Of a stretch of DNA of 64,000 bases, positions 1-64,000 are shown piece by piece. Each line of letters starts with the position of its first letter. Within the stretch, counting starts at the first letter, position 1. The notes under the pieces are model-generated. The model saw only the letters and a program-made list of their open reading frames with translations. It made no database searches and had not been told where the DNA came from. This DNA is from a virus. The stretch spans positions 1 to 64,000 of the IMG/VR virus record IMGVR_UViG_3300044522_000179. One strand, written 5' to 3'. The translations under genes and the position numbers were made by a program.

Positions 1-1262
1 TTGGTAGGAGTAATTGGTATAACAATTAGTTTATTTTTATTTGTTTTTGTGGAAGATGGGGCAATCCAAGTAATAGACGTTTCTGTTTTTGAGATGCATG
101 AAACCTGTTTGTCTCCCCAAAACTCAGCAAGCCATTTATGCCATCCAAGAAGATCTGATGCTGCATAGCGACTCATAATTCCAAACTCAAACATACCATC
201 TTCAAAATTTCTATTATTATCGTCGAATCCAAGCGATACATGTTGCATTTCATGAATCCACCACATTGGGTGTACAAAATTTGATGCACGATAAAATGAT
301 GAAACATTATATGGTGGGAAAATAGACGCACTAACAGATCCTTCGTCTGTATTTATTTGCATTAAGCCTGCCTGTTGAACAATTCCACCAGGAGATCCTG
401 CTGGCAAAACAATAATAACAAAATCTGCAGAAGAAAAATCAATGTACTTATCTACAGCAGAGACAAGGTCTTTGTTAAATCTTAAAGCATTTTCATGCGT
501 TCTTTCATGAATAAGATTATACTCAGATATATTCTTGTCAAACTCTAAGTATTCTTTTGGAACGTTGAACTTAACAGATGATCCATTATCTGAAGAACCT
601 TTTACCCATTCTGAAACAAAGTCAAAGTACTTGCTATAGTCATCTAATGGAGATTTTCCATTTCGTGGAGCATCTTTTGTGTAAATTGGAATTACTTGAA
701 AAACAGAATTTGGTCCAGGATGCTTTGTTTTATCCCAATAAGATTTTTGATCTGCAGTTGGGAAAGCAAGTGTGTTTTGTTTTTGTTTATTATTTTTAAT
801 TTTACATTCTTCAATATTTACCAAAGACTCTGACTGGCTTACAGTTGGTTCAGTTTTTAAAAAATCTACTGGAACTCTAAGAGGCCCTGAACATGCTTGT
901 TGATTTTTAAACCATGACTCAAACTCTTTCCATTCTTGTGGCGTAAGCGGGTCAATGTCACATGGCGTCTTAAAGTATTTTAAAGAAACGCTCTCTACTG
1001 GTGTAGGCGTAGGGTTAGGCACTGGTGCTGGTGTTGGGGTTGGCTTAACAACAGGTGATTTTTTTACAGCCCATCTATAAACTTTTCCATTTTTTAAACA
1101 TATTGTATTGTTTTTAACTTTATTTAAGTTAGACTTAGAGCATGACTTATTAGTAAACTCATACTCTTGAATATTTTTTTGAATAGGCTTTACTTCAACT
1201 GGTGCTTGGGTTGGTGCAAGCAAAGACGCAACTGTTACTGTAGATACACAAACTATACACAT
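1..1262 (-). CDS. Secreted M6-like zinc metallopeptidase, C-terminus cut by window edge
   Basis: Open frame of at least 420 codons running off the left edge, so the C-terminus is missing. The ATG at 1262 follows an in-frame TAA and has an AGGAGCAG ribosome site. The N-terminus looks like an export signal (hydrophobic residues 2-16). Residues ~38-66 form a short two-Cys module (CSKSN...ICLKNGKVYRW) of a kind I recall in exported proteins of freshwater Actinobacteria. A Pro/Thr/Val linker follows (~72-88). Near residues ~345-395 there is HEMQH (zinc HExxH), then a Gly-Phe-Asp-Asp segment, then GIMS and LLGWHKW, the spacing seen in M6 (immune-inhibitor-A-like) peptidases. Likely a secreted or cell-surface peptidase. 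Substrate is unknown. It starts 6 nt after the stop of the gene at 1268-1489, so the two are probably cotranscribed. Family assignment is moderate; the frame itself is certain. Confidence 0.72.
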   Translation of the reverse strand, partial: MCIVCVSTVTVASLLAPTQAPVEVKPIQKNIQEYEFTNKSCSKSNLNKVKNNTICLKNGKVYRWAVKKSPVVKPTPTPAPVPNPTPTPVESVSLKYFKTPCDIDPLTPQEWKEFESWFKNQQACSGPLRVPVDFLKTEPTVSQSESLVNIEECKIKNNKQKQNTLAFPTADQKSYWDKTKHPGPNSVFQVIPIYTKDAPRNGKSPLDDYSKYFDFVSEWVKGSSDNGSSVKFNVPKEYLEFDKNISEYNLIHERTHENALRFNKDLVSAVDKYIDFSSADFVIIVLPAGSPGGIVQQAGLMQINTDEGSVSASIFPPYNVSSFYRASNFVHPMWWIHEMQHVSLGFDDNNRNFEDGMFEFGIMSRYAASDLLGWHKWLAEFWGDKQVSCISKTETSITWIAPSSTKTNKNKLIVIPITPT

Positions 1263-1267
1263 TTAAA

Positions 1268-1489
1268 TTACTGCTCCTTTATTTTAAATACTACCTGGCA
1301 AGGATCTCCGCCAGACTCCCACTCTTCTTGCTCTTCATCACTCATGTATGGATCTCCATCATGAGTATTACAGAAAGGCTCTGTTATCCATCCACGATCA
1401 ATTCCATTATTTAGCCAGATTTCAAATTCATCATAATCTAACTCATTCGCTTGAATACCTTTTAGGATCTCATCAAATTCTTCGCTCAT
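1268..1489 (-). CDS. Small acidic conserved phage protein
   Basis: 73 residues, strongly acidic. The core GWITEPFCNTHDGDPYM followed by a Glu-rich stretch and GGDPC is a small-protein signature I recall from many actinobacteriophages. Function is unknown. Two conserved Cys and a His could bind metal (inference). The ATG lies 6 nt downstream of a TATACT -10 hexamer and there is no Shine-Dalgarno sequence, so it is a leaderless candidate. The metallopeptidase gene starts directly after it. Confidence 0.8.
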   Translation of the reverse strand: MSEEFDEILKGIQANELDYDEFEIWLNNGIDRGWITEPFCNTHDGDPYMSDEEQEEWESGGDPCQVVFKIKEQ

Positions 1490-1495
1490 ATATAA

Positions 1496-1501
1496 AGTAT
1501 A
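1496..1501 (-). promoter_or_regulatory. -10 hexamer TATACT, leaderless start at 1489
   Basis: TATACT followed by six bases and then the ATG at 1489, with no ribosome-binding site between. The expected transcription start falls on or next to the A of ATG. No clear -35 element. Same geometry as the junctions at 13899, 24129, 41181 and 47509. Confidence 0.55.
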
Positions 1502-1559
1502 TCTCTAAATTCTGACAATGTCAAATGACTATCTAATAGTCTTGCTATCATTAAGATTA

Positions 1560-2402
1560 TCACTTATTTTTTTCTAAATATTTTTTATAAATAAAATCAG
1601 CCCAGTACTGATGAAATGGCTCCCCAATATGGTCATTGTCGTCTGCAAGGAATTTTGCATTATCGTTTTCATATAAGTATTTTTTAACAAAACTATTTAC
1701 ATCTGACAATTCATATTGATAGAATGTATTAAAATTATTTATTTTACTATTTTCTATTCCTAAATATTTTTCGTTTTCACAAGGTGCCCAAGAAAAAGAA
1801 TATAACTTTATACTATTGCTTTTGCAGTATAGGTCTAACATCAAGTAATACTGATACGCTAATAAATTTAAAACTTTATCATCTGTTCTAGTTAAAAATG
1901 AAAATTTAATAATATTTTTATTATTTATAGAATAAAATCTTGTAAAATCTGGCATATTTAAAAATATTACATCTGGATTTTTATATGTTTTACAATATTT
2001 AAAAATTAAAGAAATGCATTCCATTATTGAAGATCCACTAGAACCAATATTAAAATATCCAGATGTAGTGTTGTTTGTTTTTATTTGATCATACACAATC
2101 TTTGACCAAACTTTATCGTAAGGCATTCCATTCCCAAAGGTATAAGAACAACCTGAAAATAAAATATGCAATCCTTCATGGTCATTTTTAAAACTATCAG
2201 ATCTAAAATAATTTGAATTTAATTCATTTATATAAAAATTAGGATTTGTTTTTTTAAATAGTTCATCCCAATTGCTTATACTTAATGTTTTATTTCTTGC
2301 AATTGGAACATCTGAAAAAAAATATAAATCATTATCTGGGTCCGCATTTGTTATATCTGGGAACATAAAAGGACCCAAAAAAGATTCTTGAAAGTTATCC
2401 AT
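1560..2402 (-). CDS. SGNH/GDSL-hydrolase-like protein
   Basis: 280 residues. FSGCSYTFGNG at ~82-92 has the GxS(Y) shape of SGNH block I with a candidate nucleophile Ser. A following Gly-Ser-rich segment (NIGSSGSS, ~118-125) resembles block II. DNDHIGEPFH near residue ~260 supplies an Asp and His as in block V. The family includes esterases and acyl- or polysaccharide-modifying hydrolases; substrate here is unknown. No signal peptide. Codon use is very AT-rich compared with the capsid genes, suggesting a recent accessory acquisition. It lies between the HslV-like gene and the small acidic gene, behind an A-rich leader. Confidence 0.6.
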   Translation of the reverse strand: MDNFQESFLGPFMFPDITNADPDNDLYFFSDVPIARNKTLSISNWDELFKKTNPNFYINELNSNYFRSDSFKNDHEGLHILFSGCSYTFGNGMPYDKVWSKIVYDQIKTNNTTSGYFNIGSSGSSIMECISLIFKYCKTYKNPDVIFLNMPDFTRFYSINNKNIIKFSFLTRTDDKVLNLLAYQYYLMLDLYCKSNSIKLYSFSWAPCENEKYLGIENSKINNFNTFYQYELSDVNSFVKKYLYENDNAKFLADDNDHIGEPFHQYWADFIYKKYLEKNK

Positions 2403-2485
2403 TTAATAAATTAGCATTCTTTTTTTAATCTTTTTTTTATTTTTTTTTAATTGAATAATAATTTTTATTTTTTTAATTATTTTCT
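2403..2485 (-). other. A-tract-rich intergenic leader
   Basis: About 80 bases made almost entirely of A and T. On the coding strand it holds repeated runs of 5-9 A. No open frame. It could act as a curved or UP-element-like region, or as the 5' leader of the SGNH gene. A weak -10 (TGC-TAATTT) lies 5 nt before the ATG at 2402. Confidence 0.4.
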
Positions 2486-3010
2486 TCATATACTCACTAC
2501 GTCAACTGGACCCATGCAAGATGGATTAAATTTAATTGCAGAATTGACTGCTTGGACCACTCTGTTCCTTGCATTTTTCTGTTTATCTGTTGCATATAAA
2601 ACCCCATAAGCATACTCTGCTCCTGAGCCCATGGCAAGATATGGAAGTGTGTACTTAGATAAAGACATATCAGCAGAACTGTGCTCATAGATTTGACCAC
2701 GAACTGCAATGATTAAACCAAGGTCTCCGTCTTTAGATGTATCAACCCAAAACTCATTATAAAATTCTTTTAGTTCTTTAATAAATCTAGTCTGCATAAA
2801 CTTATCTGTATCTTTAATATTTGGCGGAGTTGGCTTAAAGTTATAGCGGATTCTTTCTCCGTCCATTGCTCCAGCATACCCAATAAGATAAGGACCTATC
2901 TTCCAAACCTTTGGTGCTTCAAGTGCTAAAATAGTACCATCATCTGATGCTCCACGATCTCCTGCCATATAAATTTTATCTTCATGTCGAACAACAGCAA
3001 TACAAGTCAT
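2486..3010 (-). CDS. HslV/proteasome-like Ntn-hydrolase peptidase
   Basis: I choose ATG 3010, not the longer upstream frame, because it has GGAGAGGG 9 nt upstream and gives a 174-residue protein, the usual HslV length. After Met removal the chain starts T-C-I-A-V-V. Numbering from that Thr gives Thr1, Asp17 (AGDRGASD) and Lys33 (EAPKV), the catalytic set and spacing of HslV and proteasome beta subunits. GYAGAMDGERIR (~44-55) and AMGSGAEYAYG (~125-135) match the conserved strand-turn and the GSGxxxA motif. Likely a self-assembling threonine peptidase in the cytoplasm. No ATPase partner (HslU-like) is present in the window, so it would use a host unfoldase or act alone (inference). Related proteins occur in other actinophages but their role is unknown. 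It has its own -35/-10 promoter. Confidence 0.8.
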   Translation of the reverse strand: MTCIAVVRHEDKIYMAGDRGASDDGTILALEAPKVWKIGPYLIGYAGAMDGERIRYNFKPTPPNIKDTDKFMQTRFIKELKEFYNEFWVDTSKDGDLGLIIAVRGQIYEHSSADMSLSKYTLPYLAMGSGAEYAYGVLYATDKQKNARNRVVQAVNSAIKFNPSCMGPVDVVSI

Positions 3011-3042
3011 GGCAAAAGCCCTCTCCAGATAGGTTATACTCA

Positions 3043-3072
3043 AGTATACCATTGCCCAGAGAGGGCTGTCAA
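3043..3072 (-). promoter_or_regulatory. Promoter TTGACA-N18-TGG-TATACT for the HslV-like gene
   Basis: TTGACA (3067-3072) and TATACT (3043-3048) are separated by 18 bases, with an extended TGG before the -10. This is the only junction where I see a perfect -35. The leader is about 25 nt and contains the GGAGAGGG ribosome site. A short GC-rich inverted repeat (GCCC/GGGC) sits in the spacer. Confidence 0.7.
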
Positions 3073-3088
3073 GCAAGGTTAATAATGA

Positions 3089-3373
3089 TTAATTAGCCTT
3101 TTTGTCTACAGATTTAAAGGCGTCATTTATTTCTGCCAATGATAGCCTTCCATCGTCCAAAAAAGCCCTTGCCAGTCTTTCAATAACTGTTGCTACTCCT
3201 AAGAGTCCTGCAAGCATAACTGCCTGAACCGTGTCAATTCCTACTACGGCTCCTGCTCCCAAGACTGATAGTCCTGATGCTGCAAATACCGCAAGAATTC
3301 TCATCAGAATATTTGTTATTGCTTTCTGTGGGTGCTCCTGCTTTGGGGGTTCTACTACTTTTTTAATTGCCAT
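3089..3373 (-). CDS. Small membrane protein, holin candidate
   Basis: 94 residues. A charged N-terminus (~1-20) precedes a hydrophobic segment (~22-48) that may form one long or two short membrane spans, then a second hydrophobic stretch (~50-68) and a charged C-terminal tail. Size and shape match phage holins. It follows another two-span protein by 1 nt, so the pair may form a holin/antiholin unit. No recognisable endolysin is adjacent, so the holin call rests on shape and context only. Confidence 0.6.
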   Translation of the reverse strand: MAIKKVVEPPKQEHPQKAITNILMRILAVFAASGLSVLGAGAVVGIDTVQAVMLAGLLGVATVIERLARAFLDDGRLSLAEINDAFKSVDKKAN

Positions 3374-3374
3374 T

Positions 3375-3602
3375 TTATTTCTCCTTTCTTAGCGGGATTG
3401 TAATTAGCCAAATAATTGTTGTTGCAAGCACTGCAATACCAACAATGTCTCTTGCTGATCCCGTCAAAGTTAGCCATGCGATAAAGAAGCCAAGGAGGGT
3501 GAATGCCTGTGCGATTAATTCCATTCCTGCGTCTTTAAACCATTTAGTTAATCCCTTGAGTGCTTTACCCACAAGACTAACTGCTTTGTTGATTATTTTC
3601 AT
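3375..3602 (-). CDS. Small membrane protein, second holin candidate
   Basis: 75 residues with an amphipathic N-terminal region (~1-30, Lys-rich with a tryptophan) and two hydrophobic segments (~31-48 and ~51-70) ending in RKEK. Typical class II holin topology. It overlaps the end of the PA14 gene by 4 nt and has a GGAGGAAC ribosome site. Together with the next gene it looks like a two-component membrane unit. Lysis function is inferred. Confidence 0.6.
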   Translation of the reverse strand: MKIINKAVSLVGKALKGLTKWFKDAGMELIAQAFTLLGFFIAWLTLTGSARDIVGIAVLATTIIWLITIPLRKEK

Positions 3603-5683
3603 TTGTTCCTCCTTATGACTGCCCCTGCAATTTGTGATACGATGATCACTGGGACAATTACTTCTTGCGCTTTCTCTCTCTGATCGTCTGTCATATCCAT
3701 ACCTAACTCAGAGAAATTAGATAGGAGTTCTGTAACATCCACTTCAAATACTGCTGCAAGTGGGTCTGCTAAGAATGCTTCTGTTTGTACTTCTGTTACT
3801 GCATCCGCTAATGTAAATGGCATTGGGGTTTCTCCCGCCTCTGCTTCTCTATCTGAAAACTCAACAAATGCTTCTGCAAGTGCTGGGTTAGATTTCATCT
3901 GCTGTGCAATCTGTGCAACTTCTGAAGGCTTAATACCAAGGTCTTGTGCAACCTCAGCCTTTGCTTCTTGAGTCAATGCTCTAAGTGTTTGGCTAACTGC
4001 TGTTACTTGTTCAGGGGAAAGAGTAACTAACTTATTATCACTGCTTGTAAGGTTAGCAATAACATTAGATAGATCTTCTTCTGTTCCAGTTCCTTTTTCA
4101 GGAACAAGGGCTGCTAATACCTCATCTTCAATTACTACATCTGGTTCAGTCCAAGGGTTTTCTTCTGGCTTTGGCTCTGGGCCAGGTTCTGGTGAAGGTT
4201 CTGGAGCAGGCTCTTCAGTTGTCTCTGGGGTAGGTTCTGGAGAAGGCTCAGGTGTTGGTGGTTCCTCTGGGGTAGGCTCTGGTGTAGGCTCCTCTGCAGG
4301 GTCCACTGTAGGCTCTGGAGAAGGCTCTGGTGTAGGAGGCTCTTCTGCCGTAGGTTCAGGGCTTGGTTCTGGCGTAGGAGGCTCTTCTGGTGTTGGTTCT
4401 GGACTTGGCTCAGGAGTAGGTGGCTCTTCAGCAGTTGGCTCTGGGCTTGGTTCTGGGCTAGGCTGATTGGCTGCAGCGTTGGCTGCTGCCTGTGCAATAG
4501 CAGACTGAATTTCTCTTTGTGATTGCTCATCATAGTAACGCCATGCATCATCAATTGCGCTGTTGACATTATTAATTGCTTGATTATATGCGCTAATAGC
4601 ATTGTTTTTATTTTGCAATGCCGTTGCAACATTTAAAACTGCGTTGTTATATTCATTTGTTTTATTAGTTAGTGTTTGATTGTAACCATTAAGTGTTGAT
4701 ACTGCTTGGTTATAAACATTTAATTTATCATTATATACATCTTGGGCTAAGTTTTTTGCAGAAAGGGCATTGTTGTATTCGTTGGTTTGTTCTTGGGTTG
4801 CTCCAGATCCATGAGAAAATGTATTTAGATTACAACTAAAGTTTTGTCCCCATACTCTTGGGCTTCCAGAATAGTCACATCCTGCACCAGTCCATCCTCC
4901 AGGAATACCCCAACCAAGATTATAGGAACCTACTCCTCCGCCGTTATACCACCAAATTTCTACATCAAAAACCTTGTCACTTGTTACATCATATACTGGA
5001 GAATAATCACTCCAAGTTGCTCCTTGCTCTACCCAGTTATCTATGGCCAATGATCCATCAATATACATTCTAAAACCATCATCTGTATATCCTGCAAAGT
5101 ATGCTTGCGTAAACCATGATGGAACAGTTATCTGTCCAGTAAATTTAACTATAAAGTTTTCATATCTATTACCACAAACTGGGCGAGTCATATAGTTTCC
5201 ATTTAGTGTTCCACTACATAAGAATTCATCTGTGGCTGCAAGTCCATTAACTCTAATTAGACTATAAACATCGTATGCCAAACCAGCAGAACCAGCACTG
5301 TCTAATGCTTGCTGAGCGTTTGAAAGATTAATGTTGGCTACTCCAAGTGCATCGTAGGCATCATTCTTATTGTCTAAAGCAGTGGCTACTGTTACTGTTT
5401 GTTCATCTACTGCTGATTGGGCTAATTCTTTTTCTTCAAGTGCCGTGGTTTCTGCGTCAAGAGAGTCATCATATAGGTCAGAGGTTTGAGACTGGGCTGA
5501 TTGTGCAGATACTGCAAGGTCGTATTTATCTTCTGCTTCTTCAATTAGGGATATAAGTTCATCTTGGTAGCCAAGGTCATCTACGCTATTGTTGAGTTCT
5601 TCAATTTCTTGGGCTGCAACTGTTAGGGGGTCATCAGAGTGGGCACCTTCTGGAGAGATAATAAGCCAGCCAAATGCTAACAA
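3599..5683 (-). CDS. Secreted PA14-domain protein with Pro/Glu repeats and C-terminal membrane segment
   Basis: 694 residues from the TTG at 5683. Layout: N-terminal hydrophobic export signal, Ala/Asp coiled coil (~20-130), PA14 carbohydrate-binding-type domain (~134-290; motifs AYFAGYTDDGFRMYIDG and DVEIWWYNGGG), second Asn/Ala coiled coil (~300-395), about ten PEPSPEPTPEEPP-type units (~410-510), globular C-terminal part and a hydrophobic segment ending in RRNK (~672-694). PA14 domains bind glycans in adhesins and glycosidases, so it may contact the cell envelope. Start is uncertain. The signal peptide reads on upstream to an ATC at 5714-5716 placed 7 nt after AAGGGGG (705 residues), but no ATG, GTG or TTG exists there, and the TTG at 5683 lacks a ribosome site. 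It leads the lysis-like block. Confidence 0.8.
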   Translation of the reverse strand: MLAFGWLIISPEGAHSDDPLTVAAQEIEELNNSVDDLGYQDELISLIEEAEDKYDLAVSAQSAQSQTSDLYDDSLDAETTALEEKELAQSAVDEQTVTVATALDNKNDAYDALGVANINLSNAQQALDSAGSAGLAYDVYSLIRVNGLAATDEFLCSGTLNGNYMTRPVCGNRYENFIVKFTGQITVPSWFTQAYFAGYTDDGFRMYIDGSLAIDNWVEQGATWSDYSPVYDVTSDKVFDVEIWWYNGGGVGSYNLGWGIPGGWTGAGCDYSGSPRVWGQNFSCNLNTFSHGSGATQEQTNEYNNALSAKNLAQDVYNDKLNVYNQAVSTLNGYNQTLTNKTNEYNNAVLNVATALQNKNNAISAYNQAINNVNSAIDDAWRYYDEQSQREIQSAIAQAAANAAANQPSPEPSPEPTAEEPPTPEPSPEPTPEEPPTPEPSPEPTAEEPPTPEPSPEPTVDPAEEPTPEPTPEEPPTPEPSPEPTPETTEEPAPEPSPEPGPEPKPEENPWTEPDVVIEDEVLAALVPEKGTGTEEDLSNVIANLTSSDNKLVTLSPEQVTAVSQTLRALTQEAKAEVAQDLGIKPSEVAQIAQQMKSNPALAEAFVEFSDREAEAGETPMPFTLADAVTEVQTEAFLADPLAAVFEVDVTELLSNFSELGMDMTDDQREKAQEVIVPVIIVSQIAGAVIRRNK
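4170..4470 (-). repeat. Tandem Pro/Glu-coding repeat in the PA14 gene
   Basis: Degenerate tandem units of roughly 36-40 bases encoding PEPSPEPTPEEPP variants, about eight to ten copies. Synonymous differences between copies suggest selection for the peptide. Such rigid rods usually act as spacers between a surface anchor and a binding domain. Confidence 0.75.
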
Positions 5684-5753
5684 TGTGACTGCTGCTATTC
5701 GTATTAGTTTTTTGATTACCTTTCCCCCTTGCAGACTGATGTCTGATAGGATG

Positions 5754-5762
5754 ATTATACCA
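5754..5762 (-). promoter_or_regulatory. Extended -10 promoter TGG-TATAAT for the PA14/holin operon
   Basis: Perfect TATAAT with a TGG extension and no convincing -35. It lies 11 bases after the terminator T-run of the preceding gene and about 25 bases before the AAGGGGG ribosome site of the PA14 gene. Confidence 0.65.
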
Positions 5763-5773
5763 TTTTATTGCAC

Positions 5774-5803
5774 AAAAAAGGGGCTACCGTAATTGGTAAC
5801 CCC
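5774..5803 (-). terminator. Intrinsic terminator after the secreted alanine-rich protein
   Basis: On the minus strand GGGGTTACC and GGTAGCCCC form a 9-bp stem (one G-T pair) around a 6-base loop, followed by six T. It lies 17 bases after the stop of the gene at 5820-6986. Confidence 0.85.
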
Positions 5804-5819
5804 CTAATTGTTGGACTAA

Positions 5820-6986
5820 TTACTTGACGTAAGTAACCTTAGCCTTTGGATTCTTTGCATTCCACTTCTTTGCAAGTGAATTGAAAGCATCCTTAATTGA
5901 CTTAAGTGCAGCAGCATTATCTGCTGTTAACTTAGCGATAGTTGCATCCTTGGCAAGGACAACTGCATCTGAAGCAGCCTTTGCATCAGCAAGTGCCTTA
6001 GCAGAAGCAGCCTTCTCGGCAGCAAGTGCAGTTGCAGAAGTAGCCTTCTCTGCTGCAAGAGCAGCATCTGAAGCAGTCTTAGCAGCAACAGCATCTGAAG
6101 CAGCCTTTACGACTGCAGCATCTGAGATTGCCTTAGCAGCAAGTGCTGCATCCTTAGCAGCAGTTTGTGCTGCGAGTTCTGATACTAGATCACGAACTGC
6201 AATCTCTGCAAATGGTGCGAGTGTACGAGCAGTTAGACCAACTACATCTGCATCTGATGCATCTGTTGATGTTGTTGGAGCAAATGTGATAAGTGATCGT
6301 GTTCCAGTTGCTGGAAGTGTTGCGCTAAACTTTGCAACTCCAAAATCTGAAAGTGTTGCACCAGTTGTTGCTGTTGCAGAAGTTAGCGTTGCTGTTGCAG
6401 CGAATACTGTTGCTGTTAGAGACTTAGCAGAAACCTTGTTTCCAAATACGTCTGTTGCAGTAACTGTAATATCCTGCTTTGTTCCAGCAGCACCTGTTGT
6501 AGGTGCAGAAACTGTTAGGTTATTAATTAAACCAGCAGTACCTTGTACGTAATAAGTAAGAGTTGTTCCACCATTAGTGATTACAACTGTACCAATTGCT
6601 GTTGTCTTTGTGTAGACATAGAATGTTGCTGTTGTGCCTGTACCAGTTGCAATAGTCAAAGATGATGATCCTGACGTTGCTCCAATTGGTGCAGCAGATG
6701 TGTGTAGTGCAGACACGATTGTTGCATTTGTTGCTACTACAGAAACGACTGTTCCTGTGTCAACTGTTGAAACAAACTTTAGTGCATCAGTAATGTCAAC
6801 TGTGTTGTCTGCAGGCACTGGTAATACAGCAGGTGTAGAAATTGATGAAGCAGATGACTTATCTGTATTTGCCGCTCCAAGAGTTACTGCTACTGTCATT
6901 ACAGCAGCACTTGCAGGTGTTGCTACCATTGTGCCCAAAGTCATGGCTGCAACCATGGCTAGTGCGATTTTCTTGAATGAATTCAT
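5820..6986 (-). CDS. Secreted alanine-rich surface protein resembling exported proteins of aquatic Actinobacteria
   Basis: 388 residues. Clear signal peptide: MNSFKK, hydrophobic core, cleavage after TPASA near residue 27. Residues ~30-250 are Thr/Ala/Val-rich beta repeats of an invasin or S-layer type (~150-250 has the shape of a bacterial Ig-like domain, with TVTATDVFGNKVSA). Residues ~260-365 form an Ala-rich coiled coil with AAEKAASAKALADAKAA-type heptads. The C-terminal FNSLAKKWNAKNPKAKV resembles endings I recall from Nanopelagicales exported proteins. It follows the large terminase by 17 nt with a GGAGAA ribosome site and ends at a strong terminator, so it appears cotranscribed with terminase. 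Function is unknown. It may be host-derived and coat the infected cell, or decorate the virion. Confidence 0.78.
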   Translation of the reverse strand: MNSFKKIALAMVAAMTLGTMVATPASAAVMTVAVTLGAANTDKSSASSISTPAVLPVPADNTVDITDALKFVSTVDTGTVVSVVATNATIVSALHTSAAPIGATSGSSSLTIATGTGTTATFYVYTKTTAIGTVVITNGGTTLTYYVQGTAGLINNLTVSAPTTGAAGTKQDITVTATDVFGNKVSAKSLTATVFAATATLTSATATTGATLSDFGVAKFSATLPATGTRSLITFAPTTSTDASDADVVGLTARTLAPFAEIAVRDLVSELAAQTAAKDAALAAKAISDAAVVKAASDAVAAKTASDAALAAEKATSATALAAEKAASAKALADAKAASDAVVLAKDATIAKLTADNAAALKSIKDAFNSLAKKWNAKNPKAKVTYVK

Positions 6987-7002
6987 TCGTTATTCTCCTT
7001 GT

Positions 7003-8799
7003 TTATAGTGTTTTTAGTCCATCCAAATAGTCTTTTATCTCATCTATTTGGCTAGGTTTATATTGTATCACATTGCGACTCTCCAGGTCAAATTGCTCTT
7101 CTGGAGTCTTTGGTCTGTCTTTAAAGGTGTGAACCTCTACTTCAGTGTCTATATTTTTTGGAGTATGTGATATTGCTCCAAATATTGCTCCACACACAGC
7201 ATCAGCCAAGTCCTTTGACTTTTTGCGTGGGTGATCAACTCTGTCATTTTTCATAATCTTTAACTGTGTTAGTTCATCAAATAATAAATCTATTGCTGGC
7301 ATAGCAAGTCTTTCCTCATATACAAGCATAGCCATATCTTCATAATGTTTTTTAGCAACAGAAACAGTATCAGTTTTCATTCCAACCTGCTTGAGTTCAT
7401 TCTGAATATCAAATGATTGCCAACGGTCAAATGAAACCATGCCAATATCAAAACCTATTCTTCTAAGGTTCTGAATCCATTGCTTAACTTCTGAAAGATT
7501 AACTGGGCCTTCTACCTTTGGTTCCCACCATGCTACTGCATCTACTACTACAATTGGTGCTACTTGTTCGTAGTTGTTGATGACTTGTATGTTTACCCAT
7601 TTTTCTACATGTGCAATAGCAACAGCACACTTATCGTGCTTCTGGGCAAGGTCAGCATGCACATAATACTTTTTAGTTGGATCTGGTTTAAAGGCTTCGT
7701 CAAACCTTCTAAAGTTATCCACAGGGTTTCTAAGTGTCATGCAGGCTTTTACTTTTTCTTGTTGCTTAAAGAATGCATCAGAAGCAAAGGTTGGTACGCA
7801 GGTAAAGCGCATCATTGCATCTCCAAGGTCAGTCATAAAAGCAATCTTAAAATCATCAATCTGTCTTGTTGGGTTTACTTCCCATGTAGGTCTTTTTAGT
7901 GCGAACACTCCAGGGTATTTGTACGAGATTATGTGGTCTTCATCCCAGGAAATTTCAAACTTATTGTTTGGGTCTGTATCTGGTAGCAATGGGTTAATGA
8001 TAAACTCGTGGGTTCTTTCAACTACTTCTTTTTCTGCAACAACTGCATCATACTTCTCTGAGATATAGTCTCCTGGGTATCTTGGGAATGAAAGCAAAAC
8101 AACTTTGCCAAGGTCTGGGAAACGAGAGTCAACTGATCCACGGAAAGCCTTGTAGATATTCTCAGCAGTCTTACCTTGTTCATTACCTGTTCCAACTTCA
8201 GATGCAAAACCAGAGATCTCATCAAGCACTGCAAGAAGAAGGTTTAAACCCTCATGCGATTCTCTTTCTGAGTGACCAGAGTAAACAGTTATAGACTTAT
8301 CAAACTCAACTGAGTCTGCTTTTGCATAGTACTTTCCAGCAAACCATGGGGATCTTTCAATCTTTGATTTAAAACCTTTAAAGAAAACATTCTTAGCCTG
8401 TTGAGCGTTAATAGCAACGTTAATTAAATCAATAGCATCTCCTGCTGGCTTACCAAAATACTTTGCTGGGTCTTTCAAACATAAAAGTTTGTATACGATA
8501 TATGCACATGCTACTGTTGATACAAAGTCTTTTCCAGATCCCTTGCCAAGTTGCAGGATAATCTCATTCTTGGTATATTTTTCAAAGTATCTTGTACCTT
8601 CTTCTTCTCCCATTATGTCAATGAGATCTTCTTTACGATATATCTGACTCATTGCTTCAACAATGTCATATTGAATATCAGAAAGTCCAGGCTGACCTAG
8701 ATAGGCTTCACCCTCAACAAATGTCTTTGCATTTACTGGTGTCTCTTGAAAATGGTTATCCTTAAGTACTTCAAGAAAATCATTGAACGTCGTGGACAA
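7003..8799 (-). CDS. terL: Terminase large subunit (packaging ATPase/nuclease)
   Basis: 598 residues. The ATPase domain carries Walker A GKGSGKD (85-91) and Walker B LLLAVLDE (~187-194, catalytic Glu 194). The RNase-H-like nuclease domain shows HADLA (~380), SFDRW (~458) and KDLADAV (~540) as metal-binding acids. This cuts concatemeric DNA and drives it into the prohead. The start is TTG at 8799 with GAGGTG 7 nt upstream, overlapping the small-subunit gene by 20 nt. It is far from the portal (about 38 kb in this window), unlike the usual adjacent order. Confidence 0.95.
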   Translation of the reverse strand: MSTTFNDFLEVLKDNHFQETPVNAKTFVEGEAYLGQPGLSDIQYDIVEAMSQIYRKEDLIDIMGEEEGTRYFEKYTKNEIILQLGKGSGKDFVSTVACAYIVYKLLCLKDPAKYFGKPAGDAIDLINVAINAQQAKNVFFKGFKSKIERSPWFAGKYYAKADSVEFDKSITVYSGHSERESHEGLNLLLAVLDEISGFASEVGTGNEQGKTAENIYKAFRGSVDSRFPDLGKVVLLSFPRYPGDYISEKYDAVVAEKEVVERTHEFIINPLLPDTDPNNKFEISWDEDHIISYKYPGVFALKRPTWEVNPTRQIDDFKIAFMTDLGDAMMRFTCVPTFASDAFFKQQEKVKACMTLRNPVDNFRRFDEAFKPDPTKKYYVHADLAQKHDKCAVAIAHVEKWVNIQVINNYEQVAPIVVVDAVAWWEPKVEGPVNLSEVKQWIQNLRRIGFDIGMVSFDRWQSFDIQNELKQVGMKTDTVSVAKKHYEDMAMLVYEERLAMPAIDLLFDELTQLKIMKNDRVDHPRKKSKDLADAVCGAIFGAISHTPKNIDTEVEVHTFKDRPKTPEEQFDLESRNVIQYKPSQIDEIKDYLDGLKTL

Positions 8800-9316
8800 C
8801 GGTAATCACCTCGTTGTCTTTTGCAAACGAAGAAAGTCTACGCATAATCTCATCACGAACCTGTGGATACTCAGATGCAATATCTTTTAATATTAAAACA
8901 AGAACTTCTTGACGTCTCTCAATCTCCATCATTTCTTCTGCAAGTTCTTTATTCTCAAGCAGACCAGCCTTTTGTAGCATGTCAATACGCTTAGACTCAA
9001 TATCCATGACAAGTTTAATTGCAGCAGTCTTTGCGCTAAGATTGTTTGTCATTGATGCTTCATCAATAACTTCATATGTACGAGAAACTAATTTGCTATA
9101 ATGAGTATCTGCTGCTGCAAGGGCTTCCTTAGCACGAGCACGGATAGCATCATTAGCAGATGCCATAACCTTCCACTCATTGATAAGTGTTACAACTCTT
9201 TGTCTTGGTATTGAAAGTTGCTTAGAGATTACAGTTGGGTCATTGCCCTTAAGGTATTCTTCTACTACCTGATTTACTTGGTCAAGGTGCTTAACTAGAT
9301 CATCTTCAGTTGACAT
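8780..9316 (-). CDS. terS: Terminase small subunit (DNA-recognition)
   Basis: 178 residues. The N-terminal segment ~16-50 (VVEEYLKGNDPTVISKQL then PRQRVVTLINEWK) reads as a helix-turn-helix, followed by long alpha-helical, Glu/Lys-rich segments suited to oligomerisation. Position directly before and overlapping the large terminase supports the call. It would recognise the pac or cos site. Sequence family is not certain; context is strong. Confidence 0.75.
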   Translation of the reverse strand: MSTEDDLVKHLDQVNQVVEEYLKGNDPTVISKQLSIPRQRVVTLINEWKVMASANDAIRARAKEALAAADTHYSKLVSRTYEVIDEASMTNNLSAKTAAIKLVMDIESKRIDMLQKAGLLENKELAEEMMEIERRQEVLVLILKDIASEYPQVRDEIMRRLSSFAKDNEVITVVHDVQ

Positions 9317-9548
9317 ATTTTCCTTCTAGTCTATTAATTTCATCCTTGATATAGAAAATTGCTTTCTCAAGATCTTGTATTGTCTTTGCTTCATCTTTAA
9401 GTCCTGCTCTCCACAGATACTTAAATGCATTACCAATATTAAAATTACGATGACGAGTTATCTCAATGCACTCAATGCCAGATGGGTCTGAGGTGTAGTG
9501 TAAAGGGTTGTTAACTTGGTCAACTGTTATGTTTAAACTATCACTCAT
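9306..9548 (-). CDS. DUF3310-family protein
   Basis: 80 residues from ATG 9548, chosen over the TTG 18 nt upstream because GGGAG lies 7 nt before it. VNNPLHYTSDPSGIECIEIT, FNIGNAFKYLWRAGLK and DLEKAIFYI are the DUF3310 signature, common in phages and sometimes annotated as a nucleotide-kinase-like accessory protein without firm proof. Overlaps the terminase small subunit by 11 nt. Confidence 0.85.
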   Translation of the reverse strand: MSDSLNITVDQVNNPLHYTSDPSGIECIEITRHRNFNIGNAFKYLWRAGLKDEAKTIQDLEKAIFYIKDEINRLEGKYVN

Positions 9549-9663
9549 CGTCTGTCTCCCAATCAAATGCTTCTGGAATTCCTTTTAATGCAGCAAATGC
9601 AAAAGCAAAACCAACAGCACCTGCTACAGCAAGTGCTACTAACGCTTTCTCAACTTTATTCAT
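9541..9663 (-). CDS. 40-residue single-span membrane protein
   Basis: Short frame MNKVEKALVALAVAGAV... with one hydrophobic segment (~6-27) and an acidic tail ending in WETDDE. It has a near-perfect GAGGAGGT ribosome site, starts in an ATGA overlap with the upstream HTH gene and overlaps the DUF3310 start by 8 nt. These junctions make it a real gene despite its size. Function is unknown. Confidence 0.75.
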   Translation of the reverse strand: MNKVEKALVALAVAGAVGFAFAFAALKGIPEAFDWETDDE

Positions 9664-9815
9664 CGTTTTGACCTCCTCAATCCAAACTTAGCAAGGTATA
9701 CGTAAATAGTCTCTAGACTAACTCCGCACTCCTTCGCAATCTCTTCTGGAGTCTTCTTGTCCATAAGATATCTCTTACGCATAAAGACTTCTGATGTATA
9801 TAGTTTAGCAGCCAT
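9660..9815 (-). CDS. 51-residue helix-turn-helix protein
   Basis: MAAKLYTSEVFMRKRYLMD then KTPEEIAKECGVSLETIYVYL forms a resolvase-like helix-turn-helix, with a basic tail RRSKR. Likely a small DNA-binding regulator or part of the packaging recognition machinery given its place just upstream of the terminase genes. Begins 5 nt after the resolvase stop and ends in an ATGA overlap with the next gene. Confidence 0.75.
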   Translation of the reverse strand: MAAKLYTSEVFMRKRYLMDKKTPEEIAKECGVSLETIYVYLAKFGLRRSKR

Positions 9816-9819
9816 AATA

Positions 9820-10410
9820 TTATTTGTCAACTCCAATTGCTTTCCCCCAATTTTTTACAGCCCAGTGACCAATCCCACAAGCATCTGCAACATCATTATC
9901 AGTAATAGTTCTATCATAGATTGTGTTAATAAATTTTATTGTTCTTTCTTTACGAAGGTTTCTTTCGTATGTCTTATACCAAGAGATAGACTTTCCAGGA
10001 TATTGATATCTTATGACAACCTGTTCATCTTTAGATATTTTTTTATTTCCTATGTAGTTCTGCCAAGTAATCGGAGAAACAGTTCCAATTACTTTTGTTC
10101 CTGATTGGCCTGCTGCCCCAAGGATTGCTCCCTGAACTAATGCAAGATCAGCAGCAGTTTTTGGACTATTCATAAACACTGTGTGCTCAATAATTATTGC
10201 CTCAAACCCTCCATAGTAATCAAAAAATCCCTTTACTTTTTTCCCTGCGTCCATAACTTTTTCATAGGTATTGTTTCCTTGAAAATTAATCTTACCCACT
10301 ATACCTAGATTTTCTCCAGAAAACAAAGAAAAAGCAAGGCTGTTGGTACTGGCGTCAATGGCACAAATGGTTTTTGGAGGTAATTCCATACCCCACTTAT
10401 TCTTTGCCAT
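9820..10410 (-). CDS. RuvC-like Holliday-junction resolvase
   Basis: 196 residues with an RNase-H-like fold signature: AIDAST (Asp19), IIIEHTVF (Glu75) and TDNDVADACGIGHW (Asp173 and Asp177), matching the four acidic residues of RuvC-type resolvases. Would cut branched recombination or replication intermediates before packaging. Overlaps the upstream zinc-protein gene by 14 nt. Confidence 0.85.
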   Translation of the reverse strand: MAKNKWGMELPPKTICAIDASTNSLAFSLFSGENLGIVGKINFQGNNTYEKVMDAGKKVKGFFDYYGGFEAIIIEHTVFMNSPKTAADLALVQGAILGAAGQSGTKVIGTVSPITWQNYIGNKKISKDEQVVIRYQYPGKSISWYKTYERNLRKERTIKFINTIYDRTITDNDVADACGIGHWAVKNWGKAIGVDK

Positions 10411-10681
10411 TCATGTACCCCTTAATATTTTTTATTGCTTTCGTTACATCCTTTGGATTAACATTACAAATACTACAAAGTTCTTCATCATTATAAATAG
10501 AAAGTTTTTCGTTACAAGATTTACATCTTCTATCTTTACCAATCCTATTTTTTCTTTTACCCATCATATAGCGAAGAGCAATTTTTTCTTTTGTTGATTT
10601 TTCTCTACACTCTGAAGAGCAATATATTTGATAATTTATCTCTGTTTGAAATTGTTTGTCACACCATTGGCAAATTACCAT
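10397..10681 (-). CDS. Small double zinc-ribbon protein
   Basis: 94 residues. Two Cys clusters: CQWC with CSSEC (~4-29) and CKSC with CSIC (~53-72), consistent with two zinc-binding modules; the basic segment between them suggests nucleic-acid binding. Overlaps both neighbours. Conserved in shape with small zinc proteins of other actinophages; role unknown. Confidence 0.75.
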   Translation of the reverse strand: MVICQWCDKQFQTEINYQIYCSSECREKSTKEKIALRYMMGKRKNRIGKDRRCKSCNEKLSIYNDEELCSICNVNPKDVTKAIKNIKGYMNGKE

Positions 10682-11459
10682 CTAGAGGCTCCATAGACTT
10701 TAGTTTAAAGTCTCCCTTACCAGCAGCATCACATGCCTTTTTAATTGGACACGATTTGCAAATTTTTGAATTTGAGCGATAGTTCTTTTCAGGAAGGGTC
10801 CTGTCAACCCAAGCCTTACGAACTGATCTCATCCATTCAAACGTCTGGTCTACCCACCGACGATAATAATCATTTACTTCTACTGGAAGAATAAGCAATT
10901 CATGATTGTTTTTATTTTCATAAATAAGAACTGCTTTAGGCTTCTTAAGAATTTTCATATAAATAAGCAACTGGATTAAATGACCAGTCTTTGGTTTCAT
11001 GTGCGCCTTACGGTACTCAAACCCTTCGTTCATCATTGTTTTAATTTCACCAAGAAGTTCTTCTCCCTGCCAATTAACAATAACATCTCCGTAACCAAAG
11101 ATTGGTGGATCGTTATGTGTAATCTTAAACTCTGAATCAACAAGGAAATCTGGTACATTGCCCATAGCCTCTTGAATTCTTTCATGGGACTTTGTCCCAG
11201 CAGTCATGTTTGCTGCGCTATATGGTGTTGCATCATCCTCAAACATTTGTCCGTCAAAAGCAAGGTACCAGTATCTTGGACACTCTCCATGCCCATAGGC
11301 AATAGTTGATGGTGCAAAAGTTTTCTTTTGTGTTTGTTTGTCAATACGGTTAACTGTATAACCAGACTGAATTTTTTCAGTTAGCCCAGCAGCATCCACT
11401 GGGTGGATAGGTGCCTTTTCTTGCTTAACCATAATCTGTTGCAATAAACTTTTTGTCAT
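10659..11459 (-). CDS. Cas4/RecB-like PD-(D/E)XK exonuclease with iron-sulfur cysteines
   Basis: 266 residues. Nuclease motifs in order: GTKSHERI (His92), GYGDVIV (Asp125), LLGEIKT (Glu138, Lys140), HLIQLLIYM (Gln163, Tyr167). Four cysteines, one at 60 (GECPR) and three at 234, 237 and 243 (CKSCPIKKAC), match the Fe-S cluster of Cas4 and AddB-type nucleases. Probably processes DNA ends during recombination with the phage RecA. No CRISPR array or other cas gene is present, so this is a phage recombination nuclease. Its extended -10 promoter is at 11484. Confidence 0.85.
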   Translation of the reverse strand: MTKSLLQQIMVKQEKAPIHPVDAAGLTEKIQSGYTVNRIDKQTQKKTFAPSTIAYGHGECPRYWYLAFDGQMFEDDATPYSAANMTAGTKSHERIQEAMGNVPDFLVDSEFKITHNDPPIFGYGDVIVNWQGEELLGEIKTMMNEGFEYRKAHMKPKTGHLIQLLIYMKILKKPKAVLIYENKNNHELLILPVEVNDYYRRWVDQTFEWMRSVRKAWVDRTLPEKNYRSNSKICKSCPIKKACDAAGKGDFKLKSMEPLDGNLPMV

Positions 11460-11483
11460 ATTTTACTCGTTTCTATTACTATA

Positions 11484-11492
11484 AGTATAGCA
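11484..11492 (-). promoter_or_regulatory. Extended -10 promoter TGC-TATACT before the Cas4-like gene
   Basis: TATACT with TGC extension, 24 bases before the ATG at 11459, in the 35-base gap after the gene at 11495. Likely start of the transcript carrying the nuclease, zinc protein, resolvase and terminase genes. Confidence 0.55.
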
Positions 11493-11494
11493 GA

Positions 11495-11800
11495 CTAGCG
11501 TGTAATATATTTGAGTGCCGACACTAAATTGTTAATAGATTCTGCAGCAGTGTAGTAGATATTCTTTTTACCACGATCTGATTTGTCAACATTAGCCATC
11601 CAGGTGGCTTTAAAGGCCATTTTAGCAGCAATGGCTTGTAGTCTCACTATTTCAACCGTAGCAACATTTAAAGGTATGTCTGGCTTAAGAATGACTTTGG
11701 CTATAAAAGTTAAAGCAGTTGTAAGTTCTTCGTCACCCATGTAGTCTGCAATTTCTGACAATCCATTTATCATGTCTATCGTTGTATTGTTTTGTTCCAT
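11495..11800 (-). CDS. Conserved actinophage protein of unknown function
   Basis: 101 residues, mostly helical. The pattern LSEIADYMGDEEL, EIVRLQAIAAKMAFKAT and KSDRGKKNIYYTAAESI recalls a small family found in many actinophages beside recombination genes. No catalytic motif is seen. Sits 1 nt after the first of three oxygenase-like genes. Confidence 0.7.
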   Translation of the reverse strand: MEQNNTTIDMINGLSEIADYMGDEELTTALTFIAKVILKPDIPLNVATVEIVRLQAIAAKMAFKATWMANVDKSDRGKKNIYYTAAESINNLVSALKYITR

Positions 11801-11801
11801 T

Positions 11802-12608
11802 TTATCCCATCGATTCTATTGATATACCATCTAAAATTCCGTCTTCATTCCATTTTTTAAATGCTGACTGCATATCCTGTCTTGATTGTAACTCATCTAA
11901 ATATTTTTTTCTTTTGTCTTTATTTTTTTCTGGATCAATAGGATTATCTTCACCAGTAAAACGATAACTTGTTGTAGGGCAATAGTCCATGCTTATAATC
12001 TCACAAAACTCACCTTCTTTAAACTTACGCTTTGGTCGCCAATGTATTTGATTAACAGCACTAAAGACAATTGTTTGTCCGCTCTTCAGGGAGTATTTTG
12101 TAAAATTATTAGTATCATCCCAGTTACTTACATACAGGTCCCAATCTATATTTGTGTTTGGACAGTAGTTAATAGTTACAAGATTTTCATCAGCATCTAG
12201 GTGTGGTGGTAAGGCTGGAGAGTTATCTCCATAACCATAGTTTATATTATAATCAATATAGTTCCAGTGACATAAGGCTATGTCTCCCTTATATAGTGGC
12301 TTTGCGATTTCATCTAAACGCTTTTCGCAATCTTCTGGCATGTCAAATTCAATTAACATTCTTGCCATGTTGCGTGGGATCTTTGGCTGATATCGACTTT
12401 TAAATTCTGATTGACGAATATATCCATCTTCAATCTTATCACCAATAAAGAAAGGCTCAATAAGTCTATTCTCTTCAATTCTTCTTCTTATCTCTGCATC
12501 TTGTTCAGCAGTAAATAGATCATCTATATAGAATGGCAATGGCTTTGTATAGTTTTCAAAGCCAGTTAGATATTTGTGAAGACCTGGAACACTATTCTGA
12601 GTCGTCAT
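11802..12608 (-). CDS. 2OG-Fe(II) oxygenase-like protein A
   Basis: 268 residues from ATG 12608, preferred over a TTG 21 nt upstream. The double-stranded beta-helix signature is PPHLDADE (HxD, metal ligands) and NQIHWRP (distal His with nearby Arg). The region LKSGQTIVFSAVNQIHWRP aligns by eye with the two upstream neighbours, so the three are diverged tandem paralogues. The family hydroxylates proteins, nucleic acids or small molecules with Fe(II) and 2-oxoglutarate. Substrate here is unknown. Overlaps protein B by 17 nt. Confidence 0.65.
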   Translation of the reverse strand: MTTQNSVPGLHKYLTGFENYTKPLPFYIDDLFTAEQDAEIRRRIEENRLIEPFFIGDKIEDGYIRQSEFKSRYQPKIPRNMARMLIEFDMPEDCEKRLDEIAKPLYKGDIALCHWNYIDYNINYGYGDNSPALPPHLDADENLVTINYCPNTNIDWDLYVSNWDDTNNFTKYSLKSGQTIVFSAVNQIHWRPKRKFKEGEFCEIISMDYCPTTSYRFTGEDNPIDPEKNKDKRKKYLDELQSRQDMQSAFKKWNEDGILDGISIESMG

Positions 12609-13209
12609 TAGTAAAACCACCGTTTGCAAAGAACTGTTCCATATAGATAGACGCTTTTTCTTTTAGCACCTTATTAATTTCTAGGTCTTTTGTTTCTGCT
12701 TCTGGATCTACAAAATGAAAAAACACCATCTCCACAAACTCATTGTCTGCAAAGTTCTTAGGCTCTCTCCAGTGAATCTGATGTGTTCCACTAAATGTTA
12801 ATGCCTGATTATCTTTTAATGTAAAACTTTGATCTGGCTCAACAATAAGTGGCCACTCAACATTTGACTGTATCTGATAATCAAAAGTGAATCTAGGCTC
12901 TTTAAATGTTTCATCGTAATGTGGAAACAATGATGGCTTGTAATGAAATTTACCACAGTTACTTGTTACGTTATTGTACCTTGCGTGGCAGTACTCTGAC
13001 AAAATAATTCTTTTATTTCCACTTACAGATCTTGCAATACTCGTAACTTTTTCAATAATTGCATCTGGCAACTGAATAAAAGTATTTGCCTGGGCATGGT
13101 TCTTTATAAAAGATCCACCGCTATTATTCTGTACGGCCTTATAAATTTCGTTGACTTCTTGGCTAGTAAAGACATTCTCTACTATTGTATTTATTTCATC
13201 TTGTTTCAT
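12592..13209 (-). CDS. 2OG-Fe(II) oxygenase-like protein B
   Basis: 205 residues. FPHYDETF gives the HxD pair, and FSGTHQIHWRE gives the distal His plus Arg. LKDNQALTFSGTHQIHWRE is nearly the same as LKDNQALVFAGTQQTHWRE in protein C, showing common descent. GGAGAC ribosome site before the ATG. Probable cytosolic enzyme of unknown substrate. Confidence 0.68.
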   Translation of the reverse strand: MKQDEINTIVENVFTSQEVNEIYKAVQNNSGGSFIKNHAQANTFIQLPDAIIEKVTSIARSVSGNKRIILSEYCHARYNNVTSNCGKFHYKPSLFPHYDETFKEPRFTFDYQIQSNVEWPLIVEPDQSFTLKDNQALTFSGTHQIHWREPKNFADNEFVEMVFFHFVDPEAETKDLEINKVLKEKASIYMEQFFANGGFTNDDSE

Positions 13210-13233
13210 ATTGTCTCCTTGTATTGTAGTAGT

Positions 13234-13899
13234 TTAGTCTTTATATAACTCTTCATTTGCTTCAAGATTGTAAAATTGAGAAAGAAATCTTGTTCTTTCT
13301 GATAAAATCATATCTTGATCTTTATCAAGAGGTGTTGGATCTATGTATTCTAAATGACAAAAAATCATATCTATTTTGTTTCCAGGAAGAATTTTTGTAA
13401 TTTCCCTCCAATGCGTTTGCTGTGTTCCAGCAAAAACTAGTGCTTGATTGTCTTTTAAAAAATAACTTTTATCTTCTACAACAAGGCCCCAGTCTTGATC
13501 AGCGTGAACTTGAATATCAAACGTAATTCTTTGTTCATCTCTTAAGTCGCAATGTGGAAAAAGTTTACACTCATATCCGTAGGCTGGATCATACCTTGCA
13601 AACGAATAATCCCCAACTAATCTAACCTTGCCAGCAAGAGATGTCTTTTCTATAGCCTTGTTAATTTTGTCTTCAATTTCTGGAAGTTTTACATGCCAGG
13701 CTCTATGCCCAGCCCACTTTTGTAATTTTGTTTTGTCTTCTGGGGTATTATTTACAATGCTATAAATATAAGCAACATCTGCTTCATCAAAAATATCATC
13801 AACAATCATAACTTCAAAGTCTTGGTTAGAGACCTTTTCTTGAGATTTTACTAGGTTTTGATATTGATCGTAAGCCCTACCCTTAATTCCTTGTTCCAT
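13234..13899 (-). CDS. 2OG-Fe(II) oxygenase-like protein C
   Basis: 221 residues. LFPHCDLRDE supplies HxD, and AGTQQTHWRE the distal His and Arg, on a predicted double-stranded beta-helix (TFDIQVHADQDWGLVVE). First gene of the three-oxygenase cluster. Its ATG lies 6 nt after the -10 hexamer, with no ribosome site, so it is predicted to be translated from a leaderless mRNA. Confidence 0.68.
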   Translation of the reverse strand: MEQGIKGRAYDQYQNLVKSQEKVSNQDFEVMIVDDIFDEADVAYIYSIVNNTPEDKTKLQKWAGHRAWHVKLPEIEDKINKAIEKTSLAGKVRLVGDYSFARYDPAYGYECKLFPHCDLRDEQRITFDIQVHADQDWGLVVEDKSYFLKDNQALVFAGTQQTHWREITKILPGNKIDMIFCHLEYIDPTPLDKDQDMILSERTRFLSQFYNLEANEELYKD

Positions 13900-13901
13900 A
13901 A

Positions 13902-14192
13902 TTATATTATACCACTATCTGATATCTGTTCCAATATTGACATCTCTATTATTGCAAGCCTAACCTTTGCGTTTCCTTCGCCAATCACAACAACTATGGC
14001 AGGATCTTTTCCATTCTTCATTGCATCTGTTGTTGCCTTTGCCCAAACCTCTTTGTTTAATGTAAAAGACTTTCCAACTTCTTTAAAATCTACAACAAAG
14101 TTTCTCCAAGAGGCATCCCCCTTTTGAGTGTTACGACCAGAGTTCTTATGCTGCTTAGCCCCTATTCTTTTGGACTCACTCTTCTCTGTCAT
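13902..14192 (-). CDS. Putative PD-(D/E)XK-type resolvase/nuclease, Hjc-like
   Basis: 96 residues from ATG 14192 (a TTG lies 24 nt further up). The basic start RIGAKQHKNSGRNTQKGDAS, then FVVDFKEV (D-x-K) and SFTLNKEVWAK, resembles archaeal Hjc-like and phage Holliday-junction endonucleases, where KGD, DxK and SFSL form the active-site frame. Function is inferred. It overlaps the zinc-protein gene by 17 nt within the RecA operon. If correct, the phage has two unrelated resolvases. Confidence 0.5.
   Translation of the reverse strand: MTEKSESKRIGAKQHKNSGRNTQKGDASWRNFVVDFKEVGKSFTLNKEVWAKATTDAMKNGKDPAIVVVIGEGNAKVRLAIIEMSILEQISDSGII
13906..13914 (-). promoter_or_regulatory. Extended -10 TGG-TATAAT, leaderless start at 13899
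   Basis: TATAAT with TGG extension, six bases before the ATG. A TTGGAA sequence 17 bases upstream is a possible weak -35. The TAA of the upstream gene falls between the hexamer and the ATG. Confidence 0.7.
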
Positions 14193-14352
14193 TACCCTTC
14201 CATTTCTGCTTTCCAAACTTGACCGTGCTTAGATGTTTACTTGGACACATCCAGGTCATTGTCTTTGTTTCTGAATAAAGTCTTAGTGACCTTACTTCTA
14301 CCTTGCATTCATGGCAAACAAACTTTCCATTGTAAACAGTAAAGTTAGCCAC
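14176..14352 (-). CDS. Small zinc-finger protein
   Basis: About 58 residues. VYNGKFVCHECKVEVRSLRLY then MTWMCPSKH gives CxxC and CxxxH, a likely single zinc site. I choose the GTG at 14352 (AAGG about 9 nt upstream, 8-nt overlap with the end of recA); an alternative frame extends to 14385. Function is unknown. Confidence 0.6.
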   Translation of the reverse strand: MANFTVYNGKFVCHECKVEVRSLRLYSETKTMTWMCPSKHLSTVKFGKQKWKGNDREE

Positions 14353-15355
14353 TGAGTTTTGCCTTGATTGATTCTTGCAAATCAAGATCCTCTCTTACAC
14401 GATTAACAAATGCCTCTTTGCCTTGGACTTTTGATCCATCAGGAAGAATGTACCATGCACCTGTACGCTCTACGATACCATTTAATTCAGCAGTAGTAAC
14501 AAGATCACCGATGGTGTCAAGACCAATATCATTACCTCTAAAATAAAAATCATACTCGCCAGATTGAAACCCTGGGGAGGTTTTTGAGAACTGGAGTTCC
14601 CATTTAATAGTTCTACCAATTTTTTCTTCAATTAATTTGTCTCCTACCTTAATCTTTCCTTTAATCGCTTGATTGTCTGACTCGGAACTAAATAACTTAA
14701 CAATGCAAGAAGAATAAAACTTAGTAGCCTGACCACCAGAAGGCTGCTGGCTAGTATACATAGCGTTAATATTATTGCGAGACTGGGAAATAAGAACAAG
14801 AAGAGTAGGCTTAACCTTGTTGTTAGCATAATTAAGCATTTTCCATGCGTTACTAAAGTCACGAGATTCTGCCCCAATCTGCTTTGTATTTTCTAATGCC
14901 TTCATCTCATCTGTATCTTTTTCAAAATAGATTGCTGGAAGCATTGATGTAATAGAGTCTACCACGATTAAGTCAACACCAGCGTTCATTAATCCAACAC
15001 CTACATCTACCATGTCACTAATAGTTCTTGCCTGTGAATAGATTAGTTTTTCTGGATCTACCCCCAAAGTTCTAGCCCAATCTTCTGAGTATGACATTTC
15101 TGAGTCTATCCATGCACACAGTTTTCCTTCGGCTTGTGCTAGAGCAATCATCTGAAGGCACATAGAAGACTTTGCAGAGGACTTGGAGCCCCATATAAGA
15201 ACTTGTCTGCCATAAGGTAGGCCTCCTCCTAGAGCACGGTTTAAACCAAAACTAGGTGTTGGTTGATATTCATAGTTAACCCCCACACCAGTTCCAAGTC
15301 TTTTCCTTAACTTAGGATCAAGTTGTGCTAACGCCTCTTCTATACTAACTGACAT
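14345..15355 (-). CDS. recA: RecA recombinase with variant P-loop
   Basis: 336 residues from ATG 15355, which has GGAGG 6 nt upstream; an ATG at 15361 abuts the GGAGG and is less likely. Core features: P-loop GSKSSAKSS (~56-64), IDSEMSYSEDW, Walker B DLIVVDSITSM, LISQSRNNI, and the DNA-binding L2 region PSGGQATKFYSS. The Gly normally preceding the P-loop Lys is Ala (codon GCA). Pairs homologous DNA during recombination-dependent replication and repair. Overlaps the polymerase gene by 11 nt and sits with helicase, primase and nucleases. Confidence 0.93.
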   Translation of the reverse strand: MSVSIEEALAQLDPKLRKRLGTGVGVNYEYQPTPSFGLNRALGGGLPYGRQVLIWGSKSSAKSSMCLQMIALAQAEGKLCAWIDSEMSYSEDWARTLGVDPEKLIYSQARTISDMVDVGVGLMNAGVDLIVVDSITSMLPAIYFEKDTDEMKALENTKQIGAESRDFSNAWKMLNYANNKVKPTLLVLISQSRNNINAMYTSQQPSGGQATKFYSSCIVKLFSSESDNQAIKGKIKVGDKLIEEKIGRTIKWELQFSKTSPGFQSGEYDFYFRGNDIGLDTIGDLVTTAELNGIVERTGAWYILPDGSKVQGKEAFVNRVREDLDLQESIKAKLSG

Positions 15356-18300
15356 GTACATCCTCCAATGTTACGGTTCCGTCTTTAGTCTTGCCAAAAT
15401 CAAACTTGTATGACTTTCCTTCTTCGATATGCATGTATGCCTTTGCAAACGATGTAGGAAAAACTGTAATAGAATGTAAGTCTCTGCTTGTATCTGCAAG
15501 TGTAAGAGATGCCATCTTCTTTCCAGTCTTTGTTATTCTTGGCTTAAAAGATACAACAAACATTTCATCATCCTTGTATGGAAGTTGCTTATAACTTAAG
15601 AACTTTACAAGAGCGTGTGATGATTCTTTTATCTCATCTGAAGGTATGAAAGAAACAATCCTGTTATCATTACACAAGACCAGATAAGAACGACCTGTCT
15701 CAATAGTCGTATTTTCATCATCAAATATACCGACACTGCCAGTTTTGTCCAAAATTTCAACTCGTGACCATCCTGTTCCTCGTTTAATTGATTTTACCAT
15801 ACCCATAAAAATGTATGATCCTTTTTCTTCAAAGTCAACAATGTCCTCAATAAATGCATAGTAGTGAGAAGGGATTGTAATGTTAAACTCTGGTAGGTTT
15901 AGATACTCATAAAGATTTTCTTTAATCTCTTGATCATTTCTAGGATTATCATTAAATGTTGCAGCACCAATTACTCTTAGTGCCTGAAGTGCACGGCTAT
16001 TTACTCCGTTTCCTTTTGTGAAGGTAAATTCTTCAAGTTCTTTATACGAATTGAATGGTCGTGCAGATATGTATCTTTCACCAATTTTGTCAGATATGAA
16101 CTTGATAGCACTGAGTCCAAACCTAATACCTTTACCCTCAATTTTAAAATCAATATCCGAATCGTTAATGTGAGGTAACTTAACGCTAATGCCCATTCTT
16201 TTTGCTTCAATAAGGTATTCAGTTCTCGCATCTTTGTCCTTTTCATTTTTTAGCACTGAGTACATAAACTCAAGTGGGTAATAATACTTTAACCATGCTG
16301 TCCAATATGATAGCGTTGAGTATGCTACTGCGTGAGACTTGTTAAATGAGTACCCTGCGTGGGCCTCAAAGTCATGCCAAAGGTCACGGGCAAGGTTTGG
16401 AGAGATAAACTTAGATGCACCCTCTACGAACTTCTCTTTAAACTGATCAAACTCTTTAGCATCTTTTTTCTTTCCAATGATCTTTCTAACTTTGTCTGCT
16501 TCCGACATGGACATACCGCCAAGGTGTACGCATGCTTGCATAACTTGTTCCTGGTAAAGAATACAGCCATAAGTGTCCTCCGTAAATTCTTTTAGTACTT
16601 GGTGGGTATAAGATATATTTTGACGACCATGTTTACGATCAACATAGTCTTTTCCAATAGTATTCATAGCACCTGGGCGAACTAGAGCATTGGATGCTGC
16701 AAGTTCATTCAGGTTCTTAACTCCCATTTTAACAAGAAGGTTTGTGTACGGTGCTGCTTCACACTGGAAGACACCCTTAGTATATCCATCTGAAAGCATT
16801 TGATAAACATTTGCATCGTCCATCTTAATCTTAAGAAGGTCAATCTTTTTACCATCTCGCTCTTTGATTATATCAATTGTATTCTTAAGAACAGATAAAG
16901 TCTTAAGACCCAAAGCATCAATCTTAATCAAACCAATTCTTTCAGCCTCTTCCATGTCAACACCAACAACAGGAATTCTTTCGTCTGATCCTGTAGAAGA
17001 TCTTGTTTCAAGCGGTGCATATCTAAAGATTGGTTCCTTACTTGTTACTACACCTGCTGCGTGAATTCCAGTACCACGAATTCTTCCACGAAGTTGTTCT
17101 CCATAGATCTCTACTTCTGGATACTTCTCACGAAATTCTCTTGTTGATTTTGATGTACAAAAATCATCCCACGAGTCTACAGTCTTTAAAACCTTATTAA
17201 CATCTGATAAAGGAATATTTAATACTCTTGAAACGTCTCTAACAATTCCTTTACCAGTAAACTCAAGGAAGGTAGCAATAGATGCAACATGTCGATACTG
17301 TCTAACTAGATAGTCTTTAACTTCTTCACGACGAGTATCTTGAATGTCTGTATCAATATCTGGAAAGTCATTTCGTTCTGGGTTAATAAAACGGAAGAAC
17401 AAAAGGTTGTGCTCAATTGGATCAATGTCTGTAATCTTGAGTGCGTAACAAACAAGAGAACCAGCAGATGAACCACGACCTGGCCCCACCATAATCTCTT
17501 CCTTCTTTGCCCAGTTAATCATATTACTTACGACAAGGAAGTATGAAGCAAACTTTTTATCCTTAATAATCTGCAGTTCTTCTTCAAGTCTGTCAAGGTA
17601 TTCTTGATTTTCTGACAACCCACGCTCTACCAAACCTTCTAGTGCAGCCTTTGCGAGTTCTTTGTCAGGACTCTTGTACTGTACAGGAAGAAGGTTTAGT
17701 CCTTCTTGAATGCCATAGTCTCCTACTGTATCTGCTAATAGGAGTGTGTTTGAGTATATGTCTGGTCTATCAATACCCTGCGATTCCATGGCTGCTTTAA
17801 TCTCTTCGTATGAGAGCAGGTGAATATCAAATTTGTTAAATGTTATCTGACGGTCTTCGCCGTAGAGATAGTCAAGGCGTTCCATCATGCTGCCTTTTTT
17901 CTTTGACTTCTCGTATGTTGCATCTTTTACAAACTTGCCATGTGTATTCATTAGCAACTTAAACTCTTGTACTTCTTTTTGTGACGAGTCTACATGGTGA
18001 CAGTCTGGTGTTACAACAACCTTAATTCCAAACTCATCTGCAAGTTCTATAAGGTACTTGTTAATCTGTGAATCATTGTGAGGCATGACTTCAATATAGT
18101 AGTCATCTTCAAATCTTTCTTTAAACCACAAAATGTACTTCTTAGCAAGAGCAAACTCTTCTTCTTCAAGGGCTTTAACTAAAACGCTACTTGGACAAGC
18201 AGAGGTTACAATAATTCCCTCTTTATACTTTTCAAGAATAGTAAAATCAAAGCGTGGTTTCTTAAAGAAACCATCTGTCCAAGATAGTTCACTAATCTTA

Positions 18301-18620
18301 TTAAGGTTTTCCAAACCAATTTGATTCTTGGCTAGAAGGATAATGTGATTGTAGACAAGATCTTGTTGACCTTCTCTTTCAGACTTATCTCTTGTATCAG
18401 ATATGTCTGCACACATGTATCCTTCTAGACCTAGAATTGGCTTAATGCCCTTTGCTTTTGCAATACGGTGCAGTTCCCTATGCCCAGATAAAGTACCGTG
18501 GTCAGTGATGGCAATTGCTGGCATCCCTAACTCAACTGCACGGTCAACGTATTCTTCTGGAGTAGCAATCCCATCAAATAAACTAAAATGGGTGTGGACA
18601 TGTAAGCCTACGTAGTTCAT
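15345..18620 (-). CDS. dnaE: DNA polymerase III alpha subunit, DnaE-type (C family)
   Basis: 1091 residues from ATG 18620, where the PHP domain begins (MNYVGLHVHTHFS). PHP motifs HVHTHFSLFDG and ITDHGTLSGH keep their metal-binding His and Asp, so proofreading activity is possible. Polymerase core: GPGRGSSAGS (~350), PDIDTD (catalytic Asp pair, ~400) and IKIDALGLKTL (third Asp). FNKSHAVAYSTLSYWTAWLK is also typical. C-terminal helix-hairpin-helix and OB-fold (SFKPRITKTGKKMASL). Slightly shorter than cellular DnaE. It would be the replicative polymerase of this phage. No sliding clamp or clamp loader is seen in the window, so the host's may be used. Confidence 0.95.
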   Translation of the reverse strand: MNYVGLHVHTHFSLFDGIATPEEYVDRAVELGMPAIAITDHGTLSGHRELHRIAKAKGIKPILGLEGYMCADISDTRDKSEREGQQDLVYNHIILLAKNQIGLENLNKISELSWTDGFFKKPRFDFTILEKYKEGIIVTSACPSSVLVKALEEEEFALAKKYILWFKERFEDDYYIEVMPHNDSQINKYLIELADEFGIKVVVTPDCHHVDSSQKEVQEFKLLMNTHGKFVKDATYEKSKKKGSMMERLDYLYGEDRQITFNKFDIHLLSYEEIKAAMESQGIDRPDIYSNTLLLADTVGDYGIQEGLNLLPVQYKSPDKELAKAALEGLVERGLSENQEYLDRLEEELQIIKDKKFASYFLVVSNMINWAKKEEIMVGPGRGSSAGSLVCYALKITDIDPIEHNLLFFRFINPERNDFPDIDTDIQDTRREEVKDYLVRQYRHVASIATFLEFTGKGIVRDVSRVLNIPLSDVNKVLKTVDSWDDFCTSKSTREFREKYPEVEIYGEQLRGRIRGTGIHAAGVVTSKEPIFRYAPLETRSSTGSDERIPVVGVDMEEAERIGLIKIDALGLKTLSVLKNTIDIIKERDGKKIDLLKIKMDDANVYQMLSDGYTKGVFQCEAAPYTNLLVKMGVKNLNELAASNALVRPGAMNTIGKDYVDRKHGRQNISYTHQVLKEFTEDTYGCILYQEQVMQACVHLGGMSMSEADKVRKIIGKKKDAKEFDQFKEKFVEGASKFISPNLARDLWHDFEAHAGYSFNKSHAVAYSTLSYWTAWLKYYYPLEFMYSVLKNEKDKDARTEYLIEAKRMGISVKLPHINDSDIDFKIEGKGIRFGLSAIKFISDKIGERYISARPFNSYKELEEFTFTKGNGVNSRALQALRVIGAATFNDNPRNDQEIKENLYEYLNLPEFNITIPSHYYAFIEDIVDFEEKGSYIFMGMVKSIKRGTGWSRVEILDKTGSVGIFDDENTTIETGRSYLVLCNDNRIVSFIPSDEIKESSHALVKFLSYKQLPYKDDEMFVVSFKPRITKTGKKMASLTLADTSRDLHSITVFPTSFAKAYMHIEEGKSYKFDFGKTKDGTVTLEDVHVS

Positions 18621-18621
18621 A

Positions 18622-19275
18622 TTACCAATCAGCGTTTGTTGCTGATGTGGCAGATGGGCCATCAAAGCCCAAGTAGAACGCTTCTTGTTCTGCGTATGGA
18701 ATCTTGCGTAGTGCAGACTCTAGTGGATAAGGCTTGATGTCTCCCCAATTAAATGGTTCCTTATCTGGTGCTGATGGAATAAGTGTGTAATTAGTTTCAG
18801 TTCCCTGACCATTACGCTTTAACTTCCACTGTACGTTTGAAATGCTTCCTGTCTCAAGAGCATACTCACGAATTGTATTGAATGATGATTGCTTGCTAAC
18901 ACCCATTGACCAGATTGCAACATATGGTGCCTCAATACCGTCATCTACAATTACGTTGCAATAGAAACGAAGACGTGCTCGCCAGCCAGCCTTTGGATCC
19001 TTGCGGTGCATTTCTTCAGCCCAGTCACGACCTTCTGTGTCCATCGTGTCTACAGCCTTGCGCTTGTAGTCCTTTGGGTTTGTGTGTTCTGATACAACAA
19101 TTGCTAGTCCACGATCTGCGTTATAGTTTGCTGAATCTTCATCTAGTTCTTCTAAGAACCTAATCTTTACTGATTGTCCGTCAGCAAGTTTTAACCACTT
19201 AACCTTTGGACCATCGCCACCCTTTGGGCCATCTAGTACTGGGCCCATTTCTTTTATTCCTCTTAGTATTGCCAT
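18622..19275 (-). CDS. Putative single-stranded DNA-binding protein
   Basis: 217 residues. The core has an OB-fold-like pattern (VKWLKLADGQSVKIRFLEEL; RARLRFYCNVIV; PYVAIWSMG) and the C-terminus ends NADW after a Ser/Thr-rich tail. It lies between primase and polymerase in the replication operon and matches the layout of actinophage proteins annotated as ssDNA-binding. Likely coats unwound DNA. Motif evidence is moderate; context is good. Confidence 0.6.
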   Translation of the reverse strand: MAILRGIKEMGPVLDGPKGGDGPKVKWLKLADGQSVKIRFLEELDEDSANYNADRGLAIVVSEHTNPKDYKRKAVDTMDTEGRDWAEEMHRKDPKAGWRARLRFYCNVIVDDGIEAPYVAIWSMGVSKQSSFNTIREYALETGSISNVQWKLKRNGQGTETNYTLIPSAPDKEPFNWGDIKPYPLESALRKIPYAEQEAFYLGFDGPSATSATNADW

Positions 19276-19305
19276 GTGTTTTCTCTTTTCTTTTATGTTA
19301 TTGTT

Positions 19306-20250
19306 TTAGTTTAGCATAGACTGTATTGATTTGTCAAACTGGAAGTCCAGTTCTTGAATTGACTTATCGTCCATATCGCCTATATCTTTATATTTTTTAT
19401 CTAGTTTAATTACGGATACACGAGAACCAAGTTTTTCAAGTATCTTAGTTTTCATATTTCCACCTGCTTCATCGTTATCCGCAATGACAATTATATCATT
19501 AAAGTACTTTTGAAGCAATTCTATTTGTATGTTTGATACATTGGATCCAAGTGTTGCTACTGCTGGAAAGCCACACTGGTCAAGCCTAATAGCATCAAAT
19601 GATGATTCCACTATGTAAACTTTGCCAGAACTTTTTACTCTATGCAGATTAAATAGTGTCTTAGATTTTGGCAACCCTGGAGTATTCTTAAACTCCTTGC
19701 CTTCAACAGACCTTCCAACAAAGCCAATTGGCAATCCATCTGGACTGTGTACTGGTACAGTTACCATGTCCTGTTTAACTGAGTAGCCCAAAGAAAACTT
19801 TGACCAAGAATCCATATTTATTTTTCTATATTTAAAATAGTTTTTTGCTCTATCGGAAACCAACAATCCATTATATAAACGCTTTAAGACTATCTCGTCA
19901 AATGAAATAAACTCTGGTTTTTTATATAAGGCTTTATCAACGTCTTGTTCAATACTTGTTTCTATTTCTTTGCTCTTGATAAATCTCGCAGCCTCAAAAT
20001 ATGTTCTATTGGACATATGCATAACAAACTCTGTTAATCCAGTAACATGATGACAGGCAAAACAGAAAAATGTACCACTTGATTTATCTATTTCCCCTGC
20101 TGGGGTTCTGTTATTATTGTGATAGGGACAAAAAATTATATAGTCTGAGTCAACCTCTGACTCAATTGTTACACCTGTTCCTGTAATAATTCTTTTGATT
20201 TGCTCTTTGCTATAAGAATTGGCTTGCTTGCGTCTATCCCTACTATCCAT
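19306..20250 (-). CDS. DnaG-type primase (zinc finger plus TOPRIM)
   Basis: 314 residues. CHC2-type zinc-binding site CPYH (41-44) and CFAC (63-66). The TOPRIM domain has VYIVESSFDAIRL (catalytic Glu) and VIADNDEAGGNM (DxD). Shorter than bacterial DnaG and lacking the C-terminal helicase-binding domain, like many phage primases. Lays RNA primers for the DnaE-type polymerase. The ATG at 20250 lies inside the upstream gene, giving an 82-nt out-of-frame overlap. Confidence 0.88.
   Translation of the reverse strand: MDSRDRRKQANSYSKEQIKRIITGTGVTIESEVDSDYIIFCPYHNNNRTPAGEIDKSSGTFFCFACHHVTGLTEFVMHMSNRTYFEAARFIKSKEIETSIEQDVDKALYKKPEFISFDEIVLKRLYNGLLVSDRAKNYFKYRKINMDSWSKFSLGYSVKQDMVTVPVHSPDGLPIGFVGRSVEGKEFKNTPGLPKSKTLFNLHRVKSSGKVYIVESSFDAIRLDQCGFPAVATLGSNVSNIQIELLQKYFNDIIVIADNDEAGGNMKTKILEKLGSRVSVIKLDKKYKDIGDMDDKSIQELDFQFDKSIQSMLN
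19308..19316 (-). promoter_or_regulatory. Extended -10 TGC-TAAACT before the SSB/polymerase/RecA operon
   Basis: TAAACT with TGC extension, overlapping the last codons of the primase gene, with a 32-base A-rich leader before the ATG at 19275. The hexamer is weaker than at the other junctions. Confidence 0.4.
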
Positions 20251-20495
20251 TTACTTTTTCTCTTTCCCGTGTATGTTCCGTATATTGTTATTTCAAAATT
20301 AAAATAGTTCTTTATCTCATTATAGTCTATAGTAAAATCTATGTTTATGTCAAGTCTTGGGACATACCCATTAAGACGCATTTCTGATACTAATAGCCTT
20401 TCATATTCTTCTCTTAATCGGACAATAGAGGATTCATCCTGAATGATGCCTTCAAGATTAAACCTTTTAATTGCTTTGTGGTGAAAGTTGTCCAT
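20169..20495 (-). CDS. Conserved hypothetical protein of the replication module
   Basis: 108 residues. Segments LDINIDFTIDYNEIKNYF and FEITIYGTYTGKRKSKWI suggest a small alpha/beta protein; no known motif. The last 27 codons overlap the primase gene in another frame. The ATG lies 5 nt after a TATAAT hexamer. Position between helicase and primase suggests an accessory replication factor (inference). Confidence 0.65.
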   Translation of the reverse strand: MDNFHHKAIKRFNLEGIIQDESSIVRLREEYERLLVSEMRLNGYVPRLDINIDFTIDYNEIKNYFNFEITIYGTYTGKRKSKWIVGIDASKPILIAKSKSKELLQEQV

Positions 20496-20500
20496 GCCAT

Positions 20501-20506
20501 ATTATA
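20501..20506 (-). promoter_or_regulatory. -10 hexamer TATAAT, possible leaderless start at 20495
   Basis: Perfect TATAAT 5 bases before the ATG, in the 12-base gap after the helicase stop. No TGN extension and no ribosome site. Confidence 0.4.
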
Positions 20507-20507
20507 A

Positions 20508-21728
20508 CTACTTATCTTCAAAATCTTTATATCTATAGTATCCCTTGTCAAAATCGCACTGAACAAGAAAGTCACCCATAAATCCATTACGGTTTTTGCG
20601 AAAAGCACATTCAATAATATCACTATTTGTAGCACGTCCTAGGGCCAAAACCCAGTCTGCATCATATGCAATCTGTCTGGACCAAGAAGTTTGTCCAAGA
20701 GTGGGGACGCTATTTAAATCATTTGCATCGTCAGGTGTGGCGGATGAAATAGCAATGATTGGAACTTCTTCACCAATAGCCATAAGTTTTAGTTCTCTAG
20801 AAAGATTCTTCATTCGTACCGTTTCATTATCTGATTTCTGGTTAGGAGCCATCAACTGAAGGTAGTCAACAATTACAAAGTCTGGCTTATACTGATCAAT
20901 CTTTCCACGAAGAACTGATGGATTAATTTCTCCACCTTGGTCATTTGAAATAATATGAAACTCTGGTTTTCCTTTAAGATTTTTTTCATGCCAGTCTTTT
21001 AACATATCCATTTCAACTTCGCCATTGCTTAATTTTCTATGAGACCATCTACCTTCTCCCATAATTGTAAATACACGGTTGCGAACTTCTGTTTCACTCA
21101 TTTCAAGACTAATGACTAATGGGCTACGACCTTGTTTCCAGGCCTGTACAGCAAAGTAGAGAGCCAACCATGATTTTCCAATACCTGGGTATGCAAGAAA
21201 AACTCCTAATTGCCCTGGCATGATTCCAGAAGGAAGATAATTATCAAAGCCTGGAAGTCCAGTCTTAATACCAACGTGACCAAGTGCTTGCTGTTTCTTT
21301 AAATTTTCAAAGTAAGCAATTGCAGACTCTAGATCTGTTACATCAATGTCACGAATTGCAGATGTGTTCTTTTTTAATTCTGAGGTTTTTGTAATTAATT
21401 CATTCAGAGCATTTGTTCCATTGTTATTCTGAATCTCTGTTGCTGCTGATCTAATAATATCCTTTAGGCTATCTGTAAGGTACTCTCCCTGAAGTTCTTC
21501 AAGATGGTGCTTTGTTGCGCCTACTCCCTGAATTGGTTCAAAGTCACGAAACTTTTCTCTAACCAAATCTACTGGTGGCACTGTAGAGTTATTTTCAAAA
21601 TATAATCTTACAAAATTCCAAATATCTCCATGAGTTCTTAGAAGGTTTTCTACATTGGCTTGAAGTAAAACGTGGATTTGTTTATCTTGTAAGACTGCCG
21701 TGATCAACTTTGATTCCGTACTATTCAC
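20508..21728 (-). CDS. Replicative DnaB-type DNA helicase
   Basis: 406 residues. Short helical N-terminal domain (~1-130), then a RecA-like core with Walker A AYPGIGKSW (179-187), Walker B FVIVDYLQLM (~285), ISLEMSETEVRNR and a late Arg-rich FRKNRNG motif typical of DnaB and T7 gp4-like hexameric helicases. Start is GTG 21728, with GGAG 7 nt upstream and an 8-nt overlap with the previous gene. Unwinds the fork with the adjacent primase. Confidence 0.92.
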   Translation of the reverse strand: MNSTESKLITAVLQDKQIHVLLQANVENLLRTHGDIWNFVRLYFENNSTVPPVDLVREKFRDFEPIQGVGATKHHLEELQGEYLTDSLKDIIRSAATEIQNNNGTNALNELITKTSELKKNTSAIRDIDVTDLESAIAYFENLKKQQALGHVGIKTGLPGFDNYLPSGIMPGQLGVFLAYPGIGKSWLALYFAVQAWKQGRSPLVISLEMSETEVRNRVFTIMGEGRWSHRKLSNGEVEMDMLKDWHEKNLKGKPEFHIISNDQGGEINPSVLRGKIDQYKPDFVIVDYLQLMAPNQKSDNETVRMKNLSRELKLMAIGEEVPIIAISSATPDDANDLNSVPTLGQTSWSRQIAYDADWVLALGRATNSDIIECAFRKNRNGFMGDFLVQCDFDKGYYRYKDFEDK

Positions 21729-22029
21729 TTAGCCACTCCTTTGCCATTCTTCTGCGCTCTTCTCTCTCTTTGTCGTCTTTCTTTTTATCTTTTTGTGCCT
21801 GTAAAATTTTTTCTGCATTATATGTAAAGTGATTCCAAGAAGGAGTCTGTGCAACTTTAAAATAATACTCAAGTATATCGTAGCAACCTGACAAACCGTA
21901 TGACTCTACAAGGGCATCTGATGCCCACTGTTCTACGTTTAAGTTTAGAGATGGCTTTGATTCGTACCTTTCGGCATGATACTTACTGTATCTTGAAAGC
22001 AAAGCCATACGGTCTTTGCGTTCTGCCAT
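21721..22029 (-). CDS. Conserved hypothetical protein before the helicase
   Basis: 102 residues, helical, with a very charged C-terminal part (~75-102, Lys/Glu/Arg). GLSGCYDILEYYFKVAQTPSWNHF is the most distinctive segment. TAATG overlap upstream and 8-nt overlap with the helicase gene downstream, so tightly coupled to helicase expression. A helicase-loader or partner role is possible by position only. Confidence 0.65.
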   Translation of the reverse strand: MAERKDRMALLSRYSKYHAERYESKPSLNLNVEQWASDALVESYGLSGCYDILEYYFKVAQTPSWNHFTYNAEKILQAQKDKKKDDKEREERRRMAKEWLSE

Positions 22030-22235
22030 TATTCGTTAATTTCTGCCTTTGCTTCGTTAATCTTTTCAGTTAACTTGTCTTCAACAAATTTATACACACG
22101 CTCAAAAGCATCGTTTGTATTTTCTGCATCACGTTTTGAGTCTACCACTCCTAAGTCCAATCTAAGTGATTGAAAATTTCCCAAGTTTAACGTATATCCT
22201 AATGTTACAGATACTTTAGTTGTTTCATTCTCCAT
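22029..22235 (-). CDS. Small conserved phage protein
   Basis: 68 residues with a beta-rich N-terminus (VTLGYTLNLGNFQSLRLDLGV) and a helical acidic C-terminus (AFERVYKFVEDKL). I recall the same pattern in small actinophage proteins; function unknown. AAGGG ribosome site 7 nt before the ATG. First gene of the helicase operon. Confidence 0.7.
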   Translation of the reverse strand: MENETTKVSVTLGYTLNLGNFQSLRLDLGVVDSKRDAENTNDAFERVYKFVEDKLTEKINEAKAEINE

Positions 22236-22307
22236 TTATATACCCTTCGCTAAATAGATCCAAACCGAATTGATATGAATCGTTTATCCTATGTTTCCTT
22301 GTATTTA

Positions 22308-22316
22308 ATTGTACCA
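22308..22316 (-). promoter_or_regulatory. Extended -10 TGG-TACAAT for the helicase operon
   Basis: TACAAT with TGG extension in the 92-base gap between 22235 and 22328. It predicts a leader of about 65 bases, the longest I see. No riboswitch-like structure is evident in it. Confidence 0.5.
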
Positions 22317-22327
22317 TTTCTGAGCAA

Positions 22328-22996
22328 TTACTGCAACATAGAAAGTATGCCAAATTTATGATTTTTATCTACTACGTACGGAATAATACCTTCTACCACT
22401 CCCTTAGTAAAAACAACTAGTGGCAAATATACTGTTTTATTATTTTTTGAATATTCTTTAACATATTTTGCATTTTCTGGAATATGTATTTTATATTCAG
22501 CACATGACCAATCAACAAAACTATTAGATATCCAATAGGTGGGGTGGACAGAATAAAATGACATTCTACATCCAGGATTAACATGACTTTTTAATACTTG
22601 ATTATAAAAATATGTACCTCTTAAGCCGTCTTTATCTTCATGCTTAGAGTTTGGGGCATCATCAAAGAATATACTATCAAACTTTCCTAAATTTTTTAAT
22701 TGATTTTGCCATGTTCCTTCTACAATAATAACTTTATGTTTTTGATTTTGTGCCCACAAGTAAAGTTTTTCTAGAACAATTGGATTATCTTCAATGATTG
22801 TATGAGTATCTATATTATGTTTTTGTATTTGATTTGCTGAGTACCCTAGGCCAAAACCAATTTCTAAAACATTTCCATACGGATTAAGATGATCTATTAA
22901 AGCCTCCATGTAAGGCTTTTCCCACTCCATCATTACCTGATAGCCAGTGCTATCGATTAATATATCTTTACCATTTTCATCTATTTCATATTTCAT
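22328..22996 (-). CDS. Guanidinoacetate/arginine N-methyltransferase-like SAM enzyme
   Basis: 222 residues from ATG 22996 (AGGAG 7 nt upstream; the longer frame overlaps the preceding gene). GYQVMMEWEKPYMEAL (18-33) matches the VMMxWExPYM block that marks guanidinoacetate methyltransferase and the fungal arginine methyltransferase Rmt2. SAM motif I is NVLEIGFGLGYSA (42-54), the acidic post-I element is THTIIEDN (65-72), and FDSIFFDDAP (107-115) corresponds to the catalytic LYDTYP region. Would methylate a guanidino group (guanidinoacetate, free or peptidyl arginine). Substrate is unproven. The codon composition is more AT-rich than that of the replication genes, consistent with an acquired accessory gene. 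Confidence 0.72.
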   Translation of the reverse strand: MKYEIDENGKDILIDSTGYQVMMEWEKPYMEALIDHLNPYGNVLEIGFGLGYSANQIQKHNIDTHTIIEDNPIVLEKLYLWAQNQKHKVIIVEGTWQNQLKNLGKFDSIFFDDAPNSKHEDKDGLRGTYFYNQVLKSHVNPGCRMSFYSVHPTYWISNSFVDWSCAEYKIHIPENAKYVKEYSKNNKTVYLPLVVFTKGVVEGIIPYVVDKNHKFGILSMLQ

Positions 22997-23006
22997 AAAC
23001 CAACTC

Positions 23007-23549
23007 CTATATAGATTCTCCCCAAATAGGGATATACCTTCCATCTTCGGTTCTTGTATATGTAAGTATACCATCCCCCATTCTTCGCGTCAACTCTTGC
23101 TTGCTGGGCGTAATATCATTAGTAATTAATTTATCTTTTCTTGGTCTTCCAATATGATTTGTAGCAAGTATATCACGTATCTCTTTTACTTGTGATTCTG
23201 AGTAATATGATCTTACTTGAAATCCTCTAGCCCCACCTTTTTGAGAACCCATTGGAAATGGAATAACACCTCGTTTCATTAGTGATGGCATATATTTTTT
23301 ATGACGATTAACTAAATCAGCAGTCTGGCCTACTGTGTATGCTCGTTCTCTTTTATTTTTAAAATCACTAACTAAACAACTTTCAATTTGATCTTTTGTA
23401 ATATTATAAACAGACATTATTCCATTAGACTGATTTAAATGATAAATTCTTACAAGGCTACCATTAAGGAACCAGACCTTTTTGTTTCCTTTTATTACAG
23501 GGAGGCTATTGTAGCCTTCGCTCTCAATTGTTCCTTTTTTAGTAGCCAT
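23007..23549 (-). CDS. MerR/excisionase-like DNA-binding protein
   Basis: 180 residues. The middle part YTVGQTADLVNRHKKYMPSL followed by RSYYSESQVKEIRDIL has the winged-helix pattern of MerR/Xis-type DNA-binding domains. The N-terminal ~55 residues and the C-terminal tail (DGRYIPIWGESI) are of unknown fold. Possibly a phage transcription regulator. Overlaps the zinc-protein gene upstream by 55 nt. Confidence 0.6.
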   Translation of the reverse strand: MATKKGTIESEGYNSLPVIKGNKKVWFLNGSLVRIYHLNQSNGIMSVYNITKDQIESCLVSDFKNKRERAYTVGQTADLVNRHKKYMPSLMKRGVIPFPMGSQKGGARGFQVRSYYSESQVKEIRDILATNHIGRPRKDKLITNDITPSKQELTRRMGDGILTYTRTEDGRYIPIWGESI

Positions 23550-23686
23550 CTTCCCTCTTCATAATTTTGTGCTGGATTAAAGAATTTTCTATTTCCACAT
23601 GTAATACAATAAGTTTCCATATGGCTATTTTCACTAAATATCCTGTCAATGAACATTCGCCCTTTGCATCTATTACAGATAAGCAT
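23495..23686 (-). CDS. Small zinc-ribbon protein
   Basis: 63 residues. LICNRCKGRMF and YCITCGNRKFF form a CxxC...CxxC zinc ribbon of rubredoxin-like type. Starts in a TAATG overlap. Possible nucleic-acid binding; no specific function. Confidence 0.72.
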   Translation of the reverse strand: MLICNRCKGRMFIDRIFSENSHMETYCITCGNRKFFNPAQNYEEGRWLLKKEQLRAKATIASL

Positions 23687-24129
23687 TAATTTGGTATTCC
23701 AATAATTACCAAGTTAATACCAATGCTTGTGTCGCCTCCAGCATTAAACTTGACTGTACCCTCGACCTTTGAAGTTGAAATACTTTTTAGTGTGACTGTA
23801 ACATCCTTACCAGCATCCGTATTTCCAACGTTAACTGGTGTTGCTGTTACTACTGGTGCAAACTTAAACTCGCTTGGAAAATCATAAAAGAACGGCTGAG
23901 AAGATCCAGCAGTTTGTGTTGTGCTTGTTGTAACTTGAACATACCCTCCAATAATTCTTGCCTCAGATGCTTTGACGCTTTGTTTTCCAGCGTTGGGTGT
24001 GTCTATTGTTACATACTTGTAGGCTGATGGAGATACCTGAACAGAAAGATCATTAATAGCCTTAACAATCTGATAGATGTATGTTACGTCTAGTGGTTGA
24101 CCTCGTTCTGGTACGGGTAATATTGCCAT
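23686..24129 (-). CDS. Putative small tail or fibre-associated protein
   Basis: 147 residues, Thr/Val/Ser-rich and beta-stranded, with FFYDFPSEFKFAPVVTATPVNVGN and a C-terminal strand INLVIIGIPN, resembling receptor-tip or neck fibre modules that form small beta sandwiches. Lies at the end of the tail module but starts its own transcript. The ATG is 6 nt after a TGG-TATAAT element without ribosome site (leaderless candidate). Confidence 0.5.
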   Translation of the reverse strand: MAILPVPERGQPLDVTYIYQIVKAINDLSVQVSPSAYKYVTIDTPNAGKQSVKASEARIIGGYVQVTTSTTQTAGSSQPFFYDFPSEFKFAPVVTATPVNVGNTDAGKDVTVTLKSISTSKVEGTVKFNAGGDTSIGINLVIIGIPN

Positions 24130-24135
24130 AATATA

Positions 24136-24144
24136 ATTATACCA
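24136..24144 (-). promoter_or_regulatory. Extended -10 TGG-TATAAT, leaderless start at 24129
   Basis: TGG-TATAAT, then six bases, then ATG. The TAA stop of the preceding tail gene is embedded within the hexamer, an extreme compaction of stop, promoter and start. Confidence 0.7.
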
Positions 24145-24565
24145 GACTTACGATTCCAGAGTCATATACTTCTAGGTTTTCTGTAAGTGCTGGATTAATA
24201 GATGATATTTGAACTATAGCCCTTACTGACTGTGTTCCTGTTTTTAAAAATGAATAGTTTTGTGATCCAGATGTTCCTAGATAAGACGGAGTTGCTCCAT
24301 CAAACCCTACAAAGATATCATAGGTTATTTGTATTGAAACTTCTCCTACTGCCCAATTTAGAAAAATTGTATTACCAATAATATTAAGATCTCCTGGGCC
24401 AGTAACAACAGCCTCAGAACCAAGAATAAATATTTTTGAATATGCTGACTTTCTGTTTTTATCTTCTGCTATTAATCTAAATCTTAAAACTCTTGAATTA
24501 GACGATGTTACTTTTCCAAGTAAATCTTTTTTAATAATAACATTTTTTATTCCTTTGTCTGCCAT
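24137..24565 (-). CDS. Minor tail protein with fibronectin-III-like fold
   Basis: 142 residues, beta-rich: VLRFRLIAEDKNRKSAYSKI, NTIFLNWAVGEVSIQITYDI, FLKTGTQSVRAIVQI. The alternating pattern and the Trp strand suggest an FnIII/Ig-like tail module. TAATG overlap with the upstream gene. Virion location is inferred from the tail operon. Confidence 0.5.
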   Translation of the reverse strand: MADKGIKNVIIKKDLLGKVTSSNSRVLRFRLIAEDKNRKSAYSKIFILGSEAVVTGPGDLNIIGNTIFLNWAVGEVSIQITYDIFVGFDGATPSYLGTSGSQNYSFLKTGTQSVRAIVQISSINPALTENLEVYDSGIVSLV

Positions 24566-25719
24566 TATCCAACATCCAAGGCAAATCTAAACTCAATATA
24601 GTTTGTTGTGTTTGCTGATTTTATAATTGGTTTTGCACCTACACTTTTAATTACAGAGTATCCAGTAAGTCCATACAAAGAATTTGTAGAAGTAATATTT
24701 TCAAGTCTTAGCCCATCTAAACAAACATAAAATAAGTCAGAAGGCAATCCAGCCTCTGTTACGCAAGCATAAATTTTTGCTACAGTAACTTCTCTCCAGT
24801 CAAAGTTATCTGTTTTGTTTAAATCTTTAAGTGCTTTTGTAGCAACAACGTATCTGTTTAAAGCAAAATTTGTTTCTTTTACTGCTGTTCCAGCAGAGTA
24901 TCCTACATCATCAATATCTACCTCAAACCTTGCATACTCTTGTGAAGAGTTTAAGCCAGTATAAGAAAATTCCAATAAAATTTTAACATTGTCTGGCACT
25001 GTATTGGAGTTGGCAACTTTATTAACAACAGAAAATGCTAATCTTAGTTCATCTAATGGACTATTTTTTGTAAGATCTACTGCTGTATCGTTTAGCCTTA
25101 TGTATTTAGATCCAGTGCCAACTACAATTTTACCTAACTGGTTACTTGTAAGGGTTGAATCATTTCCAACTATAGCAATAATATTATTTAAGAATCTACA
25201 TCTTTCATTTCTTGCAACTCTGTCTGACTGAGTAAATATTCTATTGTCTGCATTTGTCTTAAATACATTGAGGGACTGGTTTATAATCCCGTTTTCTGCA
25301 ACACCATCAAGTGGTTCATATTTTGATTCTATATCAATTGCAGCAGAACCAAATGGTTGATATAGCCAGTTGTCAGTATCTGCAAAAGAATAAATTGTTC
25401 GGCTATCAAAAGATCCAGCAATTGGGTTTGACGCAGCAGAGAATATTCCAACCTCAGTAATCTCATATCTTTCTTCTGTTGGCAACTCTGCTGTTAATAC
25501 TACCTTATCTATCCCGCCCTCATTTACGAATCCTCTAGAAATAATAGGAACACGAAACATCTCAAAATCTAAGGAATTTTTTAGTGCATAGTCTCCAAAA
25601 ACACCCCCATCAGAAGCCACTGGGCTAGGCCCACAGCCCACAGCAATGTGTGAGGCATATGATTGTGTCTGACCCACAAGATACTTGGCTAAAAGATTTT
25701 TACCTATATTAGTTATCAT
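24565..25719 (-). CDS. Minor tail/baseplate protein
   Basis: 384 residues. N-terminal NIGKNLLAKYLVGQTQSYASHIAVGCG and ERYEITEVGIF recall the conserved start of phage baseplate or tail-fibre-network proteins (T4 gp12/P2-type N-terminal motifs in many siphophages). The rest is beta-rich. TAATG overlaps at both ends show tight coupling. Exact role unknown. Confidence 0.6.
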   Translation of the reverse strand: MITNIGKNLLAKYLVGQTQSYASHIAVGCGPSPVASDGGVFGDYALKNSLDFEMFRVPIISRGFVNEGGIDKVVLTAELPTEERYEITEVGIFSAASNPIAGSFDSRTIYSFADTDNWLYQPFGSAAIDIESKYEPLDGVAENGIINQSLNVFKTNADNRIFTQSDRVARNERCRFLNNIIAIVGNDSTLTSNQLGKIVVGTGSKYIRLNDTAVDLTKNSPLDELRLAFSVVNKVANSNTVPDNVKILLEFSYTGLNSSQEYARFEVDIDDVGYSAGTAVKETNFALNRYVVATKALKDLNKTDNFDWREVTVAKIYACVTEAGLPSDLFYVCLDGLRLENITSTNSLYGLTGYSVIKSVGAKPIIKSANTTNYIEFRFALDVG

Positions 25720-26237
25720 TAATTACTCCCACTATGTATTGTATCATCAAAAATACTTCCACTGTTCAATATATTAATTTCTGCTTGCTCGCCCTCTTTG
25801 ACATTAACTAAGTTAATAACTAGGTCTCCGCTTATCGGATCTATGTAGACTGACTTACAGTTTGGAACTTTAACTCCATCCACCAGATCATATCCTGTAC
25901 CACAAACTGGCAGATGGTCAAATATGGATAAAGATAAAGACTTAAGATACGAATCAGATGCCTGGAGTCTTAAAACATTATTTGGATTGTATTGTAGATA
26001 TAAATCTGTCAAATTTTTAATCGGGGTATAAATAACCTTTTGTCCATTTACCAGGTCATGCCTAGATATAGTGGCAAGTTCATATCCTCCAATATCCTCA
26101 AATATAAGGTCTGTCATTATTTCAATAGACATGGCCTCATCATTTAAAAGAATTAAATCTGGAGTAGCAATTTTTACTGAGTTATCTTGAGATGCACTTT
26201 CTGGATATGGAAGATTTGCTGTTGCGCTTGTTGTCAT
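25719..26237 (-). CDS. Minor tail protein, unknown fold
   Basis: 172 residues with no motif I recognise. Segments RHDLVNGQKVIYTPIKNL and DPISGDLVINLVNVKEGE are beta-like. One CGTGYDLVDGVKVPNC segment holds two Cys. Sits between the large tail-hub protein and the baseplate-like protein with TAATG couplings. Confidence 0.55.
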   Translation of the reverse strand: MTTSATANLPYPESASQDNSVKIATPDLILLNDEAMSIEIMTDLIFEDIGGYELATISRHDLVNGQKVIYTPIKNLTDLYLQYNPNNVLRLQASDSYLKSLSLSIFDHLPVCGTGYDLVDGVKVPNCKSVYIDPISGDLVINLVNVKEGEQAEINILNSGSIFDDTIHSGSN

Positions 26238-29200
26238 TATAGAACCTCACTTAAAAATACTGTCATGTCTGGACCACTTGGACCTCTTGAAAAATCAATA
26301 TTATATACAACGAACCTGCTTGATGCATTTGATGCCATACTTATTCCGTTTTCTTGATAGTCTAAACTTACTATGTCACCAAGTTGAATTGTAGGGATTG
26401 CAAATATTTTAACTCCAATAGACTTTCTTGGCTTTGATGTTTTTTCAACCATCCACTTCATTAAGTTTGATGCTTCATCTTGTGATTGAATATACGGAGT
26501 AGTTAATGAAAAATCTTTTTTCCCATAAGTCATTCTGCTTAATTTTATATCTTGATAATCTTGTTTAAATTTAAAAGGATTTGAAATTAATTTATCTGCA
26601 ACAAACTGTGGGTTTGATTCAAGAGTATTCTTATTAAAATATTCATCGACTGTTAGGTTGTTATCTGACTCCTGTGTAAAAGTAATTCCCTGAATTCTTA
26701 AATAGTTCCCACTTGTTTCATCTAGACTAAGTGCAGTGTCTGTTGCATTAAATATCATAAACTCAGCACCGTATGATCCTGCTCTAAAACCAGAAACGAC
26801 ATATCCTTTTATTTTATTAAATGTTGGAGAGATTTTTGCAGTTAATGCTGGATAAGCCTTATCATATTTAAAATTAAACACTGCTGCTTCTCTCATGATG
26901 CTGCCAAACTCTTCAAAATATATGTCATACTTTGGAGGTTCTGAAGAACCAATTCCAGAAAGATATGTATTTTGTATCAAACCACTGATTGCATATTTTC
27001 TAAAAGACTCATTTGCGTCAATTTCAGAATCTCCAAATACAGAATTTACTGGTGCGCCCAAAGAGAATGATGTGTTTTGAGAATAGTTATTACATAGGGC
27101 ATAAACATTTTCAAACATTGCTCTTGAAGACCCTCTTGTAAATAATGCTATGTTAGAGTATACTGGAAGTGGATCATTATCATCTACTGTTTTTATTAGT
27201 TTGCCGTTAATGTATAAGTAGAATCTTCTTGTCTTTCCTATGTCTTCATATTCTACTGCTAAATCATATACCGTTGGATTTTCTTCAGCAAAAACTCTTG
27301 ACTGTCCAGTAAATCTTCCATCATCAACAGTGATTGTAGCAAGACCATCCCAAAGTCCTACAGGAATGGCTTTGCCATTATTAGATTTTACTTTGTAGAA
27401 AAAAACATTACTAACGCTTTGTCTATCTGTTTCTGAAAGATTACCTAGTCCAAGTGCTGCTATCTCAAAATAATATCCTACATTTGTTGTTGGATTTAAC
27501 ATTACTGCAATTCCAGCAGAACCACCAGCAACGTTAATATTTTTATCTGGCGTAGAACCATTTACAACATAGTAAGTTGAAGATCCATTAGTTGTCTGAC
27601 CACGGTCTTCATTGCTTTCAATCTTGCCAATAATTCTTAGTCTTGTTCCAAAGTGTTTATACTTTTTCCCTTCTAATGATTTATGAACATATGAAATAAA
27701 ATTTCTTGGCTTTTCTTTAGTAGCAAAGTTTGGACCAGTTAAAGAAAGTGCTGATGATTGAACCGAACCTGGAACTTGTTGAGTATTTGTGGTTATCTCT
27801 CCTACAATAGAGGTTGACAGAAAGTTTTTAATAATTCCGCTTCTAGATGAAGTTCTTGCTAAAGCATCAGAAGATATTCCAGAGTCAGTTAATTTTCCAG
27901 ATGAAGCAACGGTGGTTGCAGGTAAAGTTAAATCTTTTTGAAACAAATACTCTGATGACATGTAACAACCTTTAACATTGTCATCTGATTTCCAGTAGTC
28001 AGCAATTCCAGCATTATGTGCAACAACAGTAGTTCCAAATTGTCCACGACCATGCTTTTGAACTTCTCCATTTTGTAATCTAATAACACCAGATTGCTCA
28101 AAATATTTTGGTTCAGAATAAATTCTTACAAGGCCAGTTGGATATATCTTTCCATTGAATGGAAGTTTAGAAAAATAATTTTGATAGTCTTCTGTAGAAG
28201 TTATCCAAACATTTCCAAAACCAGTAACGTTGTATTGAACTGCATCATATTTTATAATTTCTCCTTGTGAATAAAAATATCCATTATATCTTGTAATCCA
28301 ATACGCTGCTTCACCAAGACTAAATGTATTATTAATTACAATGTTATTTTTTACAATTGGAACATCTGCCGAAAGATTAGAGTTTAGTGGTATAGCACTA
28401 AGAACATATGCCGACTGTCTATTTACTTCGTTATTTATTGATTTTGTATTTTCTGTTCCAGAAACTTCCCACAATAGGGCAGGCTTATAAGTGTAAAATC
28501 TTTCATCATCTAAGAGGCTTGCCTGCCTTAGAGAACCGATAGATCTTTGTATATGTCTTGTTGTGTAATTAATTACTCCATCATTGTAGACATTGTTTGT
28601 CTGGCTAGATACAGAAATCACATTTGCAAGTTTAGCATTTGCAAGTGTTTTATTTTTAATTTCATTATCTTGAAACAGATCGTTAGTTCCCCTAAGTTCA
28701 AATGTTGTTGGTCTTTGTTCTTTTGTTGGCATAATATAGTCTTTGCTCATCATAACAAAGTTATTGTATTCATCAAAAAACATTGCAGTTTGAGTTGATA
28801 CCGCTAAATCTTGAAGAATTTGTGCAACGCTGTTGTCTGGCCCAACAAAGAAATATGGAATTATTGTTTCTTTTTCATTTGCCACTCTTCTAAATGTGTA
28901 ATTAGAAAAACCAATATGGTCTAATAAAAGAGAAACAGCAGAACTTACAGATACTTCTGTCATTAATATTTGTGGTGCAGTTATTGATTCTAGATACCAA
29001 TACATATCTCTTAAGGAAAGGGACACAGTTTTATTCATAAGATCCTGCTTGGGAAATGAATCGGCATATAGTGTTTTAATTGGAACCCAGTAATCCCAGC
29101 CTGCAACATCAACAATTACTTCATAAAACTTAAACTGAACATGTCTATTTATATATTTTGCTATAATACTTGACTGATTGTTTTCATTAAATGCTTGATC

Positions 29201-30529
29201 ATAATCAAATATATTAATATTTCCATTAGATGCAATTAACTGTCCAACTGGTAAACCACTTAGCCCAAGATCTGATGCACTTTTATTAATTGAATAGTCT
29301 AAAGTTTTATCAGATACATTTAAAACAAGTCTTGGAGATATTTCTATAAGGTCAAAGGTTGAGTCTTTTACGTTCATTGAGTCAACGACAATTCTAATTC
29401 CAGAGATATATTCAAACTCTCTATACTGTTCTTTTCCATCTAATGATTTAGTAAATACATTTGGAGATGTAGCATCTACTACAAAGTTTGTAAGTCTATC
29501 TACTGTCTCATCCTGGATATACCAACCATACTTTGGGGTTATGATTGTATAATCTGTACCGTTCCAAATATAAAACTTGCCTATATCGTTTTCATTTTCT
29601 TTAATAAGATAAGCATATCCAACTACAGACTGCTCAGGAAGCAAAGAAATACTTGAGTATACTTCTGCAAAAACAAAATTTGCTTTCCATTCATCTGGAA
29701 CAATTAGTCCATAGGATATTTCAACATAGCCATCACTTTTGATAACTGAAGATCCGTCTACTCTTCGTATTGCGGGATTAAATGAGATAACATCTTGCCA
29801 GTTTGAATCTTTTAAGAACTGAATCTTCCATTTAGTTGGAACCTTTTGATTTAACTCTCCAAAGAATGGATCTGAAAATGCTCCAGTTGGGGATGAGAAG
29901 GGGCCTAGATTTTCTGTACCAGTATGGGTTTGCATCTTAACAACAACTCTATTGGCTGGAATTTTTTCTTTATAGACAACAAAAGGACAAGCATCTTCTA
30001 TAGAGTTTTGAGAACCTCTTACCTTTGAGGCAATTCCGTATTCTTGACCAGACTCTGTTCTGTATGAAGTCCAATACTTAAACTTATCATTTTTATCTGG
30101 CATATAGTACCTTGGCCTATCGGCCATAACTAGATTTGGGTGGTGCAGTTTTCCGTTCTCAAAGAACACTGCCTTGTTAATTCCAGATCTTGGTCTAAAC
30201 TGATTAAAGCATTCCTCTAAAGAATAAAGAGTTTTTAACTTTTCTTTCTTTGTTAAAAATGTTGTTGGAATATTGTCATTGTCAAATGTTCCATCTACAA
30301 GAGTATCTGCATCAGTTGCTCCTGTATAAAAATTTCCATCATCATTAATATCAAAACCTGTTGGAAGTGATGAATAAATAGATCCAGACTGCGTTGGTCT
30401 ATATCTATAGTTACCAATATGTTTTATATTGGTTGGTATGTTCATATTCCATTCTGCTGTTATTATTGACTTGTTCCGTACCGTCGGAGAAGTCTCTAAA
30501 AATGTTTGCAGGTCTTTGTCTTCAAACAT
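26237..30529 (-). CDS. Large minor tail protein (tail-hub/tip) with LamG-like module
   Basis: 1430 residues. The N-terminal half (~1-560) contains long beta regions and a segment VSLSLRDMYWYLES then SAVSLLLDHIGFSNY, resembling tail-hub proteins of siphophages. Residues ~930-1110 read as a concanavalin/LamG-like jelly roll (GTRLRIIGKIES...RRFYLYINGKLIKTVDD). The C-terminal end (LGDIVSLDYQENGI) is again hub-like. Probably the central tip protein, which positions receptor-binding parts. TAATG overlap on both sides. Confidence 0.65.
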   Translation of the reverse strand: MFEDKDLQTFLETSPTVRNKSIITAEWNMNIPTNIKHIGNYRYRPTQSGSIYSSLPTGFDINDDGNFYTGATDADTLVDGTFDNDNIPTTFLTKKEKLKTLYSLEECFNQFRPRSGINKAVFFENGKLHHPNLVMADRPRYYMPDKNDKFKYWTSYRTESGQEYGIASKVRGSQNSIEDACPFVVYKEKIPANRVVVKMQTHTGTENLGPFSSPTGAFSDPFFGELNQKVPTKWKIQFLKDSNWQDVISFNPAIRRVDGSSVIKSDGYVEISYGLIVPDEWKANFVFAEVYSSISLLPEQSVVGYAYLIKENENDIGKFYIWNGTDYTIITPKYGWYIQDETVDRLTNFVVDATSPNVFTKSLDGKEQYREFEYISGIRIVVDSMNVKDSTFDLIEISPRLVLNVSDKTLDYSINKSASDLGLSGLPVGQLIASNGNINIFDYDQAFNENNQSSIIAKYINRHVQFKFYEVIVDVAGWDYWVPIKTLYADSFPKQDLMNKTVSLSLRDMYWYLESITAPQILMTEVSVSSAVSLLLDHIGFSNYTFRRVANEKETIIPYFFVGPDNSVAQILQDLAVSTQTAMFFDEYNNFVMMSKDYIMPTKEQRPTTFELRGTNDLFQDNEIKNKTLANAKLANVISVSSQTNNVYNDGVINYTTRHIQRSIGSLRQASLLDDERFYTYKPALLWEVSGTENTKSINNEVNRQSAYVLSAIPLNSNLSADVPIVKNNIVINNTFSLGEAAYWITRYNGYFYSQGEIIKYDAVQYNVTGFGNVWITSTEDYQNYFSKLPFNGKIYPTGLVRIYSEPKYFEQSGVIRLQNGEVQKHGRGQFGTTVVAHNAGIADYWKSDDNVKGCYMSSEYLFQKDLTLPATTVASSGKLTDSGISSDALARTSSRSGIIKNFLSTSIVGEITTNTQQVPGSVQSSALSLTGPNFATKEKPRNFISYVHKSLEGKKYKHFGTRLRIIGKIESNEDRGQTTNGSSTYYVVNGSTPDKNINVAGGSAGIAVMLNPTTNVGYYFEIAALGLGNLSETDRQSVSNVFFYKVKSNNGKAIPVGLWDGLATITVDDGRFTGQSRVFAEENPTVYDLAVEYEDIGKTRRFYLYINGKLIKTVDDNDPLPVYSNIALFTRGSSRAMFENVYALCNNYSQNTSFSLGAPVNSVFGDSEIDANESFRKYAISGLIQNTYLSGIGSSEPPKYDIYFEEFGSIMREAAVFNFKYDKAYPALTAKISPTFNKIKGYVVSGFRAGSYGAEFMIFNATDTALSLDETSGNYLRIQGITFTQESDNNLTVDEYFNKNTLESNPQFVADKLISNPFKFKQDYQDIKLSRMTYGKKDFSLTTPYIQSQDEASNLMKWMVEKTSKPRKSIGVKIFAIPTIQLGDIVSLDYQENGISMASNASSRFVVYNIDFSRGPSGPDMTVFLSEVL

Positions 30530-31164
30530 TATACTTCTTCCAAAGTTATTGAGACGTTCCAGTAATCAAAGTTAGTTCCTCTTTTTTCAACAGAATATGA
30601 AAAATCACTAATAAACATTTCTATAAGTTGATTGTATTGCCCAAGGTGGTCGTATGGTTCTGATGTTCCCTTAAAAATTCCTTTTCTATCATATGCAAGA
30701 AATACCCAGAAAGATCCCTTATGTGAATCATACCACTCAAGCATATCTGCTCCACCTGCTCCGCCATCAGTTGTATAGGATACATATGGAGAGGCTCCAG
30801 TAACAGTATCAAAACTTGGAATGTTTGCATGGGATCTAGAAGGAATTAAATTCCAACTTGTACTTAGTGTTATTTTGTCTGCAATATGATATGATCTCAT
30901 GCGACCATTAATCATTCTTTCACGCTTTTCAATTCTTTCTTCTGAAAAATCAAGTGGCTGTCTATTATCATCAGTAATAAACAAGAATTGATCTAAAAGG
31001 GTTTGGTCTTCAACACTTTCTGGGTCTACTCCAACTTCATATCCGTAGGGGATGTACAAACCATCTTTAAGAGTGCCAGAGTTTTCAGACCACAGCATAC
31101 CGCTTGGTCTGTTGTATTTCTTACGACCCTGAACATAGGTGACTCTTGGATCAATTTCTGGCAT
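30529..31164 (-). CDS. Distal tail-type minor tail protein
   Basis: 211 residues. Starts inside the tape-measure 3' end (14-nt overlap), the standard place for the distal tail protein. Beta-rich segments: ITLSTSWNLIPSR, GSFWVFLAYDRKGIF and FDYWNVSITLEEV. Forms the ring joining tail tube and tip (inference from position). Confidence 0.6.
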   Translation of the reverse strand: MPEIDPRVTYVQGRKKYNRPSGMLWSENSGTLKDGLYIPYGYEVGVDPESVEDQTLLDQFLFITDDNRQPLDFSEERIEKRERMINGRMRSYHIADKITLSTSWNLIPSRSHANIPSFDTVTGASPYVSYTTDGGAGGADMLEWYDSHKGSFWVFLAYDRKGIFKGTSEPYDHLGQYNQLIEMFISDFSYSVEKRGTNFDYWNVSITLEEV

Positions 31165-34100
31165 TTAATGACACCCCTCTAATTCTTCTATCATCAACTT
31201 GTTTAATTGTTGACATCACTGCTTGTGCAATTTCATTTGGATTAGCATTTGTTTTTGCATTAACAGTTAATGTATATGTATTATTATACACTGCCCCGCT
31301 ATTAAGATCTCCATTATTCATTTTTTTCATATGATCTACACCGTAAGAATCTACAGCATACTTGCTCATTACAAATTCTCCTGGAGTTAGCATTGCTGGC
31401 ACTGTATCAGTACCCTTTGCAAAACCACCTGCAGCAAACATTTTTGGAACCATTCCGCCTGCACTTAGCCCCATAGACTTCATTGCTTGTCCAGTATATC
31501 GTGCCGTAGATAGCGCTCCTGCTGTTCCACCTAAAGACTTTGTCATTGTTTTTGAACTTAAAAGCGCTCTTGACATATTAATTGCAATTGATTCTGGAGA
31601 AAGATTTCCTTCAGCAAGAGCAACGGCCTTGTTTAAACTTGTAGTATTTGTTGCTTTTCTAATAGCAAGCGCTGAAATTCCAGCAGCAACTTTTCCAATC
31701 TCTGCTGACTGACTTTCAAGTTCTGCAATGGCTGCTGCTGCTGCTAACGCTGCTGCAGTTGCTTCTGAAAGAGCAGCATTTGCTTCTGCTTCTGCATCTG
31801 CTGCTGCTTTGTGAGCATCTTCTGCTTCTTTATTTGCTTCAGGTGATGCCTCTGGATCTGGAACATATGGCTTTGAAATTATTGGACTTGGTCCTTGTGC
31901 TGCAGAGTTACTTGATGTATTCCCTGGTTGAGCCTGATATGCTGCAATAAGTTTTGCTTGAATCTCTAGTGCAAGTTTCATAGAATCAACAAATGCTGCG
32001 CTCTTAATTAAGGCAAGGTCTACTTGATTTTTAATTGCTTCCCAAGCATCTTTTGTTAATCCAAGAACGGTAAGACCTTCTATATCTTTGTCTAATACTA
32101 TTTGTCTTAAACGAATAAACTCTTGTGCTGGTTCTAGTTTATCTTCTTCAATTTTAAATATTTTATCTTGAAGATCTTTAATTTCTTTTTCAAGGTCTAG
32201 TCTAGTTTTTCCACCCTGAGTTTTTACTCTAGACAATTCATATTCTCTAGATTTTTCTATTGCATCTTTTTGTTTTGTTACAGCATCTGCTGCTGCCTGG
32301 GCTCTCATATCCTGTACGGCCCGTGCTGCTGCTGAAATATCGCCAGAGGTTAGTGCCTCAGCAAGAGTTAGTTGACCCTTTTGCTGATTAGAAATGGAAG
32401 AGTTTAACTTTTCTACTTCATCTAAAGCCTTAATTCTTTCATCATACTTATCATTAATTTTTTGCTCTTGATCTTCAATACCTTTTAGTGCTGCTTCTTT
32501 ATCATCTATCTCATATTGAATTGCTGCAATTGTATTTTGTGCCTCTTTAATTATTGCATTTTGTGATTTTGTATCTATTTTAAACTGTATGTTTAGTGCT
32601 GTCTCTTGAACATCAAAAGCCTGCATTGCATTGCCAAACCCCTTATCAAATAAACCTTGCATAAATTCAACGGTAGACTTTAATTGATTTAGTCTTGTAT
32701 TAAACAACTCAACTAATTCACTTAACTCTCCTAATGCAGCCATAATAACTGCTGGTGGTGCTCCAATTGTTTGCAACCTCTTTACTTGTGCTTCTTTTGC
32801 TTCTAACTGACTTTCCATTAATTTTAAGTTTTCATCTGATGAAATTGCAAAAGCATCTTCTGCTCCATACTTTGATCTTAGTCTTCCTTCTTGAATTGTG
32901 TTTTTCTTAAATTGTGCGATATCTGTTTTTACCCCGCTAATTGCTGCATATTTTTCTTTTTCTTTTGTTAAACGCTTATAATTATTAATTAAAGTTTCTA
33001 GATTTTTATTACTTACGCCATTAGCAATTGCTTCTGCAATTCCTGCATCAGTAACTAATTGGTATGCCTCTGCTACTGGAACTCCAAGGTTTGCCAACTT
33101 ATTAAAGGCAGTGGATTGATTTTCAATAGCCTTGAGGTCTGCCTCCATGCTAGACTTCCAGTCACCCATAGTTATTGAGTTTAATGCTTCCTGAATATTT
33201 TTAGCATCTTCTTTTAGTGCAACAATATTTCCTTTATTGTCAAACTTAAACAATGAGTTCTTTTTCTGTTCATATACCTTTGGATCCATGCCGACGATTA
33301 GTTCGATAAAGTCTTGGCTTGTACCTAAGCCTCTTAGATCGTTTTCTATACCGCTAAATACACTGATGGTCTTGTTACCACCAAACAGTTTATCTAATGC
33401 CTTACGAGAAGCACCCCAGCCTTCTGTGACCTTGATCTGGTTCATTCTTACATCTCTTAGTTTCTTTACTAAGTCATCTAGTGGTGAGGACTGGACTTTG
33501 TTTCCATCGCCATTTGGGGTTGTTCCTGTTGGAGCCTTTGTTCCTACTGATGTATTATCTGTAACGGCTTTGTATCCTTGTGCTTCTCTATATTTTTGTA
33601 TTTTATATGAAATACTACCGCTGACTCCTGCTCCTCCATGTGGTGCTGGCTCTTTGAGCCAAGCCTTATAGTCTTCACTTGCTTCAATTTGTGGTTCTGG
33701 AATATTAATTATTGATGCAATAGTAGTTGTATATACAAGTTTTTGATCATCTGTTAATGTTTTAAAATATGCTTCGTCAAAGTTTGCGGTCCCTTTAAGT
33801 TGTGGCATTATATTATAAACAGCATCTATTGTCTTTGGCTTTTGTGTTTCAATTGCATCAAGAACTCGATTTAGTTCCTCGTATGCTGTTTTATTTTTTG
33901 GATCTACATAAAAACTAACCATAAAGTCTGATGGTATAACTGTATTAAGATTATTTAATTTGATCATGTTCTTTGTAAAATCAAGAGCATCTGAGTCTTT
34001 TTCAAATGCTTCTACCTTAGTTATAAATTTTGTTTGAACTGTTTTATTAATGTCACCCTTTGCATTAAGAATGTTTTGTGCTGCTACACCTATTGACTCA

Positions 34101-37100
34101 GATGTTGCACCAGAAAACTTTGTAATAATGTTCATCATCTTTGGTGCAATGTCTTTATTATCTGTTGCCATTTGCAAAAGAGTTCTAAATACGGCTGGAG
34201 GAATATCTCCACTTGCCATCTTTGCTTGAATTAAAAACTCTTGTCCACTATCAATAAGACCATCTTTTCTTAGATTTTTTGATTGCTGATTTACAGTATC
34301 TATATATGCTAACTGGTTAGGATCATTTTTGTATTTTGCAGTTGTGGCTTTTTTCATTCCAGACATCATTGCTTCTTGAAGTCCACCAGCACTATTGTAT
34401 TGAGATACTATGTCTCCTTGCATTTTTGCTTGGGCTGCAGTTAGTTGATCTCTTTTTCCAACTTTGCCTTTTTCTTTATCTCCTAAATACTCTTTCTCTA
34501 GTTCTAACGCCTCATTAATTTTACCCTGCAGCCTTAACTCTTCAATTTTTTTCTGATAATACATATCAAGTGAATCTAGCATTTGTTTATTTTGTTCCAT
34601 TGCAATTTTAGCATCTACTGCGTAGGTTGCTCCAAGAACTGCTGCCTCTTTTGCATATTTCTTTGAGGCAAAGTATCCACCAATTGCTCCTACTGCTGTT
34701 CCAATTCCAGCACCTATAATTGCTCCTGCTAGAGTTCCTGCAGGTCCTAGTGCTGTTCCAATTCCAGCACCTGCTGCTGCTCCACCAAGAGCCGAAGCGC
34801 CTATACCTAGTCCTTGTGTTACTTTTTGTCCAGCAAGTTGTTGCAAAACACCAGCATTTTTTACATTATCAGCACTAGTTTTCATATTCGTTGCATTTGC
34901 ATTTACCATATTTATTCTAACATTCAATGGATCGTTAACAAGGTTTTCTCCATTTGGTCCAAGCAAACTTTCTAATTGAGCAATAACCTTTATACCAATA
35001 GACATATCTCCTGCTTGTCTAGCAGCATTCATAGCCAAACTTTTTGCCTGTGACATATCCATAGCGCCAGACATAATTGCTGCAGAAAGTTGGCCACCTA
35101 AATCTTTCACTGCAACATTTCCCTTACCTTCAGCGTTCTGTTTTGAAATTCTTGCAGTCAAAGCCTTTCCTTCTGCTGTTTGAGCATATGCTTCTCCATA
35201 TGTAGTCTTACCAGTTGCTGGGCCAAGCATTGCAAAAGAATTTTTTCTTCTTAGGTCCATTTGTTCTGAGGCTGTTGTCTTACCACCAAATTTTGCTATA
35301 GTCTGTAATGCAGATGTAGATCCTTTAAACTTTTCACCCTCTTCTAAAACCTGATCTGCTGCTTTATCAAATGACATTCTCAAGGCAGCAAATGATCCAA
35401 CTGTTGCAAGAAGTCCTACTGCTAAGGCTGAAGCAGGACTTTTTAACATTGGAATTATCATAGACAATCCCATAAGTGGCATCATTAATTTTTGTGAGAT
35501 TTCTCCAACTTTACCTGGTACCATAGAACCAATCATTGCTGCACCTGCTGCCATTCCGACACCGCCAGCAATTCCCATACCACCCTTACCTGCTACTTTT
35601 GCATTTTGTCTATTATTTTTAAGTCTTTGCAATTTAGTGGTTTCAAATTTACCATTTGCCATTGAAGGTCCCATTGGCGTTCCAGAAACTGAAGGTGCTG
35701 GTGTAAACTGTGCTGCTGCTCTTTCACTAATAATTCTTTTTTGATATGCTACAGAGTTTGCTAATTTAGTTCTTCTTTCCATTTGTCTACGCATAGACTT
35801 GGCATCTGCATCCATTGGACCCATGCCGTATAGTTTAGTTCTTGATGCTGCCATCTTTGCTTGTGTTTTTGCTTCTGCCCTTTGGCGCTTTTCCATTTGT
35901 CTACGTAAAGATTTAGCATCTGCATCTATTGATCCCGTTCCATACAAAGCAGTCCTTGATGATGCTGCTGCGGATTGAGATATTGTTTTTCCAATAGTGG
36001 CACCAGCAGCCTTGGCTTTTGCAACAGATCCTTTTACTCCCGCAAGAATTGCGTTTACAGTTGCATTCTTTGATCCTGGGGCATTTGCTTTTCCAACAAT
36101 TCTTCCCTTGGGGCCTTGACGAACCGATGAAGCAACACTCGCTGGAGCAAGTCTTGTATCCTTTATGCTGCCAGAGTCTGATTTTAACTTTCCGTTATTT
36201 GGCTTTGTTGGTATTGGCTTTAGGTTACCCTTTTTGTCTTCAAGTACTTCATCTGGCTTTACCAAAATTGAACGATGGAAGTTATAAACCTTTTTCCAGT
36301 CTGCGTTTAAGCCAGCCTGAAGTCTCTTATACATATCTTCATAAACTTTTTTGGCTGGATCTCCAGTCTTAAGTTTAAAGCCATCTATAGTTTTTCTTAA
36401 TTTTGGAAGAGTTCTATTGATTTCTTCTTTTATTTTTCTTTCATATTCATCTGCAGACTGAATATTTTGTGGAATATCAGCAGTGGCATTTCCAAACCAG
36501 AAAGGAGAGCCATTAGCATTTGGTCCTGTAACACCCTTAAAGTTATGCATAGCAATTGCTTCCATTGATGGAAGACCACTTGAATAGGCTCTTTTACCAG
36601 AGGCTGTATCAAATACACCTGCAGCGCCAACATCGGCTACAACATTTCCTCCAAGGTTGCCCTTCTTAAGGTCTTTGTCTCCACGAAGGGCTGCTGCTAC
36701 TGTTTGCTTAATATATTCTTTTTCAGTAAAAGTTTTTGGCATTGTGTTTGGATCAAATCTTGAGTCATACGGAGATTCCAAAACAATAATTTTTCTTTTT
36801 TTCTTAACATCTGGTTCATCAATATCTGTAGGATCAATCATTGTTTTGATTGTTTGTCTTGGTGCTAGTAAGCCTTGTGCTCTAGCAATCTCAGTTCCTC
36901 TTTTTTCTGCTATAGCGTCTAACTCACTCAGCATTGGTTTTACAAATACTTTTGACCCATCTGGCTTTGTAAATATTCCGCCGATGGTTGACATAAAATT
37001 ACTTCTACCAGAACTCTGTGTTTCTTGAACACCAAAGTTTGTAGGCTTCTTTGCTCCAAAGGCAGTTTGAGATGCCTCTATTGCAACTGCTCTTAGTTTT

Positions 37101-40100
37101 TCTTTGTGCTCCATTGCTTTTTCAAGATCAAGCAATTGTGGGGCTGATAGCGGTGCTGCAACCTTTGTTTTCTTTGCTGCCTTTGTGCCTTGAGAAATTA
37201 CAGGGGTTGTTCCTGCTCCAAGTCTGTTCATATTAACTACTGTTCCTTCTGGAACTTGAACTCCATGGTATGTGCCTGCTGGAAGAGTTATAGTTGATGA
37301 TCCAGTTACTACTCTTTTTTTACTATTAACTCTTTCATCAATGCTGTAGTCTAAGATTAAACCTTGTCTTTTTGCCTCATCAAGAATTTTTCTACTTTCA
37401 TCAGGTGTAGTTCCTAATCCCTTACCCATATTAAATCTATAGTCTGTTGCATACAATCCTTGAGATTTTACATAGCCTGGGTCGTTTGGACTTATTATTT
37501 TTGGAATTTCTTTCTTATATAAATTGTCAACTATTGAATCATTTATAAATGGGCTTTTAGATTCTTGAATTGACTTTAAGAATGCATTATCTAGCGCTTG
37601 TGCCTGTACTGCAGACATTCCAGATGGAGACCATTTGCCTGCTCCACCCTTAATCCATTCATCTATAAACTGTTGCTTAGGTACTCCACCAGTTAGGCTA
37701 GGCATTGCTTTATTCATCCACTCAGGGAAGTTGAACATAAGACTGTGCTTTGTTGTTGTTACTGGTGGCAAACCTTGTGATATTAGAACCTGTTCCATAG
37801 TTATAAGTTTTAACTTTTGATCGGGAGACATATTAGGATTGCTCTTAATAATGTCTGATATTAGTCTTGGCTCGCTGCGTCCGCCTACGTGTGTTTCATT
37901 AATTGCAACTGATTTAGCATCTGTTGTTGCTGCTACTTCAGGAGCAAATGCTAATCCTTGAACTCTTCCGCCTGCAACCATGTGTGCAATGGCTGGTCTA
38001 TTTGCTGGATCCTGTGCTGATTGTTGAGGGATTACTGCTTCGCCAGGAGTTAGGTCTGCGTTTACGCTATCTTTATTTCCAGTTCCTGGAACGCTTGTTG
38101 TTCCTTTACCATATTTTTTAGGTGTAGGCAAGCGCTTTCCAGCACTGGGACCCGTAAATCCTATTTGTGCTGCAATGGCTCTTCTGTATGCATTTGCCAA
38201 CATGTTAACTGCTGCTGTTTCAGAAGTAAAAGTTTGTCTTAATCTTTGATGAACCTGATCAAGTGATGCTGCAACTGCTGATGCTTCTAACTGTTCTTTA
38301 GTTAAATAGTTTGTCTGCTCGCCTAATATTTGACTTGATTGGCCTGTTCTGTTGTACATAGATTTTAATCCTGCAAACATTTTAATTATGTTAGCAACAG
38401 CGTTTGCAATCAAACCAAATCCCATTAAAAGAACTGGTCCAACACCAGCAAGGGCAACTGTAAGAATAGTTAAGAATTTTTTAGTACCGTCTCCTAAGTT
38501 ATTAAACTTGTCAAGAATTTTTCCAACAAACTCAACAATAGGGGTTAATGCTTTTAAGAATTGTTCTCCTACTGGAGCAATAGCCAATTTTAAATCTTCC
38601 ATTGATTTTTTAAATTTGTATGTTGTTGTATTCTGAATTTTATCTAATTCTCGTTGTGACAAGATTGCAAGTTCTTCTGTAGTTGCTTTTGTTAATGATA
38701 AGACTCTCTGTGCTTGTGTACCCTGGGTTGTTACGTTTTGGAACAGTGTGGAAAGTCTTGAAAACTGGAACTTACCAAATAGTTGTTCAATAGCACGAGC
38801 ACGGTTAAGTGGGTCAAGAGTATCAAGTGCTTGTGCAAAACCAACAACAGTTGCTTTAATGTCTCCTTGGTTGGCTTCAACAATTCCTTTAATATTTACG
38901 CCAAGTTCTCCAAGAAACTTGCTTGCCTTTGTTGATGGATTAATTAAAGATGCAAGACCAGACTTAAGTGCGTTGGCGCCTTCGGATGCATTGATTCCAC
39001 CTTCTTTCATTGCTGTAAGGAAAAATGCTAAGTCTTCAACGTTTCCACCAAGTTGCTTAACAACTGGTCCAGCCTTTGGAATTGCTATTGTTAAATCTTC
39101 AATAGATACTACAGTCTGGTTTTCAACTGCGTTAAGGAAATCAATTTTGTTTGCAAGATCTTCTGCTGCAACGCCAAAAGCGTTAGTTACAGAAATTGTT
39201 GTCTCTAATGCCTGCGTTTGTTCTACTCCGCCAAGAACTGCAAGCCTTGTTGCCTGTACAACTTGTGCAACTAATTCTGCACCCATCTTGCCCATTGCTG
39301 CAGCATCTGCAGCCATTTTCATTGTGTCTTCTATTGCAACGCCATACTTAGTATATTCTGTTGCAAGTTTTTGAATTTGCTTAACCATTGCATCAGTTTC
39401 TGCTTGTGTTGTAAACATTTCTCCATACACACGCTTAAACCTAATTGCCTGCTCTTCAAGTTTCATAAATGTTTTTGAAGCAACTGTACCAAGCATTGCA
39501 AGTGGAACAGTAAAACCAACCATTAACTGACGTCCTGCCCACTGAGTATTCTTACCAAAGTTTAGGAGATTGGTTGATCCTTGTCTTAATAATTGATTAA
39601 GTAGTTGTTGTCTCTGTGCAGCGATGGCTGTTTGTGTACCCAGATTTTTCATATCAAGCGTTAGAGGTCTTACCGCAATTGCTTGTAGTGCTCCATTGGC
39701 ACCTCTGCCCATCTTTACATACTGGGTCTGTATATCTTTTACACGCTCTCGTGCAACTTTATTTAATGTTTCAAATTCAGATCTAAAGAATCTTCCAAAA
39801 GTTTTTGTTGCTGCTCCAGTATATCTAAAATATTCTCTAGATGTTAACTTGTTTCTTTCTAAAGCATTAGTAAAAGACTCTGTACTTGATGTTACTGTTC
39901 GCATAGATGCTTGGAATTTTCCAGTAGCATTTATGCTGTTCATCAAGTTCTGTGCTTGATTTGCTGCTACCGCTGAGGCTGCGGTACCAGACTTTGCCAT
40001 TTGTGTATGGAAGGCTGATATTTGACGTTGTAGAAGTTTTAGACTTGCTAAAGCATCAGACGTATCAATATTTACATGAATATTGGATTCTACATCAGCC

Positions 40101-40102
40101 AT
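31151..40102 (-). CDS. Tape measure protein with kinase-like insert
   Basis: 2983 residues. Residues ~150-520 carry the phage minor-tail/TP901-type tape-measure core (GGVEQTQALETTISV, FLTAMKEGGINASEGANAL). LTPGEAVIP near 690 and LTPGEFVMSKYAV near 2900 are typical tape-measure motifs. Several hydrophobic, glycine-zipper segments (~545-585, ~1500-1590, ~1770-1830) may form the membrane channel. Residues ~1030-1290 look like an inserted kinase-type fold: GIFTKPDGSKVFVKP (phosphate loop and Lys), a Glu in AEKRGTEIARAQGL, and GDKDLKKGNLGGNVV with VFD. Length predicts a tail of very roughly 400-450 nm if fully extended at 1.5 angstrom per residue, less if the insert is globular and outside. GAGGTG ribosome site. 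Confidence 0.93.
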   Translation of the reverse strand: MADVESNIHVNIDTSDALASLKLLQRQISAFHTQMAKSGTAASAVAANQAQNLMNSINATGKFQASMRTVTSSTESFTNALERNKLTSREYFRYTGAATKTFGRFFRSEFETLNKVARERVKDIQTQYVKMGRGANGALQAIAVRPLTLDMKNLGTQTAIAAQRQQLLNQLLRQGSTNLLNFGKNTQWAGRQLMVGFTVPLAMLGTVASKTFMKLEEQAIRFKRVYGEMFTTQAETDAMVKQIQKLATEYTKYGVAIEDTMKMAADAAAMGKMGAELVAQVVQATRLAVLGGVEQTQALETTISVTNAFGVAAEDLANKIDFLNAVENQTVVSIEDLTIAIPKAGPVVKQLGGNVEDLAFFLTAMKEGGINASEGANALKSGLASLINPSTKASKFLGELGVNIKGIVEANQGDIKATVVGFAQALDTLDPLNRARAIEQLFGKFQFSRLSTLFQNVTTQGTQAQRVLSLTKATTEELAILSQRELDKIQNTTTYKFKKSMEDLKLAIAPVGEQFLKALTPIVEFVGKILDKFNNLGDGTKKFLTILTVALAGVGPVLLMGFGLIANAVANIIKMFAGLKSMYNRTGQSSQILGEQTNYLTKEQLEASAVAASLDQVHQRLRQTFTSETAAVNMLANAYRRAIAAQIGFTGPSAGKRLPTPKKYGKGTTSVPGTGNKDSVNADLTPGEAVIPQQSAQDPANRPAIAHMVAGGRVQGLAFAPEVAATTDAKSVAINETHVGGRSEPRLISDIIKSNPNMSPDQKLKLITMEQVLISQGLPPVTTTKHSLMFNFPEWMNKAMPSLTGGVPKQQFIDEWIKGGAGKWSPSGMSAVQAQALDNAFLKSIQESKSPFINDSIVDNLYKKEIPKIISPNDPGYVKSQGLYATDYRFNMGKGLGTTPDESRKILDEAKRQGLILDYSIDERVNSKKRVVTGSSTITLPAGTYHGVQVPEGTVVNMNRLGAGTTPVISQGTKAAKKTKVAAPLSAPQLLDLEKAMEHKEKLRAVAIEASQTAFGAKKPTNFGVQETQSSGRSNFMSTIGGIFTKPDGSKVFVKPMLSELDAIAEKRGTEIARAQGLLAPRQTIKTMIDPTDIDEPDVKKKRKIIVLESPYDSRFDPNTMPKTFTEKEYIKQTVAAALRGDKDLKKGNLGGNVVADVGAAGVFDTASGKRAYSSGLPSMEAIAMHNFKGVTGPNANGSPFWFGNATADIPQNIQSADEYERKIKEEINRTLPKLRKTIDGFKLKTGDPAKKVYEDMYKRLQAGLNADWKKVYNFHRSILVKPDEVLEDKKGNLKPIPTKPNNGKLKSDSGSIKDTRLAPASVASSVRQGPKGRIVGKANAPGSKNATVNAILAGVKGSVAKAKAAGATIGKTISQSAAASSRTALYGTGSIDADAKSLRRQMEKRQRAEAKTQAKMAASRTKLYGMGPMDADAKSMRRQMERRTKLANSVAYQKRIISERAAAQFTPAPSVSGTPMGPSMANGKFETTKLQRLKNNRQNAKVAGKGGMGIAGGVGMAAGAAMIGSMVPGKVGEISQKLMMPLMGLSMIIPMLKSPASALAVGLLATVGSFAALRMSFDKAADQVLEEGEKFKGSTSALQTIAKFGGKTTASEQMDLRRKNSFAMLGPATGKTTYGEAYAQTAEGKALTARISKQNAEGKGNVAVKDLGGQLSAAIMSGAMDMSQAKSLAMNAARQAGDMSIGIKVIAQLESLLGPNGENLVNDPLNVRINMVNANATNMKTSADNVKNAGVLQQLAGQKVTQGLGIGASALGGAAAGAGIGTALGPAGTLAGAIIGAGIGTAVGAIGGYFASKKYAKEAAVLGATYAVDAKIAMEQNKQMLDSLDMYYQKKIEELRLQGKINEALELEKEYLGDKEKGKVGKRDQLTAAQAKMQGDIVSQYNSAGGLQEAMMSGMKKATTAKYKNDPNQLAYIDTVNQQSKNLRKDGLIDSGQEFLIQAKMASGDIPPAVFRTLLQMATDNKDIAPKMMNIITKFSGATSESIGVAAQNILNAKGDINKTVQTKFITKVEAFEKDSDALDFTKNMIKLNNLNTVIPSDFMVSFYVDPKNKTAYEELNRVLDAIETQKPKTIDAVYNIMPQLKGTANFDEAYFKTLTDDQKLVYTTTIASIINIPEPQIEASEDYKAWLKEPAPHGGAGVSGSISYKIQKYREAQGYKAVTDNTSVGTKAPTGTTPNGDGNKVQSSPLDDLVKKLRDVRMNQIKVTEGWGASRKALDKLFGGNKTISVFSGIENDLRGLGTSQDFIELIVGMDPKVYEQKKNSLFKFDNKGNIVALKEDAKNIQEALNSITMGDWKSSMEADLKAIENQSTAFNKLANLGVPVAEAYQLVTDAGIAEAIANGVSNKNLETLINNYKRLTKEKEKYAAISGVKTDIAQFKKNTIQEGRLRSKYGAEDAFAISSDENLKLMESQLEAKEAQVKRLQTIGAPPAVIMAALGELSELVELFNTRLNQLKSTVEFMQGLFDKGFGNAMQAFDVQETALNIQFKIDTKSQNAIIKEAQNTIAAIQYEIDDKEAALKGIEDQEQKINDKYDERIKALDEVEKLNSSISNQQKGQLTLAEALTSGDISAAARAVQDMRAQAAADAVTKQKDAIEKSREYELSRVKTQGGKTRLDLEKEIKDLQDKIFKIEEDKLEPAQEFIRLRQIVLDKDIEGLTVLGLTKDAWEAIKNQVDLALIKSAAFVDSMKLALEIQAKLIAAYQAQPGNTSSNSAAQGPSPIISKPYVPDPEASPEANKEAEDAHKAAADAEAEANAALSEATAAALAAAAAIAELESQSAEIGKVAAGISALAIRKATNTTSLNKAVALAEGNLSPESIAINMSRALLSSKTMTKSLGGTAGALSTARYTGQAMKSMGLSAGGMVPKMFAAGGFAKGTDTVPAMLTPGEFVMSKYAVDSYGVDHMKKMNNGDLNSGAVYNNTYTLTVNAKTNANPNEIAQAVMSTIKQVDDRRIRGVSLNARN

Positions 40103-40120
40103 CCATTAACACCTCTTTAT

Positions 40121-40444
40121 TTAGTTATTTGCAAGGTTGCCGAGTAGTGATGCGTCAGAAAGTTTAATTCCTGATGCCTCTTCGACAATCTTGTATACTG
40201 TTGGAAGATCTAGATTTTCTTCTAGGGCTTCCTTGTCTTCTGCCAATTCTGGCTTGTATTGTTTCATTGCGATTTGAACACAGTCCATTAACAAATCCAT
40301 AGACTTTTCGTTATCTTCTGCGACCTTTGCAATGTCTTCAAACTTCTTCATAAACGGACGAAGTAGAGAAATCTTAAGTGGTCTTACCTTGATCTTTGTT
40401 CCGTCGATCAGAGTTACTGTCTTTTCTTCAGTGGCGATTGCCAT
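40121..40444 (-). CDS. Tail-assembly chaperone, short form (paralogue)
   Basis: 107 residues. LKISLLRPFMKKFEDIA, VQIAMKQYKPEL and NLDLPTVYKIVEEASGIKL match position by position the N-terminal half of the protein at 40501-41181, so the two arose by duplication. It lacks the C-terminal extension and equals the G-type chaperone. Sits directly before the tape measure gene with its own promoter and AAGGAGG ribosome site. No slippery site for frameshifting is evident. Confidence 0.8.
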   Translation of the reverse strand: MAIATEEKTVTLIDGTKIKVRPLKISLLRPFMKKFEDIAKVAEDNEKSMDLLMDCVQIAMKQYKPELAEDKEALEENLDLPTVYKIVEEASGIKLSDASLLGNLANN

Positions 40445-40470
40445 TTATTCCTCCTTATAAGGTTTAGTAA

Positions 40471-40479
40471 AGTATACCA
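40471..40479 (-). promoter_or_regulatory. Extended -10 TGG-TATACT before the short chaperone and tape measure
   Basis: TATACT with TGG extension 26 bases before the ATG at 40444, followed by an AAGGAGG ribosome site. Lies in the 56-base gap between the two chaperone genes, so they can be expressed at different levels. Confidence 0.6.
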
Positions 40480-40500
40480 CAAATCAGGCTTATTTTCCGC

Positions 40501-41181
40501 CTATTCGTAAACCTCATAATCAAGGCCCATGCCAATACCAAACCCTGCTCTTTCAGCATTTACTCCTTGTAGGGCCAGAATATCATTTCCATTTCCTGTT
40601 GCACCCTTGCTAAACACTCTAGCCTTCATATCTTCCCATTCATTACCGCTACCAGAATTTTTGTCTAAATCTACTCCCTGCATAGCAGCAGCAAACTTTT
40701 TATCACTGTAGTCTAATTCTCTTTTTATCTTTAGTGTGGCTGTTAGTTCTTGCATAGACATTGATGACTCTAATTGATCATAGTCTTTCCATATACCGAT
40801 TAAAAAAACCTCTGACTCTAGTTTTGCTAAGTCTAAGGTTTCCCATGTTGATCCACTGTCAACTGCCTGATTTTTAACAGTGTCTTCTGACTTCTCGTTA
40901 ATTTTGATTCCTGCTGCAACATCAATAACATCATAGATAGTTGGTAAGTCTAGGCTATCTTCTAAGTCTTCAATAGTTTTAATTGATGGGCAATATTGTT
41001 GCATTGCAATAAGAGCGCATTGAGCCAAAATAGATATTGATTCATCATCACTTTTTGCTTCTTTAATTTTTTCAAATGTTTCTAAAAATTCTCTTAGGTA
41101 TTTTATTTTTAATGGGGCAGCAACAATAACTCTATCATCTACTAGTGATATTTTCTTTGTATCATATATTTTTGTTGCCAT
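40501..41181 (-). CDS. Tail-assembly chaperone, long form (fused GT-type)
   Basis: 226 residues from ATG 41181. The first ~105 residues (LKIKYLREFLETFEKI, SLDLPTIYDVIDVAAGIKI) are homologous to the short chaperone. The C-terminal part has LAKLESEVFLIGIWKDYDQLE and KKFAAAMQGVDLD, the hallmark of the T extension usually added by -1 frameshifting. Here it is one continuous frame. The ATG lies 6 nt after TGG-TATACT with no ribosome site (leaderless candidate). Confidence 0.82.
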   Translation of the reverse strand: MATKIYDTKKISLVDDRVIVAAPLKIKYLREFLETFEKIKEAKSDDESISILAQCALIAMQQYCPSIKTIEDLEDSLDLPTIYDVIDVAAGIKINEKSEDTVKNQAVDSGSTWETLDLAKLESEVFLIGIWKDYDQLESSMSMQELTATLKIKRELDYSDKKFAAAMQGVDLDKNSGSGNEWEDMKARVFSKGATGNGNDILALQGVNAERAGFGIGMGLDYEVYE

Positions 41182-41187
41182 TATATA

Positions 41188-41196
41188 AGTATACCA
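41188..41196 (-). promoter_or_regulatory. Extended -10 TGG-TATACT, leaderless start at 41181
   Basis: Six bases separate the hexamer from the ATG. The element begins directly after the T-rich tail of the terminator at 41197-41229. Confidence 0.7.
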
Positions 41197-41229
41197 AACA
41201 GAAAGGCCCAACCCCGAAGGATTGAGCCT
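41197..41229 (-). terminator. Intrinsic terminator after the major tail protein gene
   Basis: Eleven-base stem (AGGCTCAATCC with GGGTTGGGCCT, two G-T pairs) capped by a TTCG tetraloop, followed by TTTCTGTT. It begins 17 bases after the stop at 41246. Confidence 0.85.
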
Positions 41230-41245
41230 CTCATATTAAGTTGTA

Positions 41246-41902
41246 TTATGCTGATAGTGTGCGGTCTACGATCTTACCGTAAGACGCATTATCGTTTGGA
41301 AGAAGACGGAATGAAACTTCAAACATTGAAGCCTCGTCGCGCTTTGCAGATACTGTTACGTTCTCAATTGAGAGTGCACGGTATGCTACATAAATTCTTT
41401 CCTTTGGATCTAGAGAAGAACCAGAACCTGGTCCTACTGCTACTAGACCACGCTCTAGTGGAACGTCGCCAATATCTCCAGCAGAAATCTTCATTGTTTG
41501 AAGTCCTGATGCTGTTGATAGATCTCCTGTATCTCCTGCAATTGCTACTAGAAGATTCTCTAGTGTTGCTTCTGCGAAAGATGTATTTAGATTAACTGTC
41601 ATACCTTGCTTGAATAAACGAGCAACGTCGAGAAGTTGATCTACTGCTACATCACCAAAGTCTGGTTGGAATGCGAGTTCTAAACCATTTGATGTGTATC
41701 CTATGTTTGTGTAATCTTCGTCAAGTGACAAAGTTTCCTTATAGGATGTTGCGGATGCTGTAAGTGCTGGAAGATCTAACGCTGCTTGAGTGTCAGTGAT
41801 TGCTCCTGTTGCGTCTACGTATCCGATTGGGCCTGCATCATGCGTAAATAGTGCTGCTGCACCTACGATAATGTTACTACTTGAACCACGGCTGTATGCC
41901 AT
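41246..41902 (-). CDS. Major tail protein (tube)
   Basis: 218 residues from ATG 41902 (GAGGTG 7 nt upstream). Beta-rich, with SYKETLSLDEDYTNIGYTSNG, LELAFQPDFGDV and SAKRDEASMFEVSFRLLPN, as in siphophage tube proteins. Position between the neck genes and the tail chaperones, and isolation between its own promoter and a strong terminator, fits a highly expressed tube subunit. Confidence 0.8.
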   Translation of the reverse strand: MAYSRGSSSNIIVGAAALFTHDAGPIGYVDATGAITDTQAALDLPALTASATSYKETLSLDEDYTNIGYTSNGLELAFQPDFGDVAVDQLLDVARLFKQGMTVNLNTSFAEATLENLLVAIAGDTGDLSTASGLQTMKISAGDIGDVPLERGLVAVGPGSGSSLDPKERIYVAYRALSIENVTVSAKRDEASMFEVSFRLLPNDNASYGKIVDRTLSA

Positions 41903-41953
41903 ATATTTCACCTCTTTCATTTTTATTAAAAGGGGGTTGTTTCCTCACCTTAA

Positions 41954-41959
41954 TTATAC
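41954..41959 (-). promoter_or_regulatory. -10 hexamer TATAAT before the major tail protein
   Basis: TATAAT 51 bases before the ATG at 41902, preceded by TTG rather than TGN. The hexamer lies in the loop of an inverted repeat (GGTTGT/ACAACC) whose right arm runs into CCCCTTTT, so the same sequence may also act as a terminator for the gene at 41970. Confidence 0.45.
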
Positions 41960-41969
41960 AACCTTTTTA

Positions 41970-42488
41970 TTATGCTGGTAGTTCTAATGGGTGCCAGTCG
42001 TAGTCGATAATTATCTTATTCCCCGCATAAGTACGGGCTGTTCCAAAGTCAACTATGTCTCTAGTTTCTTCGAGTTGGTATATCTTAAAATTGTGAAAGA
42101 ACATAGGCTTAGAATCTATGGTCTCATAATCTAGGTTTGCTTGTGCCCATTCATTAAGGTCTTTTGCTGAGTCGTCACCGTTATCAAGTAAGTCGCTTAC
42201 CTGTTGCTGTGTTATAACCATATTCCTTTGTGCGTCATTTCCTACTGAGTAAAAATAATATAGAAGTTGCTCACATTTAATGTATGGGAATGGAGTCCTT
42301 CTCATTTTAAACATTCTGTCGTATACTCCAAATACCCCGTTACTCTGTGGAAAGGTTTCAGTTAGTGCATCAATTTCTGTTGGAAGTGTTGGGAAAAAAT
42401 ATGTTGTTCCTTGAGAGTTAAATCCAGGATCTATTTTTGCTGCTAAGTATGCGTTAATAATTGTAGGTGGGTGATGAATAAGAGCCAT
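41970..42488 (-). CDS. Tail-terminator/neck protein
   Basis: 172 residues. Position just before the major tail protein is that of the tail-terminator or completion protein. Segments YDRMFKMRRTPFPYIKCEQLLYY and ETRDIVDFGTARTYAGNKI are typical of actinophage neck proteins. ATG overlaps the previous stop (TAATG). Role is inferred from gene order. Confidence 0.6.
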   Translation of the reverse strand: MALIHHPPTIINAYLAAKIDPGFNSQGTTYFFPTLPTEIDALTETFPQSNGVFGVYDRMFKMRRTPFPYIKCEQLLYYFYSVGNDAQRNMVITQQQVSDLLDNGDDSAKDLNEWAQANLDYETIDSKPMFFHNFKIYQLEETRDIVDFGTARTYAGNKIIIDYDWHPLELPA

Positions 42489-43162
42489 TATGCACCCATC
42501 CCTGCGTTAGCAATCCAGCGATATCCAGTTGAAAGACCTTTAGCCTTACCAATTCTTTTGCCTGCTGGCATATCTTTTTTATATACCTGTGGATTTTCAA
42601 GATATCTTGCAACGCCACTTGTTCTTAAAAACGCTTGTGAGAAATATTTATTAAAAAACATGTCAAAGACTTTTTCAAAACCGCCTTCTACTTCTGTTCC
42701 TCCAGGGTTTAAAATTTCTACAGGCCCTCTTGTAAACACCGTTTCTCCGTTATCATCAAACGCTAATATCTGTGCAACTCTTGGTCTAATTGTAACTGGA
42801 ATTCCTTCTTCCATGATTCTTGCTTTATCATAAAATGGTGTGCGTGATCCATCTTTAATAGATTTAGACTGACTAAAAGATGATCTAAAAGATAGTCCTA
42901 GATTGCTTGTTGTGTATGAAATATCGTATAGCCTTGCTTCTGGGCTTCCAGTCATAGTCCATTCATAAACATGATGAAGCATCTGTGGGTTAACCCTTGC
43001 ATTAGAATCTATAAACTCTTTCATTATTTCTACTGTTTCCATTCCTAGAGTTTTTAGGAATACAGTCTTTCCTCTTTGAATGCCCTCTAAAAATCCTACA
43101 GAATAATTAACAATATTGTTCATATCTTTTTTAAATTGTTTTGAATTAAATGTTGTTATCAT
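42488..43162 (-). CDS. Neck protein, HK97-gp10-like
   Basis: 224 residues. The N-terminal helix MITTFNSKQFKKDMNNIV with a Lys-rich helical start, then beta segments, resembles HK97 gp10-like tail-component proteins. Overlaps the upstream gene by 4 nt (ATGA). Assignment relies on order: adaptor, closure, gp10-like, terminator, tube. Confidence 0.6.
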   Translation of the reverse strand: MITTFNSKQFKKDMNNIVNYSVGFLEGIQRGKTVFLKTLGMETVEIMKEFIDSNARVNPQMLHHVYEWTMTGSPEARLYDISYTTSNLGLSFRSSFSQSKSIKDGSRTPFYDKARIMEEGIPVTIRPRVAQILAFDDNGETVFTRGPVEILNPGGTEVEGGFEKVFDMFFNKYFSQAFLRTSGVARYLENPQVYKKDMPAGKRIGKAKGLSTGYRWIANAGMGA

Positions 43163-43608
43163 ACATCACCTGATTGATTTTCTGATCTTCTAATTACAAT
43201 TTTGTAAGATTCAACTACACCAAATGGACCAGTAAAAGGTTCATAAGTTGCTACCTCAAACAAAGTACCTTTACCAGATCTTGGACCCGAAGTCTCCATA
43301 TAAACAAGGTTTCCTTCTTGGTCTTTGATGTCAGATATTAAGATATTTGTTAGGGCATTTTTGCTATCTAGCAAAGAAATTCTGATGTCAGACTTTATTC
43401 TTCCAACTAAGATTGAGTTCTGTGTAATATTTACGTTCGGTTTTACCTCTTCTTTAAATGCTGATCCACCTGAAGAAAAACTACAAGCAAAAACTCTATC
43501 AAGAACCCACTGCTTTTTAATTACTCCAAAGTCACCCTGATCAACTATTGGATGATATAAAGATGCCTGCATTGGGAACATAAAGTCTGGTGTTTCGCAA
43601 ACTGTCAT
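43159..43608 (-). CDS. Head-closure (stopper) protein candidate
   Basis: 149 residues, beta-rich, with ISLLDSKNALTNILISDIKDQEGN and YKIVIRRSE. Fits the size and slot of the head-closure protein that seals the portal-adaptor complex. 4-nt overlap downstream and 1-nt overlap upstream. No distinctive motif. Confidence 0.55.
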   Translation of the reverse strand: MTVCETPDFMFPMQASLYHPIVDQGDFGVIKKQWVLDRVFACSFSSGGSAFKEEVKPNVNITQNSILVGRIKSDIRISLLDSKNALTNILISDIKDQEGNLVYMETSGPRSGKGTLFEVATYEPFTGPFGVVESYKIVIRRSENQSGDV

Positions 43609-44504
43609 TATAACACCCCAAGTTTTGTAATAGACTTAGCATACTTTGAAAGTATCTTGTCTACAATTATATTTCCCGTTCCTTCGAAAAGACCCTTGTC
43701 AAATTGAATTCTAAATTGATCTGTATTGTAAGAAGAAATAAATCTCTTGTAATAATCTAATTTGCCACACTCTATATCGTGAACAAGCATTTCTGTTGCT
43801 CTAACAATGTCTGATGGAACTGCAGTATATCCATGCTCAACAGTTACTAGATAATCCCAACCTCTTCCAAACCCTCTATAGATAAACTGAGGATCTAGTG
43901 AGTCAGATGCTGCTGCAGGCAAAACTAGTGGTGCTGATTCTGCTCTATTAATGTTGTCTGTTGACTTTTCAATAATTGCTGTCTTGTCTGACGAGACTTC
44001 GTATTCTCTATCTTCTACTAATTTATTGTTTTCATATACCGTCAAAACTTTTTTAACATCATCCCAAACTGGAAGATAATCTGCTCCAGTTCCTTCAAAG
44101 TGTAAAACTTTTTTCTTATAATAAAATCCTTCTGGAATTACAGAATCTATTACCGCTCTTGCAATTTCTTCATTTAAAGCATAGGCTGCAATGTCTGATG
44201 CTGTTGTTGCCTTTGTTGATGGGGCTACATAAGGTCTTACGATTTCATAAGTTTCATCTTTAAGAATTGTTTCTCCAACTGCACCAAGATTTTTAACAAT
44301 TTCAAGCCTATAAGAAGAATCATACTTTCCTGGCAAAGATATATTAAGAATGTTTCCTGATACTTTATTTAAAAATGTTAATGTTGATACTGAAAGATCC
44401 GCCATATCTGTTATGCTGGCAGTTATTGTTGATGATGTGATTCCAACAGGAACAACAAAATTAACAGATATATCTGCGTATGGCGAAACTCTCAATATCT
44501 CCAT
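43608..44504 (-). CDS. Head-to-tail adaptor candidate
   Basis: 298 residues. An N-terminal Ig-like beta part (~1-95: DISVNFVVPVGITSS) is followed by a helical part (~110-298: TASDIAAYALNEEIARAVIDS; IVRATEMLVHDIECGKLDYYKRF). The helical end resembles gp6/gp15-type adaptors. The extra N-terminal domain is unusual for an adaptor. Confidence 0.55.
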   Translation of the reverse strand: MEILRVSPYADISVNFVVPVGITSSTITASITDMADLSVSTLTFLNKVSGNILNISLPGKYDSSYRLEIVKNLGAVGETILKDETYEIVRPYVAPSTKATTASDIAAYALNEEIARAVIDSVIPEGFYYKKKVLHFEGTGADYLPVWDDVKKVLTVYENNKLVEDREYEVSSDKTAIIEKSTDNINRAESAPLVLPAAASDSLDPQFIYRGFGRGWDYLVTVEHGYTAVPSDIVRATEMLVHDIECGKLDYYKRFISSYNTDQFRIQFDKGLFEGTGNIIVDKILSKYAKSITKLGVL

Positions 44505-44510
44505 CTTTAA

Positions 44511-44927
44511 TTATCCAAAAGCCTTTTCGACTTCTTCAGGTGTAGCAATACGAACATGTGAGCGAGTTAGCCACTTGTCTGCTTGCTTTTGTGTTACGAT
44601 GTTGTAGCCCCTATTAAGAGTTCCAACCTCTTCCCAACGAACGCTCTTTGTTGAAAAAAGCGCTACCTTTCCTGAAAGGTTTACATCTGTGTTAATTGTC
44701 TTACTTGCGCCGTCTGCTGCCATTGATCCAATAGCACCTGTCTCTGTAAAGCCTAGTGCTTGAACTGGCTCAACTGCTGCTGGTGCTTCTACCACTGCTT
44801 CAACTACTGCTTCGACTACAGGTTCTACTGTAGGCTCTACTGCAACTTCTACTACTGGTGCTTCGACATGGTCATTCTCTTCTGCATTTTCTGCTGAAAA
44901 CGGATTGTTATAATTATTATTTTCCAT
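44511..44927 (-). CDS. Capsid-associated protein with acidic Val/Glu repeat
   Basis: 138 residues. N-terminal ~20-60 is a low-complexity VEPVVEAVVEA repeat. The C-terminal ~85-138 (GKVALFSTKSVRWEEVG, GYNIVTQKQADKWL, RIATPEEVEKAFG) is a compact domain I recall next to capsid genes in actinophages. It may be a decoration, scaffold remnant or connector. AAGGAGG ribosome site; own promoter after a terminator. Confidence 0.65.
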   Translation of the reverse strand: MENNNYNNPFSAENAEENDHVEAPVVEVAVEPTVEPVVEAVVEAVVEAPAAVEPVQALGFTETGAIGSMAADGASKTINTDVNLSGKVALFSTKSVRWEEVGTLNRGYNIVTQKQADKWLTRSHVRIATPEEVEKAFG

Positions 44928-44945
44928 TGTATCCTCCTTGTTTGT

Positions 44946-44954
44946 ATTATATCA
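44946..44954 (-). promoter_or_regulatory. Extended -10 TGA-TATAAT for the neck operon
   Basis: Perfect TATAAT with TGA extension, 18 bases before the ATG at 44927 and 12 bases after the terminator hairpin. Confidence 0.65.
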
Positions 44955-44966
44955 TTAAAGTATTAA

Positions 44967-44996
44967 GGGGGACAGGAGAGTGAACTCCCGCCCCCC
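44967..44996 (-). terminator. Strong hairpin terminator after the major capsid gene
   Basis: Twelve-base GC-rich stem (GGGGGGCGGGAG with CTCCTGTCCCCC, two G-T pairs) and a 6-base loop, followed by TTAATACTTT. The U-tract is weak, as in many actinobacterial terminators. Lies 21 bases after the capsid stop. Confidence 0.75.
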
Positions 44997-45017
44997 ATTA
45001 AAGGTACTGATTACAGA

Positions 45018-46160
45018 TTATGAATCTGATGCAGAATCAGCGAATGCAATTGCATCCTCTTCTTCCCACTGAATACCAAAGCGGACGAATACTGTGTACT
45101 CAATTGTGTCCTTCTTTGCTACGTACTCACGGTTTACAACGATGTCGCGCTGGAATCCCCATACACGGTTTGCAGGGAATGTCAAGTCGATATAGCCTGC
45201 TGGGTAGTAAGGAACTTCCTGAACTTCAATTCCGAGAACACGTGTTGTACGTGCTCCACCGAATGTCTGTCCTACGCCATCAAGGTATGATTGACGATTT
45301 GACTGTGTGCTTCCGATAGGAATTCCTGAAAATGCTTCAGCAACTGCATCTGCAAGGGTACCGTTATTCTTAACGATTCCTCCAAATGTATCTGTACCTG
45401 CGTAGAACTTAAGATTGTTCTTAAGTGCACGGTACTTACGTGGCATTGCATTAATGATTCCCTGCATAACTTCAGGTGTCCAGGCGTTATCTGCTACAGT
45501 TACAACTGACTCATGTGCTTGTCCAGCACCTGTTCCAGTCTTTGCTTTATTGATAAATCCGTCCATGATTGACAGGAATGAACCTGTTGAACCATCACCG
45601 TTGATAGCGAGATCTTCGATATCGTTTGCGAATGCGTTGGTCATTAGGCGTACCAAGTGATCTTCTAGAGCGTCACCTTCTACACCATCTTCCAATGATT
45701 CTGCTGTTACTTCCCAATCAAGACGAATCTTCTTGGTAGTAAGTTCGACCTTAGAGAATGTTGCACCTGTGTTTGTGTATGTACCAATTGCTTGCGCTGC
45801 TGCACGAATTACACGCTCACCGACGTTTACCTTCTCAAGTTCCATAGAATTAGCCTTCATTGTTACACGACGGCCATCCTTTGCTAATACTGTTGCATCC
45901 CAAACATAGTCGATAAAACGACGTGCCTGCTCGGGGCGCAAAATTCCAGAAGCCGCTGAACCACTAGGGTTTACAGCATTGGCTCCGCTTGTAGATCCAA
46001 GTGTCGCTGTTGGAATATTTCCAAGTGTACTTGCACCTGGTGTTGATACTCCACCAATTCCACCTGATGCGAAAGCACCTTGACCCTGGTAAAGCCCTGG
46101 TGCTGTTGCACCGAGATCTCCACTTGCGCCTGGCTGGTTTTTGATTATTTCTTCTGACAT
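45018..46160 (-). CDS. Major capsid protein, HK97 fold
   Basis: 380 residues from ATG 46160 (AGGAGGTG 5 nt upstream; the longer frame runs into the leader). A Gly/Ala/Ser-rich N-terminal ~70 residues may be the delta region. HK97-type features follow: RFIDYVWDATVLAKDGRRVTM, KIRLDWEVTAESLEDG, LVRLMTNAFANDIEDLAINGDGS (spine helix), LKFYAGTDTFGGIV and a C-terminal AKKDTIEYTVFVRFGIQW. Forms the icosahedral shell. Confidence 0.9.
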   Translation of the reverse strand: MSEEIIKNQPGASGDLGATAPGLYQGQGAFASGGIGGVSTPGASTLGNIPTATLGSTSGANAVNPSGSAASGILRPEQARRFIDYVWDATVLAKDGRRVTMKANSMELEKVNVGERVIRAAAQAIGTYTNTGATFSKVELTTKKIRLDWEVTAESLEDGVEGDALEDHLVRLMTNAFANDIEDLAINGDGSTGSFLSIMDGFINKAKTGTGAGQAHESVVTVADNAWTPEVMQGIINAMPRKYRALKNNLKFYAGTDTFGGIVKNNGTLADAVAEAFSGIPIGSTQSNRQSYLDGVGQTFGGARTTRVLGIEVQEVPYYPAGYIDLTFPANRVWGFQRDIVVNREYVAKKDTIEYTVFVRFGIQWEEEDAIAFADSASDS

Positions 46161-46183
46161 ATTGTCACCTCCTAGTGATTTTT

Positions 46184-46753
46184 TCATTTGAATAGATCGG
46201 CTGTTTTGAGGAAACTACCGCCCCATAGGGATTTTTCAACCATTTCAGGTTGAGACTGAAAGATATCGCCGATATCTCCAGACTTTCGGAATGCGGTTTC
46301 TGCTTCCACAGCGTCTACTCGTTTTCCAAATTCATTAAACTCACCTGAAACTGCTGCAATATCTTTTGCAACTGCTTCGAATGAATCTTTTACTGTGTCA
46401 ATGTCTACCTTTGAAGACTTAAGAAGTTCTACTTCTGCTTGCAAAGACTTTACTGTTGACACTAGATCGCTAAAGGCTGATTCTAGAGTATTTTTCATTT
46501 CAGTAACTGCATCTGCAATTACCTCTTCTGACTTAGATACTTCTACAACTGCTTCAACTACTGTTTCGACTGCTTCAGCATCTTCTGCCTTAACAATCTC
46601 TTCTGCTACAACATCATCAGTTTTAGCAACTTCTGTTGCTTCAACCTCTTCTGCCTTAGCAATTTCTTCAGTAACTTCTACAACTGCCTCTGGAGCGACC
46701 ACAACATCTTCAATTACGTCTGTCTTTTCAACTTGTGTTTTTGATTTTGTCAT
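46184..46753 (-). CDS. Nested scaffold protein from internal in-frame start
   Basis: Within the protease gene, ATG 46753 (residue 254) is preceded by a full AAGGAGGT with 7-nt spacing, as good as any ribosome site in the window, at the exact border between protease and coiled-coil parts. The product, MTKSKTQVEKTD... of 189 residues, would be an assembly scaffold, as with lambda C/Nu3. Sequence evidence is direct; expression is inferred. Confidence 0.72.
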   Translation of the reverse strand: MTKSKTQVEKTDVIEDVVVAPEAVVEVTEEIAKAEEVEATEVAKTDDVVAEEIVKAEDAEAVETVVEAVVEVSKSEEVIADAVTEMKNTLESAFSDLVSTVKSLQAEVELLKSSKVDIDTVKDSFEAVAKDIAAVSGEFNEFGKRVDAVEAETAFRKSGDIGDIFQSQPEMVEKSLWGGSFLKTADLFK

Positions 46754-47512
46754 AGGTTGTACCTCCTTGTTAATCTTAGAAGTATTAATGCCTTTAGCAC
46801 TATCAACTAAGAATTTTATCATGTCTGTTTTTTCATTATCCGTTTTTTCAACGAAACCTATATTTGCCATTTGCTCACCAGTAGTTGGACTTAACTCTGA
46901 TTCATTTTCTGAAACCATAACAATGCCTGATTCCTTGTCATAAAAAACATTTTCTAAAACTGTTTCGTCACCCTTAACAACATCTACTCCGTCAACTTTT
47001 TCAACAGATACAATGTTTGCAAACTGATTTGCTGGGGAATCTACAAGACTCAACTCAATCAAATCGTATTGCTTAATAATTCTAATTGCTTTGTCTGATT
47101 TCTCGTCAAACCCATCGTCCCATTTGTTCATACGTCCACCAATAGAAAAACCAGTTAGTGTTCCATCTAGAACCTTTTCCCAAGTATCTTGTGCACCCTT
47201 TGAAACATATGCTGATACGAATACACCGTTATAAAACTTCTTTGAGTCTGGATCAAAATATTTATCTGCTTTGAATGAAACCATCTTGCCTACTGCTAGT
47301 GGCTGATGCATTTCTCTGATGTTCCCTCGGAATTTTGCAAAGGCATCCATTGATGCTTCTGCTGTTACAATGTCATCTTGCTTATCGACATTGTCTAAAG
47401 ATGCAAAACCAGAAACGACTCTACGCTCTTTGTCCACTTTGGTAAGGGGCATAGAAAGACGAAGATTATTCCCATCAGTATTCCAATGGGCTTTGGATAT
47501 ATTGCTCACCAT
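46184..47512 (-). CDS. Prohead protease fused to scaffold domain
   Basis: 442 residues. The N-terminal ~1-190 is an HK97-type (S78/U35) prohead protease: VVSGFASLDNVDKQDDIV, EMHQPLAVGKM (His69), TLTGFSIGGRM (Ser123) and LIELSLVDSPAN. Residues ~255-442 are an acidic Glu/Val-rich, coiled-coil scaffold (TEMKNTLESAFSDLVSTVKSL). Start: ATG 47512 lies only 3 nt after the -10 hexamer, while the next codon GTG (47509) lies 6 nt after it, as at other leaderless genes. An internal start at 46753 yields the scaffold alone. Confidence 0.88.
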   Translation of the reverse strand: MVSNISKAHWNTDGNNLRLSMPLTKVDKERRVVSGFASLDNVDKQDDIVTAEASMDAFAKFRGNIREMHQPLAVGKMVSFKADKYFDPDSKKFYNGVFVSAYVSKGAQDTWEKVLDGTLTGFSIGGRMNKWDDGFDEKSDKAIRIIKQYDLIELSLVDSPANQFANIVSVEKVDGVDVVKGDETVLENVFYDKESGIVMVSENESELSPTTGEQMANIGFVEKTDNEKTDMIKFLVDSAKGINTSKINKEVQPMTKSKTQVEKTDVIEDVVVAPEAVVEVTEEIAKAEEVEATEVAKTDDVVAEEIVKAEDAEAVETVVEAVVEVSKSEEVIADAVTEMKNTLESAFSDLVSTVKSLQAEVELLKSSKVDIDTVKDSFEAVAKDIAAVSGEFNEFGKRVDAVEAETAFRKSGDIGDIFQSQPEMVEKSLWGGSFLKTADLFK

Positions 47513-47515
47513 TAT

Positions 47516-47521
47516 ATTATA
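47516..47521 (-). promoter_or_regulatory. -10 hexamer TATAAT before protease gene, GTG leaderless start
   Basis: TATAAT, six bases, then GTG at 47509 (ATG 3 bases after the hexamer is too close for transcription from a normal start). Preceded by GCG, not TGN. In the 52-base gap after the portal. Confidence 0.55.
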
Positions 47522-47564
47522 CGCCCTTTTTTACACATATATCACAATATGGACATATGGGACA

Positions 47565-49157
47565 TTAAGGAGTTTTTCTTCCCTCTCCTTTTGGGGCTCT
47601 TCCAGCAACTGTTGAAGTGCTGTCTGAATTATTATTTGTTCTTGCAGAGTCTCTGGCTCTTGTAGTTGTTGCTTCTGCTGCTGCAGTTGCTTTAAGATCT
47701 AAGACCTCGTCGCCACCTTCTCTTTGTGGCATATCCAAAAGAACTCTTGCCTCGTTTGGAGTCATAATTTGATTCTTAACATATCTTTCAAGAATTTGAG
47801 ACTGTGCAATTTCATCTGTTAAGGTTAATTCATTAAAAACAAACTCAAGAATATCGGTTTTTTCACGGACAATCTTGTTGATCATTTTTTCAATTTGTCT
47901 TTGTGCTGGTCTTGCTACCTGCTCTTTAAAGGTGCGATCCTGTGCAAGTGCTGCTGCAATAGATCCAGAATCGCCACCTCCAAGTTTAGACAATGGAACT
48001 TGATGTGCTACCAGAATGTCATCACGGTTTTGTTTACGATACTCTTTAAAGGAGCCATCTTGTATACCGTCTTCAATGGGATCCATTTTAAACTCTACCT
48101 TATTGTTTTCGCTATCTCCTGGTAATGGAATATATAGAGTTCTATGTGACTGCCCTCTGAGATTTGTCTGTAAGAATCTAAACATCTTATCTTCTGCGTC
48201 TCCAGAAAGTTTTGCACCCTTTAGGGTTACAACGTATCTTGGTACTGCTTTATTTGCAAAGTAATCAATATTGTATTGTGAAGCAAGTGAGTCTCCATGC
48301 AATGAGTTAATTGCCGACATAATGTCTGGCACTCCATAGAATGTGTTAAGAGGCGAGTACTGCTTAAAGTGAATAATTTCATTTGGTCTAGCATCTGTAG
48401 TTAGTGGATTCTGATTTTTTGCTCCAAAGTTACGGAAGTAAACAATCTTGTTTCCAATAATCTGAACATAGCCATCTTTGATTCTTCTAACTCTCATTGT
48501 TGTTGATGGGATATGTCCAACATATCCAATCTCTCCACGAGTAGTTCTTCCTATTTCTAAGTATCCGTTTCCAGTTGACTGTAGGTCTGTGTAAACTTTT
48601 TCCATTGTTGCTGTAAATGAATCGTCATCGTTAAGAGACTCTATCCAATCACGCATTTCAATTTTTGCTCGTTCAATTCTTTTTCTTGCTTTTTGCGTTG
48701 CGCTATTATCTTCTGATGATTCAAGTCTCATCATTGTTCTTTGAGAAACCTTAAACTCATAACCTAGACCAACGATGTTCTCTACCTTAGCATCAATGGC
48801 TGCGTGGTTTGCAAAAGATGTGTCGTAATAGTTTGCCAACTCATACAAGTTCCATGGTGGGGTGATTACATCAAACATTCCATAGCCGTTTATATATACT
48901 AGTCCTGGGTTTATTTCTTTTGATTGTGCTCCATCAATACCGCTTTTTCCAGCAAGTGCTGCAGTTGTGTATTGAGTTGTTGGTTCAACCATCTTTGTTG
49001 AAGATCTGCTTATACGTCTTTTAAAGTTTGCTTCTAGTCCGTCAAGAGATTTTAATGAATCCCAATTTCCGTTAAATGGATCTGACTTTGAAAAAGTATC
49101 ATCTTTCTTTATTGATTCATCAATCCTTGCACTAATCTCATAATCGTTGTCTTCCAT
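47565..49157 (-). CDS. Portal protein
   Basis: 530 residues. PBSX/HK97-like portal features: ELANYYDTSFANHAAIDAKV, FTATMEKVYTDLQSTGNGYLEIGR, IHFKQYSPLNTFYGVPDI, DYFANKAVPRYVVTLKG, LVAHQVPLSKLGGGDSGSIA. Ser/Thr/Arg-rich C-terminal tail (~485-530) is probably disordered. Forms the dodecameric DNA gate. Confidence 0.9.
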   Translation of the reverse strand: MEDNDYEISARIDESIKKDDTFSKSDPFNGNWDSLKSLDGLEANFKRRISRSSTKMVEPTTQYTTAALAGKSGIDGAQSKEINPGLVYINGYGMFDVITPPWNLYELANYYDTSFANHAAIDAKVENIVGLGYEFKVSQRTMMRLESSEDNSATQKARKRIERAKIEMRDWIESLNDDDSFTATMEKVYTDLQSTGNGYLEIGRTTRGEIGYVGHIPSTTMRVRRIKDGYVQIIGNKIVYFRNFGAKNQNPLTTDARPNEIIHFKQYSPLNTFYGVPDIMSAINSLHGDSLASQYNIDYFANKAVPRYVVTLKGAKLSGDAEDKMFRFLQTNLRGQSHRTLYIPLPGDSENNKVEFKMDPIEDGIQDGSFKEYRKQNRDDILVAHQVPLSKLGGGDSGSIAAALAQDRTFKEQVARPAQRQIEKMINKIVREKTDILEFVFNELTLTDEIAQSQILERYVKNQIMTPNEARVLLDMPQREGGDEVLDLKATAAAEATTTRARDSARTNNNSDSTSTVAGRAPKGEGRKTP

Positions 49158-49159
49158 AA

Positions 49160-49546
49160 TTATTCCTCATCCCCATACTTAGCAATTGTATCTTTTGCTG
49201 CTTGTACTGCTCCAAGGTCGTTTAGGTTTGGTATAAGTCCAGACTTCATACGATCAACTTGCTCAGAATATTCTTCTTCTGAAACTCTTGTTAGCCCTGG
49301 AACAAATACGCATGTACCATCTCCTGGATCTCCGTAATGCATTGCAGTCTTTTTTAGTTCTGCCATTCTAGTAAAGTCGTTTTTATCTGAAGGTATATTG
49401 AGTACAGAACCGTTTCCATCTGTAAACCATTTACCATTTGCTTTCTTATACACATAAAGGCCCCAGTCATAGTTCTTTTCAATGACCTGACGTCTAACGT
49501 TTTTTACAATTGGTTGACCAGTTTTTGGGTCTATAAGGGAATCCAT
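49160..49546 (-). CDS. Conserved hypothetical protein before the portal
   Basis: 128 residues. NYDWGLYVYKKANGKWFTDGNG and AMHYGDPGDGTCVFVPGL are the most distinctive segments. Found by position beside portals in related actinophages as far as I recall; function unknown. The ATG is 7 nt after TGG-TATACT with no ribosome site (leaderless candidate), so it starts the portal transcript. Confidence 0.65.
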   Translation of the reverse strand: MDSLIDPKTGQPIVKNVRRQVIEKNYDWGLYVYKKANGKWFTDGNGSVLNIPSDKNDFTRMAELKKTAMHYGDPGDGTCVFVPGLTRVSEEEYSEQVDRMKSGLIPNLNDLGAVQAAKDTIAKYGDEE

Positions 49547-49553
49547 AACTACA

Positions 49554-49562
49554 AGTATACCA
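49554..49562 (-). promoter_or_regulatory. Extended -10 TGG-TATACT, leaderless start at 49546
   Basis: Seven bases separate the hexamer from ATG. Lies in the 18-base gap after the LamG gene stop. Confidence 0.65.
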
Positions 49563-49564
49563 TA

Positions 49565-52500
49565 TTAGGCTGGGGTCTCTACGAACTGACTCCATTTTAC
49601 GTCAGTAAATATAGTATATGCATACTCTTCAAAACGAACTGGTCTATCATCATCTACAATAATTTTGTTTGTGCCCGTATAACTCTTATAAACATCTGAA
49701 GGGTTTACACCATAATAACTTGTTTCTGATAAGACAAGAACCTTATTCCAGTTAAAAGATGGACTATCCCAGAACTCCCAGTCAAGGGGCGAAGACCCCA
49801 AAACCTTAACTCTAAACCAAGGTCTTTCTGCTATGTTCTGAACTTCTTGTAGATTAGTAGACTGATAGTATGAAAGGCTGTTAAATAGTAGTGGTCCAGT
49901 TAATCTTACTGCCCCTTCAAAAAATGAAAAATTAAGACTGTTTGCAAAATTAATCCCAAGGAATCCCCACTCTTGAAGAGTTATTACTGGCTCTTTTACT
50001 ATTTTTCCATTCCAATAAAATCCAATACCGTTTTGGACTAGGCCAGTATTTGCATCTATTGCGTAAATTTTTGCTCTGCGTCCAGAAGGATCATTAGCAA
50101 CCATGTAAAATTTTATGTAAGAATCTTTGCTTTGGATTTCAAATATCTGTGTTGGTGCATATGGGAAATAGTCTCCGTCAAACCTTACGGCCATTTGCAT
50201 TGCTATAGCCTTAAATCCTTCGGCTCTGCTTTCATTTACAGGAATCATAAGACCTCTATTAACTAATGGATCATACCTTCCTTTTAATTGAATTCCGCTT
50301 GTTTTGGTTAAATAAAGATACGGAGATGATCCTGGATAGATTGCAAAAGGATTATTCTTTTTAAAGTTATAATAAATTCCAGTCTTTGTATATGGATAAA
50401 CAGATGTTCCAAACCTTGTTCCAATTGGACTAGCATCAGATTCATTAAATGCTTGTGATGCATAAGAAAGTTTTTTAATTAATACATTGTTTGTTTCTGA
50501 ATTTTTTACATTCATTTCTATGTGTGTAACAATAGACAAGTCATTAAAGTCTACTCCAGTTGGTGGGTATATAATCATATTATCTACAACTTCATATTTT
50601 GTTGTCATCCAGTCTGAACCAGGAACTAATACTCCATCTCTTGAAGGTCTTTCTGTTTTTGTAAAATAATAGTATGTTTGGTTTGCACCCAATTCTGTAT
50701 ATTGAAAAGTTACATAACTTTTTACAATTGATCCATCTGTGTCATATTTATATTCTTTTGCTATTTTATTTTTTAAATCATCGTAATCATTGTATCCAGT
50801 AAAAAGGTAATTGTCTAATGATGTGTATGTTCTTTGAACTGGGGTTCCGTATTCATCTGATAACTCTGCATATGTCCAAGCCTCTGGCTCTGTTTCTATT
50901 GCTATAGTCTTTGATGGTATTGGGTAATCAATATTAAACTGAATAAAGTCAAGATCAAAATATTGGTCCCCTCGTTTATCAAGAACGGATTCAGCAAAAT
51001 ATGTTAGTGGAAGTTGATCTTCCCAATATGCGCTTGCAGATACAGCAAGTTTGTATGTATCAAAAACTATCTCTGGTAAAAGAGTATAACTTGCAACATG
51101 GTCTAAAAGGGAATCCTCTTCAGCAACAACCACATCTCCACCAGTAAGTGCTCCATTTACAGTGTATGTTCCAAGAGGCAAATGAAAAGATGTTGTATCT
51201 ATTCCTCCGTCTATGTTGATTAACTGGTTATTTTGGTAAATAGCAAACAAGTCTTCATTCCATACTGGAACACCTATCTCATTAAACAAAGATCTAATTT
51301 TTTGAAAGTTATATTCTGTACATAGTCCTACATTGTATATTTTTCCAGTAAAAGTTGATAGACCGTTCTTGTCTCCACCAACATACATCCTTAGGTCTGA
51401 TAAAGATCCAAAAAAGTCTGATGCTGGGTTTCCAAATCTTGATACAAATGCTGGAATGTTTAAGCCTATGTCTACCAACTCTCCTGGCTCAGCGACTAAA
51501 GGAGAATAGATTGTTTCTGATATTCCGTTATAATTAATAATATAAGATATTTGATTATTTAAAAGTTGTATCTTGAAATAACTATTTGTATTTTCTTTTT
51601 CTATTTTAAAAAGTGTTTGGGCTGAACTTGAGGTTTGTGGCAATCTAAAACAACCATAGAAAGCAGAAATGGGAGTTTTTATAAAATCAAAGTTCTTAAA
51701 AAACAAATATCCAGAAACATTATTCCAAGAAGTGTTTGGTCTAAAGGAAAAAAAGTTTCTTGTATCTGATGATTGAACTAGACCACAATCTGACAAAAGT
51801 TCTTTTTCTGTTTTTGATGACAAGATTGTTTCTGGAAGTGGGTGAGACAAAACAGAAAGAGACTTATTCACAACTAATGTATTGTCATTAAAGGCTTGAC
51901 TCCATGAACCTACCTTTGGATATGAGTAGTTTGAGGTGTAGTCTGCAAATGAGTAATCAATAAAAACAGATGTTCCACTATAAGATGTATTAATATTTTC
52001 TGGAATATCAACGCCTTGCCCAAATACAAACCTTCTTTTTGCAACAGCAGTTGCAACAATGTATGGATAAATTCCAACGCAGTCAACCTCTATTGGATAT
52101 ATATCATCATATGCGTAAAAGCCTATCCAGTCTTGATCCTTAAGACTTTCATTTAACATGGAAGGTAAAGAAAGTGACTCAGTTAAATAGTTTAAAGAAA
52201 CAACTTCTTGGCCATTTATTACAAGAGATGCAGTGTCTTTTCCAACACGCATGTGAACCAGCATTGGCCTTGTCCACTCACCAACATAGTATGTACCATA
52301 GTTATCTCCTATCTTTAATCCTATTGATGGTCCATCAACATATATTCCATCTTCTGATGCAATTGGACCAATAATTCTTTTCCTGTCGTTACTGTATGAA
52401 TTTATTCTAAGCCAAGTTTCAAAAGTATACTGCTTAAATTTTCCAGACTCATTTAAAAATCCAGAACCAGGAACTATAAGGGAGGGCAAATCTGTATTTG

Positions 52501-53278
52501 GATATATAGTTGTAAGACCAGATGTTCCATAAACAATTGGAATGCCTGAGTTTTTTGCTTTAAGCATATTATCAGAAACTAAATAATATGCATCTAACTC
52601 TTGCAGTCCGTAACATTTTGACACAACACCTTTTTGTGGTGCAATAGATATGGTGGATGGTATGTCAATTACCTCAACACCAAGTGATGTAGATGCAAAC
52701 TCTTCTGACCATTGGCCAAGACTTATTCCGTTTACTAAAAATACATCTTCTGTTTCTGATCCACCAATAAAGTTAATTTTAAAGACTAATCTTATGTTTG
52801 TGTCATCTGGAGGCGTATCAAAAGTTTCTGATATAAAAATCCAGTTGCTATTTATTACTGTGTCATAGTTTTTTAAATGAACTATGTCATCTCCACTTGT
52901 TGTGTCTGTGTATTGGTAACCAATTTCAAGACCAGCAATATATGCGCTTTCAGAATAAAAGTATCCACCTACAGAAAATGTTCTTAAATAAGTATTAAAG
53001 TCTCTTAGGCTCATTATTTCATTACTTGTTGCAACTATAGAAGCCAACTCGTTGTCTGTTGGTGTAGCGGTAATTTTACCAACATAACTATTTATAAATG
53101 GTTCGTCTACTGACTGGGTATAGTTTTGATATGTACCGCCAACAATTGTCCAATTTGATAAATTTCTTTGTGACTCTGAAAGTAAAGAAATATAGTCTGC
53201 TGTATCGTCTAAAGCCCATAGACCAGTCGGATGCTCAGCAAATACTTTTTCGGCATATAGGTTTGATGGGGTAGACAT
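49565..53278 (-). CDS. Giant LamG/concanavalin-like structural protein
   Basis: 1237 residues. Several jelly-roll modules can be read: ~1-200 (TGLWALDDTADYISLL, WIFISETFDTPPDDTNIRLVF), ~270-400 (YTFETWLRINSYSNDRKRIIG, MLVHMRVGKDTASLVINGQEVV) and again ~500-640 and ~990-1170 (MAMQMAVRFDGDYFP-like). LamG domains bind glycans or proteins. It starts 4-5 genes before the portal, an unusual place for a fibre, and may be a head or neck fibre that holds the cell surface. A weak TATGAT hexamer lies 14 nt upstream of the ATG. TSS and virion location are inferred. Confidence 0.68.
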   Translation of the reverse strand: MSTPSNLYAEKVFAEHPTGLWALDDTADYISLLSESQRNLSNWTIVGGTYQNYTQSVDEPFINSYVGKITATPTDNELASIVATSNEIMSLRDFNTYLRTFSVGGYFYSESAYIAGLEIGYQYTDTTSGDDIVHLKNYDTVINSNWIFISETFDTPPDDTNIRLVFKINFIGGSETEDVFLVNGISLGQWSEEFASTSLGVEVIDIPSTISIAPQKGVVSKCYGLQELDAYYLVSDNMLKAKNSGIPIVYGTSGLTTIYPNTDLPSLIVPGSGFLNESGKFKQYTFETWLRINSYSNDRKRIIGPIASEDGIYVDGPSIGLKIGDNYGTYYVGEWTRPMLVHMRVGKDTASLVINGQEVVSLNYLTESLSLPSMLNESLKDQDWIGFYAYDDIYPIEVDCVGIYPYIVATAVAKRRFVFGQGVDIPENINTSYSGTSVFIDYSFADYTSNYSYPKVGSWSQAFNDNTLVVNKSLSVLSHPLPETILSSKTEKELLSDCGLVQSSDTRNFFSFRPNTSWNNVSGYLFFKNFDFIKTPISAFYGCFRLPQTSSSAQTLFKIEKENTNSYFKIQLLNNQISYIINYNGISETIYSPLVAEPGELVDIGLNIPAFVSRFGNPASDFFGSLSDLRMYVGGDKNGLSTFTGKIYNVGLCTEYNFQKIRSLFNEIGVPVWNEDLFAIYQNNQLINIDGGIDTTSFHLPLGTYTVNGALTGGDVVVAEEDSLLDHVASYTLLPEIVFDTYKLAVSASAYWEDQLPLTYFAESVLDKRGDQYFDLDFIQFNIDYPIPSKTIAIETEPEAWTYAELSDEYGTPVQRTYTSLDNYLFTGYNDYDDLKNKIAKEYKYDTDGSIVKSYVTFQYTELGANQTYYYFTKTERPSRDGVLVPGSDWMTTKYEVVDNMIIYPPTGVDFNDLSIVTHIEMNVKNSETNNVLIKKLSYASQAFNESDASPIGTRFGTSVYPYTKTGIYYNFKKNNPFAIYPGSSPYLYLTKTSGIQLKGRYDPLVNRGLMIPVNESRAEGFKAIAMQMAVRFDGDYFPYAPTQIFEIQSKDSYIKFYMVANDPSGRRAKIYAIDANTGLVQNGIGFYWNGKIVKEPVITLQEWGFLGINFANSLNFSFFEGAVRLTGPLLFNSLSYYQSTNLQEVQNIAERPWFRVKVLGSSPLDWEFWDSPSFNWNKVLVLSETSYYGVNPSDVYKSYTGTNKIIVDDDRPVRFEEYAYTIFTDVKWSQFVETPA

Positions 53279-53293
53279 TATAAGTCTATTTTA

Positions 53294-53803
53294 TCATACT
53301 ATGCGTGTAAACCAGCGGGGTATTGTATACCTTGTCCCCTGAGAAATTGGCTTAACTCCATGAACAAAGTCTGGGGTGTCTGGAAAGCATATAAGATCTC
53401 CTGCGTCAGGCTTAATTGACACATCGTATTCTGGAAAATAGATTTCTCCACCTAAATAGTTATTGTTTAAATATATCAGTGTGGCTATGTCGTTTGGTTT
53501 TGTAGAGTCAAAATGTTCATGCATTCCAAACCCCTCATCAAATTTAGCAATATGTGTCTTAGAACTATCGTAATCTTCAAACGGGCCAGGATAGTTATCT
53601 CTTACAAACTTGAGTACAAGTTCTCCATAAGAATTTATCAGGCTTTCGATGTTTGCATCTTGGAATTCTGAGTGAAATGTAAACTCTTTTTCACCATTTC
53701 CAAACTCATTAAAAGACTTATCCATAGACTTGGCATATGAAAAAGCAAGAGTAGAAGCCTGTGGACTCATAAAATCTTTAACAACTTTTATCTGATCACT
53801 CAT
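53294..53803 (-). CDS. 2OG-Fe(II) oxygenase (prolyl-hydroxylase-like) D
   Basis: 169 residues, P4H-type. GMHEHFDSTKP gives the HxD pair (ligands in HEHFD), GGEIYFPEYDVSIKPDAGDLICFP is the conserved core strand and FVHGVKPISQGTRYTI has the distal His and the 2OG-binding Arg. Complete active-site set. Substrate could be a protein side chain or small molecule. Overlaps oxygenase E by 8 nt. Confidence 0.85.
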   Translation of the reverse strand: MSDQIKVVKDFMSPQASTLAFSYAKSMDKSFNEFGNGEKEFTFHSEFQDANIESLINSYGELVLKFVRDNYPGPFEDYDSSKTHIAKFDEGFGMHEHFDSTKPNDIATLIYLNNNYLGGEIYFPEYDVSIKPDAGDLICFPDTPDFVHGVKPISQGTRYTIPRWFTRIV

Positions 53804-54401
53804 GAAAACCTTTTATCTCCCAATCGTCCCAAGATGTTTCTTCATAGGAAGATCTGTTTGGCATAAAGTGTTGGCCTTTCTTTCCCATCCAGGCCTCTGA
53901 TAAAAACAATAGTCCAGACTTGATTTCAGAAATGCCGTGTAAATTTTCTCGATCATCCTTAAAATAGATCAAGTCTCCAGGGTTTGGCTGAAAGGTTTTA
54001 TCTAATTTTGAAAAGATGAAGTCTCCACCCTCGTCTGCATTTTGCCAAACAATATAAGATACGTATGTACCTTCTGGCTTTGAATCTTCATTATGATGCT
54101 GAGGTTCTGAAGAACCAGGATTGTACCTTAGAATATAGTGCTTTGAAAACATTGGTGGGTGATATTCTGAATCATTTTCAGATTGAACAATATCGTAATA
54201 CCCTTTTGAATACTTAGAAAATATATCTAAGATGTGATCTGGCATTTCTCCACGAGTGTGGATATCAAATGGGGCACCGCCATTGTACAGATCGTTATGC
54301 AAAGGTACATGTTCTTCTCTTGTGTGGAATACGATTGTTCCAATATAGTCTTGAACAATTTTTAAGTCTTCTTTTGATATAAAGTTTTCTACTATTTTCA
54401 T
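53796..54401 (-). CDS. 2OG-Fe(II) oxygenase-like E
   Basis: 201 residues. EPQHHNEDSKPEGTYVSYI (His and Asp ligands), GGDFIFSKLDKTFQPNPGDLIYF and NLHGISEIKSG follow the P4H order. The C-terminal Arg position is less clear. TAATG overlap with the ribonucleotide reductase gene. Paired with gene D and perhaps acting on the same substrate. Confidence 0.75.
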   Translation of the reverse strand: MKIVENFISKEDLKIVQDYIGTIVFHTREEHVPLHNDLYNGGAPFDIHTRGEMPDHILDIFSKYSKGYYDIVQSENDSEYHPPMFSKHYILRYNPGSSEPQHHNEDSKPEGTYVSYIVWQNADEGGDFIFSKLDKTFQPNPGDLIYFKDDRENLHGISEIKSGLLFLSEAWMGKKGQHFMPNRSSYEETSWDDWEIKGFHE

Positions 54402-56431
54402 TACTTTACCTTAATTTCACAATAGTCTGTTGTGCAATAGGCTTCGCCTTGCGCTTCAAGATTTTCTGCTCCATCATAAATAGCAGAAAAATCAATGTGC
54501 TTTAACTTGCCAACATATGACTCATATTGCTCTTCAGTAATACCTGTGTATGGTTGCTGTGGATAAACTGTGTTTCCCATTGGTAGGAATGAGACAGCCT
54601 TTAATTGTCCCTCGTACATATTGAGTGCTGGAACAATGTGCTTTGATTCTGTTTCTTTATCAAAAGATAATGTTACAGAAACACCATTGTCAGACCAATA
54701 CTTTTGAGCAGTTGCAGCAAGAGCAATCTTCTCAAACAATGTCACATCTTTTTCAGATCTTGGATGACCTGACTTAATTGGGAAGTAAACTACTGACGTG
54801 TTTGCTGATACTACGTCATCTTCAATTGTGTACCCTGCTGCTTTGAACAAATGAATCATTGGATCTGTGTTTCCAAAACGAACGGCACGAAGGAAGAACT
54901 CTCCTCCAGGACCCCAGTGAACTCCAGGAGTTGCACCAGAAAGAATTGAAACTGATCCTGATGGCTTAACTGTTGTTACACGAATTGATTCACGAACACA
55001 CAGCCATTCTGAATACTGGTGATCATAATGACGAATCTTGTTATAACCTTCATCCATCCATTCACGAACAACTGGCAAACCCTTTTGATCTGCAAATGAT
55101 GCAATACCAGTAAGCGATGTACCAATACGACGGTTGCGTTGCATGATACCGTTTGTTTGTGGCCAGTGTGTTGGAACAAGTGTTACAGTCTTTCCATAAA
55201 GATATGCAAACTTCAGGGTACGCAGGAAGTCCTCCTTAGATTCATGACGATTTAAGTGTACTTCTACAAGTGTACATAATTCGTATGACTCCAATGGCTG
55301 CTCCGCACAGGGGTTAAAGCCCATCACACGATAGTCTTTTCCATCTGGCGCATCCTTTAGCCTGCCATAATTACGAGCAACATCAAGCCAGATAAAACCT
55401 GGTTCTCCGTTTTCCGTAATTAAATCTACATAGTCTTCGTACTTTGTTCCTACTTCTGCTGAAATAGAATTATTAGACATCCAAGCCCATCCTGGATTTT
55501 CTGGATCAAACGAGTTACGCTCTGGGAATAGTTCTGAATTCTTTAGATTCATAAATGTTTCATCCCCCGCATTTCCCAAAGCAAGTGTTGCTGAGCGTCG
55601 AACATTGCCTGATACCACGCAGGTGCCAATGAGGTTTACAAGGTCTACGATAGCACGAGAGTCTAGTGTTTCACCCGCTCTGGAGCCGATTACACGGTCT
55701 ATATGGTCATGCAACTTGATAAGAGGTGCAGGTCCTGATGCAACGCCTCCAAAACCCTTGATGGGGGCTCCTAGGGGCCTAATCGAGTCGTAGTTAAACT
55801 TCTGAATACTCTGGTTTGCTCTTAGGTATGAGTTGATAAGAAGTCGTACTGACTCTACCCATCCTTCACGAGTGTCTGGGATTTCGAACACCTGTTCTGG
55901 TTCTGTTGGGGCATAGATTGAGAAATGCTTATCCTGTCCTACTGTATCAAACCCTACACCAATTCCAAGCATAAGTGCATCCATGACCCAAGCAAACAGG
56001 GCTCCTGGATCATTCTTATCAAGATCTTTTGTAGATACCATTGCACAATTTTGTAGTGCTGCTGAATTCTTTTTCTCCATGGTCATAGGAGTTCCAAATG
56101 CCCACATGCCTCGTCCTGGTGGTGTCCACTTTAATTCAAACATTCTTTGGAATGCTTCCTGTGCAGATTTCTGAGCCTTATAGTCATTCCATGGTAGACG
56201 GTTCTCTTTAGCATGATTCTTCTGAACTGAATACATACCCTCGATTACACGACGACAAACCTCGTGCCATCTTTCTTTAGTTCCATCTTCCTTCATACGA
56301 GAATACGTACGAATAAAAGTAATTTCTCCAAGTGAATTTTCTGCTGCATCCTTAAACCCAAATGGGCTTTCTTGGCTCTTGTACTTTTCTACGAAGTCCT
56401 CTGGAAGTTTAAAACTAAAAAAATCTGACAT
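54401..56431 (-). CDS. nrdJ: Class II (adenosylcobalamin-dependent) ribonucleotide reductase
   Basis: 676 residues, close to monomeric RTPR-type enzymes. LQNCAMVSTKDLD (first active Cys), FNPCAEQPLESYELC (two Cys with Glu: radical and substrate site), TTVKPSGSVSILSGATPGVHWGP and the C-terminal redox pair CTTDYC. Reduces ribonucleotides to deoxyribonucleotides with B12 coenzyme and without oxygen, feeding phage DNA synthesis. A TGC-TATACT promoter lies at 56466. No intein or frameshift. Confidence 0.93.
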   Translation of the reverse strand: MSDFFSFKLPEDFVEKYKSQESPFGFKDAAENSLGEITFIRTYSRMKEDGTKERWHEVCRRVIEGMYSVQKNHAKENRLPWNDYKAQKSAQEAFQRMFELKWTPPGRGMWAFGTPMTMEKKNSAALQNCAMVSTKDLDKNDPGALFAWVMDALMLGIGVGFDTVGQDKHFSIYAPTEPEQVFEIPDTREGWVESVRLLINSYLRANQSIQKFNYDSIRPLGAPIKGFGGVASGPAPLIKLHDHIDRVIGSRAGETLDSRAIVDLVNLIGTCVVSGNVRRSATLALGNAGDETFMNLKNSELFPERNSFDPENPGWAWMSNNSISAEVGTKYEDYVDLITENGEPGFIWLDVARNYGRLKDAPDGKDYRVMGFNPCAEQPLESYELCTLVEVHLNRHESKEDFLRTLKFAYLYGKTVTLVPTHWPQTNGIMQRNRRIGTSLTGIASFADQKGLPVVREWMDEGYNKIRHYDHQYSEWLCVRESIRVTTVKPSGSVSILSGATPGVHWGPGGEFFLRAVRFGNTDPMIHLFKAAGYTIEDDVVSANTSVVYFPIKSGHPRSEKDVTLFEKIALAATAQKYWSDNGVSVTLSFDKETESKHIVPALNMYEGQLKAVSFLPMGNTVYPQQPYTGITEEQYESYVGKLKHIDFSAIYDGAENLEAQGEAYCTTDYCEIKVK

Positions 56432-56465
56432 GTGTATCGTCCTTTCAAAAACGGATTAAGTCCTA

Positions 56466-56474
56466 AGTATAGCA
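56466..56474 (-). promoter_or_regulatory. Extended -10 TGC-TATACT for the ribonucleotide reductase operon
   Basis: TATACT with TGC extension 34 bases before the ATG, directly after an inverted repeat. GAAAGGA in the leader is the likely ribosome site. Confidence 0.6.
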
Positions 56475-56498
56475 GAGTTTTATGAAAAGCAAAACTCT
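56474..56498 (-). terminator. Inverted repeat, weak terminator candidate after the sulfotransferase
   Basis: AGAGTTTT and AAAACTCT form an 8-base perfect stem with a 9-base loop. No U-tract follows. Placed where a terminator occurs at other junctions; it could instead be a regulator site for the reductase promoter. Confidence 0.4.
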
Positions 56499-56536
56499 CC
56501 CTAAAGCAATGGTTTATAGTTATTTAAAAGTAATTA

Positions 56537-57136
56537 CTAAATACGTTTTTCTGGATGCTCAGATAGTAATTTTAATATTTCAAGATCTATATCATAAAAA
56601 GAAAGATGTTGTGTTTTTTTAAAAAATTCTAAACGCAAGTCTTCATTGCGATTTTCCTCAAATACTACATTTCTATATTTTTCTGTGCTTAAAGGGTGGC
56701 CTGAAGACTTAAAGGCTTCTGGGTTTAATTCTGGTTTTGGACAATTGTTGTCTAAAGAATAAAAAATTTTATAAATTGTACTATCTATATCTTTAATTAA
56801 ATCATTAAAAACAATATAATAAGAGTTGTCACTTAATTTTATGTTTTTTAAAAAGTTTAAATAGTTATTTTTAAAAATTTTAAAAACATCATCTATGCCA
56901 TCAAACTTTTTATCCTCATAGTCAAAAATAAGAATAGATAAAAAAACATCTTTTGGGTTTCTTATTATAGTTAAACATTTATCGTACTTATTTTTTAATA
57001 AAAGGGATGGATTGTGCTGTCCAAACTCACAAAAATCGTAATCAAGTCTATTCTCATTAATGTATAAATTAATCATATATTGTAAAAAGTTATTTCCACT
57101 TCTTGGTGGACTAGATACAACTGTTTTATTGTTCAT
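56537..57136 (-). CDS. Sulfotransferase-family protein
   Basis: 199 residues. SSPPRSGNNFLQYM (8-21) is the 5'-phosphosulfate-binding loop and LTIIRNPKDVFLSIL (~55-69) the 3'-phosphate motif of PAPS-dependent sulfotransferases. Short for the family but with both motifs. Would sulfate a sugar, lipid or protein; acceptor unknown. AT-richer than neighbours. ATGA overlap with the small Cys protein. Confidence 0.78.
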   Translation of the reverse strand: MNNKTVVSSPPRSGNNFLQYMINLYINENRLDYDFCEFGQHNPSLLLKNKYDKCLTIIRNPKDVFLSILIFDYEDKKFDGIDDVFKIFKNNYLNFLKNIKLSDNSYYIVFNDLIKDIDSTIYKIFYSLDNNCPKPELNPEAFKSSGHPLSTEKYRNVVFEENRNEDLRLEFFKKTQHLSFYDIDLEILKLLSEHPEKRI

Positions 57137-57264
57137 TTAAAAGTCATCACTGCATGCTTGCCTGTTCCCGTGCATCTTTCACATATTGTTTTTGATGCTG
57201 AAGTAACTGGACACTGCTGTGTTATAATTTTGTGGCCAAAGATTAAACACTTAATTTTGTTCAA
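57133..57264 (-). CDS. 43-residue Cys-rich protein
   Basis: Short frame MNKIKCLIFGHKII... ending TICERCTGTGKHAVMTFK, with TTG start in a TTGA overlap and stop in an ATGA overlap. KCLIFGHK and CERC are features of small phage zinc proteins. Ribosome site is weak. Fills an otherwise empty 124-base gap exactly. Confidence 0.6.
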   Translation of the reverse strand: MNKIKCLIFGHKIITQQCPVTSASKTICERCTGTGKHAVMTFK

Positions 57265-57893
57265 AGATTTATCCAAATTGGATCTGTTGCGCCTGAACTT
57301 GCTGGAGCAATATCATAAGCAATAGTAATTCTTGGCTTATCTTCATACCAGTCATCTCTTCCATGTGGGTGTCCTGTTTCTGAAATAATTGCTCTATTGT
57401 TTTTGTTATGATTTTCAAATGGAGTATTGTTATTAATACTATAATAAGTTATTGATGGCTCAGCATTTACACAATAGTAACCATGAAATACTGGTGCACC
57501 TTCTCCACCCATATGATCATGCATAAATACATCATTTTTTAATGGGTTTACTCCAGAACCACCTTCTGTTTTTGGATCTAAGTTGTACCATCCATGGACT
57601 TTATATTGCATTTTCTCAAAGTCAATACCGTAGTATTCTGCAGCCTCTTGTATGGCCTCTTTGAGGGCTTCTTTGAGGGCTTTAATTCCTGGGTGATCAA
57701 AGTCAAAAACATTATAAAACATTCCCAACTGTGTAGTTGGACCATTATAAATACTGTATTTAGACAAAGTTTCTTCTGGAATATTACCAATTTTTCCACT
57801 TAAAATTTCTAACTGCTTAGACTTTAAGTATGTGTAAAGGCTGTCTAAATCATTTTCTAAAAATCTTTCAAAAAACTTATGTTCTTTTTTCAT
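57261..57893 (-). CDS. Putative 2OG-Fe(II) oxygenase F
   Basis: 210 residues from ATG 57893 (ATGA overlap). Shares KFFERFL, the HDH segment (MHDHMGGEGAPVFHGYY), NNRAIISETGHPHG and PRITIAYDI with the next gene upstream. The order H-x-H, GYYxV, distal His, RITIAYD matches the 2OG-FeII_Oxy_5-type family. Substrate unknown. Confidence 0.65.
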   Translation of the reverse strand: MKKEHKFFERFLENDLDSLYTYLKSKQLEILSGKIGNIPEETLSKYSIYNGPTTQLGMFYNVFDFDHPGIKALKEALKEAIQEAAEYYGIDFEKMQYKVHGWYNLDPKTEGGSGVNPLKNDVFMHDHMGGEGAPVFHGYYCVNAEPSITYYSINNNTPFENHNKNNRAIISETGHPHGRDDWYEDKPRITIAYDIAPASSGATDPIWINL

Positions 57894-58549
57894 ACAAGAG
57901 GAATCCAATGCTGCTCTTGATTCATTGCAAATTTTTGAAGATCTCTTAATGGAATTATGTCATAGGCAACTGTAATTCTTGGACCTTCCCAATCCCAATC
58001 AGCCATTGCATGTGGATGACCCATTTCAGAAAGAACAGCACGGTTGTTTATATTGTTATTTTCTATTTCTTTGTCAAATACTAGATAATGTGTTTTTGAT
58101 GGTTCTGCTGCTACTGAATAGTACCCGTGAAAATTTGGAGCACCAAATGGACCATGATCGTGCCAGTCTAATTTTCCTTTTCCAGTATGAGTAATATTAA
58201 ACCAGCCCTGAACCATAAATTTTTCTTTATTAAAATCAAGTCCATAATAATCACAAGCCTCAACTACCATAGACCTTACTGCTCCGTAAAGATTATGAAT
58301 TCCTGTTGAGTGAAACTGAAAAACATTATATTGTCTCCATTTCATGGTAGACACACTATTAGACTGCTTCCATATTTCATTTTCTCCAACAGCAGAGACA
58401 CCAATTAGTTTAGCCTGTTCAATTTTTGCATATCTATCTTGTAATTCAGCAGAAAGAACTGGCAAATTATTGTCTAAAAATCTTTCAAAAAACTTATGTG
58501 GTTGACTTGATGTGCTTACACTTTTTGGTTTATTTGGATCAAATTGCAT
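57890..58549 (-). CDS. Putative 2OG-Fe(II) oxygenase G, paralogue of F
   Basis: 219 residues. LDWHDHGPFGAPNFHGYYSV, NNRAVLSEMGHPHA and GPRITVAYDIIP align with protein F, so the two are tandem duplicates that have diverged. HxH/distal-His metal site intact. GGAGAAAG ribosome site. Confidence 0.66.
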   Translation of the reverse strand: MQFDPNKPKSVSTSSQPHKFFERFLDNNLPVLSAELQDRYAKIEQAKLIGVSAVGENEIWKQSNSVSTMKWRQYNVFQFHSTGIHNLYGAVRSMVVEACDYYGLDFNKEKFMVQGWFNITHTGKGKLDWHDHGPFGAPNFHGYYSVAAEPSKTHYLVFDKEIENNNINNRAVLSEMGHPHAMADWDWEGPRITVAYDIIPLRDLQKFAMNQEQHWIPLV

Positions 58550-58573
58550 GCTTTCTCCATTCGTAGTTTATTT

Positions 58574-58582
58574 AGTATACCA
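58574..58582 (-). promoter_or_regulatory. Extended -10 TGG-TATACT for the oxygenase/sulfotransferase operon
   Basis: TATACT with TGG extension, starting 2 bases after the terminator T-tract; 24-base leader with ribosome site. Confidence 0.65.
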
Positions 58583-58583
58583 T

Positions 58584-58613
58584 AAAAAGATAAAGCCCTC
58601 AATTTATGAGGGC
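58584..58613 (-). terminator. Intrinsic terminator after the fibre gene
   Basis: GCCCTC/GAGGGC stem with 7-base loop then TTTATCTTTTT. Lies 35 bases after the stop at 58648 and closes the tail-fibre operon. Confidence 0.88.
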
Positions 58614-58647
58614 AAAATCTTAATATAGACCTTTAACTAGATTATTT

Positions 58648-59763
58648 TTAGCCACGGCTATAAGGTGAGAATGGTGAGAAACCAAATGGTGAGAAACCAA
58701 ATGGTGAGAAACCAAACGGTGAGAAACCAAACGGTGAGAAACCAAACGGAGAAAATCCAAATACTCCAAATGGGGAGAATCCAAATACTCCGAACGGAGA
58801 GAAACCAAATACTGCAAATGGAGAGAATCCAAATACTGCAAATGGTGTAAACGAGAATGCTGATGTAATTGATCCAGATGCTGCAGAAGTTGAAGAACTT
58901 CCATTTGCATTGTCAGCACGGACTGTGTATGTCTGGGCTGTTCCAGATTCTTGTGAAACAACTACTGATGTAGAGCCTGTGTTTCCAGTTTTTCCATCAG
59001 AACATGTCCAATAGTAATTTGTAATTGCAGATCCACCATTTGCTGGTGCTGACCATGAAACTGTATCATTTGCAGTTGCTGCTGCTCCCTGCGCTGCTGC
59101 GCCACCTACTGCTGCTGTAGTTGCTGTTGGAGCAGATGGAGTGTTTGGCACAGTTGTTGCAGTAATTGTATTAGATGCTGAAGAGTATGTTGAGTCTCCA
59201 TTTGCATTTGTTGCTTTAACTGTAAAAGTGTAGGCAGTATTTGATGAAAGACCTGCAACTGATATTGGACTTGTTGCACCAGTACCAGTATGTGACCCAG
59301 ATGACAACACTGTATAACCAGTAATTGCAGATCCACCTGTTGTACCAGCAGTAAATGTTACTGAGGCTAAACCATTGTTAAACGCTCTTGTTGATGGACT
59401 ATTTGTTGCAGTTCCAATTGTTGGTGCTTGAGGTACTGTTGTAACTGTTACAGAGTTAGATGCAGCAGATGCTGGACCAGTTCCTTCAGCGTTAGTTCCT
59501 GTTACTGTAAAAGTTGCTGTTGCTGCTGAAGCAATTCCAGTTACAATAATTGGAGATGATGCCCCAGTTGCTGTTTGTCCTGTGCTTGCTGTTACAGTAA
59601 AAGATGTCGCAGCATTAGGCCCTGTAGGGGTAAATGTTACTGATACAGCGCCATTGTCATAAGGACGGGCTGTTCCAACATTTGTTGCTGTACCTATCGT
59701 TGGTGCATATGGGGTAAGGAAGTCATTTGCTCCCTGACTCATTCTACCTGCTTGCTTTGACAT
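58648..59763 (-). CDS. FnIII-repeat virion protein with Phe/Ser/Pro aromatic tail
   Basis: 371 residues. Three fibronectin-III-like modules (~20-110, ~112-205, ~208-300) with repeating SxxxYTFTVKATNANG-type and SAxNGGSAITNYYW patterns. The C-terminal ~305-371 is a low-complexity run of FGFSP and VFGFSPFA units (over ten copies) ending SPYSRG. GGGAG ribosome site. Probably a virion-exposed protein that sticks to surfaces or polymers. The tail has no homologue I can name. Confidence 0.75.
   Translation of the reverse strand: MSKQAGRMSQGANDFLTPYAPTIGTATNVGTARPYDNGAVSVTFTPTGPNAATSFTVTASTGQTATGASSPIIVTGIASAATATFTVTGTNAEGTGPASAASNSVTVTTVPQAPTIGTATNSPSTRAFNNGLASVTFTAGTTGGSAITGYTVLSSGSHTGTGATSPISVAGLSSNTAYTFTVKATNANGDSTYSSASNTITATTVPNTPSAPTATTAAVGGAAAQGAAATANDTVSWSAPANGGSAITNYYWTCSDGKTGNTGSTSVVVSQESGTAQTYTVRADNANGSSSTSAASGSITSAFSFTPFAVFGFSPFAVFGFSPFGVFGFSPFGVFGFSPFGFSPFGFSPFGFSPFGFSPFGFSPFSPYSRG
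58655..58850 (-). repeat. Tandem repeats encoding the FGFSP tail
   Basis: Two repeat classes: about six copies of a 15-base unit (GGTGAGAAACCAAAT-like as read on the plus strand) and about five copies of a 27-base unit (GGAGAGAATCCAAATACTCC-like). Copies are near identical, so recent expansion or contraction by slippage is likely. Confidence 0.85.
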
Positions 59764-59793
59764 ATTTAATCTCCCTTGTTTCTTTAATTTTTA

Positions 59794-61581
59794 TTATGCT
59801 GACAAATCTCCGAAGACTAACCATCCTGCTGCAGTCTTCATTGCTGTAACTACTGAGTTTGTAGTTCTAAACTTAAGTCCTGGTGTTCCTACTACGCTGT
59901 TGGTTGCAGCAAATGATGCTCCAGTTCCTGATGCTTGGTAGAAATCAATTGACTGACCAGTAGAGTATCCTGATGCAGGAAGAGTAATGACTACTGTTCC
60001 AGCAACTGGTATAAACTTATCTTGTTCTCCTGCTGCAAGTGTTCCTGTTGCTGCAAAAGATGATCCAAATGCTGTTATAGAAGGAACTCCGACCTTTGTT
60101 TGTGTACCGTCTGAAAATACGATACCAGCAGATGGAGTTACTGTTGTTGCTTCAAATGCTGCAACCTTAAGATCATCAAGTGATCCCTCTGTAAAGTCTA
60201 CTGTTGTTGAAGGCTCTGTAGTGACTCCCTTGAACAACTTCCACTTAGCATCAGATACATCTCTAACAAGACCTGCATGCTTATTTGCACCATCATTGTA
60301 ACCAACGACAAGACCTAAGTCTACGGTGTTTGCTGCATTTTGGTGAGCAAGTTGAAGCATGTTATCTTCGATTGTAATAGATGTTGCTGATGCATTAAAT
60401 GTTGTACCGTTTACAGTTAAGTTTCCATTAACAACAACATCGTTTGTTGATGTTACTGTTCCTGTAAATGTTGGTGCAGAAAGATTAGCCTTAAGATCAA
60501 GCGCTGTTTGTGTAGCAGTTGATACTGGCTTGTTTGCATCTGATGTATTATCAACAGATCCAAGCCCAACCATAGTTGATGTGATACCAGAAACAGTACC
60601 TGTAAATGTTGGTGAAGCAAGTGGTGACTTTAGATCAAGGGCAGTCTGAGTTGCTGTAGAAACTGGCTTGTTAGCATCTGAAGTATTGTCAACATTTGCA
60701 AGGCCTACTGAAGACTTTGTTAGTGCTGCTACTGCAGTTGTTACTGCTCCGTCAGCATATGTCTTAGTTGCTAATGCTGCAGTGTCTTCGATACCGTGAA
60801 CATTTGTTGTATCAGCATTGTGATCTGAAATCTTTGTGTCTGCTGCAGTTCCTGCTGCAGTAATTGCTTCTGACTTTGCTGTTGTAGCAACGCCTTCTGC
60901 ATATGTCTTTGTTGATAAGGCTGCTGCATCTGCAATACCGTGCACATTTAATGTAACGGCAGCGTGGTCAGTAATATCCTGCATTTCTGCAAGAAGTGCA
61001 GTATTTGCAATTCCATGAACTGATGTTGTAACAGAAGCATGGTTTGTTATGTCTGTAAGTCTAGCAAGTAGTGCTGTATCTGTAATTCCATGCACATCTG
61101 TTGTGTCTTCCCTGTGACTTTCTATATTTGCGGTAGTTGCTAGAAGTGAAGTATCTGCAATTCCGTGAATGCTTGTTGAGTCGTTTGAGTGTGTTGTAAC
61201 TGATGAATCTGCATATGACTGTGTTGCAAGTAGTGCTGTATTTGCAATACCGTGAATATTTGTTTGATCTGTTTCATGAGTAGAAAGGGCTGTTCCTGTA
61301 GCAGTAATTGCTGTGTTCATTGTTGTTAAAAATGCTGGGTCATCTCCAATTGAATATGCCAACTCATTAAGAGTATTTAGAAGATCTGGGGCACCGTCAA
61401 CAATTGCTGCTAGTTCGGCTGCATTAGCAAAATACTGTAGGGCTGACCATGTTGATGATCCGTTACCCATCTTAAACTTACTTGTGTCGGTCTCAAAACC
61501 GATTTCTCCTGCTGCGAGGATTGGGTTAGCAGCCGTCCATTGTGCTGCAGTACCTCTGCGCTGTTGCATTCTTGTTGCCAT
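59794..61581 (-). CDS. Tail fibre with VHGI repeats
   Basis: 595 residues. Starts with RGTAAQWTAANPILAAGEIG and KMGNGSSTWSAL, the common N-terminal module of phage tail fibres. Six NIHGIANTALLA-type repeats (~105-265) likely form a triple-stranded coiled or beta stalk. NVDNTSDANKPVSTATQTAL occurs twice and is shared with the fibre at 62130. Beta-rich C-terminal head (~390-595). GGAG ribosome site. Trimeric receptor-contact fibre (inference). Confidence 0.8.
   Translation of the reverse strand: MATRMQQRRGTAAQWTAANPILAAGEIGFETDTSKFKMGNGSSTWSALQYFANAAELAAIVDGAPDLLNTLNELAYSIGDDPAFLTTMNTAITATGTALSTHETDQTNIHGIANTALLATQSYADSSVTTHSNDSTSIHGIADTSLLATTANIESHREDTTDVHGITDTALLARLTDITNHASVTTSVHGIANTALLAEMQDITDHAAVTLNVHGIADAAALSTKTYAEGVATTAKSEAITAAGTAADTKISDHNADTTNVHGIEDTAALATKTYADGAVTTAVAALTKSSVGLANVDNTSDANKPVSTATQTALDLKSPLASPTFTGTVSGITSTMVGLGSVDNTSDANKPVSTATQTALDLKANLSAPTFTGTVTSTNDVVVNGNLTVNGTTFNASATSITIEDNMLQLAHQNAANTVDLGLVVGYNDGANKHAGLVRDVSDAKWKLFKGVTTEPSTTVDFTEGSLDDLKVAAFEATTVTPSAGIVFSDGTQTKVGVPSITAFGSSFAATGTLAAGEQDKFIPVAGTVVITLPASGYSTGQSIDFYQASGTGASFAATNSVVGTPGLKFRTTNSVVTAMKTAAGWLVFGDLSA
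60740..61260 (-). repeat. VHGI repeat region of the fibre gene
   Basis: Six imperfect units of about 84 bases (up to 93), each encoding a segment with HGIA(N/D)TALLA and THxxxTTxxHG. Unit spacing varies, indicating old duplication. Confidence 0.75.
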
Positions 61582-61621
61582 TTATTATCTCCTTTATGGG
61601 GGCTGCCCATTAACTTATCTT

Positions 61622-61630
61622 ATTATAACA
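61622..61630 (-). promoter_or_regulatory. Extended -10 TGT-TATAAT before the VHGI fibre gene
   Basis: Perfect TATAAT with TGT extension, 40 bases before the ATG. The leader holds a small hairpin (ATGGG/CCCAT) directly ahead of AAAGGAG, which might modulate translation. Confidence 0.6.
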
Positions 61631-61638
61631 CCCAATTT

Positions 61639-62094
61639 TTAATTGAAGTTATCTACTACACTACCGCCATCAAATACAACTGTCCAAACTGTTGAGTCTG
61701 GGCCACCTGCATCCAAACCTACACCCAATGGGCTGTTGAATGATCCACCTTCATAGAACTGGGATACTATGAAACCAGTTCCATCAATTGCGGTATCGTG
61801 GATATGCTGTGGTAGATTATTTGTATCATCAATAGTTGCCTGGGTATACCATGCTCCATTGTAATAGAAATTGACTCTGTTTGTTGCAGTGTCTAACCAC
61901 TGTGTTCCGTTAGTTGGTGAAGAAGGAGCAGTTGATGAAACAACCATAGATCCTGTTAATGAATCTACATACTCCTTAGTTGCTGCGTGTGACGCTGATG
62001 TAGGTGCTCCTACTGTCACTGCACTTCCGAATGTACCGCCGTTTGCTACGACTAATCCATTCTTGACTCTGAAGTCTTTATCGACTGTTGCCAT
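61639..62094 (-). CDS. Tail-fibre-type protein
   Basis: 151 residues. N-terminal MATVDKDFRVKNGLVVANGG is near identical to that of the next fibre (MATVNKDFKIKSGLVV), a shared virion-attachment module. Then SASHAATKEYVDSL and NGTQWLDTATNRVNFYYNGAWY, seen in many phage fibres. C-terminal part lacks known motifs. AAGGAG ribosome site. Confidence 0.78.
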   Translation of the reverse strand: MATVDKDFRVKNGLVVANGGTFGSAVTVGAPTSASHAATKEYVDSLTGSMVVSSTAPSSPTNGTQWLDTATNRVNFYYNGAWYTQATIDDTNNLPQHIHDTAIDGTGFIVSQFYEGGSFNSPLGVGLDAGGPDSTVWTVVFDGGSVVDNFN

Positions 62095-62129
62095 TTACTG
62101 CTCCTTCTTCCAACTATTTTTATTTTTTA

Positions 62130-63893
62130 TTACGCAAGTAGTGTTCCGACAACAGTCACTGTTGAAGTGTTGTTGGCAGTTGTTACTAGAAGTTGTACAT
62201 TTGCTCCTGAGATTGATGCTGAAACTGAACCAAGAGATGATCCTGTTGAGACCATTCCGTATTCAGTAATTGCAATGTTGTCTGAAGAATCAAGTGTTAA
62301 AAGTACCTTTGAAACGTCTGTATTAGATCCATTGGCAATCTTAACAAGGTATTCTGCTGAACGGTATGAAGCCTTTGCGAAAGCATGTGCTGTCTGAACT
62401 CCTGCTGTTGCTGCTTCAAGAGTTGCTGCAACCTGCTTAGCAACTGAGTTAATTGCAACTGATGTAAATGAACGATCTGTTCCATCTACCGCAGTACGAG
62501 CACGAGCATCTGTGAAGTAAAGATTTGTACCTTCTGCAAGGTTAGTGGTTGTAGAATCTGCTACACCGTTTTCTGCGGTAATAACAAGGCCTGAACCTGA
62601 ACCTGTAATTGTAATATTTGTAAGTGTTGCACCAGTCAAAAGATCTGCTGCTGAAGACTTAGCACGAACATCTGTAAAGTACTTGTTTGTTGTAGCCTCT
62701 GCTACATCGTCTGTATCAAGTGCGTCTGCGTAAGCCTCTGCTGCAGTCTGTGCTGCTGCAATTGCTGTAGCCTGTGCAGTTGAAACTGGCTTGTTAGCAT
62801 CAGAAGTATTATCTACGTTGGCAAGACCAACTGAAGACTTTGTTAATGCTGATACTGCGTTTGAAATTGCAGTACCTGCTGCGGTTCCTGCTGCGGTGAC
62901 TGCATCTAATTCTGCTGTATCAACATACTGCTTTGTTGCTGCTCCAAGGTTTTCTGATGGATCTGCTGAAAGGACAAGAAGTCCAGTCATTGTGTCGCCA
63001 GCCTTTGATACCTTAGTTCCTACTGATGTAGTAAGAGTTGTAGCAAAGTTAGCATCATCTGCAATTGCAAATGCCAACTCATTAAGAGTATTAAGAAGTT
63101 CTGGTGCTCCATCTACAAGTGATGCAATTGCTGCATCTGTATATGCTGTTGTAGCAACCTGAGTATTATTTGTTCCTGCAGTTGCTGTAGGAGCAGTAGG
63201 TGTACCAGTTAATGCTGGAGATGCAAGAGGAGCCTTTAGGTCAAGCGCTGTTTGTGTAGCGGTTGAAACTGGCTTGTTTGCATCGGAAGTGTTATCTACG
63301 TTTCCAAGGCCAACCATTGTTGATGTAATACCAGATACTGTACCTGTAAATGTAGGTGATGCAGTAGGGGCCTTAGTATCAATCTGTGTTTGAATTGCAG
63401 ATGTTACTCCGTCTACATAGTTAAGTTCTGTTGTTGAAAGCGTTGCACCATCAAGAATATTAATCTCTGCATAATCTGCAGTGACACCATCAAGGATGTT
63501 TAACTCTGCTGTAGTTGCTGTTACGCCATCAAGAAGATTAATTTCTGCTGCTGTAGCATTTACTCCTGTTAGATCTGTTGGGGCAATGTTAATATTAGCA
63601 CTACCGTCAAATGATTGACCAGCAATAGTTCTTGCTGTAGCAAGTGTTGTTGCTGTACTTGCATTACCAGTTAATGCTGCTGTAACTGTTCCTGCAGCAA
63701 AATTACCTGATGCATCACGCTTTACAACCTTGTTTGCTTCGTTAGCAGATGTTGCTGTACCACCAATAAGACCAACTACATAATCTTGGTCTGCTTGTTT
63801 CTTTGTAAGAATGTCATATCCGCCAACTGTTGCTGATGAACCTTCAACGACTAAACCACTCTTAATTTTAAAATCTTTATTTACTGTTGCCAT
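62130..63893 (-). CDS. Tail fibre with LDGVTA repeats
   Basis: 587 residues. The shared N-terminal attachment module, four AELNILDGVTA-type repeats (~115-165), two VGLxNVDNTSDANKPVSTA repeats, DAAIASLVDGAPELLNTLNELA (also in the VHGI fibre) and a Thr/Ala-rich beta tip. LDGVTA repeats are frequent in fibres of aquatic phages. GGAGATAT ribosome site. Confidence 0.82.
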   Translation of the reverse strand: MATVNKDFKIKSGLVVEGSSATVGGYDILTKKQADQDYVVGLIGGTATSANEANKVVKRDASGNFAAGTVTAALTGNASTATTLATARTIAGQSFDGSANINIAPTDLTGVNATAAEINLLDGVTATTAELNILDGVTADYAEINILDGATLSTTELNYVDGVTSAIQTQIDTKAPTASPTFTGTVSGITSTMVGLGNVDNTSDANKPVSTATQTALDLKAPLASPALTGTPTAPTATAGTNNTQVATTAYTDAAIASLVDGAPELLNTLNELAFAIADDANFATTLTTSVGTKVSKAGDTMTGLLVLSADPSENLGAATKQYVDTAELDAVTAAGTAAGTAISNAVSALTKSSVGLANVDNTSDANKPVSTAQATAIAAAQTAAEAYADALDTDDVAEATTNKYFTDVRAKSSAADLLTGATLTNITITGSGSGLVITAENGVADSTTTNLAEGTNLYFTDARARTAVDGTDRSFTSVAINSVAKQVAATLEAATAGVQTAHAFAKASYRSAEYLVKIANGSNTDVSKVLLTLDSSDNIAITEYGMVSTGSSLGSVSASISGANVQLLVTTANNTSTVTVVGTLLA

Positions 63894-63911
63894 TTTTTAT
63901 ATCTCCTTTTA

Positions 63912-64000
63912 TTACGCCTTAAGTCCCAAACGAGCATATCGTACGGTGACTGGCTTTATCGCAGAATCTGGAGTGACTGTAATAGCCACGGTATTTCCAG
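63912..64000 (-). CDS. Fibre or tail protein, only C-terminus in window
   Basis: The last 29 codons end ...TVTPDSAIKPVTVRYARLGLKA and stop at 63912, 19 bases before the next fibre gene. The N-terminus lies outside the window. Likely part of the same fibre operon. Confidence 0.65.
   Translation of the reverse strand, partial: GNTVAITVTPDSAIKPVTVRYARLGLKA

What the first reader, a model, noticed from the sequence alone, without database searches (positions are those of the whole stretch)
1489..49562. A family of leaderless genes with a fixed -10-to-start distance
At 1489, 13899, 24129, 41181 and 47509 the -10 hexamer (TATACT or TATAAT) ends exactly 6 nt before the start codon; at 49546 it is 7 and at 20495 it is 5. 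None of these genes has a ribosome site, while most other genes do. At 47509 the rule predicts a GTG start one codon after the obvious ATG. In two cases the hexamer overlaps the stop of the previous gene. Leaderless mRNAs are common in Actinobacteria; a dedicated, repeated arrangement in a phage opening most of its operons would be a regulatory layer of its own.
Basis: partly seen in the sequence, partly recalled or inferred. Interest (0 to 1): 0.75.

Follow-up and report, generated by a model that had tools for sequence, protein, structure and literature searches.

The report
Leaderless genes in an actinobacterial phage
A large phage that probably infects aquatic Actinobacteria places the core promoter box exactly where RNA synthesis should begin at the start codon, so many of its messages probably carry no leader; this mode of expression is already known from Actinobacteria and some phages, but here it is unusually well conserved and can be tested in laboratory phages.

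Summary
All seven hexamers lie where stated. TATAMT sits 5-7 nt before an [AG]TG start 7 times in the window against 0.23 expected. In ten phage records (own plus nine relatives) it sits 6 nt away 130 times and 7 nt away 32 times, against about 2 each for permuted hexamers. Phages T5 and SPBc2 show 1 and 0 at gap 6. Distances are kept across relatives, e.g. 51 of 51 distinct sequences at 49546 and 21 of 21 at 1489. A -10 box at -12 to -7 makes the start codon +1, so this is what leaderless transcription from an ordinary host sigma-A-type promoter gives. The GTG start at 47509 is supported (79 of 79 loci; 49 of 54 in a wider set). A new, well-documented member of a known kind. No RNA 5' ends were available.

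The parts
1496..1501 (-). -10 box TATACT of the leaderless promoter of gene 1268-1489 (gap 6), with TTGACA 17 nt upstream
   Evidence: gap 6 in 21 of 21 distinct relatives
1268..1489 (-). leaderless gene, 73 aa, unknown function
   Evidence: no Pfam or PHROG match
13906..13911 (-). -10 box TATAAT (TGG-extended) of leaderless gene 13234-13899, gap 6; the upstream ORF ends inside the spacer
   Evidence: same family has a gap 6-7 start in 7 of 10 records
13234..13899 (-). leaderless gene, 221 aa; weak PHROG match to phage 'ferrochelatase' families
20501..20506 (-). -10 box TATAAT of gene 20169-20495, gap 5, 1 nt after the stop codon of the DnaB-like helicase gene
   Evidence: 63 distinct relatives: gap 5 in 53, 7 in 9, 6 in 1
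20169..20495 (-). leaderless gene, 108 aa (phrog_17515, unknown function), directly after the helicase gene, as in Yaboi
24136..24141 (-). -10 box TATAAT (TGG-extended) overlapping the stop codon of the upstream gene, gap 6
   Evidence: 83 distinct relatives: gap 6 in 61, 9 in 15, 5 in 4, 8 in 2, one SD-led (L152)
23686..24129 (-). leaderless gene, 147 aa, unknown function, near tail genes
41201..41232 (-). intrinsic-terminator-like hairpin (14 pairs) seven bases upstream of the 41181 hexamer
   Evidence: longest stem of the 10 found there; the number of hits in that region is not above shuffles (10 against 9.3)
41188..41193 (-). -10 box TATACT (TGG-extended) of leaderless gene 40501-41181, gap 6
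   Evidence: gap 6 in 17 of 21 distinct hits; the other four (36-42% identity) are SD-led and three of them carry an upstream region like that of the neighbouring gene 40444
40501..41181 (-). leaderless gene, 226 aa, next to the tail-assembly-chaperone-like gene (named by gene order); shares phrog_10504 with it
47516..47521 (-). -10 box TATAAT of the head maturation protease gene, 6 nt before the GTG at 47509
   Evidence: TATAAT N6 GTG in 79 of 79 loci (48 distinct); 49 of 54 in the wider set
46184..47509 (-). head maturation protease gene, probable start GTG at 47509 rather than ATG at 47512
49554..49559 (-). -10 box TATACT (TGG-extended) of leaderless gene 49160-49546, gap 7
   Evidence: gap 7 in 51 of 51 distinct relatives; TATAAT-like box 6 or 7 nt before a start in 12 of 12 Streptomyces and Rhodococcus phage orthologues looked at (of 135 matching records), one after moving the annotated start
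49160..49546 (-). leaderless gene, 128 aa, directly upstream of the portal gene (phrog_9394, unknown function)
53288..53293 (-). TAAAAT with TG extension, 9 nt before the ATG at 53278: possible 3-nt-leader promoter of gene 49565-53278
   Evidence: three relatives (L076, L084, L086) have a GGAG motif between a TATAAT or TAAAAT box and the ATG
40471..40476 (-). comparison: leadered promoter, -10 box 26 nt before the start at 40444, with AAGGAGG
44946..44951 (-). comparison: leadered promoter, -10 box 18 nt before the start at 44927, with AAGGAGG

Best explanation
These are ordinary host sigma-A-type promoters (extended -10, TGN-TATAMT, sometimes with TTGACA 17 nt upstream) placed so that transcription begins at, or within a base or two of, the start codon. 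The -10 box occupies -12 to -7, so a 6-nt gap makes the A or G of the start codon +1; a gap of 5 or 7 reflects normal slack in start-site choice. The mRNA has no leader and is translated by the actinobacterial host's leaderless route, which needs an AUG or GUG at the 5' end. Other operons use the same promoter type with a short leader and a Shine-Dalgarno site. Shown here: positions, enrichment, conservation, lack of SD in six of the seven window genes, start-codon bias, and SD-led forms with the promoter kept in a few relatives. Inferred: the 5' ends, use of the host polymerase, translation by the leaderless route, and the host itself.
For: Gap histogram in ten phage records (1.10 Mb): 130 at gap 6 and 32 at gap 7 against 2.3 and 2.2 for 78 permuted hexamers. 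At gap 6, TATAAT scores 96 and TATACT 34; the best control hexamer scores 8. The 162 starts fall into 56 gene families, 13 of them in at least 5 of 10 records. Per-gene spacing is conserved in relatives. TG extension is enriched, and 0 of 318 SD-led starts carry TATAMT at gap 5-7. TTG makes 2 of 164 leaderless starts against 24 of 338 SD-led starts, P 0.004. A terminator-like hairpin lies directly upstream of the 41181 promoter. Some relatives keep the promoter but carry an SD between it and the ATG: L152 at 24129 and L084/L086 (identical upstreams) at 53278; L076 is a similar case. WhiB occurs in 10 of 11 records and sigma-70 region 2 in 0 of 11. The 49546 orthologue is leaderless-like in all 12 Streptomyces and Rhodococcus phage genes looked at. 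Controls T5 and SPBc2 show 1 and 0 at gap 6, or 4 and 0 with 14 looser hexamers; Yaboi 4 (10), Francesca 2 (5). Published rule: TANNNT around 12 bp upstream marks leaderless genes in bacteria, above all Actinobacteria (PMC3160421, passages).
Against: There are no RNA 5' ends. The host genome could not be examined, so leaderless translation in this particular host is inferred from its phylum. 47509 has a purine tract that could act as a weak ribosome site for read-through mRNA (-4.7 kcal/mol); SD-like words precede the hexamer in 42 of 45 distinct upstreams of that gene and in 12 of 20 of 1489. Gap 9 is a minor mode (18 against 2.2), and gaps 0, 1 and 5 are also raised (13, 13 and 9 against about 3.4), part of the gap-0 cases being second in-frame ATGs of gap-6 or gap-9 genes. 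In the protease, five of 54 distinct relatives lack the GTG. Several genes could also be read through from upstream promoters. The 20495 site has neither TG extension nor a clear -35 element (absent from the filtered list) and a short gap of 5.
Confidence: 0.9

Rival explanations
1. A dedicated phage regulon: a phage-specific sigma factor or translation factor recognises the TATAMT-N6-start arrangement and switches this gene set as a unit.
For: The arrangement is repeated and conserved: 13 of 56 families carry it in at least 5 of 10 records. Phage phiYS40 of Thermus is reported to alter IF2 and IF3 to favour its leaderless messages (PMC3594737, passages).
Against: The same TGN-TATAMT core drives leadered genes. 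No sigma-70 region 2, IF2 or IF3 family was found in 11 records. Leaderless genes are found on both strands and most have no known function, with no obvious class.
Confidence: 0.06
2. The hexamer is not a promoter but an AT-rich translation-enhancing element or a by-product of AT-rich, unstructured start regions.
For: The phages are AT-rich (36-38% GC) and start regions are often AT-rich (general knowledge).
Against: 78 permuted hexamers show no comparable peak. TG and TTGACA elements sit at promoter distances. The hexamer is present where an SD leader is used instead (L152, L084, L086). Control phages T5 (39% GC) and SPBc2 (35% GC) lack the peak.
Confidence: 0.02
3. Mixed use: the promoters are real but secondary, and most protein comes from read-through mRNA translated by coupling or weak ribosome sites.
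For: Stop-to-start distances are only 2-18 nt at 13899, 20495, 24129 and 49546; 47509 and many relatives of 1489 have SD-like words before the hexamer.
Against: Six of seven window genes lack a usable SD, the 41181 gene is preceded by a terminator-like hairpin, and the spacing is kept.
Confidence: 0.1

Closest known systems
Leaderless (TA-led) genes of Actinobacteria and Deinococcus-Thermus (PMC3160421; PMC12340547; passages read)
   Same: TANNNT or TATAAT about 12 bp before the start, no SD; in Deinococcus the -10 motif next to the ORF was validated experimentally as the promoter, with a spacing requirement.
   Different: Those are cellular genes; here phage genes, with a tight hexamer (TATAMT, as searched) and frequent TG extension.
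Predicted leaderless promoters PL1, PR2 and PL2 of Cluster O mycobacteriophages (PMC4351075; passages read)
   Same: SigA-like promoters of an actinophage with +1 on the first base of the start codon.
   Different: Three such promoters described there; here 9-24 gap 6-7 starts per record in 56 families, with conservation across many relatives.
Thermus phage phiYS40 leaderless mRNAs (review PMC3594737; passages read)
   Same: A phage with leaderless messages in a host able to translate them.
   Different: There, changed IF2/IF3 levels are reported; here no phage-encoded IF2 or IF3 was found, and host factor levels cannot be seen from sequence.
Stanwilliamsviridae (Streptomyces phages Yaboi, Coruscant, Jay2Jay and others) and Rhodococcus phages Francesca, Dorin, Trina, Weasels2
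   Same: Shared gene order around portal, protease and capsid, about 47% identity in portal, and leaderless-type boxes at the 49546 orthologue.
   Different: About 47-48% GC (Yaboi, Francesca), hexamers less uniform (TATGAT, TACAAT), identity below 60% in the proteins compared; at the annotated start the 20495 orthologue is not leaderless-like in Yaboi or Francesca.

Membership tests
Leaderless genes of the actinobacterial (TA-led) type | -10-like TANNNT about 10-12 bp upstream of the start codon, enriched over chance | tested here: met
   130 at gap 6 against 2.3; 7 against 0.23 in the window
Leaderless genes of the actinobacterial (TA-led) type | no Shine-Dalgarno site before the start | tested here: met
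   median -2.8 kcal/mol over 162 starts, near internal ATGs (-2.1); exceptions: 15% of the 162 at or below -5, 47509 at -4.7, and SD-like words in relatives of 1489 and 47509
Leaderless genes of the actinobacterial (TA-led) type | start codon ATG or GTG | tested here: met
   157 ATG, 5 GTG, 2 TTG at gap 6-7 (ATT 10 and ATA 6 were also counted there)
Leaderless genes of the actinobacterial (TA-led) type | mRNA 5' end at the start codon | not testable with these tools
   no RNA data
Leaderless genes of the actinobacterial (TA-led) type | host of a lineage with leaderless translation (Actinobacteria) | tested here: inconclusive
   WhiB in 10 of 11 records and actinophage relatives indicate Actinobacteria; the host itself was not identified
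phiYS40-like phage control of leaderless translation | phage-encoded IF2 or IF3, as one possible means of favouring leaderless mRNA | tested here: not met
   0 of 11 records; changes in host factor levels not testable
Dedicated phage sigma-factor regulon | phage-encoded sigma-70-type factor | tested here: not met
   0 of 11 records; records may be incomplete and other factor types were not tested
Dedicated phage sigma-factor regulon | promoter motif distinct from that of other phage operons | tested here: not met
   both classes have the TGN-TATAMT core (TG in 54% and 73%)
Stanwilliamsviridae | shared core genes and gene order (RNR, portal, maturation protease, capsid, tail genes, DnaB-like helicase, DnaE-like polymerase) | tested here: inconclusive
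   similar order and about 47-54% identity in portal, protease (part) and polymerase, but no family-level tree was built

The most novel reading that the evidence does not exclude
The phage family keeps a largely fixed division of its operons into leaderless and SD-led classes on one promoter type, and uses it as a translational control during infection: changes in host ribosome or initiation-factor state would shift output between regulatory or assembly genes (leaderless) and the major virion proteins (SD-led).
Probability: 0.12. Interest if true: 0.65.

Novelty: new member of a known kind. Interest (0 to 1): 0.4.

Why it matters
It gives a sequence-only, family-wide case that actinophages use leaderless genes on a large scale, with spacing kept for the same gene (49546) in aquatic, Streptomyces and Rhodococcus phages. 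It suggests corrected start codons (GTG at 47509; Streptomyces phage MindFlayer gene 46 is probably annotated two codons too long), gives natural examples of leaderless and SD-led forms of one gene with the promoter kept, and makes predictions that can be tested in existing Streptomyces phages.

Tried and rejected
Host identification through genome contigs with the phage ribonucleotide reductase gave only a distant Sericytochromatia hit (L088) and a 3.2-kb phage-like contig binned in a Chitinophagaceae MAG (L089), so no host genome could be scanned. A phage sigma factor, IF3 and IF2 were sought and not found. A near-identity DNA match of window 31151-40102 to named phages gave nothing. WhiB gene upstream regions in nine records showed no clear -10 box at gap 6, so not every conserved gene is leaderless. 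The automatic search for gene 20495 put the start in the wrong place in relatives with N-terminal extensions; it was redone by in-frame start search. Four of 21 hits for gene 41181 (L309, L310, L311, L325; 36-42% identity) are SD-led; three have upstream regions like that of the neighbouring chaperone-like gene, so they are probably paralogues; they are counted as misses. A first count of 7 leaderless of 13 promoters used a filter that had left out one leadered box (41953) and 20495; the unfiltered recount is 7 of 14 within 40 nt, with one more box at 57 nt. Paper searches listed no paper on leaderless genes in Stanwilliamsviridae or freshwater actinophages; most subscription papers and preprints are not held. 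Rows dropped before counts: identical upstream sequences collapsed in 'distinct' counts; hits starting after residue 4, short alignments, hits with under 60 nt upstream; L001-L006, L087 and L088 left out, L089 kept (321 loci). Gene sets come from a simple ORF caller, not from annotation; T5, SPBc2 and Yaboi were scanned over 100 kb each and Francesca over 50 kb, not whole.
Full report
What was claimed.

Check of the sites. All seven are present on the minus strand at the stated places and distances. In the window, TATAMT lies 5-7 nt before an in-frame [AG]TG near the start of an ORF 7 times; the expectation from 78 permuted hexamers is 0.23. In the window six of the seven have negligible anti-SD pairing (-0.5 to -2.9 kcal/mol); 47509 has a purine tract (-4.7). 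Leadered neighbours such as 40444 and 44927 reach -10.8 and -10.9. In relatives an SD-like four-base word lies just before the hexamer in 12 of 20 distinct upstreams of 1489 and 42 of 45 of 47509, but in 0 of 48 at 49546 and 1 of 81 at 24129.

What the phage is. The window is part of a 76,896-base IMG/VR record. Its portal, protease (58% covered) and polymerase are about 47-54% identical to those of Streptomyces phages, and gene order around portal, protease, capsid, tail and helicase resembles Streptomyces phage Yaboi (Stanwilliamsviridae) and Rhodococcus phage Francesca. WhiB, described as found exclusively in Actinobacteriota and suggested as an actinophage indicator (PMC10202952, first part of the text read), is found in 10 of 11 records examined; the exception is the partial own record. 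An actinobacterial host is therefore likely. The low GC (36-38%) would suit freshwater Actinobacteria, but the host was not identified.

Family-wide test. Four scans of viral contigs gave 320 related loci (80 each, the cap). In these the spacing is kept gene by gene (distinct sequences): 1489, gap 6 in 21 of 21; 49546, gap 7 in 51 of 51; 47509, gap 6 to GTG in 48 of 48; 41181, gap 6 in 17 of 21 (the other four are SD-led, probably paralogues); 20495, gap 5 in 53, 7 in 9 and 6 in 1 of 63; 24129, gap 6 in 61, 9 in 15, 5 in 4, 8 in 2 and SD-led in 1 of 83. Gene 13899 had only one, identical, hit in that set, but its family has a gap 6-7 start in 7 of the 10 long records. Leadered genes are also constant: 40444 at gap 24-28 in 21 of 21, 44927 at 18-19 in 10 of 10, and 56431 at 33-37 in 25 of 26, with an SD-like word in 95%, 100% and 100%.

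Ten long records. For nine relatives of 100-119 kb plus the own record (1.10 Mb), the histogram of TATAMT to [AG]TG distances has a sharp peak: 130 at gap 6 and 32 at gap 7, against 2.3 and 2.2 for controls. Smaller excesses lie at gaps 0 and 1 (13 each), 5 (9) and 9 (18); gaps 10-16 are low (2-9), and a broad leadered distribution follows from about 17 nt. At gap 6 TATAAT gives 96, TATACT 34 and the best permuted hexamer 8. The 162 starts (9-24 per record) fall into 56 gene families, 13 present in at least 5 records and 28 in one. None of 318 SD-led starts has TATAMT at gap 5-7. TTG is rare at leaderless starts (2 of 164) but not at SD-led ones (24 of 338; P 0.004). In 44 family representatives the base before the start is T in 55%, fitting a purine +1. 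Phages T5 and SPBc2, of similar GC but with E. coli and Bacillus hosts, show 1 and 0 at gap 6 (with 14 looser hexamers 4 and 0), Yaboi 4 (10) and Francesca 2 (5).

Mechanism. A -10 box conventionally lies at -12 to -7. A 6-nt gap to the start codon therefore puts +1 on its first base; 5 and 7 are ordinary variation. The promoters are TG-extended in 54% of 152 distinct leaderless sites and 73% of 125 distinct SD-led sites, against 393 of 2506 for all TATAMT, so both classes look like one host sigma-A-type promoter. Some also carry TTGACA at 17 nt (1489). A terminator-like hairpin ends seven bases before the 41181 hexamer, which would mark an operon boundary there.

Start at 47509. GTG is kept in 79 of 79 loci (48 distinct sequences) while the ATG just before it is changed to ATA or ATC in 7 of 79; six of those seven have another ATG three bases further upstream. 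GTG is only 6.7% of valine codons in these phages. Neighbouring codons are also well conserved, so this supports but does not prove GTG as the start. In a wider set GTG is kept in 49 of 54 distinct sequences. Of the other five, G007, G009 and G010 (70-78% identity) have an ATG 9-10 nt after TATAAT, G006 (42%) an ATG 9 nt after TATAAT, and G008 (41%) no TATAMT box there.

Exceptions and switches. Gap 9 is a minor mode (18 against 2.2), with a purine as the seventh base after the hexamer in 16 of 18, suggesting 3-nt leaders; one of the 18 also has an ATG at gap 6 and several have one at gap 0. Gene 53278 has TAAAAT at gap 9 in most relatives. In L152 (gene 24129) the hexamer is followed by an AAAGGAGG leader, in L084 and L086 (gene 53278, identical upstreams) by AGGAGG; L076 has TATAAT with AGGAG. 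The promoter is kept while the translation route differs; the direction of change was not worked out. PMC3160421 reports that initiation mechanisms change between genes of common origin (abstract passage).

Depth of conservation. The orthologue of 49546 was looked at in eight Streptomyces and four Rhodococcus phages, of 135 matching records. All 12 have a TATAAT-like box (TATAAT, TATGAT or TACAAT) 6 or 7 nt before a start codon: seven at 6, four at 7, and MindFlayer at 6 if the start is moved two codons downstream of the annotated one. The 12 are not independent (Dorin and Francesca, for instance, are alike). Yaboi has further TATAAT cases at gap 6 (genes 47, 54, 64). At its annotated start the 20495 orthologue is not leaderless-like in Yaboi or Francesca, so the state is not fixed for every gene.

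Against a separate regulatory layer. In the window 7 leaderless and 7 leadered starts lie within 40 nt of a TATAMT box, one more at 57 nt. No sigma-70 region 2, IF2 or IF3 was found in 11 records, although records may be incomplete. No clear functional class separates leaderless genes, most of which are unknown. The genes that gene order marks as major capsid and major tail protein have strong internal SD sites by inspection, which would fit a split between high-output SD-led and other genes, but this was not measured. In Mycobacterium tuberculosis leaderless and leadered transcripts showed no systematic difference in protein per mRNA, though the same authors discuss a model in which leaderless ones are translated less efficiently (PMC7148126, passages).

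Known precedents. Leaderless genes exceed 20% of genes in Actinobacteria and Deinococcus-Thermus (PMC3160421, passages). A -10 motif adjacent to the ORF was validated experimentally in Deinococcus, with a spacing requirement (PMC12340547, passages). Cluster O mycobacteriophages have three predicted leaderless promoters (PMC4351075, passages). Phage phiYS40 is reported to favour its leaderless mRNA through IF2 and IF3 (PMC3594737, passages). The finding is therefore a well-supported new member of a known kind. What appears new within the papers searched is the scale, the gene-by-gene conservation and the natural switches.

Noticed in passing
L087 (own record, 64597-64980, 70650-71102, 72662-73057, minus strand): Three genes matching phrog_1084 each have their own leaderless-type promoter, as do relatives in other records: a paralogous family whose members each carry such a promoter.
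   Followed up: partly
L089: A 3.2-kb contig binned in a Chitinophagaceae MAG encodes a stretch (140 residues) 84% identical to this phage's ribonucleotide reductase: probably phage contamination of the bin.
   Followed up: no
L396 (Streptomyces phage MindFlayer, gene 46): The annotated ATG directly abuts TATGAT; the next in-frame ATG, 6 nt on, matches the start of the orthologues, so the annotation is probably two codons too long.
   Followed up: partly
window 3043-3072, minus strand: A TTGACA-N18-TATACT (TG-extended) promoter-like site with no assigned start close by in my gene list.
   Followed up: no
ten records, gap 9 sites; window 53288-53293: A minor mode of -10 boxes 9 nt before the start, mostly with a purine at the expected +1: probable 3-nt leaders.
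   Followed up: partly
window 47522-47532, minus strand: A conserved purine-rich tract (GGGG or GGAGG in relatives) directly before the TATAAT of the protease gene, and a similar AGGAG before the hexamer in many relatives of 1489; role unclear, possibly a weak ribosome site on read-through mRNA.
   Followed up: partly
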